NCBI RefSeq assembly: GCF_003337215.1
Contig: NZ_QPIG01000001.1
Location: 930,001-994,000, forward strand
Length of the DNA stretch: 64,000 bases
Source of the DNA: Oceanihabitans sediminis
Lineage (GTDB): Bacteria > Bacteroidota > Bacteroidia > Flavobacteriales > Flavobacteriaceae
Reading direction: 5' to 3'
The number at the start of each line of letters is the position of its first letter. The first letter of the stretch is position 1. Of this stretch, positions 1 to 64,000 are shown in pieces. A model generated the notes under the pieces. It saw only the letters and a list, made by a program, of their open reading frames with translations. It made no database searches and had not been told where the DNA came from. The position numbers and the translations under genes were made by a program.

Positions 1-1
1 T

Positions 2-136
2 AATACTTTTGTAGAAGAAATAAGTGAACGCTACCCTAATATCAAAGGCGCTACACACAGAGAAAAACATAAAATAGCTAAAAATTATTTAAGCTACGGA
101 GATGTTTCAAGCGCATGGAAATTGCTATTATCGTAA
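2..136 (+). CDS. C-terminal end of an unidentified protein (partial)
   Basis: An open frame enters from the left edge and ends at TAA 134-136. The 44 visible residues are charged (RYPNIKGATHREKHKIAK, then SYGDVSSAWKLLLS) and show no motif I recognise. The stop lies 42 bp before the next gene on the same strand, so the two may be co-transcribed. It could be a chance open frame, but its codon use resembles the neighbouring genes and it has no stop over the visible length. Confidence 0.45.
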   Translation, partial: NTFVEEISERYPNIKGATHREKHKIAKNYLSYGDVSSAWKLLLS

Positions 137-178
137 AATAGCATTTAAAAATAGACGAATATTTAATAATTATATATA

Positions 179-556
179 ATGGAAGTACAAGGAAAAGTAA
201 AATTGATTGGAGAAACTCAAACTTTTGGAAGTAATGGGTTTAGAAAGAGAGAGTTAGTGGTTACAACAGAAGAGCAATATCCGCAGCATATATTAGTAGA
301 GTTTGTACAAGACAAAACAGACCTTTTAAACAACTACCAAGTTGGACAATCTGTAAAAGTGAACATCAACTTAAGAGGTAGAGAATGGGTTAACCCACAA
401 GGAGAAACAAAATATTTCAACTCTATTCAAGGATGGAGAATTGAAGCTGTACAACCAGCAGGTGCTCCAGGTGAAATGCCACCGGTTCCACCAGCTGATG
501 CTTTTGAGCCAGCTACGAATGTGAAAGAGGAAGATCACGACGATTTACCGTTTTAA
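179..556 (+). CDS. DUF3127 family protein, single-strand-binding-like
   Basis: This is a 125-residue protein of the DUF3127 family, which is found in Bacteroidota and is thought to have an OB fold. Residues 1-90 are rich in alternating beta-type residues (GKVKLIGETQTFG, KRELVVTT, ILVEFVQDK). A Pro/Ala linker of about 15 residues follows (PAGAPGEMPPVPPAD), then the acidic tip DDLPF. The tip closely resembles the C-terminal tip of bacterial SSB (DDDIPF in E. coli), which docks partner proteins. A DNA-related role is inference. A hairpin terminator follows at 595-628. Confidence 0.85.
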   Translation: MEVQGKVKLIGETQTFGSNGFRKRELVVTTEEQYPQHILVEFVQDKTDLLNNYQVGQSVKVNINLRGREWVNPQGETKYFNSIQGWRIEAVQPAGAPGEMPPVPPADAFEPATNVKEEDHDDLPF

Positions 557-594
557 TTCAGAACTTCCTGCGAAGGTAGGAGTCTTATAAATAT

Positions 595-628
595 AACCTC
601 AATGTGAAAATTCATTGGGGTTTTTTAT
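595..628 (+). terminator. rho-independent terminator after DUF3127 gene
   Basis: Arms AACCTCAATG (595-604) and CATTGGGGTT (613-622) pair with one G-T wobble around an 8-nt loop and run into six T residues. It lies between the DUF3127 gene and aat, so aat probably has its own promoter or depends on readthrough. Confidence 0.8.
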
Positions 629-637
629 TTTTAGCTC

Positions 638-1261
638 ATGCATATATTAAATAAAAGTATTCGTTTCCCAAGTGTAGAAGAAGCCGATGAACAAGGATTG
701 CTTGCCATTGGTGGCGATTTGCGTTTAGATAGACTTTTGCTAGCCTATAAAAGCGGTATCTTTCCTTGGTTTGAAGAAGGTCAGCCAATATTATGGTGGT
801 CTCCAGACCCTAGGTTTGTTCTGTTTCCAGAAAAACTTAAGGTATCTAAAAGTATGAAGCAGGTGCTTCGGAATAAAGACTTTGTTATCACTGTAAATAA
901 AGATTTTGTCGGTGTTATTGAAGCCTGTTCTAAAGTAAAAAGAACCGGGCAGGCAGGAACGTGGATTACAGATTCCATGATTCAGGCCTATGTTAAATTG
1001 CATGCATTAGGCTATGCGAAATCCGTTGAGGTTTGGCAAGAGGAGGAATTGGTTGGCGGACTTTATGGTATCGATTTAAATAATTGAGTATTCTGTGGAG
1101 AGAGTATGTTTACCAAAGTGAGTAATGCAAGTAAAGCGGCGTTTATAACCTTTGTTCAAAATACCAACTATTCCCTTATAGATTGCCAGGTATATACCAA
1201 TCATTTAGAAAGTCTGGGTGCAGAAGATATTTCTAGAGAAGCATTTTTGAAATATCTTTAA
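638..1261 (+). pseudogene. aat: leucyl/phenylalanyl-tRNA-protein transferase, broken by an in-frame TGA
   Basis: Aat transfers Leu or Phe from tRNA to N-terminal Arg/Lys of proteins and so feeds the ClpS/ClpAP N-degron pathway. The reading frame from ATG 638 encodes a good Aat N-terminus (FPSVEEADEQGLLAIGGDL, FPWFEEGQPILWWSPDPRFVLFP, GTWITDSMIQAY, EELVGGLYGIDL) and stops at TGA 1085-1087. With no frame change, translation after the TGA continues as [39 protein letters not shown] and ends at TAA 1259-1261, giving the normal family length of about 207 residues. One base change (for example CGA or GGA to TGA) explains the break. The alternatives are sequencing error, a true pseudogene, or readthrough. 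The missing half carries conserved GESMF and DCQ motifs, so the 149-residue product alone should be inactive. Confidence 0.9.
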
Positions 1262-1311
1262 AAGATTTCCATCGGAATGCAATAGCATTTAGCTCTGTTT
1301 AAAAGCAATTA

Positions 1312-1875
1312 CTACACTTCCTCATATCTAAAACAAGAAACTTCGTGGTCGTTGACCATTCCAGTTGCCTGCATATGGGCATACATTACGGTAGAGCCAA
1401 TAAACTTAAAGCCTCGTTTTTTTAAGTCTTTACTCAAGGCGTCAGAAATTTCGGTTGTGGCAGGGGCGTCTTTATAATATGTAACTTTATTTTTAATAGG
1501 TTCTCCATCCACAAAGTTCCAAATATATTTGCTAAAGCTACCAAACTCTTCTTGTATTTTCATGAAGGCTTTAGCGTTACTTACCGTCGCATTTATTTTT
1601 AATTTGTTTCTTACAATTCCTGCGTCCTGTAAAAGGCTGTTTATTTTATCCTGATTATAATTGGCTATCTTTTTATAGTCAAAAGCATCAAAAGCTTTTC
1701 GGAAGTTTTCACGCTTTCGCAAAATGGTTATCCAACTCAAGCCAGCCTGAAAGGTTTCTAAAATTAAAAATTCAAAAAGGGTAGCATCATCATAAACCGG
1801 TACGCCCCATTCTTGGTCATGATAGGCTTCGTACAAAGCATCTCCAACACACCATCCGCATCTATGTTTAGACAT
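1312..1875 (-). CDS. tag: DNA-3-methyladenine glycosylase I
   Basis: Tag removes 3-methyladenine from alkylated DNA in base excision repair. The 187-residue length is normal. The zinc-snap ligands of the family are visible as C6 and H19 near the N-terminus and H177 and C181 near the end. The base-recognition residues are visible in LILETFQAGLSWITILRKREN (Glu40 and Trp48, equivalent to E38 and W46 of the E. coli enzyme). It lies 5 bp downstream of the small membrane protein gene on the same strand and is probably co-transcribed with it. Confidence 0.95.
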   Translation of the reverse strand: MSKHRCGWCVGDALYEAYHDQEWGVPVYDDATLFEFLILETFQAGLSWITILRKRENFRKAFDAFDYKKIANYNQDKINSLLQDAGIVRNKLKINATVSNAKAFMKIQEEFGSFSKYIWNFVDGEPIKNKVTYYKDAPATTEISDALSKDLKKRGFKFIGSTVMYAHMQATGMVNDHEVSCFRYEEV

Positions 1876-1880
1876 GTTTC

Positions 1881-2063
1881 TTAGGCTTTTTTCCTTTGAA
1901 TAAACTCGTATAAACTAATTAAAAAGTAAACGACAAGAAATATGTACCTCACATCAAATAAGGAGAAGGAGCCTGAAATATTAAAGTCGCTAAATAAGTT
2001 GAAGTATTTAGCAGCAACTAAGGCAAGAAAGCCAAAAAGGCAAATAATTTTTAATGTTTTCAT
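1881..2063 (-). CDS. small two-helix membrane protein
   Basis: This is a 60-residue protein with two hydrophobic segments (about residues 4-22 and 40-56) and a basic end, IQRKKA. No family is recognised. It begins with ATG, sits immediately upstream of tag on the minus strand, and is divergent from the thioredoxin-fold gene. It could be a small inner-membrane protein. The support is ORF integrity, start codon and tight spacing to tag. Confidence 0.6.
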   Translation of the reverse strand: MKTLKIICLFGFLALVAAKYFNLFSDFNISGSFSLFDVRYIFLVVYFLISLYEFIQRKKA

Positions 2064-2164
2064 GTTCTTTTGTAAGTTAGAGAGTTAAAGATAGACATAG
2101 AACTGATAAAAATCATCATTTATTAATAGATATACAAGTATTTTTGTTTGAAGAAGAAAAAACT

Positions 2165-2776
2165 ATGAAAGAAATAATTAGAGAAAGTTTAGATAAAAGC
2201 ATTAGCTATTCGGAATATTTAGATGTAATAAATACACAAGTTGCAAACAACGATACTTCCGGGGAAAATAAAAGTGAAGATTTAGTAGCATACACGAAGT
2301 TGAATGCAAAACGAATGAAACGTTGGGATAAAACCTTAAAAGTTTCTGAGGAAGCGAAAGCAAAAATAGAGAAGTTAGATAAAAAAGTAACTTGGCTGGT
2401 TTTAACCGAAACTTGGTGTGGTGATGCTGCTCACGTTCTACCGGTAATAAATAAAGTAGCGGAAGCGAGTGAGAATATTAGTTTAGGATTGGTTTTTAGA
2501 GATGAAAACGAGGCTTTAATGAATCAGTTTTTAACCAATGGTGGGAAGTCTATTCCGAAGTTGATAATGATTGAAGAGACTTCAGGAGAAGTATTTGGTT
2601 CTTTTGGGCCTAGACCAAAGGAAGCAACGCAATTGGTATTAGACTATAAAGAAAAACACGGAGCAATAACTGCCGAGCTTAAAGAGAACTTACAAGTTTG
2701 GTATAATAAAGATAAGGGGCAATCTACCGTAAACGATTTGGTAGCATTATTAACGAAAGAATTACAATTCGCTTAG
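2165..2776 (+). CDS. thioredoxin family protein with a single active-site cysteine
   Basis: This is a 203-residue predicted thioredoxin-fold protein (Thioredoxin_9-like). The core strand KKVTWLVLTETWCGDAAHVLP carries Cys85 followed by GDAAH, so the second Cys of the usual CxxC is absent. A cis-Pro region follows at GGKSIPKLIMIEE. The first 70 residues are helical and charged. The frame extends upstream to a TTG at 2144, but ATG 2165 is preferred because it is preceded by a purine-rich stretch (GAAGAAGAAAA) and starts the conserved part. It has no signal peptide and is probably cytoplasmic. With one Cys it is unlikely to be a classical disulfide reductase. Confidence 0.85.
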   Translation: MKEIIRESLDKSISYSEYLDVINTQVANNDTSGENKSEDLVAYTKLNAKRMKRWDKTLKVSEEAKAKIEKLDKKVTWLVLTETWCGDAAHVLPVINKVAEASENISLGLVFRDENEALMNQFLTNGGKSIPKLIMIEETSGEVFGSFGPRPKEATQLVLDYKEKHGAITAELKENLQVWYNKDKGQSTVNDLVALLTKELQFA

Positions 2777-2807
2777 TTTATATAGTAGTTTCTTTATATC
2801 CTATTTT

Positions 2808-2848
2808 AAAGACATTTTCTTTTAGTTAAAAGAGAATGTCTTTTTTTA
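2808..2848. terminator. bidirectional terminator between convergent genes
   Basis: Sixteen-base arms at 2808-2823 and 2828-2843 (AAAGACATTTTCTTTT against AAAAGAGAATGTCTTT) pair with one G-T wobble around a 4-nt loop. A-tracts and T-tracts flank both sides. The element overlaps the last codons of the minus-strand TonB-like gene and can serve both convergent genes. Confidence 0.85.
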
Positions 2849-3541
2849 TTTACCTTCAAAATAAAAAGTAATGGTTCCTAGTTGTTCCTTTTTGGAACCA
2901 CTATTAAATATTGCCATTTTCGCATATTCTATAGCGCTATCTATTAAACATTTGTTGGAGGAAGACGATGCATTATTATAAGAGGTGTCTATAACTTTCC
3001 CGGAAGCGTTTACGGTAATATTAATAATGATTTTTCCGCCTTCTTCACATAAATATATCGGAATGGGTAAGTGCTTATGTTTTCGGTTTACCAGGGAATA
3101 ATGTACGGTACTCCTCGCATTATTAGAGGGTTTTTCGCTTGGTGTTTTTAATAGCTTGTTTATTTTGCTAAAAGCGTTTCGTTCTTCCTCTTTTATATGC
3201 GAATCTTTTTCTGGGGTTTCGGTTTTCGATTTTAATGCATGATCGGCATTGCTTATATCCGGTTTTATATAGTCTTCTGGAGGAGCAATTCTTTTATAAG
3301 CTTGCGAGAAAACTTCCCTTTTTTGGTTCTGGTTATGTGCTTGATTGGTTTCGGCTTTTTCTAAACTGCTTTCTTTTTCTATATTCTCTTCCTCCGGCAG
3401 TGTTTCAGCTGGTTCTATTTCGTAAAAAGTTTCCGCAATATGTTCTTGTTTAGAAATATGAAATTGAAACAATATAAAAAGCACCAATCCTGCCATTAGA
3501 ATGGTGATGCACAATGCTTTTTGTTTGTTGTTCCAAGTCAT
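2846..3541 (-). CDS. TonB-like energy transducer C-terminal domain protein
   Basis: This is a 231-residue protein with a short cytoplasmic N-terminus and one membrane helix (about residues 9-27, ALCITILMAGLVLFILF). A long charged Glu/Lys/Asn-rich periplasmic linker follows (about 30-145). The C-terminal domain (about 155-231) shows the alternating pattern of TonB C-termini (PIYLCEEGGKIIINITVNAS, GKVIDTSYNNA, AKMAIFNSG, GTITFYFEGK). TonB proteins link the proton motive force to outer-membrane receptors. There are no ExbB/ExbD genes nearby, so the partner is unknown. Confidence 0.75.
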   Translation of the reverse strand: MTWNNKQKALCITILMAGLVLFILFQFHISKQEHIAETFYEIEPAETLPEEENIEKESSLEKAETNQAHNQNQKREVFSQAYKRIAPPEDYIKPDISNADHALKSKTETPEKDSHIKEEERNAFSKINKLLKTPSEKPSNNARSTVHYSLVNRKHKHLPIPIYLCEEGGKIIINITVNASGKVIDTSYNNASSSSNKCLIDSAIEYAKMAIFNSGSKKEQLGTITFYFEGK

Positions 3542-3618
3542 ATAGGGAGATAAGGTATTCTAGTAACTACTGTCACTTAAAGATACGTTAAATTCTAATG
3601 CATGGATTTTTAGAAAAA

Positions 3619-4314
3619 CTACTTCGCGTCTAACTGCTCTAAAAAAGCATCTACGCTTAGCGCATTGTCTACGTGAAAATCGCCAATCTTGGTACGTCTT
3701 AAAACAGAAAGATGTCCGCCAGATTGCAGCGCTTTACCAAAGTCATGGGCTAAAGAACGTATATAGGTTCCTTTGCTACAAACCACTCTAAAATCTACTT
3801 CGTTATTTTCAAAACGCCTGATTTCAAAAGCCTCAATAGTAATTTTTCTCGATTTTATTTCTACTTCTTCTCCGGCTCTAGCAAATTCGTAAAGGCGTTT
3901 ACCGTCTTTTTTAATTGCAGAAAACACTGGAGGGAATTGTTCTATATCGCCAATAAATTGTTTGGTAGTTTCTTCGACTAACTCCTTGGTGATATGATCT
4001 GTAGGAAAGGTTTCGTTTATTTCGGTTTCTAAATCAAAAGAAGGAGTGGTGCTTCCTAATACAATCGTTCCGGTATATTCTTTAATTTGCCCTTGAAAAG
4101 TATCTATTTGCTTGGTCATTTTACCTGTGCAAATAATTAGTAAGCCAGTTGCTAAAGGGTCTAAGGTTCCTGCATGGCCAACCTTTATTTTCTTAATATT
4201 AAAGGTCTGTCTTATTTTCCAACGTAGTTTGTTTACTACCTGAAAAGAGGTCCAATTTAAAGGTTTGTCTATTAATAAAACTTGTCCGGATTTGTAGTCT
4301 TCTTCTGTTAACAT
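3619..4314 (-). CDS. truB: tRNA pseudouridine(55) synthase
   Basis: TruB makes pseudouridine at position 55 of the T-loop of tRNAs. The 231-residue protein starts with DYKSGQVLLIDKPLNWTSF. It has the family signature KVGHAGTLDPLATGLL with the catalytic Asp52, then CSKGTYIRSLAHDFG. It lacks the long C-terminal PUA domain of the enterobacterial enzyme, as is common in this phylum. It follows uppP by 1 bp in the ftsX-DUF3098-uppP-truB series, a Bacteroidota arrangement. Confidence 0.96.
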   Translation of the reverse strand: MLTEEDYKSGQVLLIDKPLNWTSFQVVNKLRWKIRQTFNIKKIKVGHAGTLDPLATGLLIICTGKMTKQIDTFQGQIKEYTGTIVLGSTTPSFDLETEINETFPTDHITKELVEETTKQFIGDIEQFPPVFSAIKKDGKRLYEFARAGEEVEIKSRKITIEAFEIRRFENNEVDFRVVCSKGTYIRSLAHDFGKALQSGGHLSVLRRTKIGDFHVDNALSVDAFLEQLDAK

Positions 4315-4315
4315 A

Positions 4316-5110
4316 TTAATTCATTAGGGAGAAAATGATTGCTATAACACCTACTATAACGCAGTAGTAAGCAAAGTAGGAAAGTTTGCTTTTCTTCACT
4401 AAAGAAATCATCCAAGTACAGGCAAAAAGTCCCGAAACAAAGGCAGCAATAAAGCCAAGAGAAAGCGAAGTGAAGTTTTGTGCATCGTAGGTTAAATCCC
4501 CGCTTAAAACATCTTTAGCGATTTTTCCAAATATCAATGGGATTACCATTAAAAAGGAAAAACGTGCAGCTTTAGTCTTATCATTTCCTAATAAAACCGA
4601 AGTAGAAATTGTAGCTCCAGAACGTGAAATTCCTGGAAGCATGGCAATTGCTTGCGAAATACCAATAACAAAGGCGTTTTTAAAAGTTACTTTTTTATCG
4701 GTGTCTTTTGCCTTGTCTGCTAAAAATAATAAAACGGCTGTTACGATTAGCATACAACCAACTAATAGGATATTGTTTCCAAAAAGAGCTTCTAATTCTT
4801 TTTCAAAAAATAAGCCAACAAAAACTGCTGGAAGCATAGATAGTGCAATTTTAGAAACAAACTGTAAGTCTTCGTTCCATTCAAATTTTAAAACCCCTTG
4901 TATCAGGCTCCATATATCTTTTCTGAAAATTACGATAGTACTTAAAGCAGTTGCAAAGTGAAGCACTACAGTAAATAGTAAACTTTCTTCTGGTACAGAT
5001 TGGTCGCCAAGAATGGCTTTTCCTAGTTCTAAATGTCCACTAGATGAAACAGGTAAAAACTCTGTTAGCCCCTGTACTATTCCTAAAATTATAGAGTCTA
5101 TAATTTCCAT
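4316..5110 (-). CDS. uppP: undecaprenyl-diphosphate phosphatase
   Basis: UppP (BacA) is an integral membrane phosphatase that recycles undecaprenyl diphosphate to the monophosphate carrier for peptidoglycan and surface glycans. The 264-residue protein shows both family motifs: GLTEFLPVSSSGH (about residues 14-26) and PGISRSGATISTSV (about 159-172). Several membrane helices are evident. It lies between DUF3098 and truB with short gaps, which suggests one transcript. Confidence 0.96.
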   Translation of the reverse strand: MEIIDSIILGIVQGLTEFLPVSSSGHLELGKAILGDQSVPEESLLFTVVLHFATALSTIVIFRKDIWSLIQGVLKFEWNEDLQFVSKIALSMLPAVFVGLFFEKELEALFGNNILLVGCMLIVTAVLLFLADKAKDTDKKVTFKNAFVIGISQAIAMLPGISRSGATISTSVLLGNDKTKAARFSFLMVIPLIFGKIAKDVLSGDLTYDAQNFTSLSLGFIAAFVSGLFACTWMISLVKKSKLSYFAYYCVIVGVIAIIFSLMN

Positions 5111-5144
5111 TAATTATAAAATTTTTGAATTGAAAAGTGCTGTA

Positions 5145-5399
5145 TTACTCTTTATTAGGGTTTAGAAGAATGGCATAAACTTGAAAGCCAAATCCTATAA
5201 GTACTAGTGTTGGTGCTAATCTAATTCTTCTCCAGCTAAAGATATCTGGGCTAAAAACATTAGGATCATCGCTTCCTCCGCCAGACATTAAAATAAATCC
5301 TAAGGCGATAAAAGCTAAGCCAATAAACATAAATGTATAGTTCTTCTTCCCGAAAATAAAATCGGATTTAGGCGATTCGTTCTGTTTTTGTTTTCCCAT
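5145..5399 (-). CDS. DUF3098 family small membrane protein
   Basis: This 84-residue protein has a charged N-terminus (MGKQKQNESPKSDFIFGKKNY), a hydrophobic hairpin with the family phrase FIALGFILMSGGGSDDPN (about residues 33-50), and a second membrane segment (about 59-78). DUF3098 proteins are found beside ftsX in Bacteroidota, as here. A role in envelope or division processes is inferred only from that position. Confidence 0.88.
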   Translation of the reverse strand: MGKQKQNESPKSDFIFGKKNYTFMFIGLAFIALGFILMSGGGSDDPNVFSPDIFSWRRIRLAPTLVLIGFGFQVYAILLNPNKE

Positions 5400-5576
5400 A
5401 ATTTTAAAAACCCTCTGTAAATGTAGTGGAAGAGGGATATTCTATATCCATTATTTTTATGCTAAAAGCTAATAAATTAGCTAGATGCAAAGTAAAGGTT
5501 TTATTTCAAACTTTTAAGTTAAGAGAATCTAAATTTCATCTAGCATCTGAAGCAAGATGTACTTAAAAACAAGCTC

Positions 5577-6452
5577 TTAATAAAGTTGGTCTGTTTTTAG
5601 GTTTAAGAAACGCTGTGTTGCAAAAAAGGTAGAAATCCATGTGATGATAATTCCTAAAATAAACACCGCTATAAATAAGGCCCCAATTAAAATTGGGTTT
5701 CTCATTAAATCTAATTCTGGGAATGTTTGATTTAAATAGTATAAAACTACTGCCATTCCTATAAGTGCTATAATTGCTCCTAGGATTCCTAATTGCACGC
5801 TCTTCCAAATAAATGGTCTGCGAATAAAGCGTTTGGTTGCTCCAACCATTTGCATGGTTTTTATGGTAAATCGCTTCGCATAAACCGCTAATCGAATAGA
5901 ACTATTAATCAGCAATACTGCAATAAGCGTAAATATGCCACTCAGTATTAATACCCAGAAACTAATTTTCTTAACGTTATTATTCATTAAAGTCACTAGG
6001 TCGTTATCATAGCGTACTTCATCTACAAAATTTTTGTTCAGTGCTTCTTTGGAAACCTCTTCTAAATGTTCCGAGGTCACATAATCAGCTTTTAGATGAA
6101 CATCTATAGAATTCTGTAGTGGGTTATATCCTAAGAAATCCATGAAATCTTCACCGTTTTCCTCCTTCATGGAAGCTGCTGCCTCTTCCTTAGAAACATA
6201 TTCGGTAGACTTCACATAATCTGCCAGAGCTAAACTTTTTTCAAGCTGTTTTGTTTCTACCTCTTTTGCGGTGTCTTTTAGGTAAATAGTAACTACTACC
6301 TGCTCTTTAAAGTGGTCGGAAACCTTTTTAGCATTAAGCACTAACAAGCCTAATAAGCCTAATAAAAATAAGACTAAAGCAATACTTAATACAACCGAAA
6401 AGTAAGATGAAATTAATTTACGTTTTTGGTATTTTTCAAAAGATGCACTCAT
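5577..6452 (-). CDS. ftsX: cell division protein FtsX (ABC transporter permease)
   Basis: This is a 291-residue FtsX. With FtsE it forms an ABC-type complex that transmits a signal across the membrane to control cell-wall hydrolases during division. The N-terminus (SASFEKYQKRKLISSYF) is followed by a first membrane helix (about 18-40), a periplasmic domain (about 45-160), then three helices (about 165-185, 215-240, 255-280). The motif AVYAKRFTIKTMQMVGATKRFIRRPF is typical of the family. ftsE is not adjacent, which is usual in this group. leuS is divergent, with 218 bp between. Confidence 0.94.
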   Translation of the reverse strand: MSASFEKYQKRKLISSYFSVVLSIALVLFLLGLLGLLVLNAKKVSDHFKEQVVVTIYLKDTAKEVETKQLEKSLALADYVKSTEYVSKEEAAASMKEENGEDFMDFLGYNPLQNSIDVHLKADYVTSEHLEEVSKEALNKNFVDEVRYDNDLVTLMNNNVKKISFWVLILSGIFTLIAVLLINSSIRLAVYAKRFTIKTMQMVGATKRFIRRPFIWKSVQLGILGAIIALIGMAVVLYYLNQTFPELDLMRNPILIGALFIAVFILGIIITWISTFFATQRFLNLKTDQLY

Positions 6453-6543
6453 AAATTGGGTTTGTTAATGATGTAAAAATAATAAAGAAAATGAATACTT
6501 ATGGTTTATAACGTTTAAACTTTTAATAGTCTTATAATAAGTT

Positions 6544-6551
6544 TAAATTTG
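6544..6551 (+). promoter_or_regulatory. candidate -7 box (TAAATTTG) upstream of leuS
   Basis: This matches the Bacteroidota sigma-A -7 consensus TAnnTTTG. It would give a leader of about 115 nt before leuS. No clear -33 TTG was found at the right spacing, so this rests on a single motif. Confidence 0.35.
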
Positions 6552-6670
6552 CGTTTTTAAAAATCGTTTTTAATAAGTAGGAAACGGCTTGAAACACTCT
6601 TTTATAGAGAGTCTTGCAGCCTAAAAATTCCAACTATTTCTTAATTACGTTAAATATCAAGACCTAGCAG

Positions 6671-9493
6671 ATGAATTACCTTTTCAACGAAATAGAAGCC
6701 AAATGGCAAAAATATTGGGCAGAAAACCAAACGTTTAAAGCCGACAGTAATAGTGATAAACCAAAGTATTATGTATTAGACATGTTCCCTTATCCGTCTG
6801 GAGCAGGACTACATGTTGGGCATCCATTAGGGTATATTGCTAGTGATATTTATGCGCGTTATAAGCGTCACAAAGGTTTTAATGTATTGCATCCACAGGG
6901 TTATGATAGCTTTGGTTTACCAGCAGAACAATATGCTATTCAAACAGGGCAGCATCCTGCTATTACCACAGAAACCAATATAAAAACCTACAGAAGACAA
7001 TTAGATCAAATTGGTTTTTCATTCGATTGGTCTCGTGAAGTTCGTACTTCAGATCCTAATTATTATAAATGGACACAATGGATTTTTATTCAATTATTCG
7101 AATCTTGGTATAACAACGATACGAATAAAGCAGAAGAAATTTCTAGCTTAATAAACATATTTTCTTCGGAGGGAAATACCAATGTTGACGCGGTATGCGA
7201 TGATGATGTGGAGATGTTTTCAGCAGCAGAATGGCAGGCTTTTTCTTCCGAAAAACAACAAGAAATTCTACTACAATACCGACTAACTTATTTAGCAGAA
7301 ACAGAAGTGAACTGGTGTCCGGCCTTAGGAACCGTTTTAGCTAACGACGAAATTGTAAACGGTGTTTCAGAACGTGGTGGGCATCCGGTAGTTCGTAAAA
7401 AAATGACTCAATGGTCTATGCGAATTTCTGCTTATGCAGAGCGTTTGCTACAAGGACTAGATACTATAGATTGGACAGATTCTTTAAAGGAAAGTCAGAA
7501 AAACTGGATAGGAAAATCGGTTGGAGCATCGGTAACTTTCCATGTGAATAATCACGAGGAGCTTATTGAAGTTTTTACAACAAGACCAGATACTATTTTT
7601 GGTGTAAGCTTTATGACTCTTGCACCAGAACATGAGTTAGTTTCCAAAATTACTACTGCAGAACAAAAAGAAGCGGTAGAAGCATATATCAAAGCAACTG
7701 CAAAACGAAGCGAGCGCGAGCGTATGGCAGATGTAAAAACCATTTCTGGGGTGTTTACAGGTGCTTATGCCGAGCATCCTTTTTCTAAAGAGCCAATTCC
7801 GATTTGGATTGGAGATTATGTTTTAGCAGGCTACGGAACAGGAGCTGTAATGGCTGTTCCTTGCGGAGATCAACGTGATTACGATTTTGCAAAGTATTTC
7901 CAAATACCTATTCCTAATATTTTTGAAGGAGTAGATATTTCTGAAGAAGCTTATGCAGCAAAGGAGAATGTGAAAATTACAAATAGCGATTTCCTTAACG
8001 GAATGAACTATAAGAAAGCAAGCAAACGTGCTATTTACGAATTAGAACAACTTGGTCAAGGAGAAGGGAAAACCAACTACCGACTAAGAGATGCTGTATT
8101 TAGCAGACAAAGATATTGGGGAGAGCCATTTCCTGTTTATTATGTAAACGGAATGCCACAAATGATTGAAGCAAAACACTTGCCAATCACTCTGCCAGAA
8201 GTAGAAAAGTACTTACCAACCGAAGAGGGAGAGCCGCCATTAGGTCGTGCAGATGTTTGGGCTTGGTGTACAGAAACCAATTCGGTGGTTGCCAACAATA
8301 AAATTAATGACACAACTATCTTTCCTTTAGAGCTAAACACCATGCCAGGATGGGCAGGAAGTTCTTGGTATTTCTTTAGATATATGGATGCTAATAATGA
8401 GCTGAATTTCGCAAGTGAAGAGGCGCTTAATTACTGGGAAAATGTAGATTTATATATTGGTGGAAGCGAGCATGCAACCGGACATTTACTGTATTCTCGT
8501 TTCTGGGTGAAGTTTATGAAAGATAGAGGTTTTGTAGGGGTAGAAGAGCCTTTCAAAAAATTAATAAACCAAGGAATGATTCTTGGAACAAGTGCTTTCA
8601 TTTATCGTGAGGAAGGAACTAATAACTATCTTTCTGAAGGATTAATTGAAGGGAAGAAAGTAGCTCCTATTCATGTAAAAGTACAATACGTAAATGCTTC
8701 GGATGAATTAGATATCGAAGGATTAAAAAACGATAGCGAATTTGGAGAAGATTATAAAGATGCAACATTTGTTTTAGAAGACGGCGTGTATAAAGTAGGT
8801 CGTGAGGTTGAAAAAATGTCTAAATCTAAATACAATGTAGTTAATCCAGATGCTATTTGTGAGCAGTACGGGGCAGATAGCTTACGTATGTACGAAATGT
8901 TTCTTGGGCCTTTAGAACAAGCAAAACCATGGAATACTGCAGGAATCACGGGTGTGCATGGATTCCTGAAAAAACTATGGAAACTGTATGTTGGTGAAGA
9001 CGGTTTAAAAGTAAACGATGCAGCTCCAACCAAAGACAATTTAAAGACCCTTCATAAAACCATTAAAAAAGTAGAAGAGGATATCGAGAGTTTCTCTTTT
9101 AATACTTCTGTTTCTACTTTTATGATTGCGGTTAATGAATTAGCTTCTCAAAAATGTACTAGTAAAGAAGTGTTAGAACCTTTATTGGTTTTAATTTCTC
9201 CTTATGCGCCACATATTGCAGAAGAACTTTATAGCCAATTAGGAAACACAACCTCTATTGCAACAGCAGCTTTCCCGAAGTTTGATGCAAGTCATTTGGT
9301 AGAAAGTAGCAAGAATTATCCAATTTCTTTTAATGGTAAAATGCGTTTTACCTTAGAGTTACCAATGGATATGAGCAAAGAGGAAATTGAGAAAACAGTA
9401 ATGTCTCACGAAAAAACCATAGCGCAGTTACAAGGTCGCGAACCTAAAAAAGTGATTATTGTTCCTGGGAAAATTGTAAATATCGTTGGCTAA
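6671..9493 (+). CDS. leuS: leucine-tRNA ligase
   Basis: LeuRS charges tRNA-Leu. The 940-residue length is normal for the phylum. The class I signatures are HVGH (48-51, within PYPSGAGLHVGHPLGY) and KMSKS (715-719). The CP1 editing domain is present (TTRPDTIFGVSFM, GTGAVMAVPCGDQRDYDFA). The editing Asp is kept, while the His found two positions earlier in E. coli is Gly here. An extra acidic segment (about 155-195) precedes TEVNWCPALGTVLANDE. The following small gene overlaps its last 8 bp. Confidence 0.97.
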   Translation: MNYLFNEIEAKWQKYWAENQTFKADSNSDKPKYYVLDMFPYPSGAGLHVGHPLGYIASDIYARYKRHKGFNVLHPQGYDSFGLPAEQYAIQTGQHPAITTETNIKTYRRQLDQIGFSFDWSREVRTSDPNYYKWTQWIFIQLFESWYNNDTNKAEEISSLINIFSSEGNTNVDAVCDDDVEMFSAAEWQAFSSEKQQEILLQYRLTYLAETEVNWCPALGTVLANDEIVNGVSERGGHPVVRKKMTQWSMRISAYAERLLQGLDTIDWTDSLKESQKNWIGKSVGASVTFHVNNHEELIEVFTTRPDTIFGVSFMTLAPEHELVSKITTAEQKEAVEAYIKATAKRSERERMADVKTISGVFTGAYAEHPFSKEPIPIWIGDYVLAGYGTGAVMAVPCGDQRDYDFAKYFQIPIPNIFEGVDISEEAYAAKENVKITNSDFLNGMNYKKASKRAIYELEQLGQGEGKTNYRLRDAVFSRQRYWGEPFPVYYVNGMPQMIEAKHLPITLPEVEKYLPTEEGEPPLGRADVWAWCTETNSVVANNKINDTTIFPLELNTMPGWAGSSWYFFRYMDANNELNFASEEALNYWENVDLYIGGSEHATGHLLYSRFWVKFMKDRGFVGVEEPFKKLINQGMILGTSAFIYREEGTNNYLSEGLIEGKKVAPIHVKVQYVNASDELDIEGLKNDSEFGEDYKDATFVLEDGVYKVGREVEKMSKSKYNVVNPDAICEQYGADSLRMYEMFLGPLEQAKPWNTAGITGVHGFLKKLWKLYVGEDGLKVNDAAPTKDNLKTLHKTIKKVEEDIESFSFNTSVSTFMIAVNELASQKCTSKEVLEPLLVLISPYAPHIAEELYSQLGNTTSIATAAFPKFDASHLVESSKNYPISFNGKMRFTLELPMDMSKEEIEKTVMSHEKTIAQLQGREPKKVIIVPGKIVNIVG

Positions 9494-9836
9494 GAAAATT
9501 CAAATAATCCTAGCTGTTTTAGCTTTAGCAGGAGCAATAAGTTATTTTCTTATCGATGCGAATGAAAAGCAGTTTGACGAAACCCAATGGCATATTCGTC
9601 CTTTAACACGTTATAAAATGGCGAAGGATATTGTATCCAGTAATATCTTACTAGGTAAATCACAGGATGAGGTGGAAGATTTGTTAGGAAAAGCGGTTCC
9701 TTCTAATTTAGAAGGGCGAGATCATTTGGTTTTCGATTTAGGAAAAGCGCCAAGTTTCTTTGAAGCGGCAGCAGAAAGCTTAGTGGTTATTTTTGAAGAA
9801 GATAAAGTAGTTAAGGTGCTGCATTCTCGGAGATAA
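9486..9836 (+). CDS. membrane-anchored BamE/SmpA-like small protein
   Basis: This 116-residue protein has an N-terminal membrane anchor or uncleaved signal (IQIILAVLALAGAISYFLI, residues 5-23). The segment SSNILLGKSQDEVEDLLGKAV (about 50-70) matches the helix-turn pattern of BamE/SmpA-type domains. It begins with TTG 9486, overlapping leuS by 8 bp; no ATG lies near enough to keep the hydrophobic segment. Translational coupling with leuS is likely. The BamE-like fold is an inference from the pattern, and there is no lipobox. Confidence 0.7.
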   Translation: MAKKIQIILAVLALAGAISYFLIDANEKQFDETQWHIRPLTRYKMAKDIVSSNILLGKSQDEVEDLLGKAVPSNLEGRDHLVFDLGKAPSFFEAAAESLVVIFEEDKVVKVLHSRR

Positions 9837-9916
9837 CTGACAAAATTTCTTAACGAATATTTGGCTTATTTTTTGCTATACATAGTCTATATTTACATTT
9901 ATAAAATTTAAAAAAA

Positions 9917-10612
9917 ATGATTGGATATTATATTTTAATTGGAGCAATAGCTCTAGTGAGTTGGTTAGTTAGTAACCAATTAAAGAAGAAATTCAAAAAA
10001 TATTCGCAAGTACATTTACGTAATGGAATGACCGGTCGTGAGATTGCCGAAAAGATGTTAGCCGATCATGGTATAACAGATGTTGCCGTTATCTCTACGC
10101 CAGGGCAGTTAACAGACCATTACAATCCGAAAAATAAAACCGTAAACCTAAGTGAGGTAGTTTATAATCATGCAAATGCAGCAGCGGCAGCAGTAGCAGC
10201 ACATGAATGTGGTCACGCTGTGCAACATGCCCAAGCATATAGTGCTTTAGGTATGCGTTCTGCTTTGGTTCCTATTGTTAGTGTAACTTCGGGGATGTCT
10301 CAATGGTTAGTCATTGGTGGACTTGTTTTAGGAGCAGGTGCTGGAATGGGCTTAGGTTTTTATGTAGCGCTTGCAGGTTTGATTTTTATGGGATTTGCAA
10401 CCTTATTTAGCTTTGTGACTTTACCAGTAGAATATGACGCAAGTAACAGAGCTTTGGCTTGGTTAAAGAATAAAAATATGGTTTCTCCAGAAGAGTTTGC
10501 TGGTTCAGAAGACGCTCTTAAATGGGCAGCTAGAACCTATTTAGTAGCAGCTATTGGTGCTTTAGCATCTTTACTATACTGGGCTTTACAGATTTTTGGA
10601 AGTAGAGACTAA
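9917..10612 (+). CDS. zinc metallopeptidase, YugP/Zn_peptidase_2 family
   Basis: This 231-residue membrane peptidase has an N-terminal helix (2-20), a domain with the zinc motif HECGH in AAVAAHECGHAVQHAQAY (about residues 90-107), and further helices (about 125-165 and 205-225). The family phrase LPVEYDASNRALAWL is present near residue 175. The substrate is unknown. It ends before a strong terminator at 10635-10675. Confidence 0.92.
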   Translation: MIGYYILIGAIALVSWLVSNQLKKKFKKYSQVHLRNGMTGREIAEKMLADHGITDVAVISTPGQLTDHYNPKNKTVNLSEVVYNHANAAAAAVAAHECGHAVQHAQAYSALGMRSALVPIVSVTSGMSQWLVIGGLVLGAGAGMGLGFYVALAGLIFMGFATLFSFVTLPVEYDASNRALAWLKNKNMVSPEEFAGSEDALKWAARTYLVAAIGALASLLYWALQIFGSRD

Positions 10613-10634
10613 TTAAAATATATATTGTAAGAAA

Positions 10635-10675
10635 AAACCGAATACCTTTTCCTAGGTGTTCGGTTTCTTTTTTTA
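10635..10675 (+). terminator. rho-independent terminator after zinc peptidase gene
   Basis: Arms AAACCGAATACC (10635-10646) and GGTGTTCGGTTT (10655-10666) pair with one wobble. They enclose an 8-nt loop and are followed by CTTTTTTT. Confidence 0.85.
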
Positions 10676-10700
10676 TTATATTTATTGCACTAAATAATCA

Positions 10701-11444
10701 ATGATTCACAAACTATTTATGGAAAATCAAACTCAAAACACTTTCGAACCTATGGGGCAAAGTGCCTTATTAGCCACGCTTTCTGAAACAGATAGGATAG
10801 CATTTTATAAAAAGACCTATGCGCATGTGGCGGGTGGGGTTTTAGTATTTATTTTGTTTGAATACCTATTGCTTCAGAGTGATGCAATCGTATCATTCGC
10901 TTTATCGATGACCCAAGGATTCAAATGGCTTCTTATGTTGGGAGGTTTTATGTTTATAACTAATTATGCTGAAAGTATCGCGATGAAATCAGCAGATAAG
11001 AACAAACAATACCTAGCTTTTGGTTTATACATACTAGCGGAAGCATTCATATTTGTGCCCTTAATTTATATTGCCGCTTATTATATGGATTCCGGTCCAG
11101 AGATTTTAAATCAGGCAGCCATTGTAACCCTAGCATTATTTACCGGTTTAACAGCGGTGGTTTTTGTGACTAAAAAAGATTTTTCATTTTTAAGAACCGG
11201 CTTAACTATCGGGTTTTTTATAGCAATCGGATTAATCATAGCCGGAACCTTATTCGGATTTAATTTAGGACTATGGTTTTCGGTAGGTATGTGTTTATTG
11301 GCCGGAGGTTCTATTTTATATCAAACATCTAACTTGGTAAATAAATATACTACGGAAGACTATATTCCTGCAGCCTTAGGTTTGTTTGCGTCTTTAATGT
11401 TATTGTTCTGGTATATTCTAAGCATTTTTATGTCTAGAGATTAA
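10701..11444 (+). CDS. Bax inhibitor-1 / YccA family membrane protein
   Basis: This 247-residue protein has seven hydrophobic segments and the BI-1 pattern: an N-terminal soluble stretch (FYKKTYAHVAGGV), regularly spaced helices, then LYQTSNLVNKYTTEDYIPAALGLFASLMLLFWYIL near the end. Bacterial members (YccA, YetJ) are inner-membrane proteins; some act as pH-gated calcium channels or FtsH modulators. ATG 10719 (MENQTQNTF) is an equally plausible start. The gene is bounded by terminators on both sides, so it is monocistronic. Confidence 0.9.
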   Translation: MIHKLFMENQTQNTFEPMGQSALLATLSETDRIAFYKKTYAHVAGGVLVFILFEYLLLQSDAIVSFALSMTQGFKWLLMLGGFMFITNYAESIAMKSADKNKQYLAFGLYILAEAFIFVPLIYIAAYYMDSGPEILNQAAIVTLALFTGLTAVVFVTKKDFSFLRTGLTIGFFIAIGLIIAGTLFGFNLGLWFSVGMCLLAGGSILYQTSNLVNKYTTEDYIPAALGLFASLMLLFWYILSIFMSRD

Positions 11445-11462
11445 AATAAAATAAGTCCTATT

Positions 11463-11496
11463 AAAAAAGCTTCGGTAGAAACCGAAGCTTTTTTTG
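11463..11496. terminator. bidirectional terminator
   Basis: Perfect 14-bp arms AAAAAAGCTTCGGT (11463-11476) and ACCGAAGCTTTTTT (11481-11494) enclose the loop AGAA. It lies between the convergent BI-1 family gene and lrp-type gene and has U-tracts in both directions. Confidence 0.92.
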
Positions 11497-11497
11497 T

Positions 11498-11968
11498 TTA
11501 TATTTCTATCTGTCTATCTATTTGCTGATTTAGGGAGATAAAGGTTTCCGTTCTAGATATTCCAGAAATAGATTGAATATCCTTGTTGAGCACCTGCATT
11601 AAATGTTCGTTATCCTTGCATAATACTTTAATAAAAATACTCCAATTCCCCGTAGTATAATGACACTCTAAAACTTCTGGAATTTGCTTTAGTTGTTTTA
11701 CTGCTTCCGGATTGCTCATAGCTTTGTCTAGATAAATCCCTATATAAGCCATGGTGGTATAGCCTAAAACCTTTGGATTTATCATAAATTTAGAACCAGA
11801 AATCAATCCGGACTTTTCTAGCTTTCGTAATCTTTGGTGAATTGCTGCTCCAGAAATACCAACGCCTCTAGCTATTTCAAGAATCGGGGTTCTTGCATCC
11901 TTCATTAATGCGCGAAGTATCTTTTTATCAATACCATCTAATTGCATATTATTGTTCGCGTTTTTCAT
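11498..11968 (-). CDS. Lrp/AsnC family transcriptional regulator
   Basis: This 156-residue regulator has an N-terminal winged helix-turn-helix (LDGIDKKILRALMKDARTPI, RGVGISGAAIHQRLRKLEKSGLI) and a C-terminal RAM ligand domain (about 75-150). Family members sense amino acids. It follows the saccharopine dehydrogenase-like gene on the same strand with 172 bp and a terminator between, so control of lysine breakdown is a reasonable but unproven guess. ATG at 11947 (MQLDGIDKK) is an alternative start. Confidence 0.93.
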   Translation of the reverse strand: MKNANNNMQLDGIDKKILRALMKDARTPILEIARGVGISGAAIHQRLRKLEKSGLISGSKFMINPKVLGYTTMAYIGIYLDKAMSNPEAVKQLKQIPEVLECHYTTGNWSIFIKVLCKDNEHLMQVLNKDIQSISGISRTETFISLNQQIDRQIEI

Positions 11969-12083
11969 AGCAGTTTTAGCGTTTCATATTAAAAGCTAAA
12001 AATACTAAAACGATTTTAAATAGAAACAATTATCGCAATAAGGCTTTGGATGTATTCTAATTTTTAAAAGAAGGAAGTAATGG

Positions 12084-12131
12084 AATAAAAAACTCCCCTA
12101 CTTTACTTGTTAAAAGAGAGTAGGGAAGTTT
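12084..12131 (-). terminator. rho-independent terminator after saccharopine dehydrogenase gene
   Basis: Arms at 12091-12102 and 12119-12130 (AACTCCCCTACT against AGTAGGGAAGTT) pair with one wobble. Read on the minus strand, the stem is followed by a TTTTTTATT tract. Confidence 0.8.
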
Positions 12132-12140
12132 CTAAGGAAA

Positions 12141-13505
12141 TTATAGGTGCATTGGGTTGTATCCCAAATACGGAACTTCTTTTTCTTTAAAGGCAATTCC
12201 GTGGTCTTTTAATTCTTCTAAAATCGGATTATACACTTCTTTATTGATAGGAATTTGTACTCCCGGTGTGGTAATCTTCTCGTTTAAAATAGCAAGTGTT
12301 GCAATTGCTACTGGTAAACCTACGGTTTTTGCCATAGCTGTATAGGTTTGGTCTTCCCCAAGGGTTACCATGGTAGAATCTATTTGGTGCTCTTTTCCGT
12401 CAAGCACATAGCCAAACTTATGGTACATTACAATCATATCTTTGTCCTCTGGATCCAGTGTCCAACTGTCCATTAAAATCTTTTGTAAAATTTCAGCAGG
12501 AGTAGCTTTATCTAGTTCCACCATTTTAGTCTCACTAAAAATGTCTAGCTCTAAGAATTTATCCCAAACTTCGTCGTCTTGGTCTATTTTTAAAGCATGT
12601 CTAAATTTAAGTTCTACAGAATCTGTTGGGCTATACGGAAGGAAAGCATTTACAAAGTCGCGATAGCTCATGTTTTTACTATCATCAATAGTGTAACTGT
12701 CGTCTGTCATTCCTAGTTGCACAAAAGCATTCCAAGCGCGAGAAAAGCCAACACGACGCATAGTTCCTCGGTATAATGTTTGGATATTCTCTAATCCGTA
12801 AACACTTTGATATTTTAAAGAATCTCTATTTGCATAGCCTTCAAACCTACCAAAACCATCTACTTCTAAAAACTCTGTTCTTCTAAAAAGTCTGTTGTAC
12901 GGAATGTACTTATAGGTGTTTTCTTGTAAGAATTTTGCAGCTCCGCCTTGTCCAGCAACTACCACGTTTCTTGGGTTCCAAGTGAACTTATAGTTCCATA
13001 GGTTGTTGTCGCTTTCTGGAGCAACAAGTCCTCCAGTAAAGGATTCGAATAAGATGATTTTTCCGCCTTTGTCGCGAATGCTGTCAATTACTTGCATCGC
13101 ACTCATATGGTCTATTCCTGGGTCTACACCTATTTCGTTCATAAATACAAGGCCTTTTTCTTTTGCAGCCTTATCTAGCATTTGCATTTCAGGACTTATA
13201 TAGGATGCAGTTACCATGTTTTTGTTGTAAGCAATACAGTCTTTAGCAACTTCTATATGAAAGCGAGCAGGAAGCATAGAAATAACTATGTCTGCATTTT
13301 TAACTGCTTTCTCACGAGAATCTTTGTCGAATACATCTAACACAATGGCCTGTGCATTTTCATGGTTGCCAATCATTTTCTTTGCATTCGATAACTGAAT
13401 ATCTCCTACTATGATGTGTAAATTTTCTTCTGTGGATTTATCTAATAAGTATTTAATAAGGTAGGAAGTTGATTTTCCAGAACCAATAACTAAAATCTTT
13501 CGCAT
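12141..13505 (-). CDS. saccharopine dehydrogenase family protein
   Basis: This 454-residue oxidoreductase has an N-terminal Rossmann fold (ILVIGSGKSTSYLIKYLL, then VISMLPARFHIEVAKDCI) and the C-terminal saccharopine dehydrogenase domain (NEIGVDPGIDHMSAMQVID, ESFTGGLVAPESDNN). The family acts in lysine degradation through saccharopine, or on carboxynorspermidine. The exact substrate cannot be read from the sequence. The neighbouring Lrp-type regulator fits amino-acid catabolism. DUF423 is divergent with 79 bp between. Confidence 0.9.
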   Translation of the reverse strand: MRKILVIGSGKSTSYLIKYLLDKSTEENLHIIVGDIQLSNAKKMIGNHENAQAIVLDVFDKDSREKAVKNADIVISMLPARFHIEVAKDCIAYNKNMVTASYISPEMQMLDKAAKEKGLVFMNEIGVDPGIDHMSAMQVIDSIRDKGGKIILFESFTGGLVAPESDNNLWNYKFTWNPRNVVVAGQGGAAKFLQENTYKYIPYNRLFRRTEFLEVDGFGRFEGYANRDSLKYQSVYGLENIQTLYRGTMRRVGFSRAWNAFVQLGMTDDSYTIDDSKNMSYRDFVNAFLPYSPTDSVELKFRHALKIDQDDEVWDKFLELDIFSETKMVELDKATPAEILQKILMDSWTLDPEDKDMIVMYHKFGYVLDGKEHQIDSTMVTLGEDQTYTAMAKTVGLPVAIATLAILNEKITTPGVQIPINKEVYNPILEELKDHGIAFKEKEVPYLGYNPMHL

Positions 13506-13521
13506 AATGAATTTTGTTGTC

Positions 13522-13529
13522 TAATTTTG
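13522..13529 (+). promoter_or_regulatory. candidate -7 box (TAATTTTG) for the DUF423 gene
   Basis: It matches TAnnTTTG in the divergent region and implies a start of transcription near 13535 and a leader of about 50 nt. No convincing -33 element is seen. Confidence 0.4.
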
Positions 13530-13584
13530 TAAACACGAATGTAATAAATACTATGGTTTAAAGAAACCTTAAACTTACTTTTAT

Positions 13585-13977
13585 ATGAATAAAAAACTAT
13601 TAATAACAGGGGCAATCTTAGGTGTATTGGGAATTGTTTTAGGAGCTTTTGCCGCTCACGGATTAAGAGAATTAGTGTCGGAAACAGCTATTCAGTCGTT
13701 TGAAACTGGGGTGCGTTACCAAATCTATCACGCATTTCTACTTTTAATTTTGGGAAGCACCAATATTTTAAAAGAAAGCAGCAAAAAAGTAGTTTACCTA
13801 CTAGTGCTTGTAGGAGTTTTATTCTTTTCTGGCTCGATTTACGGATTAGCTACAGATGATTTAACAGCTTTTAATTTTAAACAAATAGCATTGGTTACCC
13901 CACTTGGAGGAGTATTGTTAATAGGGGCTTGGACTTGCTTGTTAATAAACTTTTTAAAAGTCCAAAAGGATAATTAA
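13585..13977 (+). CDS. DUF423 family membrane protein
   Basis: This 130-residue protein has four hydrophobic helices. The family signature is at the N-terminus: GAILGVLGIVLGAFAAHGL, then TGVRYQIYHAFLLLILG (about 41-57). DUF423 (YgdD-like) proteins are small inner-membrane proteins of unknown function. It is monocistronic by position, with 66 bp to pckA, which has its own promoter-like box. Confidence 0.93.
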   Translation: MNKKLLITGAILGVLGIVLGAFAAHGLRELVSETAIQSFETGVRYQIYHAFLLLILGSTNILKESSKKVVYLLVLVGVLFFSGSIYGLATDDLTAFNFKQIALVTPLGGVLLIGAWTCLLINFLKVQKDN

Positions 13978-14008
13978 AGATTTAGGTGGTTAGATTAAAA
14001 TATTGTTT

Positions 14009-14016
14009 TAATTTTG
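14009..14016 (+). promoter_or_regulatory. candidate -7 box (TAATTTTG) for pckA
   Basis: It matches TAnnTTTG, 27 bp before the pckA ATG, which would give a leader of about 20 nt. The -33 element is not obvious. Confidence 0.5.
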
Positions 14017-14043
14017 CACTTTAATACAACACTATACTAAAAC

Positions 14044-15651
14044 ATGATGGATCATAAGCAAACAACGAAAACGATTTCGTTAGAACAATATGGAATCAAA
14101 AATGCAAAAGTAAATTATCAACTATCATCTGATGCCCTTCATGAGGCTACAGTTGAAAAAGGCCAAGGTGTTACTGCTTCATCAGGTGCTTTAGCTGTGA
14201 ATACCGGGGAGTTTACTGGTAGATCTCCTAAAGATAGATTTATAGTAAAAGATGCTATTACTAAAGATAAAGTATGGTGGGGAAATATTAATATTCCTTT
14301 TGACGCGGATAAATTCGAAAAACTATATAACAAGGTTGTAACTTATTTATCTAATAAAGATTTATATGTAAGAGATAGTTATGCATGTGCAGATCCTTCT
14401 TATAAATTAAACATTAGAGTAATTAACGAACAACCATGGATGAACATGTTCGCATATAACATGTTTTTACGTCCAACAGAAGAAGAATTAAAGGACTTTA
14501 CTCCAGAATGGACTGTTGTAAATGCTCCAGGGTTTATGGCAGATCCTGAAGTAGATGGAACAAGACAGCATAACTTCGCAATTTTAGACTTCACAAGAAA
14601 GATCGCTTTAATTGGAGGTACCGGATATACTGGAGAAATCAAAAAAGGAATTTTCTCTGCTTTAAACTTTATCCTTCCAGTATTTAAAAACACTTTACCA
14701 ATGCACTGTAGTGCAAACGTTGGGAAAGAAGGAGATACCTCTATTTTCTTCGGATTATCTGGAACAGGAAAAACAACACTTTCTACAGACCCGGAAAGAA
14801 GCTTAATTGGTGATGATGAGCATGGTTGGACTAGCGAAAACACTGTATTCAACTTTGAAGGTGGATGCTACGCTAAAGTAATCAACTTATCTCAAGAGCA
14901 AGAACCAGAGATTTTTGCAGCTATCAAAAAAGGAGCTATTCTAGAAAACGTAAAAATGGATGAAAATGGAGAAGTAGACTTCAAAGATTCTTCTATCACA
15001 CAAAATACTAGAGTTAGTTACCCTATTTATCATATAGAAAACATTCGTAAACCTTCTATAGGGGAAAACCCAAAAAACATCTTCTTTTTAACAGCAGATG
15101 CTTTTGGTGTACTGCCTCCAATATCTAAATTAACTCCAGGTCAAGCAGCTTACCACTTTATCTCAGGATATACTGCTAAGGTAGCTGGAACGGAAGCTGG
15201 AATTGATGAGCCATTACCAAGTTTCTCTGCTTGTTTCGGGGCGCCATTTATGCCGTTACACCCAACAAAGTACGCAGAGATGCTAAGTGCTAAAATGAAA
15301 GAAACAGGAGTGAATGTATGGCTTATTAACACTGGATGGACGGGAGGTCCTTACGGTGTTGGTAACAGAATGAAATTAAAATTCACTAGAGCAATGATTA
15401 ACGCTGCTATTTCAGGTGCATTAAGTAATGACCCAGAAAACTATATTAATCATCCTGTATTCGGATTAGCAATGCCTAAAACAGTTCCTGGTGTGCCAAC
15501 AGAGGTATTAAACCCTAAAGCAACTTGGACAGATGCTGCTGAATATGACAAAACAGCCAAAAAGTTATCTGATTCTTTTATGAATAACTTTAAGCAGTTT
15601 GAAGAGTATGCTAATCAAGAAATCCTTGATGGAGCCCCTGTAGTGAAGTAG
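14044..15651 (+). CDS. pckA: phosphoenolpyruvate carboxykinase (ATP)
   Basis: PckA converts oxaloacetate and ATP to phosphoenolpyruvate and CO2, the first step of gluconeogenesis. The 535-residue protein has the substrate-binding GEFTGRSPKDRFIV (about 51-64), the kinase-1a P-loop GLSGTGKTTLS (about 238-248), the kinase-2 GDDEHGW, and INTGWTGGPYGVG. ATG 14047 is an alternative start one codon later. Codon use is strongly biased, in keeping with high expression. A 17-bp perfect hairpin lies downstream at 15701-15742. Confidence 0.97.
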   Translation: MMDHKQTTKTISLEQYGIKNAKVNYQLSSDALHEATVEKGQGVTASSGALAVNTGEFTGRSPKDRFIVKDAITKDKVWWGNINIPFDADKFEKLYNKVVTYLSNKDLYVRDSYACADPSYKLNIRVINEQPWMNMFAYNMFLRPTEEELKDFTPEWTVVNAPGFMADPEVDGTRQHNFAILDFTRKIALIGGTGYTGEIKKGIFSALNFILPVFKNTLPMHCSANVGKEGDTSIFFGLSGTGKTTLSTDPERSLIGDDEHGWTSENTVFNFEGGCYAKVINLSQEQEPEIFAAIKKGAILENVKMDENGEVDFKDSSITQNTRVSYPIYHIENIRKPSIGENPKNIFFLTADAFGVLPPISKLTPGQAAYHFISGYTAKVAGTEAGIDEPLPSFSACFGAPFMPLHPTKYAEMLSAKMKETGVNVWLINTGWTGGPYGVGNRMKLKFTRAMINAAISGALSNDPENYINHPVFGLAMPKTVPGVPTEVLNPKATWTDAAEYDKTAKKLSDSFMNNFKQFEEYANQEILDGAPVVK

Positions 15652-15700
15652 TTTTTAGTCAAACTGCTTGTAAATTAGCTGAATAGCATTGCAATTAATG

Positions 15701-15742
15701 ATTAATAGCTTTAAATTTAGTGTTGAATTTAAAGCTATTAAT
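15701..15742 (+). promoter_or_regulatory. 17-bp perfect inverted repeat abutting the next start codon
   Basis: Arms 15701-15717 (ATTAATAGCTTTAAATT) and 15726-15742 are exact reverse complements around an 8-nt loop. The second arm ends one base before ATG 15744. There is no U-tract, so it is a poor terminator for pckA. It could limit translation of the T9SS protein by holding the ribosome site in a stem, or be an operator. Confidence 0.7.
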
Positions 15743-15743
15743 T

Positions 15744-16727
15744 ATGAAAAAAATTACACTATTATGCACATTCTTGTGTGCTTTCCAATTTAATGTATTT
15801 TCACAGTGTCCTGGAGCACCTGCTCCGGGATATACTTGTGTCCCAAATGCAGATTTCGAACAATTCTTAATTACTTTTACTTCTATTTCTGGCCCTTTAG
15901 ACGGACAGATATCTAATGCGGAAGCAGCCGCCATTACTGGTGTGCTAAATATAAGTAATCAAGCACCTTATAATACCATTGATGACTTTACAGGTATTGA
16001 AGCTTTAACAGGTATTACGGGCCTAGGTATTACCTATAACGATTTTGTTACTAGCTTAGATGTTTCAGGAAACAGTAGTTTGACTACGCTAAACACCGAG
16101 GGTTGCTCTGCTTTGACTTCTGTTATAACAGGAGCAAATGCCAACTTGTCCGAAGTGTCTATTCCTGGTTGTCCGATTACTGGTATTGATTTGTCAGGAA
16201 ACACAGGCTTGACCACATTAGAAGTTAGGTACTCGGGTTTACTGAGTTTAGATTTATCCTCTAATAGTTCCTTAATAAGCTTGCAATGTAGAAATACGCC
16301 TTTAACAAGTCTAGATCTGCGAAATGGTAATAACGCGAATATGATTACTTTTAATTCCTATTTTACAAACGATCTAATTTGTATTTATGTAGATGATAAG
16401 GATGCTACATATTTGAATACTTGGGAAAAGCACACGAGCAATATTTTTGTTAATAATGAAGCAGATTGTAATGCCTTAAGTATTGGTGCGAAGAATCAGC
16501 TTGCTTTTAATATATATCCTAATCCTACTAAAAACATCTTAAATATTATAACGAATTTACAGGATAGTAAAATAGAAGTCTATGATATTACTGGTAAGCT
16601 GGTATTGAAAAAGCACTTAAATTTTCAAAAAAACAAAATAGATCTTAGTGGTATTTCTGCTGGAGTATATTTAGTAAAGGTAGATGCTCAAAGCAAATCT
16701 CTTACCAAAAAGTTAATTATTGAATAG
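15744..16727 (+). CDS. leucine-rich-repeat-like secreted protein with T9SS sorting domain
   Basis: This 327-residue secreted protein has a signal peptide MKKITLLCTFLCAFQFNVFSQ, then CVPNADFEQFLI (a common start of such repeat proteins). An LRR-like region (about 75-215) has recurring LTSLDLSGNSSLTTL-type units. The C-terminal type A sorting domain is present (FNIYPNPTKNILNI, IEVYDITGKLVLKK, GISAGVYLVKVD). T9SS cargo crosses the outer membrane and is often surface-attached. A GTG at 15720 in the same frame lies inside the upstream hairpin and is rejected; ATG 15744 starts the signal peptide. Confidence 0.87.
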   Translation: MKKITLLCTFLCAFQFNVFSQCPGAPAPGYTCVPNADFEQFLITFTSISGPLDGQISNAEAAAITGVLNISNQAPYNTIDDFTGIEALTGITGLGITYNDFVTSLDVSGNSSLTTLNTEGCSALTSVITGANANLSEVSIPGCPITGIDLSGNTGLTTLEVRYSGLLSLDLSSNSSLISLQCRNTPLTSLDLRNGNNANMITFNSYFTNDLICIYVDDKDATYLNTWEKHTSNIFVNNEADCNALSIGAKNQLAFNIYPNPTKNILNIITNLQDSKIEVYDITGKLVLKKHLNFQKNKIDLSGISAGVYLVKVDAQSKSLTKKLIIE

Positions 16728-16757
16728 TATTAGCTGTTAGATAAACTAGTTTTAAAT

Positions 16758-16790
16758 AAAAAAAGCGTAACTATGTTACGCTTTTTTTTA
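16758..16790. terminator. bidirectional terminator
   Basis: Arms AAAAAAAGCGTAAC (16758-16771) and GTTACGCTTTTTT (16775-16787) surround a 3-nt loop with T-tracts on both strands. It lies between the convergent T9SS gene and hemD. Confidence 0.9.
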
Positions 16791-16804
16791 TAGGATGAAA
16801 GGTC

Positions 16805-17554
16805 TTATTTTCCTTTATTCACTTTGTCAATATACTTTTCTAAAGCCATGGTCATAGAAGGTGTTTCAGGAGTTGGTGCAGCAATATCCACACGTAATCC
16901 ATGTTCTTCTACAGCTTTAATAGTTGTGTTTCCAAATACGGCAATTTTAGTATCATTTTGTTTGAAATCTGGGAAGTTATGAAATAAAGATTCAATTCCA
17001 GACGGACTAAAGAATACTAGAATGTCATAAAACACATCTTCCAAGTCGGATAAATCACTAATTACTGTTTTGTAAAAAACTGCTTGTTTCCAATTCAGGC
17101 CTAAAGCATTTAAAGTTTCAGGAACTTCTGGTTTTAGCTTATCTGTAGTTGGTAATAAAAAGGTTTCGTCTTTATATTTTTTTATGATTGGAGATAACTC
17201 TGAAAAAGTTCTCTTTCCAACATAAATTTTACGTTTTCTGTAAACAACATATTTCTGAAGGTAGTAGGCAACCGCTTCAGATTGACAAAAATACTTTAAG
17301 CTATCTGGGACTTTAAAACGCATCTCATCTGCAACTCTAAAAAAGTGGTCTACTGCATTCCTTGAAGTTAAAATAATTGCAGTATACTTACTTAGGTCTA
17401 TTTTTTGCAGTCTTATTTCTTTTGCAGGAACACCTTCTACATGTATAAAAGGGCGGAAGTCGATTTTGACTTTTTGCTTTTCCTGTAAATCAAAATAAGG
17501 CGAATTTTCTATTTTAGGTTCTGGTTGAGATACTAAAATTGTTTTCACTTTCAT
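16805..17554 (-). CDS. hemD: uroporphyrinogen-III synthase
   Basis: HemD closes hydroxymethylbilane to uroporphyrinogen III in haem synthesis. The 249-residue protein has the weakly conserved two-domain layout: ILVSQPEP at the start, KYTAIILTSRNAVDHFFR, then VFFSPSGIESLF and the C-terminal KIAVFGNTTIKAVEEHGLR. It is 23 bp downstream of the DUF4271 gene, a pairing common in Flavobacteriaceae. The other hem genes are not in the window. Confidence 0.88.
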   Translation of the reverse strand: MKVKTILVSQPEPKIENSPYFDLQEKQKVKIDFRPFIHVEGVPAKEIRLQKIDLSKYTAIILTSRNAVDHFFRVADEMRFKVPDSLKYFCQSEAVAYYLQKYVVYRKRKIYVGKRTFSELSPIIKKYKDETFLLPTTDKLKPEVPETLNALGLNWKQAVFYKTVISDLSDLEDVFYDILVFFSPSGIESLFHNFPDFKQNDTKIAVFGNTTIKAVEEHGLRVDIAAPTPETPSMTMALEKYIDKVNKGK

Positions 17555-17577
17555 ATAATAGCTAACTTTTTAGGTCC

Positions 17578-18228
17578 TTATGCATAATCTATAAACAACT
17601 TATATATTACTAGATAAGGGGAAATTTCGAGTGCGCAAAGATACAAAATAAAATAAAACAAATTGGGTTTTATCAAACTTTGATAGGTCTTGTACGATGC
17701 AATTAATCCGATACAATTAATTAATAGAAAAACTATAAGTATAGTAAGGAGGATTGTAGGGCTAATAGAAATGCTAAAAAGTAGTGTCGCATTTATAGGA
17801 ACAAGGAGTACACCAATAAAATTTTTGTAGCTAAGTTTTTGGAAAACATAAACATCCATGATGTTATCTATGCTAAATAAACTTCCAATTAATCTCTCTA
17901 TTAATACTTTGCTTAAAACAACAGCTGCAAAGCCTACAGCTATTTGAAACAGCAAAGTGTAGCTGTCTTTCACCTCGCCAATAAAATTCTCGTAAAGTAA
18001 ATAGCCAAAAATAGAACCAGAAATGAGTAAGTTGGTAAAAAGTATGGCTTCAAAACCATCAATAAATTTCTGGTCTCTAGAGTAGACTTTTAGATATCTA
18101 AAATTGCTAATAATATTTATAAAGTCGTGAAATCTTTTGGTATACAAAAGCTTAGCAATGGCAAGTAGTACTAGGCAAATTACTAGTAATACGGTAAATA
18201 TTTCATTAGATACAATTTCGCGAAGCAT
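17578..18228 (-). CDS. DUF4271 family membrane protein
   Basis: This 216-residue protein has about six hydrophobic helices. The family phrases LLYTKRFHDFI and VFQKLSYKNFIGVLLVPI are visible. Function is unknown. It is co-oriented with hemD (23 bp) and divergent from the GT2 gene. Confidence 0.87.
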   Translation of the reverse strand: MLREIVSNEIFTVLLVICLVLLAIAKLLYTKRFHDFINIISNFRYLKVYSRDQKFIDGFEAILFTNLLISGSIFGYLLYENFIGEVKDSYTLLFQIAVGFAAVVLSKVLIERLIGSLFSIDNIMDVYVFQKLSYKNFIGVLLVPINATLLFSISISPTILLTILIVFLLINCIGLIASYKTYQSLIKPNLFYFILYLCALEISPYLVIYKLFIDYA

Positions 18229-18308
18229 TCTGTAAAATTATCAATAATAATCTGAATCCTATTCCAATTTTTAAGGAATATTTAAAAAAAAGTGTCTTTT
18301 AAATAGCT

Positions 18309-18316
18309 TACATTTG
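18309..18316 (+). promoter_or_regulatory. candidate -7 box (TACATTTG) for the GT2/dihydroorotase operon
   Basis: It matches TAnnTTTG and ends 18 bp before ATG 18335. A possible TTG start at 18314 overlaps the box itself, which argues for the ATG as the true start. Confidence 0.5.
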
Positions 18317-18334
18317 CTAAAATTAAATGCTTTT

Positions 18335-19063
18335 ATGCAAGACGCCATTGTCATTATACCAACATACAACGAAATAGAAAATATTGAGGCTATTATTAGA
18401 GCAGTGTTTTCTTTAGAAAAGGCGTTTGATGTTTTAATTGTAGATGATAATTCGCCAGATTTAACCGCATCAAAAGTAGAAGCACTTCAAAAGGAATTTC
18501 CAGAACGATTATTTTTAGAAGTCCGAAAGGAGAAATCCGGACTAGGTACCGCATATATCCACGGATTTAAGTGGGCCTTAGCTAGACACTATGATTATAT
18601 CTTTGAGATGGATGCAGATTTCTCGCATAATCCAAAAGATCTAATTCGTTTGTATAAGGCTTGTCATGTAGAAGGAGCAGATATGTCTATTGGTTCGCGC
18701 TATGTAAAAGGAGTAAATGTGGTAAACTGGCCAATGAGTAGGGTGTTACTATCCTTTTTGGCCTCCAAATACGTGCGTTTTATTACGCGTATGAAAATAC
18801 ACGATACTACTGCCGGTTTTGTTTGTTATAAAAGGAAGGTGCTAGAAGCATTAAATTTAAATAAAATCCGTTTTACCGGTTATGCTTTTCAAATTGAAAT
18901 GAAGTTTAAAACATACGGTAAGCAATTTGAAATAGTCGAAATTCCAGTCATTTTTACAGACCGAACTAAAGGTGTGTCAAAAATGAGTTCTGGCATAATT
19001 TCTGAAGCTATCTTCGGAGTGATTTCAATGAAAATAAGAAGTATATTTAAAAAGGGAAAATAA
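18335..19063 (+). CDS. polyprenol monophosphomannose synthase (GT2)
   Basis: This 242-residue family 2 glycosyltransferase resembles the dolichol-phosphate mannosyltransferase catalytic domain. It has the N-terminal IIPTYNEIENIE, the metal-binding DDNSPD and EMDADFSHNP, then SIGSRYVKG and RMKIHDTTAGFVCYKR. It lacks the C-terminal membrane domain of DPM synthases of some bacteria. It likely makes mannosyl-phospho-polyprenol at the inner membrane. It is followed 4 bp later by dihydroorotase, an order common in flavobacteria. Confidence 0.92.
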   Translation: MQDAIVIIPTYNEIENIEAIIRAVFSLEKAFDVLIVDDNSPDLTASKVEALQKEFPERLFLEVRKEKSGLGTAYIHGFKWALARHYDYIFEMDADFSHNPKDLIRLYKACHVEGADMSIGSRYVKGVNVVNWPMSRVLLSFLASKYVRFITRMKIHDTTAGFVCYKRKVLEALNLNKIRFTGYAFQIEMKFKTYGKQFEIVEIPVIFTDRTKGVSKMSSGIISEAIFGVISMKIRSIFKKGK

Positions 19064-19067
19064 ACAC

Positions 19068-20414
19068 ATGCAAGCAAAACAAACACTAATTAAGAATGTA
19101 AAAATAGTTAACGAAGGAAGTATCTTTGATGGCGATATTCTTATAGAAGGCGAATACATTAAGGAAATAAATGAGTCTATTAGTGCAAAAACTTCCGATG
19201 TACATGTGTTTGATGCCGAAGGACAGTATTTGCTTCCTGGTGTGATTGATGATCAGGTACATTTTAGAGAGCCGGGATTAACTCAAAAGGCAACTATTGA
19301 AACAGAATCTAGAGCAGCTATAGCTGGTGGTATAACTTCTTTTATAGAGATGCCAAATACCAATCCGCAAACTACTACCATAGAAAAGCTTCAAGAGAAA
19401 TTTGACATTGCTGCCAAAACGTCTGCTGCCAATTATTCTTTTATGTTTGGTGGCACAAACGATAATTTAGAAGAAATTTTAAAAGTAGATCCTAAGCAAG
19501 TAGCTGCATTAAAGCTGTTTTTAGGTTCTTCTACTGGGAATATGCTTGTAGATAATCCCGAAGTTTTAGAGAAAATATTCTCTAGTACCAAACTGCTTAT
19601 TGCGGTTCACTGTGAAGATGAGGCTACTATTAAAGCAAATCTTGCGAAGTATCAAGAAGAATTTGGTGAGGATATTCCTATCAAGCACCATCCAGATATT
19701 AGAAGTGAAGAAGCTTGTTATATATCTTCGTCTAAAGCAATTGAACTTGCTAAAAAGACAGGAGCAAGATTACATGTTTTTCATCTTTCCACAGCTAAGG
19801 AAACTAGCTTGTTTTCCAATAAAATTCCTTTAAAAGATAAGAAAATCACTGCGGAGGTTTGTGTACACCACCTTTGGTTTACCGATAAGGATTATGAGGA
19901 GAAAGGAACTTTTATAAAATGGAATCCTGCGGTAAAATCACAAGCCGATAAAGATGGGTTATGGAAAGCTTTATTAGACGATAGGATTGATGTGATTGCA
20001 ACCGATCATGCTCCTCATACTTTAGAAGAAAAGAATAATGTGTACACCAAAGCTCCTTCGGGAGGGCCATTGGTACAGCATGCGCTTCCTGCTATGTTAG
20101 AAATGTATCATAGGGAGAAAATCTCTTTAGAAAAGATTGTAGAGAAAATGTGTCACAATCCAGCAATCTTATTCCAAGTGGAGAAACGCGGATTTATAAA
20201 AGAGGGATATTTTGCAGATCTGGTATTGGTAGATTTACACCACCCTTGGTCGGTAAACAAAGACAATATTTTGTATAAATGTGGTTGGTCTCCTTTCCAA
20301 GGCGCTACTTTTAGATCTAGAATTACCCATACTTTTGTAAATGGTACTTTAGCATATAAAAACTTTAAGTTTTATGATGTAAAAGCTGCCAAGCAACTAA
20401 CGTTTGACAGATAA
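19068..20414 (+). CDS. pyrC: dihydroorotase
   Basis: Dihydroorotase forms dihydroorotate in pyrimidine synthesis. The 448-residue amidohydrolase has GVIDDQVHFREPG (residues 58-70), the HCED segment, HVFHLST, and ATDHAPHT. The usual first metal motif is HxH; here it is Q63-V-H65, so the first His is replaced by Gln. Other metal ligands look intact. I recall this QVH form from other Bacteroidota, but cannot check it here. The stop codon overlaps the start of the DUF4296 gene (TAATG). Confidence 0.92.
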   Translation: MQAKQTLIKNVKIVNEGSIFDGDILIEGEYIKEINESISAKTSDVHVFDAEGQYLLPGVIDDQVHFREPGLTQKATIETESRAAIAGGITSFIEMPNTNPQTTTIEKLQEKFDIAAKTSAANYSFMFGGTNDNLEEILKVDPKQVAALKLFLGSSTGNMLVDNPEVLEKIFSSTKLLIAVHCEDEATIKANLAKYQEEFGEDIPIKHHPDIRSEEACYISSSKAIELAKKTGARLHVFHLSTAKETSLFSNKIPLKDKKITAEVCVHHLWFTDKDYEEKGTFIKWNPAVKSQADKDGLWKALLDDRIDVIATDHAPHTLEEKNNVYTKAPSGGPLVQHALPAMLEMYHREKISLEKIVEKMCHNPAILFQVEKRGFIKEGYFADLVLVDLHHPWSVNKDNILYKCGWSPFQGATFRSRITHTFVNGTLAYKNFKFYDVKAAKQLTFDR

Positions 20415-20911
20415 TGAAAAAGCTATTATACCAATTTTCTATATTGCTTATCGTGTCTTGTAGTACTGTAGACAAACCTAAAAAGCCAGACAACCTTCTC
20501 TCTAAAGATAAAATGGTAGATATTATTATCGAAATGTCTATGCTGAATTCCGCAAAGGGAGTTAACAAAAAGTTGTTGGAGCAAAAGGGTATCGACTTAC
20601 AGAAATATATTTATAATAAACACCAAATAGATAGCGTTCAGTTTGCTAAAAGCAATGAGTACTACGCGTTTAATATGGATGACTATCAAGATATTTATGC
20701 CAAAGTAAAAGATAGTCTAGAGGTGTTAAAGGAAAAGTTTATTGCTATTCAAGGAGAGGAAGTTAGAAAAAGGGCTAATGAGGATTCTCTTAATCGTATA
20801 AAAGTAAGAACCCAAGAAAATACCATACAACTTATCAAAAGACCTCTGAAAGCTCAAAAAGATTTAGATGCAGAACCAGGGTATATGAAAGTAAGTCGTA
20901 AAACAGACTAA
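20414..20911 (+). CDS. DUF4296 lipoprotein
   Basis: This 165-residue protein has a lipoprotein signal (MKKLLYQFSILLIVSCSTVD, lipobox Cys at about 16), then the DUF4296 region (LLSKDKMVDIIIEMSMLNSAKG, about 29-50) and FAKSNEYYAFNMDDYQDIY. The C-terminus is charged. Function is unknown; it is an envelope lipoprotein by its signal. It is coupled to pyrC by a 1-nt overlap. Its end overlaps the convergent epimerase gene by 4 bp. Confidence 0.9.
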   Translation: MKKLLYQFSILLIVSCSTVDKPKKPDNLLSKDKMVDIIIEMSMLNSAKGVNKKLLEQKGIDLQKYIYNKHQIDSVQFAKSNEYYAFNMDDYQDIYAKVKDSLEVLKEKFIAIQGEEVRKRANEDSLNRIKVRTQENTIQLIKRPLKAQKDLDAEPGYMKVSRKTD

Positions 20912-21915
20912 AGCTCTTTTAAATATTGTTCCGAAATGGAAGCAATACTTTCTTCTATAGGAATAAAAGTATAGTCTAAAGCTTTTACAACTTTCTCATT
21001 GTTATAGTTGGTAGCACTTAAAGCAGAAGCCGCATTTTGTTTGGTTAAGCTTCTAGGCTTTTTGGTTAGGAAACTTTTTAGCCAATCCAATCTCCAAGCA
21101 ATTTGTAACATCCATGGTTTAACAGGCTTTGTTGGTATTTTTACCTTAAGCTGTTTCGAAGCCATCGTCACAAAGTCTTTAAAACTTAGGTTTTCAGCAA
21201 TTAGTATAAACCGTTCGTTTTTAATGTTGCTTTCCATAAGTTGCAACATAGCTACCACAACATCTTTTACATCTACATATCCAGCAGTTCCTGTAGTATA
21301 ATACGGTAGTGTGCCAGCCACTCTTTTAAATAATTGTCCGCTTCCAGTATTCCAAAAACCTGCACCTAATATCAGTCCGGGATTCACAATAACGGCATCT
21401 AAACCTTCTTGTGTACCTCGCCATACTTCCATTTCAGCACCATACTTAGTAATGCTATATACACTATTATCAGCCTCCGGATTCCAGTAGGATTCCTCAT
21501 CTAATAAGCTGCCGTCTTTTTTATGCCCTATAGTAGCTACCGAACTCACATAACATAGCTTTTCTACTTCATTGTCTATGCTTAAGTTTACGATGTTAGC
21601 AGTACCTTCAATATTTGTTTTTCTAAGAATATGATAATCACTAGGATCAAAAGAAATCAATGCCGCACAATGATATACATGGGTGACTCCTTCAAAAACG
21701 GAAGTCAGTTCCGGAATATTTAAAAGGTCGGTTTGTACCCAAGAAATTCTATGGAATAGCGTTTCAGCATCTTCCGTAAAATAAGAAAACACTTTTTTAA
21801 CGGCTTCCAATTTTTCTTCGCTTCGGTATATAGCACGAACCTGTTGCTTGTTCTTAGCCAATTCAAAAAGTAGGTGGGAGCCTACTAAACCTGTTCCTCC
21901 GGTAACTAAAATCAT
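20908..21915 (-). CDS. NAD-dependent epimerase/dehydratase (extended SDR)
   Basis: This 335-residue extended short-chain dehydrogenase has the NAD-binding motif [11 protein letters not shown] (residues 6-16), [12 protein letters not shown], the Ser of [10 protein letters not shown] and the YSITKYGAE (YxxxK) pair. It is closest in style to dihydroflavonol reductase-like or sterol dehydrogenase-like enzymes. Its substrate is unknown. Confidence 0.9.
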
Positions 21916-22063
21916 TTCTTGCTTATCTGGGCTTTTTCGCTAATAGCGAAATTAGGGATTTTATTTCAATAAGAATATTTTTCGAAGCGGTTTCAAATGA
22001 TATAAACGGTTTCCTTTGCTCTACTTTTTTATTATTAGTATTTATCTATTCAAGAGATAAACT

Positions 22064-22071
22064 TATCTTTG
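22064..22071 (+). promoter_or_regulatory. candidate -7 box (TATCTTTG) for tyrS
   Basis: It matches TAnnTTTG and implies a transcription start near 22077, after or within the possible TTG start at 22080. This supports ATG 22098 as the start of tyrS. Confidence 0.5.
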
Positions 22072-22097
22072 CCCAAGATTTGAATAATAAAGAAGCA

Positions 22098-23405
22098 ATG
22101 AATTATAATTTAGTAGAAGAATTAAGATGGCGAGGAATGGTACAAGATATCATGCCTGGAACGGAAGAGCAATTAAATAAAGAAATGACAACGGCTTATA
22201 TTGGTTTTGATCCTACGTCAGACTCCTTACATATAGGTAGTTTAGTTCCTATTATCTTATTAATGCATTTAGAAAAAGCTGGGCATAAGCCAATGGCTTT
22301 GGTTGGTGGTGCAACAGGAATGATTGGCGACCCTTCCGGTAAAAGCGATGAGCGTAATTTACTTAATGAAGAAACGCTTGCTAAAAACGTTGCCGGAATT
22401 AAGGGCGTGCTATCCCGTTTCTTAGACTTTTCTTCCGATAAAGAAAATGCTCCAGTGTTAGTAAATAACTACGATTGGATGAAAAACTTCAGTTTTATAG
22501 ACTTTGCTCGTGATGTAGGAAAACGTATTACCGTAAACTATATGATGGCTAAAGATTCTGTAAAAAAGCGTTTTTCTGGAGAAGAAGGAAGCGTAGGAAT
22601 GTCCTTTACAGAGTTCACCTACCAATTAATTCAAGGATATGATTTTTACCATTTATATAAAGAGCATAACTGCTTATTACAAATGGGTGGAAGTGACCAA
22701 TGGGGAAATATTACTACCGGAACAGAGTTAGTAAGACGTATGCATGTTGGCGAAGAAGCGAAAGCTTACGCAATGACTTGCCCTTTAATTACTAAAGCAG
22801 ACGGAACGAAATTTGGTAAAACCGAAGGTGGAAATGTTTGGTTAGATGCCGATAAAACTTCCGTGTATAAATTCTACCAATTCTGGTTAAACACTAGTGA
22901 TGAGGATGCAGAAAAGTATATCAAGATTTTTACTTTTATAGACAAAGAAACTATTGAAGCTTTAATTGCTGAGCATAAAGAAATGCCGCACCTGCGTTTG
23001 TTACAAAAGCGTTTAGCAGAAGAGGTTACTACCTTAGTACATACCAAAGCAGAATTTGAAAATGCAGAAAAAGCATCGAATATTCTGTTTAGTAAAAGCT
23101 TTAAAGAAGATATTAAAACCTTAGACGAAAACACCTTTTTAGATGTTTTTGAAGGAGTACCGCAAGCGGAAATCCCTCTAAAAGATATAGAAGCAGGTTT
23201 AGATATGATTGCTGCACTTGCCGCACAAACAAACTTCTTAGCTTCTAACGGGGAGGCGCGTAGATCTTTAAAAGAGAATGCTATTGCTGTAAATAAAGAG
23301 AAGGTGAAAGAAGATTATACCATTACCGAAAAAGATCTAATTAACGGTAAGTACGTAGTTATTAATAAAGGAAAACGTAATACCTATATTATAAAAGCGG
23401 TATAA
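22098..23405 (+). CDS. tyrS: tyrosine-tRNA ligase
   Basis: TyrRS charges tRNA-Tyr. The 435-residue enzyme has [19 protein letters not shown] (HIGH-type motif HIGS), the Tyr-binding [26 protein letters not shown], the KMSKS-equivalent KFGKTEGGN, and a C-terminal S4-like RNA-binding domain (about 370-435). An in-frame TTG at 22080 would add six residues but sits too close to the promoter box. Confidence 0.96.
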
Positions 23406-23425
23406 ATGTATGGCTAATTCATAAA

Positions 23426-23470
23426 AAAATGCTCCATCTTTTTCTTTAAAAGATAGAGCATTTTCTTTTT
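23426..23470 (+). terminator. rho-independent terminator after tyrS
   Basis: Arms 23426-23441 (AAAATGCTCCATCTTT) and 23449-23464 pair with one mismatch and are followed by CTTTTT. Confidence 0.82.
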
Positions 23471-23491
23471 AGCAAAGTAGTATAAATAGAA

Positions 23492-23517
23492 AGCCTGATT
23501 ACTCGAGTAATCAGGCT
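23492..23517. terminator. 26-bp perfect palindrome, possible minus-strand terminator
   Basis: The half-site AGCCTGATTACTC is followed directly by its exact reverse complement, centred on CTCGAG, with no loop bases. On the minus strand it is followed by a weak T-rich tract (TTTCTATTT), so it could end the LuxE-like transcript. Its perfection also suits a protein-binding site. Confidence 0.55.
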
Positions 23518-23595
23518 AACCAAAAACTAACCAATTTACTAAAAAACAATTTTTCTTTTTCTAGCTATATATTAGTCGGTAACTTTTTTCATTCC

Positions 23596-24576
23596 TTACA
23601 AGACCATTAAATTACACCCACGAATATCGCTATGATCAAATCTGCCAATGATTTCAAAGCTCCCATCGCTATGTAGTTTTCCTAGGTCTTGGGTGGCAAT
23701 AAAAGAACAGGAATTTATATTGGCTAGATCTATTACGTTTAGTCCGCCTGTTTTTCCAGGGGCTTGAATAGATAAGGCGTCTTCTGTATCTCTAGTAAGG
23801 ATTCGCATCCAATTCGGACAAGTAAAAATGCCGTTTCCTTTTGAGTAGCCCTGACTCAGTAATTCGGTCATACCATATTCGCTATGAATATTTGACACCC
23901 CAAAGCCATCTTTTAAAATAGCGTGTAGTTCTTCTCGAATCAATTCTTTTCGCCTTCCTTTCATACCACCAGTTTCCATAATAATGGTGTTTTTTAATTG
24001 AAAACGATGCTTTTCTACCAAATCTAATAAGGCAAAGGAAACGCCAATCAGTAAGACTTTTTCTCCTTGTTGTTCTAGCTGTAATAGTTTGCTAGTAAGT
24101 GCTTCTAGGTTGTTTAAATAAAAACCGCTTTCTGGCTTTTTAGATTTTTCAATAAAGTCGTTTACCATATAGATTAAGGAAGAGCCTTCTCGTTCTAAAT
24201 AATTAGGAAGCAATGCAAGTATGGTATAGTCTTCTATGTCTCCGTAAAAGTGTTTAAAACCTTTTCTGAAGCTTTCTTCATATATAGAAATATCGGTAAC
24301 GGCATGCTTACTCGTGGTGCTTCCGGTAGTTCCACTGCTGGTGAATATTTCCTGAATTTCTTCCGAAGAACTTAATATCTCATGGGATTTAAAAAAGGAA
24401 ATAGGTAAAAAGGGAATGTCTTCCACGCGCTTAATATCGCTAGGATTTTTATACAATAAATCACAAAAAGAACGATACACCGGATTGTTCTCAAACTGAA
24501 ATTTAAAAACCTGTAAGGCTACAGCTTCAAATGCAGCCTCAGATGATATATTAAAAATAGTGTCTTTAGAAATCAT
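23596..24576 (-). CDS. LuxE-like acyl-protein synthetase / acyl-activating family protein
   Basis: This 326-residue protein resembles the LuxE family, which activates fatty acids as acyl-AMP and transfers them to a Cys. The adenylation-type motif FTSSGTTGSTTSKH (about residues 84-97) and YGMTELLSQGY (about 238-248) are visible. There are no lux genes nearby, so bioluminescence is not implied; flavobacterial members are usually isolated. A -7 box ends 5 bp before its ATG, suggesting a leaderless transcript. Confidence 0.85.
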   Translation of the reverse strand: MISKDTIFNISSEAAFEAVALQVFKFQFENNPVYRSFCDLLYKNPSDIKRVEDIPFLPISFFKSHEILSSSEEIQEIFTSSGTTGSTTSKHAVTDISIYEESFRKGFKHFYGDIEDYTILALLPNYLEREGSSLIYMVNDFIEKSKKPESGFYLNNLEALTSKLLQLEQQGEKVLLIGVSFALLDLVEKHRFQLKNTIIMETGGMKGRRKELIREELHAILKDGFGVSNIHSEYGMTELLSQGYSKGNGIFTCPNWMRILTRDTEDALSIQAPGKTGGLNVIDLANINSCSFIATQDLGKLHSDGSFEIIGRFDHSDIRGCNLMVL

Positions 24577-24580
24577 AAAG

Positions 24581-24588
24581 CAAAAATA
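24581..24588 (-). promoter_or_regulatory. candidate -7 box (TATTTTTG) for the LuxE-like gene
   Basis: On the minus strand TATTTTTG ends 5 bp before the ATG (24574-24576). Transcription would start at or next to the A of the start codon, giving a leaderless mRNA. Confidence 0.5.
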
Positions 24589-24593
24589 TGGAA

Positions 24594-24630
24594 AATAAAA
24601 AAGCGTAGCTCTAAACAGAGCTACGCTTTA
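24594..24630 (-). terminator. rho-independent terminator after the T9SS adhesin-like gene
   Basis: Arms AAGCGTAGCTCT (24601-24612) and AGAGCTACGCTT (24617-24628) surround a 4-nt loop. On the minus strand the stem runs into TTTTTTATTTT. Confidence 0.9.
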
Positions 24631-24650
24631 AGGATATTTTTTAAATCTTA

Positions 24651-26375
24651 TTACTTAATCACTAATTTCTTAGTAGTTGAAGCATTGTTTTGCGTGATTT
24701 TCACGATATAAACACCAGATTTTAAGTTGGAAACATTTAAGGTATTGTTTGTTAAAGTTTCGTTTTTAACTTGTTTCCCTAAGATGTCAAACACTTGTAC
24801 GTTCATTGCATCCTGAGAAGTAGATGTAATAGTTACGGTACCATTTGTTACTGGGTTAGGGTAAACACCAAAGGTACTAGTTTGTAGGTTTTCTATAGAT
24901 AAAGTTGCTGGAGTTACACTTGCCCAAGTCGTTCCAATTCTTAACTCATCCATAACAATACCTGGAGTTTCATTGGTAGAATCTTGTCTAACCATGAATT
25001 GTGAAAAGGTATTTGCAGTGGATGTAGAAGGCTCAGATATATCTGCAACTGGTTCCGCAACCCCTAAAGCAGGATTTGCCCAAGCGTTTACGGTATCGTT
25101 ATCTATATCGTAGTTAAATACTACAAAAATGGTTTGATCTATGTTAAAGTCTGCACCAGCTGTAACTTGCGTTAAAGTACCACCATTGCTAATTCCAATT
25201 TGGTAAGTAGATGCTCCAGTAGGAGAAATCCATAATCTAGCTGCATAATCACCACTATCTGTTCTTAGGATAGCAAAATAACCATCTATTGCACCAGCTT
25301 CAAGAGAAGTTACTTTAAGCATGAATGAAGAGTATATTTTTCCAGCACTAGTTGGTGTGTAATCTACAACAGGGTCTGCTCCAGATCCATCAAAGGCAAT
25401 AGCGTTTCCTTCTCCATTTAAGGTAGAATAAGATAAGCTTCCTGCTTCTACTAATACATCATCCCCAGAGAAGTAGTTTGTCCAAGCTGGTTGTGCTGCT
25501 AATGCTTCTCCAACAGTATAATTAAAAGACTCTACAAATGGAAGAGTTTGTACTTCGTATACGGTAAAGGTAACACTAGTTGTGATTGGAGTTGCTAAAG
25601 GGTTATGATCATCATCCACCAATTCTAAATCCACTGTATGGTCTCCTGCAGATAATCCTGTTAGGATTATTGGGTCTGTATCATATTTCATGATAGTAGC
25701 ACCACCATCAACGGAATAATGAATATGTCCGTCAGCACCAGTTCCTGTATTACCAACGGTAAAGTTTTGAACACTTAAATCTAGAGTTACATCTGGTCCA
25801 GCAACATTATCTCCGTCTCCAGGAGAAACCACTCCTAAAGTAGGAACTGCGGTAGCCTCTTGAAAGAAAGAAAAATCATCCCAATACACAACAGCTGTAC
25901 CATAAGTTCTTACTTCATAGTAAAATGAATCTGCTGTTGCAGGAGCTGTTAAAGTTACTGAGTATTGCGTCCATTGATTACCGTTATTGTCAAAATATGC
26001 GTTATTTGGCCCTCTTAGTTCACTTGCATTATCGTTAATATTCGTATTGCCGTTTTTCCAATAACTCCAAATTCTAGCATCGGTACCATCACCAAAGCCT
26101 GCATCCACTTTATACCATAATGAGATGGTATAAGAAGTTCCCGGTACAATACCTGTAATAGTCTGTCCAAAATCTGAGGTTCCCCCAGTATGTTTGGCAG
26201 CATAAGTTCCTCCATGAATTTCTGTAGTCTCTTGAGCAATACTCTCAATCTTAGACCAACCTGTAGGGGTAGTAGGGTTGTCCCAAGCTTCTAGGTCGCC
26301 ATTAACCATTAGCTCTTGCCCGAAAGAATAGCTAAAAGTTAATACTGTAAATAATAAAAAGTAAAGTTTTTTCAT
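24651..26375 (-). CDS. multidomain secreted protein with T9SS sorting domain
   Basis: This 574-residue protein starts with the signal peptide MKKLYFLLFTVLTFSYSFGQ. A carbohydrate-binding-like jelly-roll domain (about 21-170) begins NGDLEAWDNPTTPTGW and ends YWDDFSFFQE. An Ig-like region (about 175-275) has GLSAGDHTVDLELVDDDHNPL, and a LamG-like domain covers about 280-490. The type A sorting domain is at the end (FGVYPNPVTNGTVTITS, VQVFDILGKQVKNE, LKSGVYIVKIT). No catalytic motif is seen. A surface or secreted binding role is inferred. It has its own promoter-like box and terminator. Confidence 0.87.
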   Translation of the reverse strand: MKKLYFLLFTVLTFSYSFGQELMVNGDLEAWDNPTTPTGWSKIESIAQETTEIHGGTYAAKHTGGTSDFGQTITGIVPGTSYTISLWYKVDAGFGDGTDARIWSYWKNGNTNINDNASELRGPNNAYFDNNGNQWTQYSVTLTAPATADSFYYEVRTYGTAVVYWDDFSFFQEATAVPTLGVVSPGDGDNVAGPDVTLDLSVQNFTVGNTGTGADGHIHYSVDGGATIMKYDTDPIILTGLSAGDHTVDLELVDDDHNPLATPITTSVTFTVYEVQTLPFVESFNYTVGEALAAQPAWTNYFSGDDVLVEAGSLSYSTLNGEGNAIAFDGSGADPVVDYTPTSAGKIYSSFMLKVTSLEAGAIDGYFAILRTDSGDYAARLWISPTGASTYQIGISNGGTLTQVTAGADFNIDQTIFVVFNYDIDNDTVNAWANPALGVAEPVADISEPSTSTANTFSQFMVRQDSTNETPGIVMDELRIGTTWASVTPATLSIENLQTSTFGVYPNPVTNGTVTITSTSQDAMNVQVFDILGKQVKNETLTNNTLNVSNLKSGVYIVKITQNNASTTKKLVIK

Positions 26376-26412
26376 AATTGTGTTATTAAGTATAATTTAT
26401 GGTTTATTAGCA

Positions 26413-26420
26413 CAAATATA
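26413..26420 (-). promoter_or_regulatory. candidate -7 box (TATATTTG) for the T9SS adhesin-like gene
   Basis: On the minus strand TATATTTG lies 38 bp before the ATG. No clear -33 element is seen. The remaining divergent space up to 26633 shows nothing else I can name. Confidence 0.45.
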
Positions 26421-26633
26421 ATGAGAATTATTACTATAAGCTACTGATTATTAAAATATTCATAATTTTTTAATATAATAATTCTTACATAAACATCAGA
26501 TTTATAGGCTGCTATGCGATATTTTGTAGGTTTACAGCTCCACAATGTTACCAAATCGTTATTTGTATGTAAAGTTCTAATTCAACTTTAGTTTTAATTT
26601 TATCTTTACAAAAAATTAACTTTAGTCCTTTTT

Positions 26634-27314
26634 ATGAAGAAGAAAGACATTAAAATACTTTTAGTAGATGATGAGCCAGACATACTAGAAATAGTAGGCT
26701 ATAATCTAACTGCGGAAGGCTACCAGGTTATCACGGCCGAAAATGGTGTGCAAGCAGTAAAGAAAGCTAAAAAAACGCAGCCTCACCTGATTATTTTAGA
26801 TGTTATGATGCCAGAAATGGATGGTATTGAGGCTTGTGAGCAAATCCGAAAAATAGATAGTTTAGACAATACCATTATTACTTTTTTAACCGCTAGAGGC
26901 GAGGATTATTCACAGGTTGCTGGTTTTGATGCCGGAGCAGACGATTATATTACAAAACCTATTAAGCCAAAGGTATTAGTTAGTAAGGTTAAGGCATTGT
27001 TGAGAAGGTTTAAGGACGAAGAAGATACTAGCAATGTGGTTTTAGGAAACCTTGTTATTAACAGAGACGAATATAAAATCGTACTAAAAGGCGAAGAGAT
27101 TGTGCTTCCTAGAAAAGAGTTCGAATTACTTTCTTTACTAGCTTCTAAGCCTGGAAAAGTATTTAAGCGTGAAGATATTTTAGATAATGTTTGGGGTAAC
27201 GAAGTAGTTGTAGGTGGAAGAACCATCGATGTGCATATTAGAAAGCTTCGTGAAAAATTAGGGGATGATTATTTCAAAACCGTAAAAGGTGTGGGATATA
27301 AGTTTGTTGAATAA
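26634..27314 (+). CDS. OmpR/PhoB-type response regulator
   Basis: This 226-residue regulator has a receiver domain (residues 5-120) with acidic pocket D12-D13 and phospho-acceptor D56 in LIILDVMMPEMDG, the Thr of TFLTARGED and the Lys of YITKPIKP. The C-terminal winged helix (about 130-226) has LPRKEFELLSLLASKPG and GRTIDVHIRKLREKLG. Its stop codon overlaps the kinase start (TAATG), so the pair is translationally coupled. Genes controlled are not shown by the sequence. Confidence 0.95.
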   Translation: MKKKDIKILLVDDEPDILEIVGYNLTAEGYQVITAENGVQAVKKAKKTQPHLIILDVMMPEMDGIEACEQIRKIDSLDNTIITFLTARGEDYSQVAGFDAGADDYITKPIKPKVLVSKVKALLRRFKDEEDTSNVVLGNLVINRDEYKIVLKGEEIVLPRKEFELLSLLASKPGKVFKREDILDNVWGNEVVVGGRTIDVHIRKLREKLGDDYFKTVKGVGYKFVE

Positions 27315-28354
27315 TGCAAAAAAAGCTAAAAAAAACATATAAGTTTGCCTTAAAAACAACTGCATTTATCAGTTTGTTTATAGCAGTCCTTATCACTGTT
27401 TTTTTATATGTGTTTTACAATGTTCAGTTCCTGCAAATAGCAGTACTAACTATCTTTTGCTTTGCTTTCTCTTTTGTTCTAATTCAATATCGCGTAGAGA
27501 AATTTATTTACAATCGAGTAAAAAAAATCTATGATGATTTAAAGTTGCTCGAAGATTCTACCATTAGTAAAGATAGTATTACTACCGATATGGCAACGCT
27601 TACCAAAGAAATTGATAAGTACACCAAAGATCGAAAATTAGAAATAGAAACCTTAAGAATACGAGAGGAATACCGAAAGGAGTTTCTTGGAAATATATCC
27701 CACGAACTTAAAACACCACTGTTTACCGTGCAGGGTTATATTCTAACCTTAATGGATGGTGCGGTTAAAGACAAAAACGTTCGCGATAAGTATTTAAGAA
27801 ATGCCAGTAAGGGGGTAGAGCGACTTATATATATCGTGAAAGACTTGGATATGATCACCAAATTAGAGGTTGGTGATTTAAGGCTTAAAATAGAAATCTT
27901 TGATATTGTAGCCCTCATTGAGAGTGTTTTTGAACTTTTTGAAATGAAGGCAGCTAAGAAAAGTATTAGCTTAACTTTTGATATCGATTATAAAGAGCCC
28001 ATTTTAGTTCGAGCAGATAAGGAGCGCATGCAACAAGTACTTACCAACTTAGTAGTGAATTCCATTAAGTACGGAAGACAGCAAGGAACTACCGAAGTAA
28101 GCATTGAAAATCTTACCAAAAAGAAAGTCATTGTTCGTGTTACAGATAACGGAGAGGGAATAGAAAAACAGCATATATCTAGATTGTTCGAGCGTTTTTA
28201 CCGTGTAGACAAAAGTGGTTCTCGTAAGGAAGGTGGTTCTGGATTAGGTCTAGCTATTGTAAAGCATATCCTAGAAGCACATAACGAGAAAATGTATATT
28301 GATAGTGAGTTTGAAGTGGGAAGCGAATTCTCTTTTACCCTAGAAAAGGCTTAG
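27314..28354 (+). CDS. sensor histidine kinase
   Basis: This 346-residue kinase has two N-terminal membrane helices (about 14-35 and 38-58) with almost no periplasmic loop, so it probably senses within the membrane or cytoplasm. The HisKA domain has H130 in NISHELKTPLFTVQGY. The catalytic domain shows N box QVLTNLVVNSIKYG, G1 VTDNGEGI, F box FERFYRVD and G2 GGSGLGLAIV. It resembles PhoR-type kinases without a PAS domain. Its last 15 bp overlap the convergent glycosyltransferase gene. Confidence 0.95.
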   Translation: MQKKLKKTYKFALKTTAFISLFIAVLITVFLYVFYNVQFLQIAVLTIFCFAFSFVLIQYRVEKFIYNRVKKIYDDLKLLEDSTISKDSITTDMATLTKEIDKYTKDRKLEIETLRIREEYRKEFLGNISHELKTPLFTVQGYILTLMDGAVKDKNVRDKYLRNASKGVERLIYIVKDLDMITKLEVGDLRLKIEIFDIVALIESVFELFEMKAAKKSISLTFDIDYKEPILVRADKERMQQVLTNLVVNSIKYGRQQGTTEVSIENLTKKKVIVRVTDNGEGIEKQHISRLFERFYRVDKSGSRKEGGSGLGLAIVKHILEAHNEKMYIDSEFEVGSEFSFTLEKA

Positions 28355-29392
28355 TAAACCCTCTAAATTATTAGCGTTTTTATAATCTGTAAATCCGGTA
28401 TAATCACGCACTCGCTCTAATTGAGTTACACGAAATGCATTCTGCGTACAAAATGGGATAATCCCTAAAGCGTCCAATCGTTTCGCGAGATATTCCTGTT
28501 CCATTTGCCCCGGAGTGGGTATAAAAAAAGCTTTTTTCTCTAGTTTCGCCAAATCCATTATAGTGGTATAACCAGAACGAGAAAGAACCAAAGCACTTGC
28601 GTTTATGCTTTCTTCTAATTCTTGACCATGCATAAAATTATATATGCGGATATGTTCTTTTTGGGTGATGGTCTGTTTTTTTTCCAAGACACCTCTAACA
28701 AATAGGGTCTTTCCTGAAAAGTTTTTTAGTTCTACTAAAAGTTTTTCTTCTAGCAGACTTCGTTGTGGTTCTGGGCCAGACAATAAAACCAATACATCAT
28801 ATAGCGGCTCTTTTTCTTTTTTAGAAAACCTACTCAATGGGCCTATGTATTTAATGGGTGTTTCAGGCAGCTCCACATGCCCCAATTTTCCGCTTAAATT
28901 TGAACTTCCTTGATAATCCGGAACCCAACATTCTGTAAATTTCTTTAGGATCATTTGGTGCATCTTGGTACTTAGCCAGGTGGTGTTTCCGCTTAAAACC
29001 TGTAGCTGATGCGTGATAAAAACCGAAGGAACTTTGTCGCTATACACCCCAAAACGGTTATCGCTTATAATGCCGTCTACCTTGTGGCTTTCCATGATGG
29101 CTGCTGTGGCTTTTTCTTCTGCTTTTAGCGTTCTAAAAAACTTTGGCGCTTCCAAGAGCAGTTTCCACTTTAAGAACTTCGGATGTTTAGAATAGCTTAT
29201 ATTGTAAGAAGGTAGCTGGATGCTTTCTAGCTCTGGAAATTCTTTCTGTAATAATAAAAGAGCAGCACCGTCACTAGCAAGAATAACTTCAAAATTATTT
29301 TTCAATAATAACTGAATGATAGGTATGCAACGGGTCGCGTGGCCAAGTCCCCAGTGTAGTGCAGCAACTAGTATGCGCTTTTTTTCTTTCAT
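28340..29392 (-). CDS. GT28/MurG-like glycosyltransferase
   Basis: This 350-residue GT-B fold protein starts with KRILVAALHWGLGHATRCIPII, a nucleotide-sugar transferase N-terminus with GLGHATR like the MJ1255/GT28 group. Its C-terminal half has VLLSGPEPQRSLLEEKLL and ASALVLSRSGYTTIMDLAKL and PTPGQMEQEYLAKRL, the typical acceptor and donor loops. The acceptor is unknown. An in-frame TTG at 29401 forms the end of a -7 box, so ATG 29392 is chosen. Confidence 0.82.
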   Translation of the reverse strand: MKEKKRILVAALHWGLGHATRCIPIIQLLLKNNFEVILASDGAALLLLQKEFPELESIQLPSYNISYSKHPKFLKWKLLLEAPKFFRTLKAEEKATAAIMESHKVDGIISDNRFGVYSDKVPSVFITHQLQVLSGNTTWLSTKMHQMILKKFTECWVPDYQGSSNLSGKLGHVELPETPIKYIGPLSRFSKKEKEPLYDVLVLLSGPEPQRSLLEEKLLVELKNFSGKTLFVRGVLEKKQTITQKEHIRIYNFMHGQELEESINASALVLSRSGYTTIMDLAKLEKKAFFIPTPGQMEQEYLAKRLDALGIIPFCTQNAFRVTQLERVRDYTGFTDYKNANNLEGLLSLF

Positions 29393-29398
29393 TAAAAA

Positions 29399-29406
29399 CA
29401 AAGATA
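29399..29406 (-). promoter_or_regulatory. candidate -7 box (TATCTTTG) for the GT28-like gene
   Basis: On the minus strand TATCTTTG ends 6 bp before ATG 29392, so the mRNA would be leaderless or nearly so. Confidence 0.5.
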
Positions 29407-29512
29407 CGCATAATCTATGCGTGTAAATATTTTTACTAAAACACTTTATAGCTTGTAATTTGGATTTATTGTTGAAAAAAAATCTTTATTTTCGCCAAAA
29501 CTTTATGTAACT

Positions 29513-30187
29513 GTGGGAAGTAAAAACAAACTAAAACGCTTTAGAGAAAACGAAACCTTTGATAACGTCTTTCAACCTTCAAGAGAAGAGCTTGTAGAAG
29601 GGCAATTTTCCTTAAAAGGAAACTGGAATAAAAGCTTTTTTAAAAATGAGCATCCGCTAATTCTAGAACTTGGTTGTGGAAAAGGAGAGTATAGCGTGGC
29701 ATTAGCTCAGAAATATCCTAACAAAAACTTTATTGGTATCGATATTAAGGGAGCGCGTTTTTGGAGAGGAGCAAAAACAGCTATAGAGGAAAATATTCCG
29801 AATGTGGCTTTTTTACGCATGCAAATCGAATTGGTAGAACATGCTTTTGCTGCCAATGAGGTAGATGAAATATGGATTACCTTTCCAGACCCACAAATAA
29901 AATACAAGCGTACCAAGCATAGAATGACTAATGCCGATTTTCTAGCGCGTTATAAAAAGATTCTAAAAGAAGATGGGGTGATTAACCTGAAAACGGATAG
30001 CGAGTTTATGCATGGTTATACCTTAGGGCTCTTACACGGTGCAGGGCATGAGGTTTTATATGCAAACCACAACGTGTATAAACAAGAAGGTTCTCCAGAA
30101 GAAGTAACTAGCATTCAAACCTTTTATGAGAGTCAGTATCTTCAAGAAAACAAAGCAATTACGTATATTCGCTTTAAATTAAAGTAG
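29513..30187 (+). CDS. trmB: tRNA (guanosine(46)-N7)-methyltransferase
   Basis: TrmB methylates G46 of tRNA using S-adenosylmethionine. The 224-residue protein has the SAM motif LILELGCGKGEYSVALAQ, the acidic FIGIDIKGAR, and the family signature WITFPDPQIKYKRTKHRM. It starts with GTG 29513; the N-terminus MGSKNKLKRFRENETF is the expected one. It heads a compact group with lysE-like and alkyltransferase-like genes (1-bp gap, then 1-nt overlap). Confidence 0.95.
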   Translation: MGSKNKLKRFRENETFDNVFQPSREELVEGQFSLKGNWNKSFFKNEHPLILELGCGKGEYSVALAQKYPNKNFIGIDIKGARFWRGAKTAIEENIPNVAFLRMQIELVEHAFAANEVDEIWITFPDPQIKYKRTKHRMTNADFLARYKKILKEDGVINLKTDSEFMHGYTLGLLHGAGHEVLYANHNVYKQEGSPEEVTSIQTFYESQYLQENKAITYIRFKLK

Positions 30188-30188
30188 T

Positions 30189-30821
30189 TTGAATATCACT
30201 ATCATATTTTTTCTAGGATTTCTTGTTGCCTTGGTAGGTGTAACTCCCCCGGGATTACTCAATATGACGGCTGCAAAAATTAGTTTAAAAGACGGGCATT
30301 CTAGAGGAATTATGTTTTCTGCCGGCGCTTGTACTATTGTTATAGCCCAAACCTATATCGGGGTTTTATTTGCTCGTTACCTTAGTAATCATCAGGATGT
30401 AGTAGTTATTTTGCAACGCGTAGCTTTTGTTTTATTCGTACTTATCACGATCTATTTTTTATTACTAGCTAAAAAAGACCCTGCAAAAAAGAACGTAGAT
30501 TTTAAGGTTAAAAGCAAAAAGAGCAGGTATTTTCAAGGCGTATTGCTTTCCGCTTTAAATGTATTTCCTATTCCTTACCAAGCCTATATGAGTATTACAC
30601 TAGCCTCTTTTGGTTGGATGGATTTTGAGCAAACCAGTATTCTGTCCTATGTAGCAGGAGCGGTAAGTGGTAGTTTCGTGATGTTTTATATCTATATTTT
30701 CTTTTTCGATAAGATTAAAAACAAATCTATTACCTCACAAAAAAGTATGAATTATTTAATAGGAACGGTAACCGGAGTGATTTCTATTATTACCCTATTT
30801 CATATTATTGGGGATTTATAA
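30189..30821 (+). CDS. LysE family transporter
   Basis: This 210-residue membrane protein has the LysE/RhtB N-terminal pattern FFLGFLVALVGVTPPGLLNMTAAKI and six hydrophobic segments. Family members export amino acids; the substrate here is unknown. It starts with TTG 30189, one base after trmB ends, because the next Met would remove the conserved first helix. Confidence 0.85.
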   Translation: MNITIIFFLGFLVALVGVTPPGLLNMTAAKISLKDGHSRGIMFSAGACTIVIAQTYIGVLFARYLSNHQDVVVILQRVAFVLFVLITIYFLLLAKKDPAKKNVDFKVKSKKSRYFQGVLLSALNVFPIPYQAYMSITLASFGWMDFEQTSILSYVAGAVSGSFVMFYIYIFFFDKIKNKSITSQKSMNYLIGTVTGVISIITLFHIIGDL

Positions 30822-31150
30822 TGCAGGCAAAAACCGAAAGTTTTTTTGAGAAAGTGTATGAGGTCGCTCGGCAAATTCCTTACGGGAGAGTCACTAGTTA
30901 CGGTGCTATTGCTAAATACCTAGGGGCAGCTAGAAGCGCGAGAATGGTTGGCTATGCTATGAATGGCTCTCACAATAAAGATGTTCCTGCGCACCGCGTA
31001 GTAAACCGAAAAGGCTTGCTCACAGGCAAACATCATTTTGAAGGAACGAATCTCATGCAACAACTTTTAGAAAGCGAAGGAGTGCAGGTTATAGATAACC
31101 AGATCCAAGATTTCGATAGCCTATTTTGGGATCCTGCCAAAAACTTATAA
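30821..31150 (+). CDS. alkyltransferase-like (ATL) DNA-binding protein
   Basis: This 109-residue protein is a standalone MGMT-type DNA-binding domain: IPYGRVTSYGAIAKYLG, ARMVGYAMNG, VPAHRVVNRKGLLTG. In active O6-alkylguanine transferases the motif is PCHR; here residue 57 is Ala (PAHR), so alkyl transfer to Cys is not possible. ATL proteins instead bind the lesion and hand it to nucleotide excision repair. Its start overlaps the lysE-like stop. Confidence 0.92.
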   Translation: MQAKTESFFEKVYEVARQIPYGRVTSYGAIAKYLGAARSARMVGYAMNGSHNKDVPAHRVVNRKGLLTGKHHFEGTNLMQQLLESEGVQVIDNQIQDFDSLFWDPAKNL

Positions 31151-31269
31151 TTCTTTTCAAATTCGCCCCTTTAACTTCCGTTTTTAGCTATTCGCTTTCT
31201 GATAGATTCTATTAATTATACTATAAAAAAACTTACAGCTACTAGCTTCCGTCTTAATGCATTATTATA

Positions 31270-31277
31270 TATATTTG
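31270..31277 (+). promoter_or_regulatory. candidate -7 box (TATATTTG) for mrp
   Basis: It matches TAnnTTTG and would give a leader of about 95 nt containing the hairpin at 31304-31363. Confidence 0.45.
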
Positions 31278-31303
31278 CATTTAGAATGATTCTTAATTAA
31301 ACA

Positions 31304-31363
31304 AGAGAATAGTCTAGACAAAATAAGTAGGATAAACCTATTTTTTTGTCTGTACTATTTTCT
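31304..31363 (+). promoter_or_regulatory. long stem-loop in the mrp leader
   Basis: The strand 31304-31331 (starting AGAGAATAGTCTAGAC) pairs with 31337-31363 (ending GTCTGTACTATTTTCT) over about 24 of 28 positions including wobbles, with a 5-nt loop. TTTT follows within a few bases and ATG 31379 lies 16 nt downstream. It looks like a leader attenuator or a translation-control hairpin. No known riboswitch is recognised. Confidence 0.6.
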
Positions 31364-31378
31364 TTTAGCTCGATAAAA

Positions 31379-32518
31379 ATGAAACTGAATAAGCAAGATA
31401 TACTTAAAGCATTAGAAACTATTTCTGCTCCAGGCGAAGGACAAAACATGGTAGAAAGCGGTGCAGTAACTAATGTTATCACTTTTGGCGATGAGGTTGT
31501 TGTAGATATTACTATTGCAAACCCAAGCCTACAAGCAAAAAAGAAAACCGAAGTAGAAATTCTACAAACCATTCACAAACTAGTGCATCAAAAAGCAAAA
31601 GTAAAGGTGAATATCAAAGTAGAAGCTCCTACCAAGTCAGCTCCAAATGTCATTAAAGGAAAAGCTATCCCTGGTATTCAAAACATCGTGGCTATTGCCT
31701 CAGGAAAAGGAGGGGTTGGTAAATCTACCGTTACAGCAAATATCGCAGTAAGCTTAGCAAAAATGGGCTTTAAGGTAGGGATTTTAGATGCCGATATCTA
31801 TGGGCCATCTATTCCAATCATGTTTGATGTAGCAAACGAAAAGCCGCTTGCAGTAAATATAGAGGGAAAGTCTAAAATGAAACCCGTAGAAAATTACGGC
31901 GTAAAAGTGCTTTCTATTGGCTTTTTCACCAAACCAGATCAGGCAGTGGTTTGGCGTGGACCAATGGCAGCAAAAGCATTAAATCAAATGATTTTTGATG
32001 CACACTGGGGAGAATTAGATTTCTTATTATTAGACCTACCTCCAGGAACGGGAGATATCCACTTAAGCATCATGCAGTCGCTACCAATAACCGGAGCGGT
32101 TGTAGTAAGTACACCGCAAAACGTAGCTTTAGCAGATGCTAAAAAAGGAGTTGCTATGTTCCAACAAGACTCTATACAAGTTCCTGTTTTAGGAATCGTA
32201 GAAAATATGGCATACTTTACACCAGCAGAGCTTCCGGAAAATAAATATTATATCTTCGGAAAACAAGGAGCTAGAAACCTTGCCGAAGACCTACAAGTAC
32301 CTTTCTTAGGCGAGTTGCCTTTAGTACAAAGCATACGCGAAGCCGGAGACGTAGGTCGCCCAGCAGCATTACAAACAGCAACCCCTTTAGAAAAGGAGTT
32401 CGAAAAAATCACCCAAAATGTTGTGCAAGAGGTAGTAAGAAGAAACGAAAACTTACCACCTACTGAGGCAATCAAAATCACCACCATGGCTGGATGTTCA
32501 GCAGTAACTAAAAAATAA
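31379..32518 (+). CDS. mrp: Mrp/ApbC family iron-sulfur carrier P-loop protein
   Basis: This 379-residue protein has an N-terminal MIP18/DUF59 domain (about 1-85) and a ParA-like P-loop NTPase (about 100-360) with the deviant Walker A GKGGVGKST, then DADIYGPSIP and LPPGTGD. Mrp/ApbC proteins carry and deliver Fe-S clusters. A frame extension to TTG 31346 runs into the leader hairpin and is rejected. NifU-type and ferredoxin genes follow, forming an Fe-S cluster group. Confidence 0.93.
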   Translation: MKLNKQDILKALETISAPGEGQNMVESGAVTNVITFGDEVVVDITIANPSLQAKKKTEVEILQTIHKLVHQKAKVKVNIKVEAPTKSAPNVIKGKAIPGIQNIVAIASGKGGVGKSTVTANIAVSLAKMGFKVGILDADIYGPSIPIMFDVANEKPLAVNIEGKSKMKPVENYGVKVLSIGFFTKPDQAVVWRGPMAAKALNQMIFDAHWGELDFLLLDLPPGTGDIHLSIMQSLPITGAVVVSTPQNVALADAKKGVAMFQQDSIQVPVLGIVENMAYFTPAELPENKYYIFGKQGARNLAEDLQVPFLGELPLVQSIREAGDVGRPAALQTATPLEKEFEKITQNVVQEVVRRNENLPPTEAIKITTMAGCSAVTKK

Positions 32519-32564
32519 TGCACCACCTTTTTTATAGAGGTTTCACGGAGTAAATATATAGCAG

Positions 32565-32807
32565 ATGAGCACAGAAGAAATTAGATTAAATGTTGAAAAG
32601 GCCTTAGAGGAAATCCGTCCATTCTTACAAAGCGATGGCGGCGATATATCCTTATTATCTATAGAAGATGATAAGCTGGTAAAAGTGCAATTACTAGGTG
32701 CCTGTGTAGGTTGTAGTGTCAATCAAATGACCCTAAAATCTGGGGTAGAAATGACCATCAAAAAATACGCACCACAAATAGAACAAGTTATTAATATAGA
32801 AGCTTAG
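32565..32807 (+). CDS. NifU C-terminal domain iron-sulfur scaffold protein
   Basis: This 80-residue protein consists of the NifU C-terminal (Nfu) domain alone, with IRPFLQSDGGDISLL and the cluster-binding C47-x2-C50 in GACVGCSVNQMTLKSGVE. It holds a [4Fe-4S] cluster as a dimer and passes it to target proteins. It lies 46 bp after mrp in the same direction. Confidence 0.93.
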   Translation: MSTEEIRLNVEKALEEIRPFLQSDGGDISLLSIEDDKLVKVQLLGACVGCSVNQMTLKSGVEMTIKKYAPQIEQVINIEA

Positions 32808-32810
32808 TTT

Positions 32811-32891
32811 GGGCGTGACCACAAGGGTCAGGCTGTCACTACTCGCGCTCTGCGAGGCGCTCAAACAGGCCGTTCCATCCTTCACGCAACT
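32811..32891 (+). repeat. GC-rich intergenic repeat-like element
   Basis: This block begins GGGCGTGACCACAAGGGTCA and is clearly more GC-rich than its surroundings. It resembles a dispersed intergenic sequence I recall from Bacteroidota genomes (GGGCGT.ACCACAAGGGTC). Only one copy is in this window. It contains short pairing segments (CTCGCGCTCTGCGAG). Possibly a relic of a repeat family. Confidence 0.5.
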
Positions 32892-33019
32892 GATAAATAT
32901 CATATAAACACTAAGGAAATTAGTAGATATTTGCACATATAAAACAGTAGCAAACAAGTTTATTAAATAAAAAAAAAGGAAAGCAGAAACTTAGGAGGTT
33001 TCGTTTTCGCAGGAATAAA

Positions 33020-34081
33020 ATGATTAAAACAGATATACTTATTATAGGAGCCGGACCTACAGGATTATTTACGGTATTTGAAGCCGGATTACTAAAACTG
33101 AAATGCCACCTTATAGATGCCTTGCCGCAAATTGGCGGACAATGTTCGGAGTTGTATCCTAAAAAACCCATTTATGATATCCCTGCTTATCCAGAAATTC
33201 TTGCAGGAGATCTAACGGATAAACTAATGGAGCAATGCAAGCAATTCGAACCAGGATTTACCCTTGGGGAGCGAGCAGAAACCATTGATAAATTAGAAGA
33301 CGGAACCTTTATCGTTACCACAAACAAAGGAACCAAACACCATGCGCCAGTAGTAGCAATTGCTGGTGGATTAGGAAGTTTTGAGCCTCGTAAACCTTTA
33401 ATTCATAATATCGCCGACTTTGAAGATAAAGGGGTAGAGTATATGATTAAAGAACCAGAAATGTACCGCAATAAAAAAGTGGTTATCGCTGGAGGAGGAG
33501 ACTCTGCTTTAGACTGGGCAATCTTTTTAAGTGATGTGGCTAAAAAAGTAACGCTTATCCATAGGAGAAATGAGTTCCGCGGACATTTAGATTCGGTAGA
33601 AAAAGTGCAAGAACTAAAAACTGCTGGAAAAATCGATTTAATTACCCCTGCAGAGGTGGTTGGTATCTTAGGAGATGACCAACTTTCAGGAGTCGTTGTA
33701 AGCCAGGCAGATCATATAGAAAAGGAATTTGAATTGGAATGCGATCACTTTATTCCTTTATTCGGACTCTCTCCAAAACTAGGACCTATTGCCAACTGGG
33801 GCTTAGAGATTGAGAAGAATGCCATCAAGGTGAATAATGCTCTAGATTACCAAACAAACATACCAGGAATTTTCGCTATCGGTGATGTAAATACCTATCC
33901 AGGTAAATTAAAGCTTATCCTTTGCGGATTCCACGAAGCAACACTTATGTGTCAAGCAGCTTACCAAATCATTAATCCAGGAAAAAGATACGTATTAAAA
34001 TACACAACTGTTGCCGGAGTAAATGGATTTGACGGAACCAGAAAAGAAGCACCAAAAGCGGTAGTGAAGAAGATAGAATAG
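33020..34081 (+). CDS. ferredoxin--NADP reductase, thioredoxin-reductase-like
   Basis: This 353-residue flavoprotein resembles the TrxR-like ferredoxin-NADP reductases (YumC type). It has the FAD motif IIGAGPTGLFTVFEAG (residues 7-22), the NADPH motif VVIAGGGDSALDWA, and the C-terminal FAD motif GIFAIGDVNTYPGKLKLI. It has no CxxC, so it is not a thioredoxin reductase. The ferredoxin gene downstream is its likely redox partner. Confidence 0.9.
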   Translation: MIKTDILIIGAGPTGLFTVFEAGLLKLKCHLIDALPQIGGQCSELYPKKPIYDIPAYPEILAGDLTDKLMEQCKQFEPGFTLGERAETIDKLEDGTFIVTTNKGTKHHAPVVAIAGGLGSFEPRKPLIHNIADFEDKGVEYMIKEPEMYRNKKVVIAGGGDSALDWAIFLSDVAKKVTLIHRRNEFRGHLDSVEKVQELKTAGKIDLITPAEVVGILGDDQLSGVVVSQADHIEKEFELECDHFIPLFGLSPKLGPIANWGLEIEKNAIKVNNALDYQTNIPGIFAIGDVNTYPGKLKLILCGFHEATLMCQAAYQIINPGKRYVLKYTTVAGVNGFDGTRKEAPKAVVKKIE

Positions 34082-34140
34082 GGATTAGGTGTAAGGCGTT
34101 TGGGCTCAGCTGTTTTGTGTTTCTGGAAGCAATTGTAAGA

Positions 34141-34368
34141 GTGGCTGTTTCAAACTCTAATAATATAGCGGAAGGCTTTGATCAAAATTCCAATGCAGAT
34201 TTTAAAAGATTTTTATATTTTGCAACAGGTTCCTCTAGTGAAATGCGATCTATGTTGTAATTGGCTATAAGATGACATTTTGAAGATAAAGAACAAACAG
34301 AAAAACGGATTACAAATTCCAATCAGATATCAAATATGTTATTCGGTTTCATTAAATCACTAAAATAA
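34141..34368 (+). pseudogene. degenerate four-helix-bundle (S23-type) protein
   Basis: Frame translation from 34141 gives VAVSNSNNIAEGFDQNSN, then DFKRFLYFATGSSSEMRSML, a stop, LAIR, a second stop, then ISNMLFGFIKSLK and a final stop. This matches the family of four-helix-bundle proteins related to 23S rRNA intervening-sequence proteins (IPSNIAEG...FLYFAKGSSSE...). Two internal stops and loss of the N-terminus make it non-functional. It lies between ferredoxin reductase and ferredoxin genes, so it is probably a former mobile insertion. Confidence 0.75.
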
Positions 34369-34376
34369 CTCATATA

Positions 34377-34411
34377 CCCTAATCCCTAATCCCTAATCCC
34401 TAATCCCTAAA
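34377..34411 (+). repeat. heptamer run (CCCTAAT)n just before ferredoxin
   Basis: Four exact CCCTAAT units plus CCCTAAA end 2 bp before the ferredoxin ATG. The reverse motif GGGATTAGG occurs at 34081, so the run and this motif bracket the degenerate four-helix-bundle gene. Confidence 0.85.
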
Positions 34412-34413
34412 TC

Positions 34414-34743
34414 ATGCAAGATATCAACATTAAAATAACAGATAGAGAGGGTGTAACACACGAGGTTGCCGCACCAACAGATATGGCTATGAATTTGATG
34501 GAAGTAGTTCGTTCCTACGAGCTCGCTCCAGAAGGAACCATTGGTATTTGTGGTGGGATGGCTATGTGTGCCTCTTGTCAGTGCTATGTTTTAAGCGACA
34601 CCGAATTACCAGAAATGCAAGATGACGAAGAAGCAATGCTAAGCGAAGCTTTCTATGTAAAAGACAACTCCCGTTTAGGCTGTCAAATCCAAATGACCCC
34701 AGAAATGGATGGCCTTGAAGTAGAACTCGCCCCAGAAAGTTAA
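34414..34743 (+). CDS. 2Fe-2S ferredoxin, adrenodoxin type
   Basis: This 109-residue ferredoxin binds a [2Fe-2S] cluster with C46-x5-C52-x2-C55 and C90 (GICGGMAMCASCQCYV, RLGCQIQ). It is the likely electron partner of the upstream TrxR-like reductase. The acidic surface segment ELPEMQDDEEAM suits reductase docking. It is the last unique gene before the left repeat array. Confidence 0.94.
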   Translation: MQDINIKITDREGVTHEVAAPTDMAMNLMEVVRSYELAPEGTIGICGGMAMCASCQCYVLSDTELPEMQDDEEAMLSEAFYVKDNSRLGCQIQMTPEMDGLEVELAPES

Positions 34744-35056
34744 TAGTTGTTTTATTTATTTCAAGTATAGTATTTCTTCCATACCGCATTGTCCCTTTGA
34801 CTAAAGGGAAGAGCAACCACCAAATAAACATTATAACAAAACAACATAGCTAATCGTATAGCAGCTCCCCTCTTTAGTTAAAGAGGGGAATGAATTTGCT
34901 GAAGCTCCGCGAAAGCAAAGAAAGGGGAGTTTGAAAATGAAACTCTAAGTTATATTAGAAAACAATGTCATTCCTACGCAGACAGGAATCTTCTTAAGAA
35001 CAAATTAAAAAAAGTAATGTGTTCATTTACAATAATAAGCCCCTTAGCAGACCCCC

Positions 35057-35214
35057 GGCCTATCGAGGATTTATCGTAAAATTTGAAATGCAGACACCGT
35101 AAAATTTTAGGCTGTTTGAGCTTAACAAAATACTATTTTACCTAAAATTCTAATAGCGAGTTCCTAAAATTTAGGTGTCAAATGATAAATTTAGATAAAG
35201 CATCGTCAGCCTAG
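35057..35214 (+). repeat. type A foldback core, copy A1
   Basis: This core begins GGCCTATCGAGGATTTATCG and ends CATCGTCAGCCTAG. The outer arms GGC/GCC and the inner arms (GACACCGTAAAATTTTAGG against CCTAAAATTTAGGTGTC) make an imperfect hairpin of about 158 nt, followed by ACTTTTTT. Confidence 0.85.
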
Positions 35215-35337
35215 ACTTTTTTGGTTACTTTTTTGGTCGATGCAAAAAAGTAATATTAATAATAGAAATTCTCCTGTCATTCCTGCAAAAGCAGGAATCC
35301 ACTAAAACCCCAAAAACAAAAACTACTAAAAAACCAC

Positions 35338-35411
35338 AACCGGTGCGAAGGAATCACGGAAGCGGTTCCATTGCTCGATGGATACGGTGGCATTCCTTTA
35401 CGGAACCGGTG
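35338..35411. repeat. unique GC-rich insert with 8-bp direct repeats at its ends
   Basis: AACCGGTG occurs at 35338-35345 and 35404-35411, flanking about 58 bp that contains inverted segments (AAGGAAT and ATTCCTT). It interrupts the otherwise regular array and occurs only once. Confidence 0.55.
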
Positions 35412-35697
35412 GTGTTTATCCACCTCCCTTTGACTAAAGGAAGGAGCAACCAGCCAACAAACATTATATTAAAACAACATAGCTCATCATGTAGCAGCTC
35501 CCCTCTTTAGTTAAAGAGGGGAATGAATTTGCTGAAGCTCCGCGAAAGCAAAGAAAGGGGAGTTTGAAAATGAAACTCTAAGTTATATTATAAAGCTATC
35601 ATTCCTGCGCAGGCAGGAATCCATTACAACATAAAACTAAAAAGTATTTCTCCCAATAATTATTCTTTATAATATAAATACCACTTAGCATGCCACC

Positions 35698-35854
35698 GGC
35701 CTACGAGGATTTATCGTAAAATTTGATATGCAGACACCGTAAAATTTTAGGCTGTTTGAGCTTAACAAAATACTATTTTACCTAAAATTCTAATAGCGAG
35801 TTCCTAAAATTTAGTTGTCAAATGATAAATTTAGATAAAGCATCGTCAGCCTAG
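35698..35854 (+). repeat. type A foldback core, copy A2
   Basis: A one-base-shorter copy (GGCCTACGAGG instead of GGCCTATCGAGG) with a T for G in the second inner arm (TTTAGTTGTC). Its downstream flank (35855 to about 36000) is shared with copy A8 in the right array. Confidence 0.85.
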
Positions 35855-36323
35855 ACTTTTTTGGTTACTTTTTTGGGCAATGCAAATCAAAGATTCACGA
35901 ACACAACTTTAAATAAATAAAAAATAGTGAGTAAAAAAGTAATTATTCTTTATAGTTCCTGCTTCCACAGCAATGACAATCCCGTTTGTATTTAAGCAAA
36001 GAATAAAACGAAAACTTCCTTGCTTTTAGAGACAAACCCTCCGTCTAGCCCTCCTTCGTCAAGCTTTCCACCTCCCTTTGACTAAAGGGAGGTGCAACCA
36101 ACCAACAAACATTATAACAAAACAACATAGCTCATCATGTAGCAGTTCCCCTCTTTAGCTAAAGAGGGGAATGAATTTGCTAAAGCTCTGCGAAAGCAAA
36201 GAAAGGGGAGTTTGAAAGTAAAGTTTTAAGTGTATTAGTAAAGCTGTCATTACTGCTTACATCTAAAAACTATTTCTCCTAGAAAATCATTATTTTAAAG
36301 AAAAAGCCCCTTAGCAGACCCCC

Positions 36324-36481
36324 GGCCTATCGAGGATTTATCGTAAAATTTGAAATGCAGACACCGTAAAATTTTAGGCTGTTTGAGCTTAACAAAATAC
36401 TATTTTACCTAAAATTCTAATAGCGAGTTCCTAAAATTTAGGTGTCAAATGATAAATTTAGATAAAGCATCGTCAGCCTAG
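36324..36481 (+). repeat. type A foldback core, copy A3
   Basis: This copy matches A1 as far as could be read by eye. The spacing to A4 (565 bp) and A5 (564 bp) shows a tandem array of whole units. Confidence 0.85.
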
Positions 36482-36888
36482 ACTTTTTTGGTTACTTTTT
36501 TGGGCAATGCAAAAAAGTAATGTTAATTATATAAATCTTATTGTCATTCCTGCAAAAGCAGGAATCCACCTCAAAACCAATAAGTAAATCAAATAACCAA
36601 ACCCTCCGTCTAGCCCTCCTTCGTCAAGCTACCCACCTCCCTTTGACTAAAGGGAGGAGCAGGGAAATAAGAAACATTATTTTAAAACAACATAGCTCAT
36701 CGTGTAGCAGCTCCCCTCTTTAGCTAAAGAGGGGAATGAATTTGCTGAAGCTCTGCGAAAGCAAAGAAAGGGGAGTTTGAAAGTAAAGTTCTAAGTGTAT
36801 TAGTAAAGCTGTCATTACTGCTTACATCTAAAAACTATTTCTCCTAGAAAATCATTATTTTAAAGAAAAAGCCCCTTAGCAGACCACC

Positions 36889-37046
36889 GGCCTATCGAGG
36901 ATTTATCGTAAAATTTGAAATGCAGACACCGTAAAATTTTAGGCTGTTTGAGCTTAACAAAATACTATTTTACCTAAAATTCTAATAGCGAGTTCCTAAA
37001 ATTTAGGTGTCAAATGATAAATTTAGATAAAGCATCGTCAGCCTAG
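36889..37046 (+). repeat. type A foldback core, copy A4
   Basis: Near-identical to A3, with CCACCGGCC for CCCCCGGCC in the flank. It is part of the regular stretch with about 565-bp spacing. Confidence 0.85.
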
Positions 37047-37452
37047 ACTTTTTTGGTTACTTTTTTGGGCAATGCAAAAAAGTAATGTTAATTATATAAA
37101 TCTTATTGTCATTCCTGCAAAAGCAGGAATCCACCTCAAAACCAATAAGTAAATTAAAAACCAAACCCTCCGTTTAGCTCTCCTTCGTCAAGCTACCCAC
37201 CTCCCTTTGACTAAAGGGAGGAGCAAGCAACCAACAAACATTATATTAAAACAACATAGCTCATCATGTAGCAGTTCCCCTCTTTAGCTAAAGAGGGGAA
37301 TGAATTTGCTAAAGCTCCGCGAAAGCAAAGAAAGGGGAGTTTGAAAGTAAAGTTCTAAGTGTATTAGTAAAGCTGTCATTACTGCTTACATCTAAAAACT
37401 ATTTCTCCTAGAAAATTATTATTTTAAAGAAAAAGCCCCTTAGCAGACCCCC

Positions 37453-37610
37453 GGCCTATCGAGGATTTATCGTAAAATTTGAAATGCAGACACCGTAAAA
37501 TTTTAGGCTGTTTGAGCTTAACAAAATACTATTTTACCTAAAATTCTAATAGCGAGTTCCTAAAATTTAGGTGTCAAATGAAAAATTTAGATAAAGGCTC
37601 GTCAGCCTAG
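37453..37610 (+). repeat. type A foldback core, copy A5
   Basis: This variant has AAATGAAAAATTT for AAATGATAAATTT and AAGGCTCGTC for AAGCATCGTC. It shares these changes with A7, so A5 and A7 form a subtype. Confidence 0.85.
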
Positions 37611-38015
37611 ACTTTTTTGGTTACTTTTTTGGGCAATGCAAAAAAGTAATGTTAATTATATAAATCTTATTGTCATTCCTGCAAAAGCAGGAATCCATTT
37701 CAAAACCAATAAATAAATTAAAAACCAAACCCTCCGTCTAGCCCTCCTTTGTCAAGCTACCCACCTCCCTTTGCCTAAAGGGAGGAGCAACCAACCAACA
37801 AACATTATAACAAAACAACATAGCTCATCGTGTAGCAGCTCCCCTCTTTAGCTAAAGAGGGGAATGAATTTGCTGAAGCTCCGCGAAAGCAAAGAAAGGG
37901 GAGTTTGAAAGTAAAGTTCTAAGTGTATTAGTAAAGCTGTCATTACTGCTTACATCTAAAAACTAATTCTCCTAGAAAATTATTATTTTAAAGAAAAAGC
38001 CCCTTAGCATGCCCC

Positions 38016-38148
38016 GGCTTATTTTTCGTTTGCGTAGTAAAACAAGCAAAAGCCGCAGTGGGGACGCGGAGGATGGCCTAGCGCAGCGTTTTGCCATCCG
38101 CATGATAAGGCTTTTGAGTAGTTTTCAAGTAAACGAAAATCCGCCTAG
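38016..38148 (+). repeat. type B foldback core, copy B1
   Basis: A 133-nt core from GGCTTATTTTTC to CCGCCTAG. The left arm CGTTTGC pairs with the right arm GTAAACG (matched G-type). The inner stem is GCGGAGGATGGC with GCCATCCGC. Confidence 0.85.
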
Positions 38149-38554
38149 ACTTTTTTGGTTACTTTTTTGGTCGATGCAAAAAAGTAATATTAATAATAGA
38201 AATTCTCCTGTCATTCCTGCAAAAGCAGGAATCCATTTCAAAACCAATAAATAAATCAAATAACCAAACCCTCCGTCTAGCCCTCCTTCGTCAAGCTATC
38301 CACCTCCCTTTGACTAAAGGGAGGTGCAACCAACCAACAAACATTATAACAAAACAACATAGCTCATCATGTAGCAGTTCCCCTCTTTAGCTAAAGAGGG
38401 GAATGAATTTGCTAAAGCTCCGCGAAAGCAAAGAAAGGGGAGTTTGAAAGTAAAGTTCTAAGTGTATTAGTAAAGCTGTCATTACTGCTTACATCTAAAA
38501 ACTATTTCTCCTAGAAAATCATTATTTTAAAGAATAAGCCCATTATTAAGCCCC

Positions 38555-38687
38555 GGCTTATTTTTCCTTTGCGTAGTAAAACAAACAAAAACCGCAGTGG
38601 GGACGTGGAGGATGGCCTAGCGCAGCGTTTTGCCATCCGCATGATAAGGCTTTTGAGTAGTTTTCAAGCAAAGGAAAATCCGCCTAG
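38555..38687 (+). repeat. type B foldback core, copy B2
   Basis: The left arm is CCTTTGC and the right arm GCAAAGG: both arms changed together relative to B1 (matched C-type). Confidence 0.85.
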
Positions 38688-38839
38688 ACTTTTTTGGTTA
38701 CTTTTTTGGTCGATGCAAAAAAGTAATATAAAATTCCTACTGTCATTCCTGCAAAAGCAGGAATCCACTACAGCTTACATCTAAACTATTTCTCCTAGAA
38801 AATCATTATTTTAAAGAAAAAGCCCCTTAGCATGCCACC

Positions 38840-38997
38840 GGCCTATCGAGGATTTATCGTAAAATTTGAAATGCAGACACCGTAAAATTTTAGGCTGTTT
38901 GAGCTTAACAAAATACTATTTTACCTAAAATTCTAATAGCGAGTTCCTAAAATTTAGGTGTCAAATGATAAATTTAGATAAAGCATCGTCAGCCTAG
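38840..38997 (+). repeat. type A foldback core, copy A6
   Basis: This copy is like A1/A3 and lies only about 150 bp after B2. The M1 and M2 modules are missing between them, so it marks a deletion or recombination joint in the array. Confidence 0.85.
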
Positions 38998-39402
38998 ACT
39001 TTTTTGGTTACTTTTTTGGGCAATGCAAAAAAGTAATGTTAATTATATAAATCTTATTGTCATTCCTGCAAAAGCAGGAATCCATTTCAAAACCAATAAA
39101 TAAATTAAAAACCAAACCCTCCGTCTAGCCCTCCTTCGTCAAGCTATCCACCTCCCTTTGACTAAAGGGAGGTGCAACCAACCAACAAACATTATAACAA
39201 AACAACATAGCTCATCATGTAGCAGTTCCCCTCTTTAGCTAAAGAGGGGAATGAATTTGCTAAAGCTCCGCGAAAGCAAAGAAAGGGGAGTTTGAAAGTA
39301 AAGTTTTAAGTGTATTAGTAAAGCTGTCATTACTGCTTACATCTAAAAAGTATTTCTCCCAATAATTATTCTTTATAATATAAATGCCCCTTAGCATGCC
39401 CC

Positions 39403-39535
39403 GGCTTATTTTTCGTTTGCGTAGTAAAACAAGCAAAAGCCGCAGTGGGGACGCGGAGGATGGCCTAGCGCAGCGTTTTGCCATCCGCATGATAAGGCTT
39501 TTGAGTAGTTTTCAAGTAAACGAAAATCCGCCTAG
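39403..39535 (+). repeat. type B foldback core, copy B3
   Basis: Matched G-type arms (CGTTTGC with GTAAACG), near-identical to B1. It is followed by the M4 and M5 modules. Confidence 0.85.
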
Positions 39536-39693
39536 ACTTTTTTGGTTACTTTTTTGGGTAATGCAAAAAAGTAATGTTAATTATATAAATCTTATCGTCA
39601 TTCCTGCAAAAGCAGGAATCCACTACAGCTTACATCTAAACTAATTCTCCTAGAAAATCATTATTTTAAAGAATAAGCCCCTTAGCATGCCCC

Positions 39694-39851
39694 GGCCTAT
39701 CGAGGATTTATCGTAAAATTTGAAATGCAGACACCGTAAAATTTTAGGCTGTTTGAGCTTTACAAAATACTATTTTACCTAAAATTCTAATAGCGAGTTC
39801 CTAAAATTTAGGTGTCAAATGAAAAATTTAGATAAAGGCTCGTCAGCCTAG
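39694..39851 (+). repeat. type A foldback core, copy A7
   Basis: It carries the A5 subtype changes (GAAAAATTT, AAGGCTCGTC) and GAGCTTTACAAAA for GAGCTTAACAAAA. It is the last core before the polysaccharide locus. Confidence 0.85.
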
Positions 39852-40331
39852 ACTTTTTTGGTTACTTTTTTGGGCAATGCAAAAAAGTAATGTTAATTAT
39901 ATAAATCTTATTGTCATTCCTGCATAAGCAGGAATCCATTTCAAAACCAATAAATAAATCAAATAACCAAACCCTCCGTCTAGCCCTCCTTCGTCAAGCT
40001 ATCCACCTCCCTTTGACTAAAGGGAGGAGCAGGGAAACAAGAAATATTATTTTAAACTTAAGATACTTCCCTAGATACCTCCTTCTAAATGAAAGACTTC
40101 TCCTGTTGCTATTTTTTTCAAAATACCCAAAACAGCATATTTAGGTAAAATTCCTTTTAGCATTTATAGAAAGGCTTTGCCTTCTAAAAACATAAATATA
40201 ATTTAAAACACTTAGTTAGAGAGCATACATCAGTTGTAGCTTCTATCTTTCATTTATATTGCTAGAGAAATGTGGTATTTGGTCTAATATTTTGCTATTT
40301 TTACAGAGCTAATTAATCTTAAAGCCAAGCC

Positions 40332-40811
40332 ATGCAGGAGAAAAAATGGTATGTATTATATGTAAAACTCAATCACGAAAAGAAGGCGGAAAAGCGCATC
40401 AATGATTTGGGGGAAGATATAACAGCATTTTGTCCTACACGTACCGAAGTACGCGTTTGGAGTGACCGCAAGAAAAAAATCCAAGTACCTTTATTGCCTA
40501 GAATGATATTTGTACATACTACCGAAAAAGTCCGCAGCAAGGTATTTCATATTCCAGGAACCCTAAACTACTTGTATGACCAAGGGAAGCCCGGAATTGT
40601 TAGAGATGAAGAAATCGAATTCTTAAAAAACCAAGTGGAAACCTTAGATATTGCTTCCCATAGTGTGGAAGCTTTTGAACCAGGAACTTCTATCGATTTA
40701 GATTCCTTTGGTGTTGATAATCAGGAAGGTATTATTTTGAAATCCAATAAAAATAATCTATGGGTTGCTTTGCGTTCTGTCGGATTTGTCGTAAAATTGC
40801 AAATTAATTAA
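40332..40811 (+). CDS. UpxY-like NusG paralogue, transcription antiterminator
   Basis: This 159-residue NusG N-terminal-domain protein starts KKWYVLYVKLNHEKKAEKRI and has VPLLPRMIFVHTTEKVRSKVF, then a short C-terminal KOW-like part (GIILKSNKNNLWVALRSVG). In Bacteroides, UpxY proteins are specialised NusG paralogues encoded first in capsule operons and needed to transcribe them fully. Its position at the head of an 18.6-kb co-directional glycan locus fits this exactly. It is separated by 296 bp of leader sequence from the next gene. Confidence 0.92.
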   Translation: MQEKKWYVLYVKLNHEKKAEKRINDLGEDITAFCPTRTEVRVWSDRKKKIQVPLLPRMIFVHTTEKVRSKVFHIPGTLNYLYDQGKPGIVRDEEIEFLKNQVETLDIASHSVEAFEPGTSIDLDSFGVDNQEGIILKSNKNNLWVALRSVGFVVKLQIN

Positions 40812-41107
40812 GCGGTGTTTTTTTTACTTGTAAATTGAGGAAAAAAAGCCTATACTAATTAAAATTTTATGTAAATCGCCAAGCCTTTTTGTGACAGGTA
40901 ATGGCGGAGCCCTGAAAAGAACTCAGGACTTGTGTTTTTAAAAACGCTTACATACAGTAGATTAGAACGAATTCCAATAGCTAAATATTCTTAGGAAAAC
41001 ACTTGTGATTTTGCAACTCCCCTCTGTTTCAAGTATCCTTAAACCAGCCAATTATAATATATTGGTAAACATTATATGTATATAAAAATAAACTAGTTTT
41101 GGATCTC
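40812..41107 (+). promoter_or_regulatory. untranslated leader between upxY-like gene and the glycan genes
   Basis: This region has no gene. It contains a G/C-rich island at 40903-40914 (GGCGGAGCCCTG) resembling in outline the enterobacterial ops pause element GGCGGTAGC, and a small stem CCTGA/TCAGG. Such leaders are where NusG paralogues load in other systems. Both the resemblance and the role are inference. Confidence 0.35.
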
Positions 41108-42235
41108 ATGCCTACCAACCACGCCGAACTCATGGCATTTCTTTCCGAATATAAAATATTTTCGGCTGCTATTATCTTGTTATACTCTTTGGTGGTCACC
41201 ATGATTATCATGCCAAGGATTGTAATAATTAGTAAAAAGAAGAACCTTACAGCGCAGACCAATTCACGCACCTCTCATAAAGGAGTCGTGCCTACACTTG
41301 GAGGAGTAGGGGTTTTTACTGGGCTTATATTAACAGTAAATTTTGCTGCTATTCTATTTGCAGACTATGAGCAGTATGTTAATTTATCTATTTTTAATAT
41401 ACTTACCCTATTACTTTTATTGGTTGGTATTACAGACGATTTAATGAACACCTCTCCAAGAAAAAAGTTCTTGTACCAGTTACTTATCTCCTTGGTCTTC
41501 ATTTTTGGTACCAATATTCATATCGACTCTTTTTTCGGACTTTTAGGAATTCATGACATACCAAATGTGCTAGCATCTGTTTTTTCAGCATTTGTAATTG
41601 TATTGCTTATCAATGCTTATAATTTAATTGATGGTATCGATGGCTTAGCTGGTTTGGTAGGAGTTATTGTTTCTGGTTTTATGGCCTTAGCCTTCTATTT
41701 AAGCGGTAATTTCTTTTATAGTTTAATATCCCTATCCTTAGTAGGAGCCCTAATAAGTTTCTTGATATACAACTTCTCTAGAAGAATGAAAATCTTTTTA
41801 GGCGACACTGGCTCTATGGTAGTAGGTTTTGTTCTAGCATACCAAGTGGTGTTGTACTTGAGCTTAGCTAACGGCAATTCAGAAGCATTTGTTTTTAAAA
41901 ACGCACCAATTTTTGCCTTAGCATTAGTATCCTATCCCTTATTCGATACTTTACGAGTAATGTGCCTAAGGCTTTTAAATAAAAAAAGTCCCTTTTTAGC
42001 AGATAGGAACCATATTCATCACCGATTGATAGATCTAGGTTTAGCCCATAAATACGCTAGTCTAGCAGTAGCCTTTTATACGCTGTTGGTAACTATTGTT
42101 GCAGTTAGCATCAACAGTTTGCCTATAAACATAGCTTTTATTATAATGCTTGTGGTAGTAACCTGTTTATTGCTGTTGCCATTTGCAATTTGTAAAAAGG
42201 AGGGAGCATGGAGTTTTCGATTTCCTAAAGCATAA
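41108..42235 (+). CDS. WecA/MraY-family glycosyl-1-phosphate transferase (chain initiation)
   Basis: This 375-residue polytopic membrane enzyme is of the PNPT family, which transfers a sugar-1-phosphate to undecaprenyl phosphate. It has SHKGVVPTLGG, the catalytic ITDDLMNTSPRKKF, NAYNLIDGIDGLAG, RMKIFLGDTGSM and the C-terminal NHIHHRLIDLGL. It is closer to WecA/TagO than to MraY by the HIHH motif. It probably starts the repeat unit of the surface polysaccharide. ATG 41108 is preferred over TTG 41099. Confidence 0.92.
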   Translation: MPTNHAELMAFLSEYKIFSAAIILLYSLVVTMIIMPRIVIISKKKNLTAQTNSRTSHKGVVPTLGGVGVFTGLILTVNFAAILFADYEQYVNLSIFNILTLLLLLVGITDDLMNTSPRKKFLYQLLISLVFIFGTNIHIDSFFGLLGIHDIPNVLASVFSAFVIVLLINAYNLIDGIDGLAGLVGVIVSGFMALAFYLSGNFFYSLISLSLVGALISFLIYNFSRRMKIFLGDTGSMVVGFVLAYQVVLYLSLANGNSEAFVFKNAPIFALALVSYPLFDTLRVMCLRLLNKKSPFLADRNHIHHRLIDLGLAHKYASLAVAFYTLLVTIVAVSINSLPINIAFIIMLVVVTCLLLLPFAICKKEGAWSFRFPKA

Positions 42236-42295
42236 ATACCATTAAAACCTTTAGCAGGTTTATATTAATAATACATTAAAACGAATATATATACT

Positions 42296-43579
42296 ATGAA
42301 AATAGCCGTTATCGGATTAGGTTATGTGGGATTACCACTAGCACGATTATTTGCAACAAAATATCCAGTAATTGGATTTGATATTAACGAAGCAAGAGTA
42401 AAAGAATTACAACAAGGTACCGATTCCACTTTAGAAGTAGAAGACGCTGTATTACAAGCGGTATCGGTTCCAAATCCAGAATTGCTATTAGAAAAAGGTG
42501 AAAACGGATTGTTTTGTACCACCAATTTAGAACATATTGCTACTTGTACGCATTATATTATTACCGTTCCTACTCCTGTAGATAAAAACAACAGACCAGA
42601 TCTTACTCCGCTACATAAAGCTAGTGAAACCGTAGGAAAAGTACTTAAAAAAGGAGATGTCGTTATTTACGAATCTACAGTATATCCAGGCGCTACGGAA
42701 GAAGAATGCATACCAATCTTAGAAAAAGTATCTGGTATGACTTTTAATACCGATTTCTTTGCAGGCTATTCACCAGAAAGAATCAACCCGGGAGATAAAG
42801 AGCATACAGTAGATAAAATTTTAAAAGTAACCTCGGGTTCTACTCCAGAAATCGGACAGCAGGTAGATGCACTATATAAAAGTGTGATTACTGCCGGAAC
42901 CCATTTAGCACCATGCATCAAGGTGGCAGAAGCTGCAAAGGTAATTGAGAATTCACAACGAGATATCAATATTGCCTTTGTTAACGAACTAGCGAAGATT
43001 TTTAACCGCTTAGACATTAATACCAAAGATGTATTAGAAGCTGCAGCTACCAAATGGAACTTCTTGCATTTTAAACCAGGCTTAGTTGGCGGACACTGTA
43101 TTGGGGTAGATCCTTACTACCTAGCACAAAAAGCTCAAGAAGTTGGATATCACCCAGAAATCATTTTGGCTGGACGTCGTATGAACGATTCTATGGGAGG
43201 ATATGTAGCTTCAGAAGTAGTAAAGCTAATGCTTGCCAAGGACGTAAAAGTAAAAGGAGCGAATGTTTTAATGCTAGGAATTACTTTTAAGGAAAACTGT
43301 CCAGACGTTCGTAATACTAGAGTGGTTGATGTAGTGCAGGAATTAGAATCTTACGGAATCAACGTAACCATCTATGATCCTTTAGCTTCTCCAGAAGAAG
43401 TAGCCCACGAATACCAACTAAAAACCGTTAAAACCAAACCAGAAGGAAAATTCGAAGCAGTTGTTTTAGCTGTAGCACATAAAGAATTCCTTAGCACCAA
43501 TCTAGATAGCTTAAAAGCAGAGAATGCTGTGGTATATGATGTAAAAGGAGTTTTAGCGGAATCGGAAGGGAAACTTTAG
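42296..43579 (+). CDS. nucleotide-sugar dehydrogenase (TviB/WbpO-type)
   Basis: This 427-residue UDP-sugar 6-dehydrogenase has the NAD motif IAVIGLGYVGLPLARLFA, TPVDKNNRPDLTPL, the substrate-binding YSPERINPGDKEH, and catalytic C268 in VGGHCIGVDPYYLA. TviB/WbpO enzymes oxidise UDP-HexNAc to the uronic acid. Paired with the epimerase at 44556, it likely supplies a HexNAc uronic acid. Confidence 0.93.
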   Translation: MKIAVIGLGYVGLPLARLFATKYPVIGFDINEARVKELQQGTDSTLEVEDAVLQAVSVPNPELLLEKGENGLFCTTNLEHIATCTHYIITVPTPVDKNNRPDLTPLHKASETVGKVLKKGDVVIYESTVYPGATEEECIPILEKVSGMTFNTDFFAGYSPERINPGDKEHTVDKILKVTSGSTPEIGQQVDALYKSVITAGTHLAPCIKVAEAAKVIENSQRDINIAFVNELAKIFNRLDINTKDVLEAAATKWNFLHFKPGLVGGHCIGVDPYYLAQKAQEVGYHPEIILAGRRMNDSMGGYVASEVVKLMLAKDVKVKGANVLMLGITFKENCPDVRNTRVVDVVQELESYGINVTIYDPLASPEEVAHEYQLKTVKTKPEGKFEAVVLAVAHKEFLSTNLDSLKAENAVVYDVKGVLAESEGKL

Positions 43580-43673
43580 ATAGTATCAAGTGCTTAGTAA
43601 TTAAAGCATCTAAAAGCTATTTATTTATAACATTATTTCTCGGATTTGGTAGATTAAAACGGATTTCACTGAA

Positions 43674-44057
43674 GTGTCTAAATTATTACATAAAGAGGAA
43701 ACCTATAGAATCATCGGGTTATGTATGAAAGTCCACAAAGCTTTGGGTAAAGGTTTTCTGGAATCTGTTTATGAAGAAGCCCTTGAAAAGGAGTTCTTAA
43801 AAGAGAACATCCCCTATGAAAAACAAAAGCGCCTTCGTATATATTATAACGGAGAAAGGATGGACAAATACTTTGTTGCGGATTTTATGTGCTATGATAA
43901 AATAATTATCGAATTAAAGGCAGCCGATTATATGCATAAGAATATGGAAGCCCAAGTAATAAATTACCTTAAAGCAACGAAGAAAGAAGTGGGATTACTT
44001 ATAAACTTTGGAGAAGCGAGTCTTAAATGGAAACGCTTCATTAATACCTCCGTGTAA
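43674..44057 (+). CDS. GxxExxY protein
   Basis: This 127-residue protein has the name-giving motif GKGFLESVYEEAL, then FVADFMCYDKIIIELKAAD and QVINYLKATKKEVGLLINFG. The DxxxxxxxIELK-type arrangement resembles PD-(D/E)xK nuclease-fold proteins. It starts with GTG. It is flanked by CCGTGTAATCCGTGACAAAT-like sequence at 44050. It has no evident role in glycan synthesis, and such genes move between loci. Confidence 0.88.
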   Translation: MSKLLHKEETYRIIGLCMKVHKALGKGFLESVYEEALEKEFLKENIPYEKQKRLRIYYNGERMDKYFVADFMCYDKIIIELKAADYMHKNMEAQVINYLKATKKEVGLLINFGEASLKWKRFINTSV

Positions 44058-44097
44058 TCCGTGACAAATCCGCGTAATTTTAATGAATAAAACAACA

Positions 44098-44211
44098 TGA
44101 ATTTAGAAGAATTTAAAAAGTTAGAAAATAAAAACATCCTCGTAACAGGAGGTGCTGGGTTTACCCTGTGTAATGGAGCTCAATTACACAGGGTGAATCC
44201 CGTGAAATAAT
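44098..44211 (+). pseudogene. truncated 5' copy of the sugar epimerase gene
   Basis: ATG 44098 starts [20 protein letters not shown] followed by F, the same N-terminus as the intact gene at 44556, then diverges at codon 23 and stops at 44211. Positions 44101-44155 are identical to 44563-44617; the next three codons (A-G-F) differ only at silent positions (GCT GGG TTT against GCG GGT TTC). It is a remnant left by an insertion or allele exchange. Confidence 0.9.
44162..44193. repeat. 12-bp inverted repeat at the insertion junction
   Basis: ACCCTGTGTAAT and ATTACACAGGGT are exact reverse complements around GGAGCTCA. The pair begins exactly where similarity to the epimerase gene ends, so it probably marks the edge of the inserted element. 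Confidence 0.75.
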
Positions 44212-44216
44212 GGCAA

Positions 44217-44501
44217 ATGGATGGCTTCTATTATATATATGTACTCTTAAGTGAGAAAGATGGTAAGAAGTATACCGGATATACTTCTGATTTGCCATTA
44301 AGATTTGAGGCACATCAAAAAGGTAAAGTACCATCCACAAAACACCGAAGGCCATTAAAGTTAATTTACTTTGAAGCTTGTTTGTCACAAGAAGATGCTT
44401 TAAAAAGAGAAAAATATTTAAAAACACACTATGGAAAAATGTATTTGGGAAATCGCCTCAAATCTTATTTATCCTGTCAAACTAAAAGTGAAAATAAATA
44501 A
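44217..44501 (+). CDS. GIY-YIG nuclease family protein
   Basis: This 94-residue single-domain protein has the GIY-YIG core: FYYIYVLLSEKDGKKYTGYT (residues 4-23), the catalytic-type Arg in LPLRFEAHQKG, and a C-terminal helix (ALKREKYLKTHYG). It resembles the YhbQ/UPF0213-like group. It has no glycan-related role and sits between a truncated and an intact 5' end of the epimerase gene, the pattern of a mobile nuclease gene. Confidence 0.9.
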   Translation: MDGFYYIYVLLSEKDGKKYTGYTSDLPLRFEAHQKGKVPSTKHRRPLKLIYFEACLSQEDALKREKYLKTHYGKMYLGNRLKSYLSCQTKSENK

Positions 44502-44555
44502 TACCTTACGAAATCTAAGATTTGTTTAACAGGATTTCACAGGTCAAGAAAATAA

Positions 44556-45557
44556 ATGATGCATTTAGAAGAATTTAAAAAGTTAGAAAATAAAAACATC
44601 CTCGTAACAGGAGGTGCGGGTTTCATAGGCTCAAACCTCTGCGAAACCCTACTAAAACTAAACGTCAAAGTAACCTGCCTAGACAATTTCGCTACAGGTC
44701 ACAGACACAACATAGAACCTTTTTTAAGTAATGATAACTTCACCCTAATAGAAGGCGATATCCGTGATTTAGATACCTGCCACAAAGCCTGTGCGAATCA
44801 AGATTTTATCTTACATCAAGCAGCATTAGGTTCTGTACCGCGTTCTATTGCAGATCCAATTACCTCTAATGATGTGAATGTTGGTGGATTCTTAAATATG
44901 TTAGTAGCTGCTCGTGATGCTGAGGTTGCACGATTTGTGTATGCAGCTAGTTCCTCGACTTACGGAGACCACGAAGCCTTACCAAAAGTAGAAGAAACTA
45001 TAGGGAAACCTTTATCACCATACGCGATTACCAAATATGTCAACGAACTGTACGCAGACAACTTTTTTGCGACTTACGGATTAAACACCATAGGGTTACG
45101 CTATTTCAATGTCTTTGGAAGACGTCAAGATCCTAACGGTGCCTATGCCGCAGTAATACCGTTATTCGTAAAACAATTTATGAATCACGAAAGCCCAGTG
45201 ATTAATGGGGATGGAACTTATTCTCGTGACTTTACCTATATCGATAATGTGGTGCAAATGAACTTACGTGCCATTACTACAGAAAATAAAGCAGCGCTAA
45301 ACCAAGTGTATAATACAGCAGTTGGCGATCGTACGACCTTAGTGCAACTAACAGACTTGTTGAAAAAACATTTGTCAAAATATGATTCGAAAATAGCAGA
45401 AGTGGAAGTTGTGCATGGTCCTAACCGTAAAGGCGATATTCCACATTCTTTAGCCTCTGTGGAAAAAGCAAAAAAACTATTAAACTATCATCCAACCCAT
45501 ACGATAGATAACGGCATTGAAGAAGCTGTGGAATGGTATTGGGGGAATTTGGGATAA
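44556..45557 (+). CDS. UDP-N-acetylhexosamine 4-epimerase, TviC/WbpP-type SDR
   Basis: This 333-residue extended SDR has NAD-binding [13 protein letters not shown], the loop [29 protein letters not shown], catalytic YAITKYVNE (YxxxK) and the substrate-binding [18 protein letters not shown]. TviC/WbpP interconvert UDP-GlcNAc(A) and UDP-GalNAc(A). The preceding dehydrogenase is the natural partner, separated only by the two mobile-type genes. ATG 44559 is an alternative start and matches the truncated copy better. Confidence 0.92.
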
Positions 45558-45675
45558 TAATATGATAGCCATGTTGCTTTAATACAGTTTAAGCTTAGAT
45601 TAAATTTCTAGCTTTTAGAAAATTTACAAATAGAAGAGGACATATACTTTATGTATATTAATATGTAGCACGTTA

Positions 45676-46257
45676 ATGAATAACATACGAATTGAAAATA
45701 AAATACTATTTGAAATTAACAACTTCAAAAGTAAACTAAGGTCTTTTTTGCTTTTTGGGGTAATAAGTAAAGTGAAGTTTGGCAGAAAAGTCAAACTTGC
45801 TGGAGAAATTATATTAGGGAATAATATTTATATCCAAGATTATTCTTGTATAAGAGGAAAAAACATAAAAATAGATGACAATGTTTTTATACATGAAAAT
45901 GTATTAATACGATCAAACGAATATATTTCAATAGGTAGAAATACAACTATAAATAGAAACACTTGTATTTTGGCTAAAGTTTCTATAGGCAAGAATTGTT
46001 CTATAGCTCCTAATGTTGTTATTGTTGGAGCAAATCATTTATTTCAAGATGTGTCAATTTCGATAAAAGAACAAGGATCAAAATTAGAAGGTGTAATAAT
46101 AGAAGATGATGTTTGGATAGCTGCTAATGTTACTGTTTTAGATGGTGTAACAATAGGAGAAGGTTCAATAGTAGCTGCTGGAGCAGTGGTTAATAAAAAT
46201 GTACCAGCATTTTCCATAGTTGGGGGTGTGCCGGCAAAAATTATTGGAAAAAGATAA
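45676..46257 (+). CDS. left-handed beta-helix acyltransferase
   Basis: This 193-residue hexapeptide-repeat transferase has repeated [LIV]GxxxxI units (about 55-185), including [27 protein letters not shown] and [19 protein letters not shown] and the usual end [14 protein letters not shown]. It probably O- or N-acetylates a sugar of the repeat unit. Its stop overlaps the flippase start by 1 nt. Confidence 0.88.
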
Positions 46258-47675
46258 TGTCTAATACGAAACATTATATTTGGAGTGCTTTTAATAGGTT
46301 TGGTGTCCAGGCTATTGGGTTTGTTGGGAATATTTTAATCGCAAGACAACTAACACCGGACGATTATGGTTTAGTAGGTATGCTAGCCATTTTTATAGGT
46401 ATATCATGGAATTTTACTGAAGCAGGTTTTGCTGACTGCCTAATCAGAAAGCAGGATGCAGACAGGAGAGATTATGCCACAATTTTTATTCATAATATTG
46501 CTTTTTCTTTATTTTTATACCTGGTTTTATATTTTTCAGCGCCATTAATTTCCGCGTTTTTTCAAAGAGCAGAGTTAACAGATATTACTCGTGTTTTAGG
46601 GTTAAGCATCGTTATTAAAGCTATTAGCTTAACTGAGTTTACACGTATTAAAAAAGAACTAAAGTTTAGTCGTATAGCCTTAATTCAAATAGTTAGTAGC
46701 CTTATATCTGTGGTAGTAGCTTATGTCATGGCTTTAAATGGTTGGGGGTATTGGGCTATTGTATGTCAAACACTAACTATTGGAGTAGTTAATTTGGTGT
46801 TAATAATTATCTTAAATAAATGGATACCGTATTTTTATTTTAGTTGGGAACGGTATAAAAAAATGCGTGGTTTTAGTAACAACTTACTCATTTCATATTT
46901 TACAAATCAAATTGGTCAAAACATATATTCTGTTTTTATAGGGAAATTTCAGCCAACTGCAATTTTAGGTTTTTTTAATCAAGCAAGTAAAATTAATGAT
47001 GTTAGCTTTCAGTCCATAAATGCGGTTGTTTTATCTACATCTTATCCAATTCTTGCAAAAGAAAAAAGTAAAGAGATTAGAAAGGGTATGTATAAAAATG
47101 TACTAAATTATTTTTTGTTTATACAATTTACTGCTAGCCTCTTTATAATAGGAGCTTCAAATAGTTTAGTTGTGTTTTTGTTTGGTAATCAATGGGAGCC
47201 TACAGGACCAATTTTAGCATTATTAGTTATTTCTTTTCTTTTGTATCCGTTGTCTTCTTTAAATTCCAACATCATTAAAATTGAAAATAAATCACAGCTT
47301 TACCGTAATTTAACAATTTTAAGAAACACGCTAATACTGTTTTCATTATTATTGACTTATAAATACTCAATTGAAATCATTTTATATGGATTAATATGTG
47401 CTAGATACATATCTGTAATAATTGATGTGTTTTTATGTGGTAAGCACATTAATTTTAAGCCAAAAGAACAAGCTATTATAGCTTTAAAGCAATTTATAGC
47501 TCCATTAGTATCATGTATGGTTGCTGTGTTTTTTAGCCATTGGTTTAATGTTACTATACCATGGAAATCCCTTCTAGTATTTACGCCAATATATCTTATA
47601 AGTTTTGTTACTATTAATATAATAACAAGTAATACAACCTTTTATATACTTTTAAATAAAATTAAATTTAAATGA
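46257..47675 (+). CDS. oligosaccharide flippase (Wzx-like)
   Basis: This 472-residue polytopic protein of the polysaccharide-transport (MATE-like) superfamily starts HYIWSAFNRFGVQAIGFVGN and LARQLTPDDYG-type sequence (IARQLTPDDYGLVGM) with about 12-14 helices. It would flip the lipid-linked repeat unit across the inner membrane for the Wzy-like polymerase at 50634. It overlaps the next gene by 4 bp. Confidence 0.9.
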   Translation: MSNTKHYIWSAFNRFGVQAIGFVGNILIARQLTPDDYGLVGMLAIFIGISWNFTEAGFADCLIRKQDADRRDYATIFIHNIAFSLFLYLVLYFSAPLISAFFQRAELTDITRVLGLSIVIKAISLTEFTRIKKELKFSRIALIQIVSSLISVVVAYVMALNGWGYWAIVCQTLTIGVVNLVLIIILNKWIPYFYFSWERYKKMRGFSNNLLISYFTNQIGQNIYSVFIGKFQPTAILGFFNQASKINDVSFQSINAVVLSTSYPILAKEKSKEIRKGMYKNVLNYFLFIQFTASLFIIGASNSLVVFLFGNQWEPTGPILALLVISFLLYPLSSLNSNIIKIENKSQLYRNLTILRNTLILFSLLLTYKYSIEIILYGLICARYISVIIDVFLCGKHINFKPKEQAIIALKQFIAPLVSCMVAVFFSHWFNVTIPWKSLLVFTPIYLISFVTINIITSNTTFYILLNKIKFK

Positions 47676-48385
47676 GTAGAACAAGTAAAATAAAATCAAA
47701 AATAGAAAACCTTAAATTGCGTTGGGCAAGGACTTCTCCTGAGAGATATATTAAATTTCTTCGGTCCAAAGGAATAAAAATTGGAGATAATATTTGGATG
47801 TCTGCAGATGTTAAATCTGTTTCTATTGATATTACTAGACCATCCTTAATTGAGATAGGAAATAATGTAAGATTAAATAAAAACCTTACTATTCTTACGC
47901 ATGACGGTGGGTATTACGTTTTATTAAATAAGTATAAAGAGTTCATTTCACAATCTGGAAGGGTGAAAATTGGGAACAATGTATATTTTGGTAGGAATTG
48001 CTCAGTTTTTAAAAATGTAACTATTGGGGATAATGTCATTATTGGAAATGGATCAATTGTAACTAAGAGTATACCATCAAATTCTGTTGCTGTTGGAGCG
48101 CCAGCTAAAGTTGTTGGTACCGTTGAAGATTATTATAAAAAAAGGAAAAGCCTCCAAGTGGAAGAAGCTCTTGATTATGCAAGGAGTATAAAAGAAAGAT
48201 ATAATCGTAGACCTCGAATAGAAGACTTCTGGGAAGAATTTCCTTTATTTATAAATGGGGGTGAGGATTGTCCGGAATTAAATATAAAAAGTCAATTAGG
48301 TCCAGCCTATGAGAATTTTATAAAAAATAATAAGGCTGTATTTAATGGCTTTGATGACTTCTTAAAAGCAGCAGGAATTGAATAA
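47672..48385 (+). CDS. CatB-type acyltransferase with C-terminal extension
   Basis: This 237-residue protein has a hexapeptide-repeat domain (about 35-155: GDNIWMSADVKSVSID, LTILTHDGGYY, GRVKIGNNVYFGRNCSVF, AVGAPAKVVG) then about 75 residues of helical extension (VEEALDYARSIKERYNRRP, EDFWEEFPLFINGG) of unknown role. It is likely a sugar acetyltransferase. It is translationally coupled on both sides. Confidence 0.86.
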   Translation: MSRTSKIKSKIENLKLRWARTSPERYIKFLRSKGIKIGDNIWMSADVKSVSIDITRPSLIEIGNNVRLNKNLTILTHDGGYYVLLNKYKEFISQSGRVKIGNNVYFGRNCSVFKNVTIGDNVIIGNGSIVTKSIPSNSVAVGAPAKVVGTVEDYYKKRKSLQVEEALDYARSIKERYNRRPRIEDFWEEFPLFINGGEDCPELNIKSQLGPAYENFIKNNKAVFNGFDDFLKAAGIE

Positions 48386-49490
48386 GAAAATAGTAATACT
48401 ACACCCTGCTTTTTGGAAACAAGCTATGGGTGGAGCAGAAATTCAAATCAAATATTTGGTAGATTATTTGTTAGATAATAATGTTCAAGTCCATTATGTT
48501 TTTGAGGATAAGAATATAAAAATGGAAGACGTAGATAATCATAATTTAATCTTATATCCACTACCTAGAATAAAAATATCTAAACGATTTGGCAACCGTT
48601 GGTTTTTATATCAAAATAAAATTAATCGTATTTTAAAAGCAGTAAAACCTAATGGTATTTATACAAGGTTTTATTCTTCTTGGAGTGGCTTCGCAGCAAC
48701 ATATGCCAATGAAAACAGTATCCCTCATGTTTGGGCTATTGCTTCGGATAATGATTTAAAAGTTTTGGACCAGCCGCTAAACCCAATTAAACCATTAGAT
48801 ATATTTGAAAATAAATATGTTAAACATGCTTTTAAAAAAGCAACACACATAATCGTTCAAAATAAGTGGCAGGAACACGAATTGCTACAAAAGCATAATC
48901 GTATGGGCGTTTATTTAAGCCAAGCAGCGCCATTAGAAAAGGATAGTAGTCCCAAGAAAGATAATAATATTATAAATATCGTTTGGATAGCAAATATGAA
49001 ACCTTTAAAAAGGCCTGAGCTTTTTATAGAGTTAGTTAAACACTACCGAGGAAAAGTTGGCATTCACTTTAAAATGGTAGGAAGGTTGAGTCCAAAATAT
49101 AGCACCCTTATAAAGGAAGAAGAAAATCATAATCCATCTTTCAAATTTTTAGGAGAATTAACGAATACAGAGGTAAATGGCTTGCTTTTAAGTACGGATA
49201 TCCTAATAAACACAAGTGATTATGAAGGTTTTTCTAATACGTTTATTCAAGCTTGGCTTCGTAAAAATATTGTTATAAGTATGAATTCTAATCCAGATAA
49301 GATATTAAGTAACTATAAAGTAGGATATTTGTGTCCCACAATAAATCAAGTTATCGAGAAAGTGGATTGTTTAAGAGAAAATCCTGAGAATTTATATAAA
49401 ATGCAAGAAGATTCATTCCGATACGCTAGAGAAAATCATAGTTTAGAACGAAACTTAGAAGTCATTACTAATTTATTAAAAATTAATTAG
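48378..49490 (+). CDS. glycosyltransferase family 4
   Basis: This 370-residue GT-B protein has PAFWKQAMGGAEIQIKYLVD at the N-terminus (acceptor-side loop) and the C-terminal donor domain with IVWIANMKPLKRPELFIELV and DILINTSDYEGFSNTFIQAW (E-x7-E type region). It starts with TTG 48378, overlapping the previous gene by 8 bp; the start preserves the first beta strand NKKIVILHP. Confidence 0.87.
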   Translation: MNKKIVILHPAFWKQAMGGAEIQIKYLVDYLLDNNVQVHYVFEDKNIKMEDVDNHNLILYPLPRIKISKRFGNRWFLYQNKINRILKAVKPNGIYTRFYSSWSGFAATYANENSIPHVWAIASDNDLKVLDQPLNPIKPLDIFENKYVKHAFKKATHIIVQNKWQEHELLQKHNRMGVYLSQAAPLEKDSSPKKDNNIINIVWIANMKPLKRPELFIELVKHYRGKVGIHFKMVGRLSPKYSTLIKEEENHNPSFKFLGELTNTEVNGLLLSTDILINTSDYEGFSNTFIQAWLRKNIVISMNSNPDKILSNYKVGYLCPTINQVIEKVDCLRENPENLYKMQEDSFRYARENHSLERNLEVITNLLKIN

Positions 49491-49491
49491 G

Positions 49492-50646
49492 ATGGAGCTT
49501 CATTGGTTTGAGTTAAAACAAATAGACAGAGTAACAAACTTCTCATCTAGATCTGAAATTATAAAAGCAGGTTTAATAGCTAAAATTAATGTGCAATATT
49601 ATTGCACTTTTGCTAAGTCAAAAAAATACTTTGGCTTAGAAAATAACATAAATTATTTAGGGGTTTTTAAAAACAAATATCTAAAGGCTATAGAGTTTCG
49701 ACTTTTGGTTATTTATAAAGCAATATTATTGGTTTTGAGTGCCAAGCCAATTGTTATTATGGTAAATCAAGATTTAGTAACTAATGTGCTACCTGCAGTT
49801 TTTATAAATAAGATCTTCAAAAGAAATAAGAGATTTGTAGTAGATGTTAGGACAACCCCTACTAATCCTGCTACCTTTGATAAAGACATGGCTATATTTC
49901 ATGGGAAGTTTAAAGCTGCGATTAAGCACTTTGATGGGTTAAGCTTTATTACCCCATATATGGAAAAGTATGTTATGGAAAAATATACAAGTAATTTACC
50001 TACTGTAAATTGGAGCTCTGGTGCGGATACAGGTTTATTTAATCCTAAAAGTTTTGTGAAATCAAGTAAGAAATCGGAGTTTACTGTGTTTTATCATGGT
50101 GGAATATCAGTTTCTAGGGGGAGTCTTGTTTTAATAAAAGCTTGTGAATCATTAGTGAATAAAGGGTATAAAATACAGCTCATTCAAGTTGGAATTTGTG
50201 TAGATAAAGAAATTGAAGCCTATATTAAAACTAAAAAAATAGAGGATTGGTGTAAATTATTGCCTCCAGTTCCTTTAAAAGAAATTCCTCAATATATAAT
50301 GGACTGTGATCTTCCTGTATTACCTTTTCCAAATTTTATGGCATGGAGGGTTTCTAGCCCAATAAAACTGATGGAATATTTGGCAATGGGAAAAAAAGTT
50401 TTAGCGCCAAACATTGAGGCTTTTGTAGATGTATTTGGAAAAGATTCAAACCTAATATTTTTATACGATGCGAAAGCTGATAATCAGGTAGAACAAATAA
50501 GTGAAAATATAGCTCAAATAATTGATAACAACTTATTAGATAATTTTGTATCACAAGAAGCAATTAATTTCGTAGGAGATAATTACACATGGGATAGGCA
50601 AGCCAACAATTTATTCGAATTTTGTAAAAGCTTATGGATAAGATAA
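49492..50646 (+). CDS. glycosyltransferase (GT4-like)
   Basis: This 384-residue protein is GT-B-like. The N-terminal half is poorly conserved (MELHWFELKQIDRVTNFSSR). The donor domain has FTVFYHGGISVSRGSLVLIKA, DCDLPVLPFPNFMAWRVSSP and IKLMEYLAMGKKVLAPN. Donor and acceptor are unknown. It overlaps the polymerase gene by 13 bp. Confidence 0.82.
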   Translation: MELHWFELKQIDRVTNFSSRSEIIKAGLIAKINVQYYCTFAKSKKYFGLENNINYLGVFKNKYLKAIEFRLLVIYKAILLVLSAKPIVIMVNQDLVTNVLPAVFINKIFKRNKRFVVDVRTTPTNPATFDKDMAIFHGKFKAAIKHFDGLSFITPYMEKYVMEKYTSNLPTVNWSSGADTGLFNPKSFVKSSKKSEFTVFYHGGISVSRGSLVLIKACESLVNKGYKIQLIQVGICVDKEIEAYIKTKKIEDWCKLLPPVPLKEIPQYIMDCDLPVLPFPNFMAWRVSSPIKLMEYLAMGKKVLAPNIEAFVDVFGKDSNLIFLYDAKADNQVEQISENIAQIIDNNLLDNFVSQEAINFVGDNYTWDRQANNLFEFCKSLWIR

Positions 50647-51920
50647 AAATCAAGCTTTTTTATTTGATGATTTTTCTAGTATTTACACAAGGTATGTGGG
50701 AAAGAATCTTACTTTTTTCAACATTACCCCAAGTCTTGTTAGATGCTTCAATTTTAGCATTTATTTTATATAAATTTAACTATAGTTTTAAAGTTCCAGG
50801 GGCTTTCTTGTTCTTAATGCTATGTGTTGTTGCATTTTTTGTAGGATTTGCTAACGGGGATTCTGTTATAGATACTTTTATGTACTTGCGTTTTTTAGTA
50901 TATACCTATTTGATTTATAACCAACTGTTTTCAAACCCTATTAGTTTAAAAAGATGGAATGGTATATTGAAATTAATAGCAGTAATGATAATTCTACAGG
51001 GATTTGGGGCGCTTTTTAATATTTTTATTCTTGGAGAGCGTGTTGAAGGCTATGTCGGTTTAATGTCTAGTTTAGGAGGTACTACAGCAACGGTGTTTCC
51101 TCTATTAATCTCCGCTATATTGTTAGTTTATTATCTTTTTGTAGTAAAATTAAATACTAAAATTACTCTAGTTTTAAGTATGTTGCTTTTTAGTGGATTT
51201 TTAGTTGGGTTTTCAAGCGGTAAGCGAGGAATTTATTTTATTATTCCACTAGTATTAATTTCAATAATTATAATAGCTATTCCTAAATTAAGAAAATTTA
51301 AGTTATTAAAGAGAAAGCTAGTTGGCCTAGCTTCACTTGGACTGCTTATATTTCCGCTTATCATTTATGGGATGGTGAATTCAAAAGGTTTAAATTACTC
51401 TTTGACAGGTAACGAATCTGCCTTTGAAGTAATTTCTAACTCCTTAGAGTATGCAGAGGATTATGAGAACGCTACAGATCAATATGGTCGAACAATAGGT
51501 CGTTCTAACACCTCTACTAGAATCATTGAAAACACACTTTCAAGTTCAAGTTTTTTCTTTTTTGGCGAAGGGTATGGAGCAACAAAGGAAGAAAGTACGA
51601 TGCTGAAGTTAGGTTATTACTATGGAATTGTTGGTTTTTCGAGAGATATTATTTCTGGTGGTTTATTTTTGTGTTTGCTAACTATTTTGTTGTTTTATAA
51701 AATCATATTAAATAATAATTCTATAAGATTAAAATTTTCAGCAGTTATGCGCTATGCCATGATTATTGTATTCCTGTACACGTATTTCTTTTATTCATCA
51801 GATTTCACAATTAGTTTAAAAATAAACGCCATATTAGTTATTGTTATGGTGTTATTAAATAGTCCGAAGCAGCGTGTGGCATTAGTTGAACTTCTTAAAC
51901 GCGGAAGAGTGTTAATATGA
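50634..51920 (+). CDS. Wzy-like O-antigen/polysaccharide polymerase
   Basis: This 428-residue protein has about 10-12 hydrophobic helices and a large hydrophilic loop (about 250-320) with NTSTRIIENTLSSSSFFFFGEGYGA, the topology of Wzy/WaaL-type enzymes. Sequence identity in this family is low, so the call rests on topology and position between a flippase and glycosyltransferases. It would join repeat units in the periplasm. Confidence 0.78.
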   Translation: MDKIKIKLFYLMIFLVFTQGMWERILLFSTLPQVLLDASILAFILYKFNYSFKVPGAFLFLMLCVVAFFVGFANGDSVIDTFMYLRFLVYTYLIYNQLFSNPISLKRWNGILKLIAVMIILQGFGALFNIFILGERVEGYVGLMSSLGGTTATVFPLLISAILLVYYLFVVKLNTKITLVLSMLLFSGFLVGFSSGKRGIYFIIPLVLISIIIIAIPKLRKFKLLKRKLVGLASLGLLIFPLIIYGMVNSKGLNYSLTGNESAFEVISNSLEYAEDYENATDQYGRTIGRSNTSTRIIENTLSSSSFFFFGEGYGATKEESTMLKLGYYYGIVGFSRDIISGGLFLCLLTILLFYKIILNNNSIRLKFSAVMRYAMIIVFLYTYFFYSSDFTISLKINAILVIVMVLLNSPKQRVALVELLKRGRVLI

Positions 51921-52855
51921 GATATATAAAAAGGCTTATTTTACATGTTATTAAGGAGATAATAGGTTTTATATTTTTAAATTTTGGAGGTGTTTATTTA
52001 CTTAAAAACTCCATAAAAGGGGATAACTATTTAGTAATTTTAAACTATCATAATTTTTCAAAATATAATAACTATAAGATAATCCGCGGTAAGATATTAG
52101 AAACAGATTTTGCTTCTAATTTTAACAAACAAATTCGGTTTCTAAAAAAACATTTTAATTTTACCTATCCCGAAGAATTTTTCCCAAATAATAGAGTAGA
52201 TCGTATTAATGTTTTAATAACTTTTGATGATGGTTACAAGGATAATTATGACATTGCTTTACCTGTTCTAAAAAAACACAATGCAAAAGCTATTTTCTTT
52301 ATTGTGACCAATGTTATAGGAACAAAAAAATGGCTCACACACGACATCCTTAGATACCTTGTGCAAACGGGGATAAAAAGTGAAAATGAAATTGAAACAT
52401 TACTAAAGGAAATGAATCAAGGCGAATCAATAATGGATTGGTTAAACAAAAATAAGGCTTGCTTAATGCAGCATCCTTCTCATCGTATAATGATGAACTG
52501 GGATGAGGTTAATAAAATATCCAAAGAAGGGTTTAAAATTGCACCTCATACACATAATCATGAAATATTATCTTTTCTAAATTTTAATGCACAGAAGGAC
52601 GAAGTTTACAATTCTATAATTACAATAAAGCATAAATTGAGTATTGATTCTAAATATTTTGCATACCCAAATGGTCTTTATAATGAAGAGTCTATTCAAA
52701 TTTTAAACAAGAATCATATACAATATAGTTTTACAACCAAGCCCGGTTTTAATACTTTAACAGACAAGCCATATGAATTAAAAAGAATTGGAGTAAATGC
52801 ATCCGATTCTTTAGGTGTTCTACTTTTAAAATTATATTTAAATAGAAAGAAATGA
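51917..52855 (+). CDS. polysaccharide deacetylase (NodB domain)
   Basis: This 312-residue carbohydrate esterase 4-type protein has LITFDDGYKDNYDIALPVL (metal-binding Asp pair), FIVTNVIG, the HxxxH-like IAPHTHNHEIL and FAYPNGLYNEES. An N-terminal hydrophobic segment (about 8-35) may anchor it in the membrane. It would remove N-acetyl groups from the glycan or its precursor. Coupled to neighbours by 4-bp overlaps. Confidence 0.88.
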   Translation: MRYIKRLILHVIKEIIGFIFLNFGGVYLLKNSIKGDNYLVILNYHNFSKYNNYKIIRGKILETDFASNFNKQIRFLKKHFNFTYPEEFFPNNRVDRINVLITFDDGYKDNYDIALPVLKKHNAKAIFFIVTNVIGTKKWLTHDILRYLVQTGIKSENEIETLLKEMNQGESIMDWLNKNKACLMQHPSHRIMMNWDEVNKISKEGFKIAPHTHNHEILSFLNFNAQKDEVYNSIITIKHKLSIDSKYFAYPNGLYNEESIQILNKNHIQYSFTTKPGFNTLTDKPYELKRIGVNASDSLGVLLLKLYLNRKK

Positions 52856-53478
52856 GAATAAAATCCTTTATTAACCAATACAGGTGGTCTTCCTTTCCAA
52901 GAATTCTTAAAGCGCTAGGTAGAAAAATTGGAATTGTTAGTGAAACATTTTTTCTGTTGAAATATGAGATCAATAAAACTGATATTATAAACAAATTTAA
53001 TGAGCTTGATTATTCGGATGTACAAGAACTAAGCGAAAAAAATTTATATAAAATCGGTTTTTTTAATGAGGAAAAATTAGCACTTTATAAGGAAAGATTT
53101 GATAAAGGTAGTTACTCCTGTTACGCTATTGTTAATGACGATGAGATTCAGTATTTAACCTGGATTTCTTGGCATAATATGAATTATCCAACATTTTTTG
53201 ACAAATGTGAAGCTTTAGAATCTAATCAAGCATTATTGGAAGATTCTTATTGCAGTCCTAATCATAGAGGAAAGGGTTATCATTCTAAAATGAATATTTA
53301 TAGATTAAAGAAAATTTTAGATAAAGGTAAATCGGAAGTACTAGTACTAGTATTAAAGGAAAATAAACCTGCATTAAAAGTGCAGTATAGAAGTGGGTTT
53401 TATCACTATAAGACAATAAAGTATATTAAAATAGGAATTTGGAGTAGGGTTTTTCAAAAAAAACACATAATTAAATGA
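52852..53478 (+). CDS. GNAT-fold acetyltransferase-like protein
   Basis: This 208-residue protein has the acetyl-CoA loop SPNHRGKGYHSKMNIYRLKK (about 137-156) and the end strand VLVLKENKPALKVQYRSGFYHY, both typical of GNAT enzymes. The N-terminal 60 residues are divergent. Probably N-acylates an amino sugar. The next gene has a related double-GNAT (FemAB) fold. Confidence 0.75.
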   Translation: MRIKSFINQYRWSSFPRILKALGRKIGIVSETFFLLKYEINKTDIINKFNELDYSDVQELSEKNLYKIGFFNEEKLALYKERFDKGSYSCYAIVNDDEIQYLTWISWHNMNYPTFFDKCEALESNQALLEDSYCSPNHRGKGYHSKMNIYRLKKILDKGKSEVLVLVLKENKPALKVQYRSGFYHYKTIKYIKIGIWSRVFQKKHIIK

Positions 53479-54452
53479 TACAAATAAACGACTCAGAAGT
53501 TTTTTTTCAGATTCAAAAAAAAATAGGTAAAATTCCATTTACCCAGTCTGAAGGTTGGTATAAACAACAATTACAACAAAAAGGAAATATTGTTTTTTTT
53601 GTGGATAGCAAAACAGATTCGAATATTGCTTTTTGGGGAAAAGTACAAAATATTCCTTTTACTCAGAATAAAATTCTTTTTGTTAATGGAGAAACAATAT
53701 CACAAGATATAAATGAAAAAAAAATAAGATCTTTTTATAAGAAGCTTCTAGAATTAAATTATACTGCTATTGAATTTAATAGTAATTCTGAGTACAATAT
53801 TGATTATGAGATTGGTTTGCGTCGAGCGGGTTTTGTAAGGCCTATAGGTCTGTTTTCGTGTCCGTTAACTATAAATTTTCAAGTGTCTGAGGAGTTTAGG
53901 TTTGACAATAACTGGAAGAGGAATGTAAAAAAAGCAATAGCTGCTGAATTGCAATTTAAAGAAATTAAGAATACGTCAACTGAAATTGTTTTAGATGTGA
54001 TATCCATGTTTAAAGAGATGGCAGATTTAAAGAATTTGGGTTATCAATTAGAGGAAGATAGTTTAACAAGCCTTTTAAAAAGCCATGATATGAGATTGTT
54101 TATGGTTTATGATAAGCTAGGAACTCCTATTGCAGCTAGAATTGTTCATGATAACAAACCATTTGCATCAGATATTTATGCAGCAAATTCTATAGAGGCA
54201 CGTGATACGGGTGCAACTTATTTTATAATGCAAAGTATATTTGAGGTTTTGAAGAAAGAAAATTATAAAGAATTTGATTTTGGAAGGATACCTCCTAGTA
54301 ATCATGCTACAGATAGTGTTTATGTATTTAAAAATGCATCACGAGGAAAAAAAATACAATATAATGGGGAGTGGAGTTTTTATAAAAATCATCTAATTGA
54401 GATTTTAATGTTTTTCTATAAAAATTTCAAATTAAAAAAACAACGCTACTAA
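53475..54452 (+). CDS. FemAB/GNAT-type aminoacyl- or acyltransferase-like protein
   Basis: This 325-residue protein resembles FemAB-like enzymes (lipid II:glycine glycyltransferase-related family of polysaccharide loci). The C-terminal GNAT half has GTPIAARIVHDNKPFASDIY, the phrase EARDTGATYFIMQSIFEVLK and YKEFDFGRIPPSNHATDSVY. It may attach an amino acid or acyl group to a sugar. Substrate unknown. Confidence 0.75.
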   Translation: MIQINDSEVFFQIQKKIGKIPFTQSEGWYKQQLQQKGNIVFFVDSKTDSNIAFWGKVQNIPFTQNKILFVNGETISQDINEKKIRSFYKKLLELNYTAIEFNSNSEYNIDYEIGLRRAGFVRPIGLFSCPLTINFQVSEEFRFDNNWKRNVKKAIAAELQFKEIKNTSTEIVLDVISMFKEMADLKNLGYQLEEDSLTSLLKSHDMRLFMVYDKLGTPIAARIVHDNKPFASDIYAANSIEARDTGATYFIMQSIFEVLKKENYKEFDFGRIPPSNHATDSVYVFKNASRGKKIQYNGEWSFYKNHLIEILMFFYKNFKLKKQRY

Positions 54453-55490
54453 ATGAAAGTGCTAATTAATACTCCTGACACTTCTTTTTTTGGTGGCGTA
54501 GCCAACCACTATAAAGGCCTTAAGCCATATTGGTCACATAATGTTAAATATAACTTTGTAGGAGGGCGTAAGAGGATTCCAGGACCTATATTATTGATTT
54601 ATGATTATTTGAAATTTTTCATTTTGTGCGCTTTTGGCAACTATGATGTTATTTTATTAAATCCATCATTAGGTAAAACAGCAATTAAAAGAGACGCCTT
54701 GTTTCTAAGAATAGCTAGTGTGTTTAAAATAAAAACGGTAGTATTTTTTCATGGTTGGTCCCCAGACATGGTTAATGTATTAAATATTAGTTCTAAAAAA
54801 TTTTGTAATACTTTTAATAAAGCAGATAAAATAATTGTCTTAGCTAAATCCTTTAAAACCGATTTAATGAAGTGGGGAATAACTCGACCGATTTATTTAA
54901 CCACTACAAAAGTGAACGATGAAATGTTAAAAGATTTTGATTTTAATTATAAACCTTGGGATAGCAATATTCTTTTTTTGACAAGAATAGAGATATATAA
55001 AGGTATTTTTACAACACTTGAAGCCTATAAAATTTTGAAACCAGACTTCCCAAATCTGTCCCTTACTATAGCAGGTGATGGTTCTAAATTAGAAGATGCA
55101 AAAGATTTTGTAAAGGAATACAAATTAGAAGATGTAACCTTTTTAGGAAGTATTTCTGGTGATGAGTTAATAAAAACATTTTCTAAGGCATCTATATATA
55201 TATTACCTTCTCATGGTGAAGGTATGCCTACTTCTGTATTGGAGGCGATGGCGTTTGGAATACCAATTATTTCAAGACCAGTGGGTGGGTTAGTAGATTT
55301 TTTTAAGGAGAGTGAAAACGGTTATTTAATCGAAAGTTATCAACCTGAAAAATATGCGGGAAAAATAACTCAGCTATTAAAAGAGTCTGATACGTGCAAA
55401 AGGATAGGAGAGTACAACCATATTTATGCTAAAAATAATTTTATGGCTTCAAAGGTAGCTTTAAAATTAGAAGAAATTTTAAACTATTAA
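54453..55490 (+). CDS. glycosyltransferase family 4
   Basis: This 345-residue GT-B protein has an N-terminal TPDTSFFGGVANHYKGL, the donor domain start DSNILFLTRIEIYKGIFTTLE, and the classic GT4 nucleotide-sugar site YILPSHGEGMPTSVLEAMAFG (E-x7-E). It follows the FemAB gene with no gap. Confidence 0.92.
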   Translation: MKVLINTPDTSFFGGVANHYKGLKPYWSHNVKYNFVGGRKRIPGPILLIYDYLKFFILCAFGNYDVILLNPSLGKTAIKRDALFLRIASVFKIKTVVFFHGWSPDMVNVLNISSKKFCNTFNKADKIIVLAKSFKTDLMKWGITRPIYLTTTKVNDEMLKDFDFNYKPWDSNILFLTRIEIYKGIFTTLEAYKILKPDFPNLSLTIAGDGSKLEDAKDFVKEYKLEDVTFLGSISGDELIKTFSKASIYILPSHGEGMPTSVLEAMAFGIPIISRPVGGLVDFFKESENGYLIESYQPEKYAGKITQLLKESDTCKRIGEYNHIYAKNNFMASKVALKLEEILNY

Positions 55491-55492
55491 AA

Positions 55493-55972
55493 ATGTTATT
55501 ATTACATAGAATTGCTCATTTTCTTTATAAAAAAAATATACCATTTTTCCCTAAATTAATGGAAGCATTAATATTTTTAATTTTTAATAGTCGCATTCCT
55601 TCAGATGTTAGTATTGGAAAAGGCTCTAAGTTTGCCTATCAAGGGCTTTCTACTTTATTAGTTAAAGGTACAGTGATAGGAGAAAACTGTATTATTGGAA
55701 TGAGGGCAACCACAGGACGTAAGTTTCCTTATAAAAATGTACCTAGAATAGGAGATAAAGTTTGGATAGGTGTTAATAGTGTTATTATAGGTCCTGTAAT
55801 AATAGAGGATAATGTGATTATAGCACCGAATTCAGTGGTTAATAAAAGTGTTCCAGAATATAAAATTGTAGGTGGTAATCCAGCAAAGATTATTGGGGAT
55901 GTTAGAAATCTAGATTATGATGTTTTTTCGAATCCTAAATATAAAGAAGGGTTTTCGAAATACTTGAATTAA
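55493..55972 (+). CDS. serine acetyltransferase-like hexapeptide transferase
   Basis: This 159-residue left-handed beta-helix protein resembles the short CysE-like transferases of polysaccharide loci: LLLHRIAHFLYKKNIPFFPK, GENCIIGMRATTGRKFPYKN, GDKVWIGVNSVIIGPVIIED, YKIVGGNPAKIIG. It lacks the N-terminal helical domain of true CysE, so a sugar substrate is more likely than serine. Confidence 0.87.
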   Translation: MLLLHRIAHFLYKKNIPFFPKLMEALIFLIFNSRIPSDVSIGKGSKFAYQGLSTLLVKGTVIGENCIIGMRATTGRKFPYKNVPRIGDKVWIGVNSVIIGPVIIEDNVIIAPNSVVNKSVPEYKIVGGNPAKIIGDVRNLDYDVFSNPKYKEGFSKYLN

Positions 55973-55976
55973 TAAT

Positions 55977-57167
55977 ATGAATAATTTAATAAATTCATTT
56001 AATAAATTAAAGCATTACTGCGAAGAAGAAAACTTCGCTGGTTGGGATCCTTATGATGGCTTGAATTCCAAAATATTTAAGGCAACACCTTTAAAACATT
56101 GGGATATTGCTCGTTTGGTTATGATTCAAGGTTTTAAACGTAGTCCTATTAATTTTAGAAAATTATTATTAGTTCCAAAACAGCATAATGCTAAGGGAAT
56201 TGGGCTGTTTCTAAATGGCTATTGTAACTTATACAAACTAGTTGAGAAAGGTGATACTCGTTTTGGTAGTCAAGAAGAAATTTTAAGCCGTATTGAGGAA
56301 TTGGCAGATCTACTTTTAAAAATGCAAAATAAGGACTATTCCGGAGCTTGTTGGGGGTATAATTTTGATTGGCAAGCTCGTCGTTTGTTTTTATTCCCAG
56401 CAGATACGCCTACAGTGGTGGCTACCTCTTTTTGTGTTACAGCATTATTGAATGCTTATGAAATCACAAAGAATCAAAGTTATTTAGATACCGCTCTTTC
56501 GGCAGGTAATTTTGTGTTAAATGACTTAAATCGTACAGAGTATAAATCTGGGTTTTTGTTCTCTTATTCTCCGCTAAATGGTAACAATACGGTTTTCAAT
56601 GCTAGTTTATTAGGAGCAAAAGTGTTGAGTCAGTTATATAGATATAACAACAATGAGCTTTATAAAGATACAGCTACTACAGCTATAAAAGCAGCCGTAG
56701 AAGCGCAAAATAAAGACGGTTCATGGGTATATGGTATGTTGTCTGTGCAATCTTGGATCGATTCTTTCCATACTGGGTATAATTTGGATGCCATTCAGAC
56801 CTATCAAGATAAAACTGGGGATACGCAATTTAAAGAAAGCATTGAAAAAGGATTTAAATATTATATGGAAAACTTCTTCCTTGAAGACGGCACGCCAAAA
56901 TATTATCATGACAAAACCTATCCAATAGATATTCATTGTCCGGGACAGTTATTCGTGAATTTATCCGTCAACAAAAAGTATGAAGAAAATAAAGACCTTG
57001 CTCATTCGGTTTTCAATTGGGTAACCAAAAACATGCAAGATAAAAAAGGTTACTTTTATTATCAGTTAAAAGAAGGCGTAAGTTCCAAGATACCGTATAT
57101 GCGATGGAGCAATGCGTTTATGTTTAATGCTTTGAGTTACCTATTAGTAGAAGAAAATGAATTATAA
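55977..57167 (+). CDS. alpha/alpha-toroid (six-hairpin-like) protein of glycan loci
   Basis: This 396-residue protein has repeated helical pairs (ADTPTVVATSFCVTALLNAYE, NNTVFNASLLGAKVLSQLY, SWIDSFHTGYNLDAIQTY, HCPGQLFVNLS) of the kind seen in six-hairpin glycosidases and GlcNAc 2-epimerase-type folds. Homologues are sometimes labelled delta-aminolevulinic acid dehydratase, but no Schiff-base Lys or zinc motif of that enzyme is visible. A role as lyase, hydrolase or epimerase acting on the polymer is inferred. It has no signal peptide. Confidence 0.7.
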   Translation: MNNLINSFNKLKHYCEEENFAGWDPYDGLNSKIFKATPLKHWDIARLVMIQGFKRSPINFRKLLLVPKQHNAKGIGLFLNGYCNLYKLVEKGDTRFGSQEEILSRIEELADLLLKMQNKDYSGACWGYNFDWQARRLFLFPADTPTVVATSFCVTALLNAYEITKNQSYLDTALSAGNFVLNDLNRTEYKSGFLFSYSPLNGNNTVFNASLLGAKVLSQLYRYNNNELYKDTATTAIKAAVEAQNKDGSWVYGMLSVQSWIDSFHTGYNLDAIQTYQDKTGDTQFKESIEKGFKYYMENFFLEDGTPKYYHDKTYPIDIHCPGQLFVNLSVNKKYEENKDLAHSVFNWVTKNMQDKKGYFYYQLKEGVSSKIPYMRWSNAFMFNALSYLLVEENEL

Positions 57168-57855
57168 AGAATTAAATGGTGTAAAAGCCTATGCACCACA
57201 ATCTCGAAAAGAGTTAATAGATTATGCGTTCAAGAACAAATCTATTCTAGTCGCTATCAACGCTGAGAAAATACTTCACGCAACCGATGAGTCACGTGAT
57301 ATCATTAATCGCAATTTAGGCTACCCAGATGGGATAGGTGCTGTATGGGCCTTACAGAAAAAAGGCTGTGAAAATATTGTAAAAATTCCAGGTTGTGAGT
57401 TGTGGTTAGATATAGTAAGTCAACACTATAAAGAAAAGACTTTTTATTTGGTAGGAGGTAAACAAGAGGTTATACAAGAAACCGTTGATAAATTGAAACT
57501 TGAGTACCCAGGTATTAAAATTGTTAATTATAGAAACGGCTATATTAAAACAGATCACGAAAAACAAGCATTAATTGCTGATATAATAGATAAAAAACCG
57601 GATGTTGTATTTGTGGCTATGGGTTCACCTAAACAAGAACTTTTAATGGAAGAAATGCAACAAAAGCACGCTGCACTTTATCAGGGCTTAGGCGGAAGCT
57701 TTGATGTCTATACAGGTAATGTAGAACGTGCACCAAATTGGTGGGTTAGAAACAATATGGAGTGGACCTACCGTTTAATAAAACAACCATCGCGAATAAA
57801 AAGACAAATACATTTGGTAAGATTCTTTGTGAATTTACACCTTAATAGATATTAA
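57157..57855 (+). CDS. WecG/TagA/CpsF family glycosyltransferase
   Basis: This 232-residue GT26 enzyme has LVAINAEKILHA, GYPDGIGAVWALQKKG with the probable catalytic Asp58, VVFVAMGSPKQE and the C-terminal basic tail ERAPNWWVRNNMEWTYRLIKQPSR. WecG and TagA transfer ManNAc(A) to a lipid-linked GlcNAc, which suits the UDP-ManNAc-forming WecB-like enzyme next to it. It overlaps the toroid gene by 11 bp. Confidence 0.93.
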   Translation: MNYKELNGVKAYAPQSRKELIDYAFKNKSILVAINAEKILHATDESRDIINRNLGYPDGIGAVWALQKKGCENIVKIPGCELWLDIVSQHYKEKTFYLVGGKQEVIQETVDKLKLEYPGIKIVNYRNGYIKTDHEKQALIADIIDKKPDVVFVAMGSPKQELLMEEMQQKHAALYQGLGGSFDVYTGNVERAPNWWVRNNMEWTYRLIKQPSRIKRQIHLVRFFVNLHLNRY

Positions 57856-57860
57856 TTATT

Positions 57861-58946
57861 ATGAAAAAAATAACAATCATAGCTGGTGCTAGACCAAACT
57901 TCATGAAAATAGCACCTATCATTCATGCTATTCACGAAGCACAAAGTCAAGGAAAGGATATTACTTATAGATTGGTGCATACTGGGCAGCACTACGACAA
58001 GAAAATGTCTGGAAACTTTTTTAAACAATTAGAAATTCCAGAACCACATAGTAATCTAGAAGCAGGAGGTGGAACCCAAGCAGCGCAAACCGCGAATATC
58101 ATGCTGCGCTTTGAGCAGGAACTTTTAGCTCATCCAACAGATTTGGTTTTAGTGGTAGGAGATGTAACCTCTACTATGGCTTGTAGTATTACCGCTAAGA
58201 AATTAAATATTAAAGTAGCACATGTGGAGGCTGGAATCCGTTCTGGAGACCTTTCTATGCCAGAAGAAATCAACCGTATGCTAACGGATGCTATTACAGA
58301 TATATTCTTTACGACTTCAGAATTAGCAAATAGCAATTTACGTCAAGCTGGTGTTCCAGATAGTCGTATCCACTTTGTTGGAAACACCATGATAGACACC
58401 CTATTAAAACAGCGCCCAAACTTTAAGCCGCCTCCAATATGGGGAGAATTAGGCTTAGCTAGAGAGAAATACATTGTGTTAACCCTACACCGCCCTGCAA
58501 ATGTGGATGAGGAGTCACAGCTTAAAGCTATGCTAGAGCAAATTATAGCTCATACAGAAAATCTTCCTTTAGTGTTCCCGGTACATCCACGAACAGCTAA
58601 GATTTTAGAAGGTTTACAGGTGCAAGATGATAGATTGCATATGATAGAGCCTCTAAGTTATTTAGAGTTTAATTACTTGGTGGAAAACGCCAAAGCAGTG
58701 ATTACCGACTCTGGTGGAATCACAGAAGAAGCTTCTATTATGAACGTGCCTTGTTTAACCTTACGTGACAATACAGAACGCCCAGAGACCATCACACTTG
58801 GAACTAATGAATTAGTAGGCACGAATCCTGATAACATGAAACCCTATCTGCAAAAACTATTTGCTGGTAACTGGAAACAAACACAAACTATCCCGATGTG
58901 GGACGGGCAAACAGCAAAGCGTATTATAAAGGTACTGACTTCATAA
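57861..58946 (+). CDS. wecB: UDP-N-acetylglucosamine 2-epimerase (non-hydrolysing)
   Basis: This 361-residue GT-B-like epimerase converts UDP-GlcNAc to UDP-ManNAc. It has IIAGARPNFMKIAPI, VHTGQHYDKKMS, VVGDVTSTMACSI, HVEAGIRSGDLSMPEEINR, LTLHRPANVD and ITDSGGITEEASIMNVPCLTLRD. It provides the donor for the WecG-like transferase upstream. The last gene of the locus; a strong terminator follows. Confidence 0.95.
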   Translation: MKKITIIAGARPNFMKIAPIIHAIHEAQSQGKDITYRLVHTGQHYDKKMSGNFFKQLEIPEPHSNLEAGGGTQAAQTANIMLRFEQELLAHPTDLVLVVGDVTSTMACSITAKKLNIKVAHVEAGIRSGDLSMPEEINRMLTDAITDIFFTTSELANSNLRQAGVPDSRIHFVGNTMIDTLLKQRPNFKPPPIWGELGLAREKYIVLTLHRPANVDEESQLKAMLEQIIAHTENLPLVFPVHPRTAKILEGLQVQDDRLHMIEPLSYLEFNYLVENAKAVITDSGGITEEASIMNVPCLTLRDNTERPETITLGTNELVGTNPDNMKPYLQKLFAGNWKQTQTIPMWDGQTAKRIIKVLTS

Positions 58947-58975
58947 GTCACTAATCATATTATCATAATAATAAG

Positions 58976-59020
58976 ACGCCCCATACAAGTAATAAAGCTT
59001 CGTATGGGGCGTTTTTTATT
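58976..59020 (+). terminator. rho-independent terminator ending the polysaccharide locus
   Basis: Perfect arms ACGCCCCATAC (58976-58986) and GTATGGGGCGT (59002-59012) run into TTTTTTATTT. It is GC-rich for this region and marks the end of the co-directional series. Confidence 0.92.
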
Positions 59021-59084
59021 TATTAAGCTCTACTACTATACTATTATACTACTATGTAATCCCGAATGCAATATATAGGTATAG

Positions 59085-59132
59085 CGTATATACCCCGTAG
59101 ATACTCCGTACATACTCCGTATACACCCCGAG
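59085..59132 (+). repeat. short degenerate repeats (about 10-bp unit)
   Basis: The phrase ATACTCCGTA recurs imperfectly about four times (TATACCCCGTAG, ATACTCCGTAC, ATACTCCGTAT, ACACCCCG). Upstream, 59031-59057 is a CTA/TACTA-rich low-complexity stretch. No function is evident. Confidence 0.5.
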
Positions 59133-59368
59133 GGAATCTTTTTATCATAAATGGGTCATTCCTGCCCAAACAAAAAGCCAATTAATAACTGTAAAACATA
59201 ATACTTGATAAGAGATTCTTCCCTCGTTCCTCCCTCTCTGAAGGACAATAGCCTATGCATTGCACTTTGTCATTCCTGCGCAGGCAGGAATCCATTACAG
59301 CTATATCTTTAAAAAATGTTTTTTCCAATAAGTATCCTTTTTACTAGTAAGCTAATTAGTAGGACCCC

Positions 59369-59501
59369 GGCTTATTTTTCCTTTGCGTAGTAAAACAAAC
59401 AAAAGACGCAGTGGGGATGCGGAGGATGGCCTAGCGCAGCGTTTTGCCATCCGCATGATAATGCTTTTGTGTAGTTTTCAAGCAAAGGAAAATCCGCCTA
59501 G
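59369..59501 (+). repeat. type B foldback core, copy B4
   Basis: Matched C-type arms (CCTTTGC with GCAAAGG). Inner loop has AAAGACGCAG for AAAGCCGCAG and ATGCTTTTGTG for AGGCTTTTGAG, a pair of changes on opposite arms. Confidence 0.85.
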
Positions 59502-59755
59502 ATTTTTTTGGTTCGTTTTTTCATCGATGAAATTGAAGATTCACGAACACCGATTTAACAATAAAGAGAGTGAGTAAAAAAATGAACATTATTATAAAGT
59601 AGAGATTCTTCGGTCGTTCTTACCTCTGAAGGACAATAGTCTATGCATTGCACTTTGTCATTCCTGCGCAGGCAGGAATCCATTACAGCTTACATCTATA
59701 AAGTATTTTTACCAAAAAGTATCTTTGTAAAGAATAAGCTACTTAGTAGGCACCC

Positions 59756-59888
59756 GGCTTATTTTTCGTTTGCGTAGTAAAACAAATAAAAGCCGCAGTG
59801 GGGATGTGGAGGATGGCCTAGCGCAGCGTTTTGCCATCCGCATGATAAGGGTTTTGTGTAGTTTTCAAGCAAAGGAAAATCCGCCTAG
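59756..59888 (+). repeat. type B foldback core, copy B5
   Basis: Mismatched arms: left CGTTTGC with right GCAAAGG. It looks like a chimera between a G-type and a C-type copy. Confidence 0.85.
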
Positions 59889-60294
59889 ACTTTTTTGGTT
59901 ACTTTTTTGGTCGATGCAAAAAAGTAATATCAATAATAGAAATTTTCCTGTCATTCCTGCAAAAGCAGGAATCCATTTCAAAACCAATAAATAAATCAAA
60001 TAACCAAACCCTCCGTCTAGCCCTCCTTCGTCAAGCTATCCACCTCCCTTTGACTAAAGGAAGGAGCAACCAGCCAACAAACATTATAACAAAACAACAT
60101 AGCTAATCGTATAGCAGCTCCCCTCTTTAGCTAAAGAGGGGAATGAATTTGCTGAAGCTCCGCGAAAGCAAAGAAAGGGGAGTTTGAAAGTAAAGTTCTA
60201 AGTGTATTAGTAAAGCTGTCATTACTGCTTACATCTAAAAAGTATTTCTCCCAATAATTATTCTTTATATTATAAATACCTCTTAGCATGCCCC

Positions 60295-60427
60295 GGCTTA
60301 TTTTTCCTTTGCGTAGTAAAACAAATAAAAGCCGCAGCGGGGATGCGGAGGATGGCCTAGCGCAGCGTTTTGCCATCCGCATGATAAGGCTTTTGTGTAG
60401 TTTTCAAGCAAAGGAAAATCCGCCTAG
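60295..60427 (+). repeat. type B foldback core, copy B6
   Basis: Matched C-type arms. It lies in a direct duplication: about 400 bp from near 60009 recur about 867 bp downstream, ending inside copy B7. Confidence 0.85.
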
Positions 60428-60549
60428 ATTTTTTTGGTTCGTTTTTTGATCAATGCAAAAAATGAATATTATTATAAACTTAAGATTCTTCCATTGTTAC
60501 CTTCCTCTGCATGACATTTTCTTTTGAAAAAGCCTCTTAGTATGCCCCC

Positions 60550-60707
60550 GGCCTATCGAGGATTTATCGTAAAATTTGATATGCAGACACCGTAAAATTT
60601 TAGGCTGTTTGAGCTTGTTATAATATTCTATGAAGTTTAATTAACCTAGCGAGTTCCTAAAATTTAGGTGTCAAATGATAAATTTAGATAAAGCATCGTC
60701 AGCCTAG
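60550..60707 (+). repeat. type A foldback core, copy A8
   Basis: The only type A core in the right array. Its central loop differs (TTGTTATAATATTCTATGAAG) from the left copies, but both arms are kept. Its right flank (60708 to about 60870) matches the flank of copy A2 in the left array. Confidence 0.85.
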
Positions 60708-61161
60708 ACTTTTTTGGTTACTTTTTTGGGCAATGCAAATCAAAGATTCACGAACACAACTTTAAATAAATAAAAAATAGTGAGTAAAAAAGTAATTATT
60801 CTTTATAGTTCCTGCTTCCATAGGAATGACAATCCTGTTTGTATTTAAGCAAAGACTAAAACGAAAAATTTCAAACCCTCCGTCTAGCTCTCCTTCGTCA
60901 AGCTATCCACCTCCCTTTGACTAAAGGAAGGAGCAACCAGCCAACAAACATTATAACAAAACAACATAGCTAATCGTATAGCAGCTCCCCTCTTTAGCTA
61001 AAGAGGGGAATGAATTTGCTGAAGCTCCGCGAAAGCAAAGAAAGGGGAGTTTGAAAGTAAAGTTCTAAGTGTATTAGTAAAGCTGTCATTACTGCTTACA
61101 TCTAAAAAGTATTTCTCCCAATAATTATTCTTTATATTATAAATACCTCTTAGCATGCCCC

Positions 61162-61294
61162 GGCTTATTTTTCCTTTGCGTAGTAAAACAAATAAAAGCC
61201 GCAGCGGGGATGCGGAGGATGGCCTAGCGCAGCGTTTTGCCATCCGCATGATAAGGCTTTTGTGTAGTTTTCAAGTAAACGAAAATCCGCCTAG
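61162..61294 (+). repeat. type B foldback core, copy B7
   Basis: Mismatched arms: left CCTTTGC with right GTAAACG. The left half equals B6 and the right half equals B9/B10, which marks a recombination joint inside the hairpin. Confidence 0.85.
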
Positions 61295-61503
61295 ATTTTT
61301 TTTGGTTCGTTTTTTTCATCAATGGAAAAAAATGAACATTATCATTTATGAGATTCTTAGGTCGTTCTTCCCTCTGAAGGACAATAGTCTATGCATTGCA
61401 CTTTGTCATTCCTGCGCAGGCAGGAATCCATTACAGCTTACATCTATAAAGTATTTTTACCAAAAAGTATCTTTGTAAAGAATAAGCTACTTAGTAGGCA
61501 TCC

Positions 61504-61636
61504 GGCTTATTTTTCGTTTGCGTAGTAAAACAAATAAAAGCCGCAGTGGGGATGTGGAGGATGGCCTAGCGCAGCGTTTTGCCATCCGCATGATAAGGCT
61601 TTTGTGTAGTTTTCAAGCAAAGGAAAATCCGCCTAG
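61504..61636 (+). repeat. type B foldback core, copy B8
   Basis: Mismatched arms: left CGTTTGC with right GCAAAGG, the reciprocal of B7. Confidence 0.85.
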
Positions 61637-61842
61637 ATTTTTTTGGTTCGTTTTTTCATCGATGGAAAAAATGAACATTATAACTTATGAGATTCTTAGG
61701 TCGTTCTTCCCTCTGAAGGACAATAGTCTATGCATTGCACTTTGTCATTCCTGCGCAGGCAGGAATCCATTACTGCTTACATCTATAAAGTATTTTTACC
61801 AAAAAGTATCTTTGTAAAGAATAAGCTACTTAGTAGGCACCC

Positions 61843-61975
61843 GGCTTATTTTTCGTTTGCGTAGTAAAACAAATAAAAGCCGCAGCGGGGATGCGGAGGA
61901 TGGCCTAGCGCAGCGTTTTGCCATCCGCATGATAAGGCTTTTGTGTAGTTTTCAAGTAAACGAAAATCCGCCTAG
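61843..61975 (+). repeat. type B foldback core, copy B9
   Basis: Matched G-type arms (CGTTTGC with GTAAACG). It appears identical to B10 over the whole unit by eye. Confidence 0.85.
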
Positions 61976-62184
61976 ATTTTTTTTGGTTCGTTTTTTTCAT
62001 CAATGGAAAAAAATGAACATTATCATTTATGAGATTCTTAGGTCGTTCTTCCCTCTGAAGGACAATAGTCTATGCATTGCACTTTGTCATTCCTGCGCAG
62101 GCAGGAATCCATTACAGCTTACATCTATAAAGTATTTTTACCAAAAAGTATCTTTGTAAAGAATAAGCTACTTAGTAGGCACCC

Positions 62185-62317
62185 GGCTTATTTTTCGTTT
62201 GCGTAGTAAAACAAATAAAAGCCGCAGCGGGGATGCGGAGGATGGCCTAGCGCAGCGTTTTGCCATCCGCATGATAAGGCTTTTGTGTAGTTTTCAAGTA
62301 AACGAAAATCCGCCTAG
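62185..62317 (+). repeat. type B foldback core, copy B10
   Basis: Matched G-type arms; last core of the right array. The unit after it is cut off near 62390 by unique sequence leading to the ompA-type terminator. Confidence 0.85.
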
Positions 62318-62414
62318 ATTTTTTTTGGTTCGTTTTTTTCATCAATGGAAAAAAATGAACATTATCATTTATGAGATTCTTCAGTCGCTACTCTCCCTCT
62401 AAACAAAAAAATAA

Positions 62415-62452
62415 AGCAAAAAAAAACGGCCGACTATGAAGTCGACCGTTTT
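62415..62452 (-). terminator. rho-independent terminator after the OmpA-family gene
   Basis: Arms AAAACGGCCGAC (62423-62434) and GTCGACCGTTTT (62441-62452) surround a 6-nt loop. On the minus strand the only odd pair is a G-U wobble and the stem is followed by TTTTTTTTGC, which shows it serves the minus-strand gene. Confidence 0.88.
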
Positions 62453-62486
62453 ATATAAATTTAGTTATTGTTCAAATAACAATGTC

Positions 62487-63677
62487 TTATTTCAATTTAA
62501 AAGTAACACGACGAACTAACTGACGTGCATTTTTAGAACTCTTATCTACAGAATCATCAACACCACCACCTGTATAAGATAAACGGTCTGCAGAAACTCC
62601 AGCAGCTACAATGATATCGTATACTTTCTTAGCTCTCTTTTCAGATAAAGCTTTGTTGAAAGTTGTACTTCCAATCTCATCACTGTATCCAATTAATTCC
62701 GCTTGAGCAGATGGGTTTTCTTTCATGTATCTAACTAGGTAGTTAATAGCATCATAAGAATATGTTTCTGGTTCTGCTTTGCTAAACTTAAAGTACACGT
62801 TTACATAACCACTATTTAATAAGTTTCTAGCAGTTGCTCCAGCAGTACTACCGGCAGCTAATTGGTTATCAATATACTCTTTTGTAGATGCATCTACACC
62901 TTTGCTTGCTTCTTCTAAAGCTGCTACTTTTGTCTCCGTTTCTTTAACAATGGTGTTGGTAGCTTCTAAGCCTTTTTTAAGGTCATTTAGTTCGTCTTCT
63001 ACCACTTGAATACGGTTGTCTAGTGTTACAAGATCTTCTAAGTAAACCGAAGTATCTGCCCAGTCAGCATGTTTTTTGTTTTTCCCTAAGTACACTTGAA
63101 TACCTGCAGAAACGGTAATCATTCCAGCATTTAAGAACTCGTTAGATGGTGTTCCTGTTGTATCCCAAGTATAGTCTTGGTAGGCATTAGTATGGAAGCT
63201 AGCATCTGCAAATAAAGCAATACGGTCGCTTAAACGTAATTGCGGTGTTACCCCAGCAATAAGCGCTAAAGTCTTTTCTGAGCCATTACCATTTCCATTC
63301 ATTGGGTTGATGATATGTACTCCTGCACCAGCGTGCCCTAATACATTAAAACGTTGTGTCCACTCTCTAAAACCTAAGATGTTCCCTAGGTTGGCAACCC
63401 CTTCTAGTTGTGCTCCGTAGTATTCTGTTTCAAAATAAGATCCTTTTAATTCTGTAAAGAAACCTCCTGCTTGTACACCAAACTTATTGTTAACCATGTA
63501 ACGAGCAGTTAATTCTCCTCCTACAGATTCTGTTCCATCATTCGCTGAAGATGCAAATCCTTTTATTCCTTTGTTCATATTAGCACCTGCTTCTATAGAC
63601 CAACGGTTATAGTCGTCCTGAGCAAAAAATGCTGTGGTAAATAATAAACTTAATGAAAGTAATGTAATTCTTTTCAT
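62487..63677 (-). CDS. OmpA family outer-membrane protein
   Basis: This 396-residue protein has a signal peptide (MKRITLLSLSLLFTTAFFAQ), an N-terminal beta-barrel domain (about 25-200, alternating strands such as RWSIEAGANMN and GVQAGGFFTEL), a coiled-coil-like linker (about 215-265: LDNRIQVVEDELNDLKKGL) and a C-terminal OmpA peptidoglycan-binding domain (about 285-396: VYFKFSKAEPETYSYDAINYL, AQAELIGYSDEIGS, NKALSEKRAKKVYDIIVAAG, SADRLSYTGGG). It links the outer membrane to the cell wall. Codon use suggests strong expression. Confidence 0.92.
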   Translation of the reverse strand: MKRITLLSLSLLFTTAFFAQDDYNRWSIEAGANMNKGIKGFASSANDGTESVGGELTARYMVNNKFGVQAGGFFTELKGSYFETEYYGAQLEGVANLGNILGFREWTQRFNVLGHAGAGVHIINPMNGNGNGSEKTLALIAGVTPQLRLSDRIALFADASFHTNAYQDYTWDTTGTPSNEFLNAGMITVSAGIQVYLGKNKKHADWADTSVYLEDLVTLDNRIQVVEDELNDLKKGLEATNTIVKETETKVAALEEASKGVDASTKEYIDNQLAAGSTAGATARNLLNSGYVNVYFKFSKAEPETYSYDAINYLVRYMKENPSAQAELIGYSDEIGSTTFNKALSEKRAKKVYDIIVAAGVSADRLSYTGGGVDDSVDKSSKNARQLVRRVTFKLK

Positions 63678-63727
63678 GTTATATTCTGTTTTGATTTTAA
63701 AATTTAAAATTATTTTAAATGAAGTCG

Positions 63728-63735
63728 CAAAGTTA
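63728..63735 (-). promoter_or_regulatory. candidate -7 box (TAACTTTG) for the OmpA-family gene
   Basis: On the minus strand TAACTTTG lies 51 bp before the ATG. It is half of a near-palindrome CAAAGTTA-CA-TAACTTTG (63728-63745), so the same box also reads on the plus strand. The rest of the interval to 64000 shows no gene or clear signal. Confidence 0.5.
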
Positions 63736-64000
63736 CATAACTTTGCTTTAATTGTGAAAGATATACTAACTAATTATCTTACAAATTTATAATCCGAAAA
63801 TTCCCTAATAGCTTAAGTATCAATAAGAGTCTCCTAAAAGGCTTTCTTTATTAGTTGTTATACCCATATGATATGTATTGAATTAGGGTTTGCTACTATC
63901 TAAGGGCTTAGGAAAATATACTTTTGCTATTAGATGCAATGTAAGAAACGCTATGTAAGAAATATATAAAAAAACTTTAAACAGCCAAAATATAAATGGT

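Follow-up and report, generated by a model that had tools for sequence, protein, structure and literature searches.

The window, a stretch of 64,000 nucleotides from Oceanihabitans sediminis, contains a polysaccharide gene cluster (41099–58946, plus strand) whose Pfam assignments include glycosyltransferases, a flippase, epimerases and hexapeptide transferases. Two mosaic repeat arrays bracket this cluster: the left array (34792–40056, plus strand) comprises 29 modules, i.e., 9 A, 7 C1, 3 C2 and 10 D, and the right array (59272–62403, plus strand) comprises 16, i.e., 2 A, 1 C1, 7 C2 and 6 D, as mapped with profiles and one pattern. All strand-defined modules of both arrays lie on the plus strand, and the mapping thus bears out the two arrays of one orientation that a sequence-only reading had located here. 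A gene for a NusG-type protein (40332–40811, plus strand; PF02357) adjoins the left array, and a PDDEXK_3 protein (43674–44057, plus strand; PF13366) is encoded within the glycan cluster, away from the arrays. Beyond the arrays lie a gene at 34414 on the left and an OmpA-type gene at 62487 on the right. In a Pfam scan of the 19 open reading frames of at least 100 residues between the arrays, we found glycan genes, the NusG-type and PDDEXK_3 genes and two frames with no match; no transposase or integrase was among them, in agreement with the earlier reading.

Four module types build the arrays: C1 and C2 are foldback elements that have their ends in common, A is a palindromic element, and D is a palindrome of 20 bp. 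Element A is exemplified at 36600–36815 (plus strand), with hairpins CCTCCCTTT/AAAGGGAGG and CCCCTCTTT/AAAGAGGGG; C1 at 36875–37105 (plus strand), with a T-rich hairpin at its 3′ side; C2 at 61491–61680 (plus strand), which is palindromic and has both ends in common with C1; and D at 37111–37130 (no strand assigned), which reads ATTCCTGC-N4-GCAGGAAT. Elements A, B, C1 and C2 measure approximately 75–216 nt and form, together with D, noncoding arrays of approximately 1–5.3 kb, in which D is absent between some neighbouring modules. The hairpins of A covary: with helices derived from the same alignment as was tested, both sides have changed in 15 cells, a value matched in 0 of 500 shuffles, although one measure, the number of further pair types, falls below the shuffles (8 versus 9.5). 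Covarying hairpins, and a left array just upstream of the NusG-type gene in the same orientation as the operon, are what one would look for if the modules had a regulatory or RNA function and, once transcribed, served the NusG-type protein and the glycan operon, for example as leaders or antitermination sites. Rfam, however, gave no gathering-score match in the window and none in the left array even with E values of up to 1, and a known RNA family was rejected on this basis.

Not a single array 25-mer, on either strand, recurs in the remainder of the window, placing the arrays far beyond chance. The left array has a repeat unit of approximately 565 bp near its middle, and the right array a 342-bp tandem unit at its end. 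Both draw on the same A, C1, C2 and D types, as had been proposed, yet self-alignment shows them to be related rather than near-identical. The direct repeats that had appeared close to identical by eye (left 35.7–36.3 kb and right 60.5–61.2 kb) share 89.1% identity over 652 bp, the longest left–right alignment spans 1,684 bp at 85.7% identity, and the longest exact match measures only 152 bp (35816–35967 and 60669–60820, plus strand); long left–right repeats do exist, without being near-identical throughout. For 64 of the 73 module copies in the genome the nearest relative lies in the same array, and homogenisation is mainly within each array. Such internal homogenisation favours passive accumulation, in which selfish palindromic repeats insert or duplicate wherever they are tolerated, simply collect in polysaccharide loci rich in horizontally acquired genes and long intergenic gaps, and play no role in exchange.

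In the 2.9-Mb draft genome six arrays were found, the two in the window and four in and around the polysaccharide genes of a second locus on another contig (C14); the bracketing of the window cluster is thus present but involves only two of the six. One module search placed 72 of its 73 matches, and another 50 of its 51, at C11:964.8–992.4 kb or C14:150.0–203.6 kb, the two array-bearing glycan loci; up to 11 first-look candidates went unscored in the one search and up to 2 in the other. No arrays were found at two other glycosyltransferase clusters (C13:147–161 kb and C11:608–616 kb). The modules of the C14 locus run opposite to its glycan genes, with one array past the downstream end of these genes; moreover, at one orthologous position the modules are sense in isolate LYZ1037 and antisense in Bizionia algoritergicola. 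These arrangements argue against leaders or antitermination sites, and we regard a regulatory or RNA function as very unlikely. All modules of the genome share one orientation per contig, a feature that would suit orientation-dependent chromosome sites, e.g., strand-specific segregation or replication signals. The plus-strand G–C skew at wobble positions nevertheless differs in sign, approximately +0.1 around the window and approximately −0.33 around the C14 arrays, so that, if skew is taken to mark the replication strand, the modules of the two loci lie on opposite strands. The skew disfavours replication-strand bias as the source of the common orientation and, with modules clustered at two places only, leaves chromosome sites barely credible.

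The same modules are present at orthologs of the C14 locus in Bizionia, Xanthomarina and isolate LYZ1037. One survey across genomes scored only three candidates per genome, and a looser pattern scan for modules returned 34 stretches. Module matches fall on C26:71–150 kb in Bizionia algoritergicola (15 of 19), at C12:501–512 kb in LYZ1037 (6 of 6) and on three contigs holding glycan loci in Xanthomarina F1114 (15 of 23). Of the 71 module clusters in 13 genomes, 16 have a PF00534 gene no more than 15 kb away, compared with 5.2 expected (P = 4.5e-5; positions and genome sizes were rounded, clusters were assumed to be independent, and six further genomes that have module matches, namely G001, G004, G233, G236, G250 and G258, are not among the 13). 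When the six genomes with the orthologous locus were set apart from the seven others, a split made after seeing the result, only 2 of 39 clusters in the latter were near PF00534, no more than expected. In five of the 13 genomes, G099 (Bizionia paragorgiae), G150, G069, G106 and G259, the count is 0 of 32. This count agrees with part of the pattern that the sequence-only reading had named as evidence against itself, arrays scattered evenly with no link to variable loci, and the five genomes likewise speak for passive accumulation. That the arrays of Oceanihabitans sediminis are found at two loci only, and that relatives repeat this placement, speaks against it; we consider passive accumulation possible, though somewhat doubtful.

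Sequence comparisons indicate that transporter allele replacement and gene insertion occur beside arrays. Modules adjoin the transporter permease at the wzm position in Oceanihabitans sediminis, Bizionia echini and Bizionia algoritergicola. Between the two Bizionia species this permease shares 28% identity, compared with 94% for recQ and 98% for lptB, and between Oceanihabitans sediminis and Bizionia algoritergicola it shares 86%, compared with 73% for wzc. In addition, approximately 13 kb of Bizionia algoritergicola with a SusC-like receptor, SusD and a peptidase are bracketed by A arrays. An apparent gene between two C2 copies in Bizionia echini (L157:3800–4537) is in fact a run of N. Gene replacement at surface loci is possible by ordinary homologous recombination without repeats, and no recombination junction, including the left-by-right deletion or swap, was observed in the assemblies. 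The earlier proposal that the arrays are tied to exchangeable glycan loci gains partial support from their restriction to two polysaccharide loci in Oceanihabitans sediminis, from the modules at orthologs of one locus in related genera and from the neighbouring replacements and insertions, but it is weakened by mainly within-array homogenisation and by the two array-free glycosyltransferase clusters. The arrays may be a cause of the exchange; serotype switching by the two window arrays, as the earlier reading proposed, is hypothetical.

The only DUF559 gene of the Oceanihabitans sediminis genome, at C14:198658, sits within an array, and the family is present in 68 of 199 Flavobacteriaceae genomes. 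Stand-alone DUF559 genes are associated with element A. A seed model built from own-genome copies only, with a cutoff of 20 bits, detected A at 14 of the 61 stand-alone loci, at none of the 23 fused ones and in 1 of 65 controls; the control segments came from stretches chosen for holding C1, C2 or A and are therefore slightly unfavourable to this association. The own-genome locus is not among the 61, nor are about 17 listed stand-alone genes or locus L211, which neighbours L205. An iterated model detected A in 23 of the 61 and in no fused or control locus, and 38 of the 61 have no A at 20 bits; this model was trained on matches in the same loci and so favours them, which the seed model does not. 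DUF559 protein and A distances are correlated (Mantel r 0.47, P 0.0001, n = 21), with species relatedness as a confounder, and in only 4 of the 21 loci do the protein and A share the same closest counterpart. The nuclease may act on A. No DUF559 match was found in LYZ1037, Bizionia echini, G099 or G106, all of which have C1 or C2, indicating that DUF559 is not needed for these two elements; LYZ1037 also has one A copy. Two other candidates were rejected. One was a Y1 transposase (RAYT) driving the elements, for which the Oceanihabitans sediminis genome gave no PF01797 match with an E value of 1e-4 or lower. The other was a 249-aa protein (C14:180397 and relatives; 47 matches in 16 genomes, 30 with loci), which neighbours arrays in several genomes and was considered as an array-borne gene; modules were found at only 6 of the 30 loci, in one case as no more than a weak match to A, arguing against a general link; its members gave no significant match in Pfam (five tried), PHROGs (five tried) or PDB (one tried).

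Because the arrays lie at variable sugar-coat loci and A lies beside a nuclease gene, the repeats may help to change the surface; surface polysaccharides are the first contact for phages and predators. We propose, with confidence evenly poised, that these are mosaic arrays resembling the NIMEs of Neisseria, spread in part by a palindrome with a nuclease link, that supply homology for surface-sugar gene exchange. Duplication in tandem, together with local homogenisation, would supply new copies of A, C1, C2 and D, and the A type is probably made or moved with the help of a DUF559 (Vsr-like, PD-(D/E)XK) nuclease encoded among A elements. In this clade, array build-up at surface-polysaccharide loci would create long, shared and break-prone homology, and recombination, either between arrays or with DNA from outside, could then insert, delete or replace adjacent glycan and transporter genes. 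A bolder version, in which stand-alone DUF559 proteins recognise and cut their own A hairpins and spread A as tandem arrays, which around polysaccharide loci are now built-in surface-sugar exchange sites, a new element class of Flavobacteriaceae, seems unlikely.

We found no paper that describes these arrays or connects DUF559 with palindromic repeats; most subscription papers were not covered, and novelty is unproven. In NIMEs, dRS3 and RS repeats form arrays beside Neisseria surface-antigen genes; these intergenic arrays of 200–2700 bp combine 30–160 bp elements with a 20-bp repeat and have been proposed to favour recombination with DNA that enters the cell (PMC3898611). The arrays described here are likewise mosaic and intergenic, with short elements and a 20-bp palindrome whose layout is nearly that of the Neisseria repeat, and are linked to surface-structure genes in two of two own-genome array regions; D ends in ATTCCT..AGGAAT, compared with ATTCCC(N8)GGGAAT for dRS3, one base different per side (PMC3898611). 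By contrast, they belong to another phylum, have other element sequences of up to 216 nt in arrays of up to 5.3 kb, occupy few regions against almost 700 dRS3 copies, and lie at polysaccharide loci instead of surface-protein genes, with a DUF559 link (PMC3898611). If our proposal is true, marine Bacteroidota evolved a NIME-like surface diversification of their own, which acts on whole polysaccharide loci. REP/BIME palindromes, as far as the cited passages go, live with RAYT (Y1) transposases and in some species pile up near that gene; like them, the present palindromes diverge yet stay complementary, are mosaic and adjoin a gene for a DNA-cleaving enzyme (PMC2817692). Unlike them, the enzyme is DUF559 rather than a Y1 transposase, the orientation is uniform in the Oceanihabitans sediminis genome rather than alternating, A accompanies only part of the stand-alone DUF559 genes, and co-divergence is weak (PMC2817692). 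An SOS response and possible double-strand breaks are attributed to VsrA of Caulobacter, a Vsr-like DUF559 protein with the same Pfam domain; the passages concerned contain no link to palindromic repeats (PMC12907096). Should the link between DUF559 and A be true, A would be a natural DNA substrate for that nuclease family, and DUF559 a second enzyme type, besides RAYTs, living with palindromic repeats.

The source assembly is a 2.9-Mb draft genome of 20 contigs, 97% complete, in which the window corresponds to C11:930001-994000. Mapping with profiles and one pattern shows that the left (34,792-40,056) and right (59,272-62,403) window arrays are made of the same parts, with 29 modules of types A, C1, C2 and D in the left array and 16 in the right, on the + strand in all cases with a definable strand. 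Element A (~216 nt) carries two strong hairpins, C1 is ~190 nt, C2 is palindromic and ~150-190 nt, D is a 20-bp palindrome and B is a short linker. C1 and C2 have unlike middles but identical ends, starting with CGGCYTA and sharing the 3' end CCTAGAYTTTTTTGGTT, followed by a T-rich hairpin in which, judged by eye, both arms co-vary (TTACTTTTTTG..CAAAAAAGTAA and GTTCGTTTTTTC..GAAAAAATGAAC). The hairpin arrays first described in the sequence-only reading are borne out. A perfect 7-bp tandem repeat, CCCTAAT (4.9 copies, 34377-34410), lies just ahead of the left array. Within the glycan locus, a 65-bp direct repeat (44097-44161 and 44559-44623, 95% identical) has one copy at the epimerase gene start; the other, 462 bp upstream, may be left over from a former copy of the gene.

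In an alignment of two window copies of A with copies from 11 loci in other genomes, 97% of hairpin cells are paired and both sides are altered in 6 of 18 pairs. Cells with both sides changed number 15 against a shuffled mean of 2.9, a score that relatedness can inflate; the helices were derived from the same alignment. When helix partners are slid by 1-3 columns, at most 75% of cells are paired and at most 4 have both sides changed.

Homogenisation acts mainly within single arrays. For 64 of the 73 A, C1 and C2 copies in the Oceanihabitans sediminis genome, the closest relative lies in the same array, and C1 copies of the left array share a mean identity of 97% with one another and 87-91% with other arrays. 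In A, the two window arrays are historically closer to each other (mean identity 93%, versus 80-87% to copies on contig C14), which does not hold for C2 (88% left to right, versus 90% between the left array and the 198-kb array of C14); their longest exact match is 152 bp. Such identities fit tandem duplication and local conversion, plus some exchange between arrays.

Whole-genome searches returned 73 matches with the 564-bp unit and 51 with the C2 unit; outside the window arrays and four arrays on C14 (150.0-153.8, 181.3-182.3, 190.7-192.9 and 198.3-203.6 kb), each search gave one short D-like match, at 559 kb on C11, the window's contig. A second polysaccharide locus occupies C14:158-196 kb, and eight of the nine C14 matches to the glycosyltransferase family PF00534 lie at 159.8-183.0 kb. 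Pfam identifies there a Wzc-type protein and an ABC ATPase whose Wzt-like end scores slightly below cut-off; the adjacent permease has no Pfam match and is labelled wzm from its position, and Wza and other names were assigned from similarity or by eye. The right window array has window glycan genes on one side and, beyond an OmpA-type gene, Wza-/Wzc-like genes just past the window end on the other. Two further PF00534 clusters, C13:147-161 kb and C11:608-616 kb, are without arrays, which contradicts a strict array-polysaccharide rule.

Across 13 genomes, 16 of 71 module clusters have a PF00534 gene no more than 15 kb away, versus 5.2 expected (P 4.5e-5, assuming independent clusters); the counts are 15 versus 3.8 at 10 kb and 19 versus 6.7 at 20 kb. 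With O. sediminis removed, 12 of 66 clusters are within 15 kb (~4.6 expected, by subtraction). By a post hoc split, six genomes with an orthologous C14-type locus supply 14 of the 16 near clusters (32 clusters in total, ~2.7 expected), and the remaining seven supply 2 of 39 (~2.5 expected). Five of these seven, namely G099 (Bizionia paragorgiae), G150 (Leeuwenhoekiella polynyae), G069, G106 and G259 (Zunongwangia pacifica), together have 32 clusters, none of them 15 kb or less from a PF00534 gene.

C2 was detected in 11 of 249 family genomes, O. sediminis included (E <= 1e-8). Scanning named genomes with a pattern gave 34 stretches with modules, in Bizionia, Leeuwenhoekiella, Xanthomarina, Zunongwangia, Haloflavibacter, isolate LYZ1037 and a metagenome-derived genome with the label Hyphomicrobiales. 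Two genes next to the C2 element of the last (L152, PAPH01000006.1) look by eye like the neighbours of C2 in Leeuwenhoekiella aestuarii (L155), and this bin may thus be mislabelled or mixed. A search of six congeners with the unit gave no more than five short matches, confined to two of the genomes. Modules occur at orthologs of the C14 locus in Bizionia algoritergicola (now Algorimicrobium, according to PMC12843772), LYZ1037, Xanthomarina F1114, B. echini and X. gelatinilytica. Between the genes for the last glycosyltransferase and the sugar transferase, B. algoritergicola carries three C2 copies and LYZ1037 five in tandem; in F1114 a contig terminates there in A copies. The window glycan locus has a counterpart on F1114 contig C7 (protein identity 42% for the NusG-type protein, 82% for the epimerase, 42-50% for export genes), with mostly unlike glycan genes and other outer neighbours; the contig starts with A copies, and a mixed array lies at 42.7-44.9 kb. 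A ~249-aa protein family without significant match in Pfam or PHROGs adjoins arrays in several genomes (L063:398-1147, equal to C14:180397-181146; L177:2004-2753; L183:3835-4584; L165:12171-12854); elsewhere, the members examined mostly lack nearby modules. Two small proteins of one family, 74% identical, are encoded away from modules inside the glycan loci of LYZ1037 (L181:4608-4916, assigned to GIY-YIG by Pfam) and X. gelatinilytica (L163, G044:C7:145432-145737).

The wzm-position gene is adjoined by modules in O. sediminis, B. algoritergicola and B. echini. Between the latter two, recQ and lptB products are 94% and 98% identical, but wzm-position proteins only 28%; between O. sediminis and B. 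algoritergicola, the wzm-position protein (86%) exceeds Wzc (73%) and the sugar transferase (67%). The ABC ATPase splits likewise (68% versus 43%). A ~13-kb insert in B. algoritergicola, with A arrays on either side (83.3-84.0 and 97.4-98.1 kb), encodes a SusC-like receptor, SusD, a peptidase and other products; it is missing from the ugd-transporter interval of LYZ1037 and F1114. These comparisons show that genes have been replaced and inserted next to arrays; that the arrays cause such exchange is what we infer. The proposal that the arrays are exchange sites stands in part: the association with variable surface loci is real in part of the family and absent in the rest, and recombination through the repeats would be the presumed step.

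An unexpected aspect of the arrays is the association of A with DUF559, a Vsr-like predicted nuclease domain. The single DUF559 match in O. sediminis (C14:198658-199020) sits inside an array, between two A elements; A copies also flank the DUF559 gene of B. algoritergicola, and a weak A lies on one side of that of X. gelatinilytica. Diverged A elements adjoin DUF559 genes in three of the six congeners (L203, L209, L212), and in congener G002 the gene stands among tandem A-like units of ~198 bp. Stand-alone DUF559 genes at L203 (G002:C1:2782212), L232 and L248 lie inside runs of A-like units. A seed model built from O. sediminis copies alone reached 20 bits or more at 14 of 61 stand-alone loci, 0 of 23 fused loci (longer ORF) and 1 of 65 control segments (Fisher P 1.7e-4 versus controls, 0.009 versus fused); the iterated model gave 23, 0 and 0, respectively. 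Model-free counts of hairpins with GC-rich arms average 0.80, 0.26 and 0.05 per kb. DUF559 protein and A distances are correlated over 21 loci, with nearest protein and nearest A coinciding in just 4. Genome G006 has two DUF559 genes with unlike A types, of which L212 clusters with L209 and L203, and L207 with L241, by protein and by A alike, hinting at a pairing beyond species relatedness. A Caulobacter DUF559 protein, assigned to the PD-(D/E)XK superfamily, is reported to trigger the SOS response (PMC12907096), so DNA cutting by DUF559 is plausible. The distribution of C1 and C2 does not track that of DUF559: four genomes carrying them lack a DUF559 match.

The closest described system is the Neisseria NIME array, in which, according to PMC3898611, 20-bp dRS3 palindromes and RS elements form intergenic arrays tied to surface genes, with a suggested role in increasing recombination with acquired DNA. 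On that account, the layout is broadly similar and the proposed use alike, whereas the palindrome is one base off per side and the other elements and the phylum differ. The A-DUF559 pairing also recalls REP/RAYT systems, whose palindromes, as described in PMC2817692, retain complementarity, adjoin a transposase gene and may accumulate close by; the enzyme beside A, DUF559, belongs to a family other than that of RAYT.
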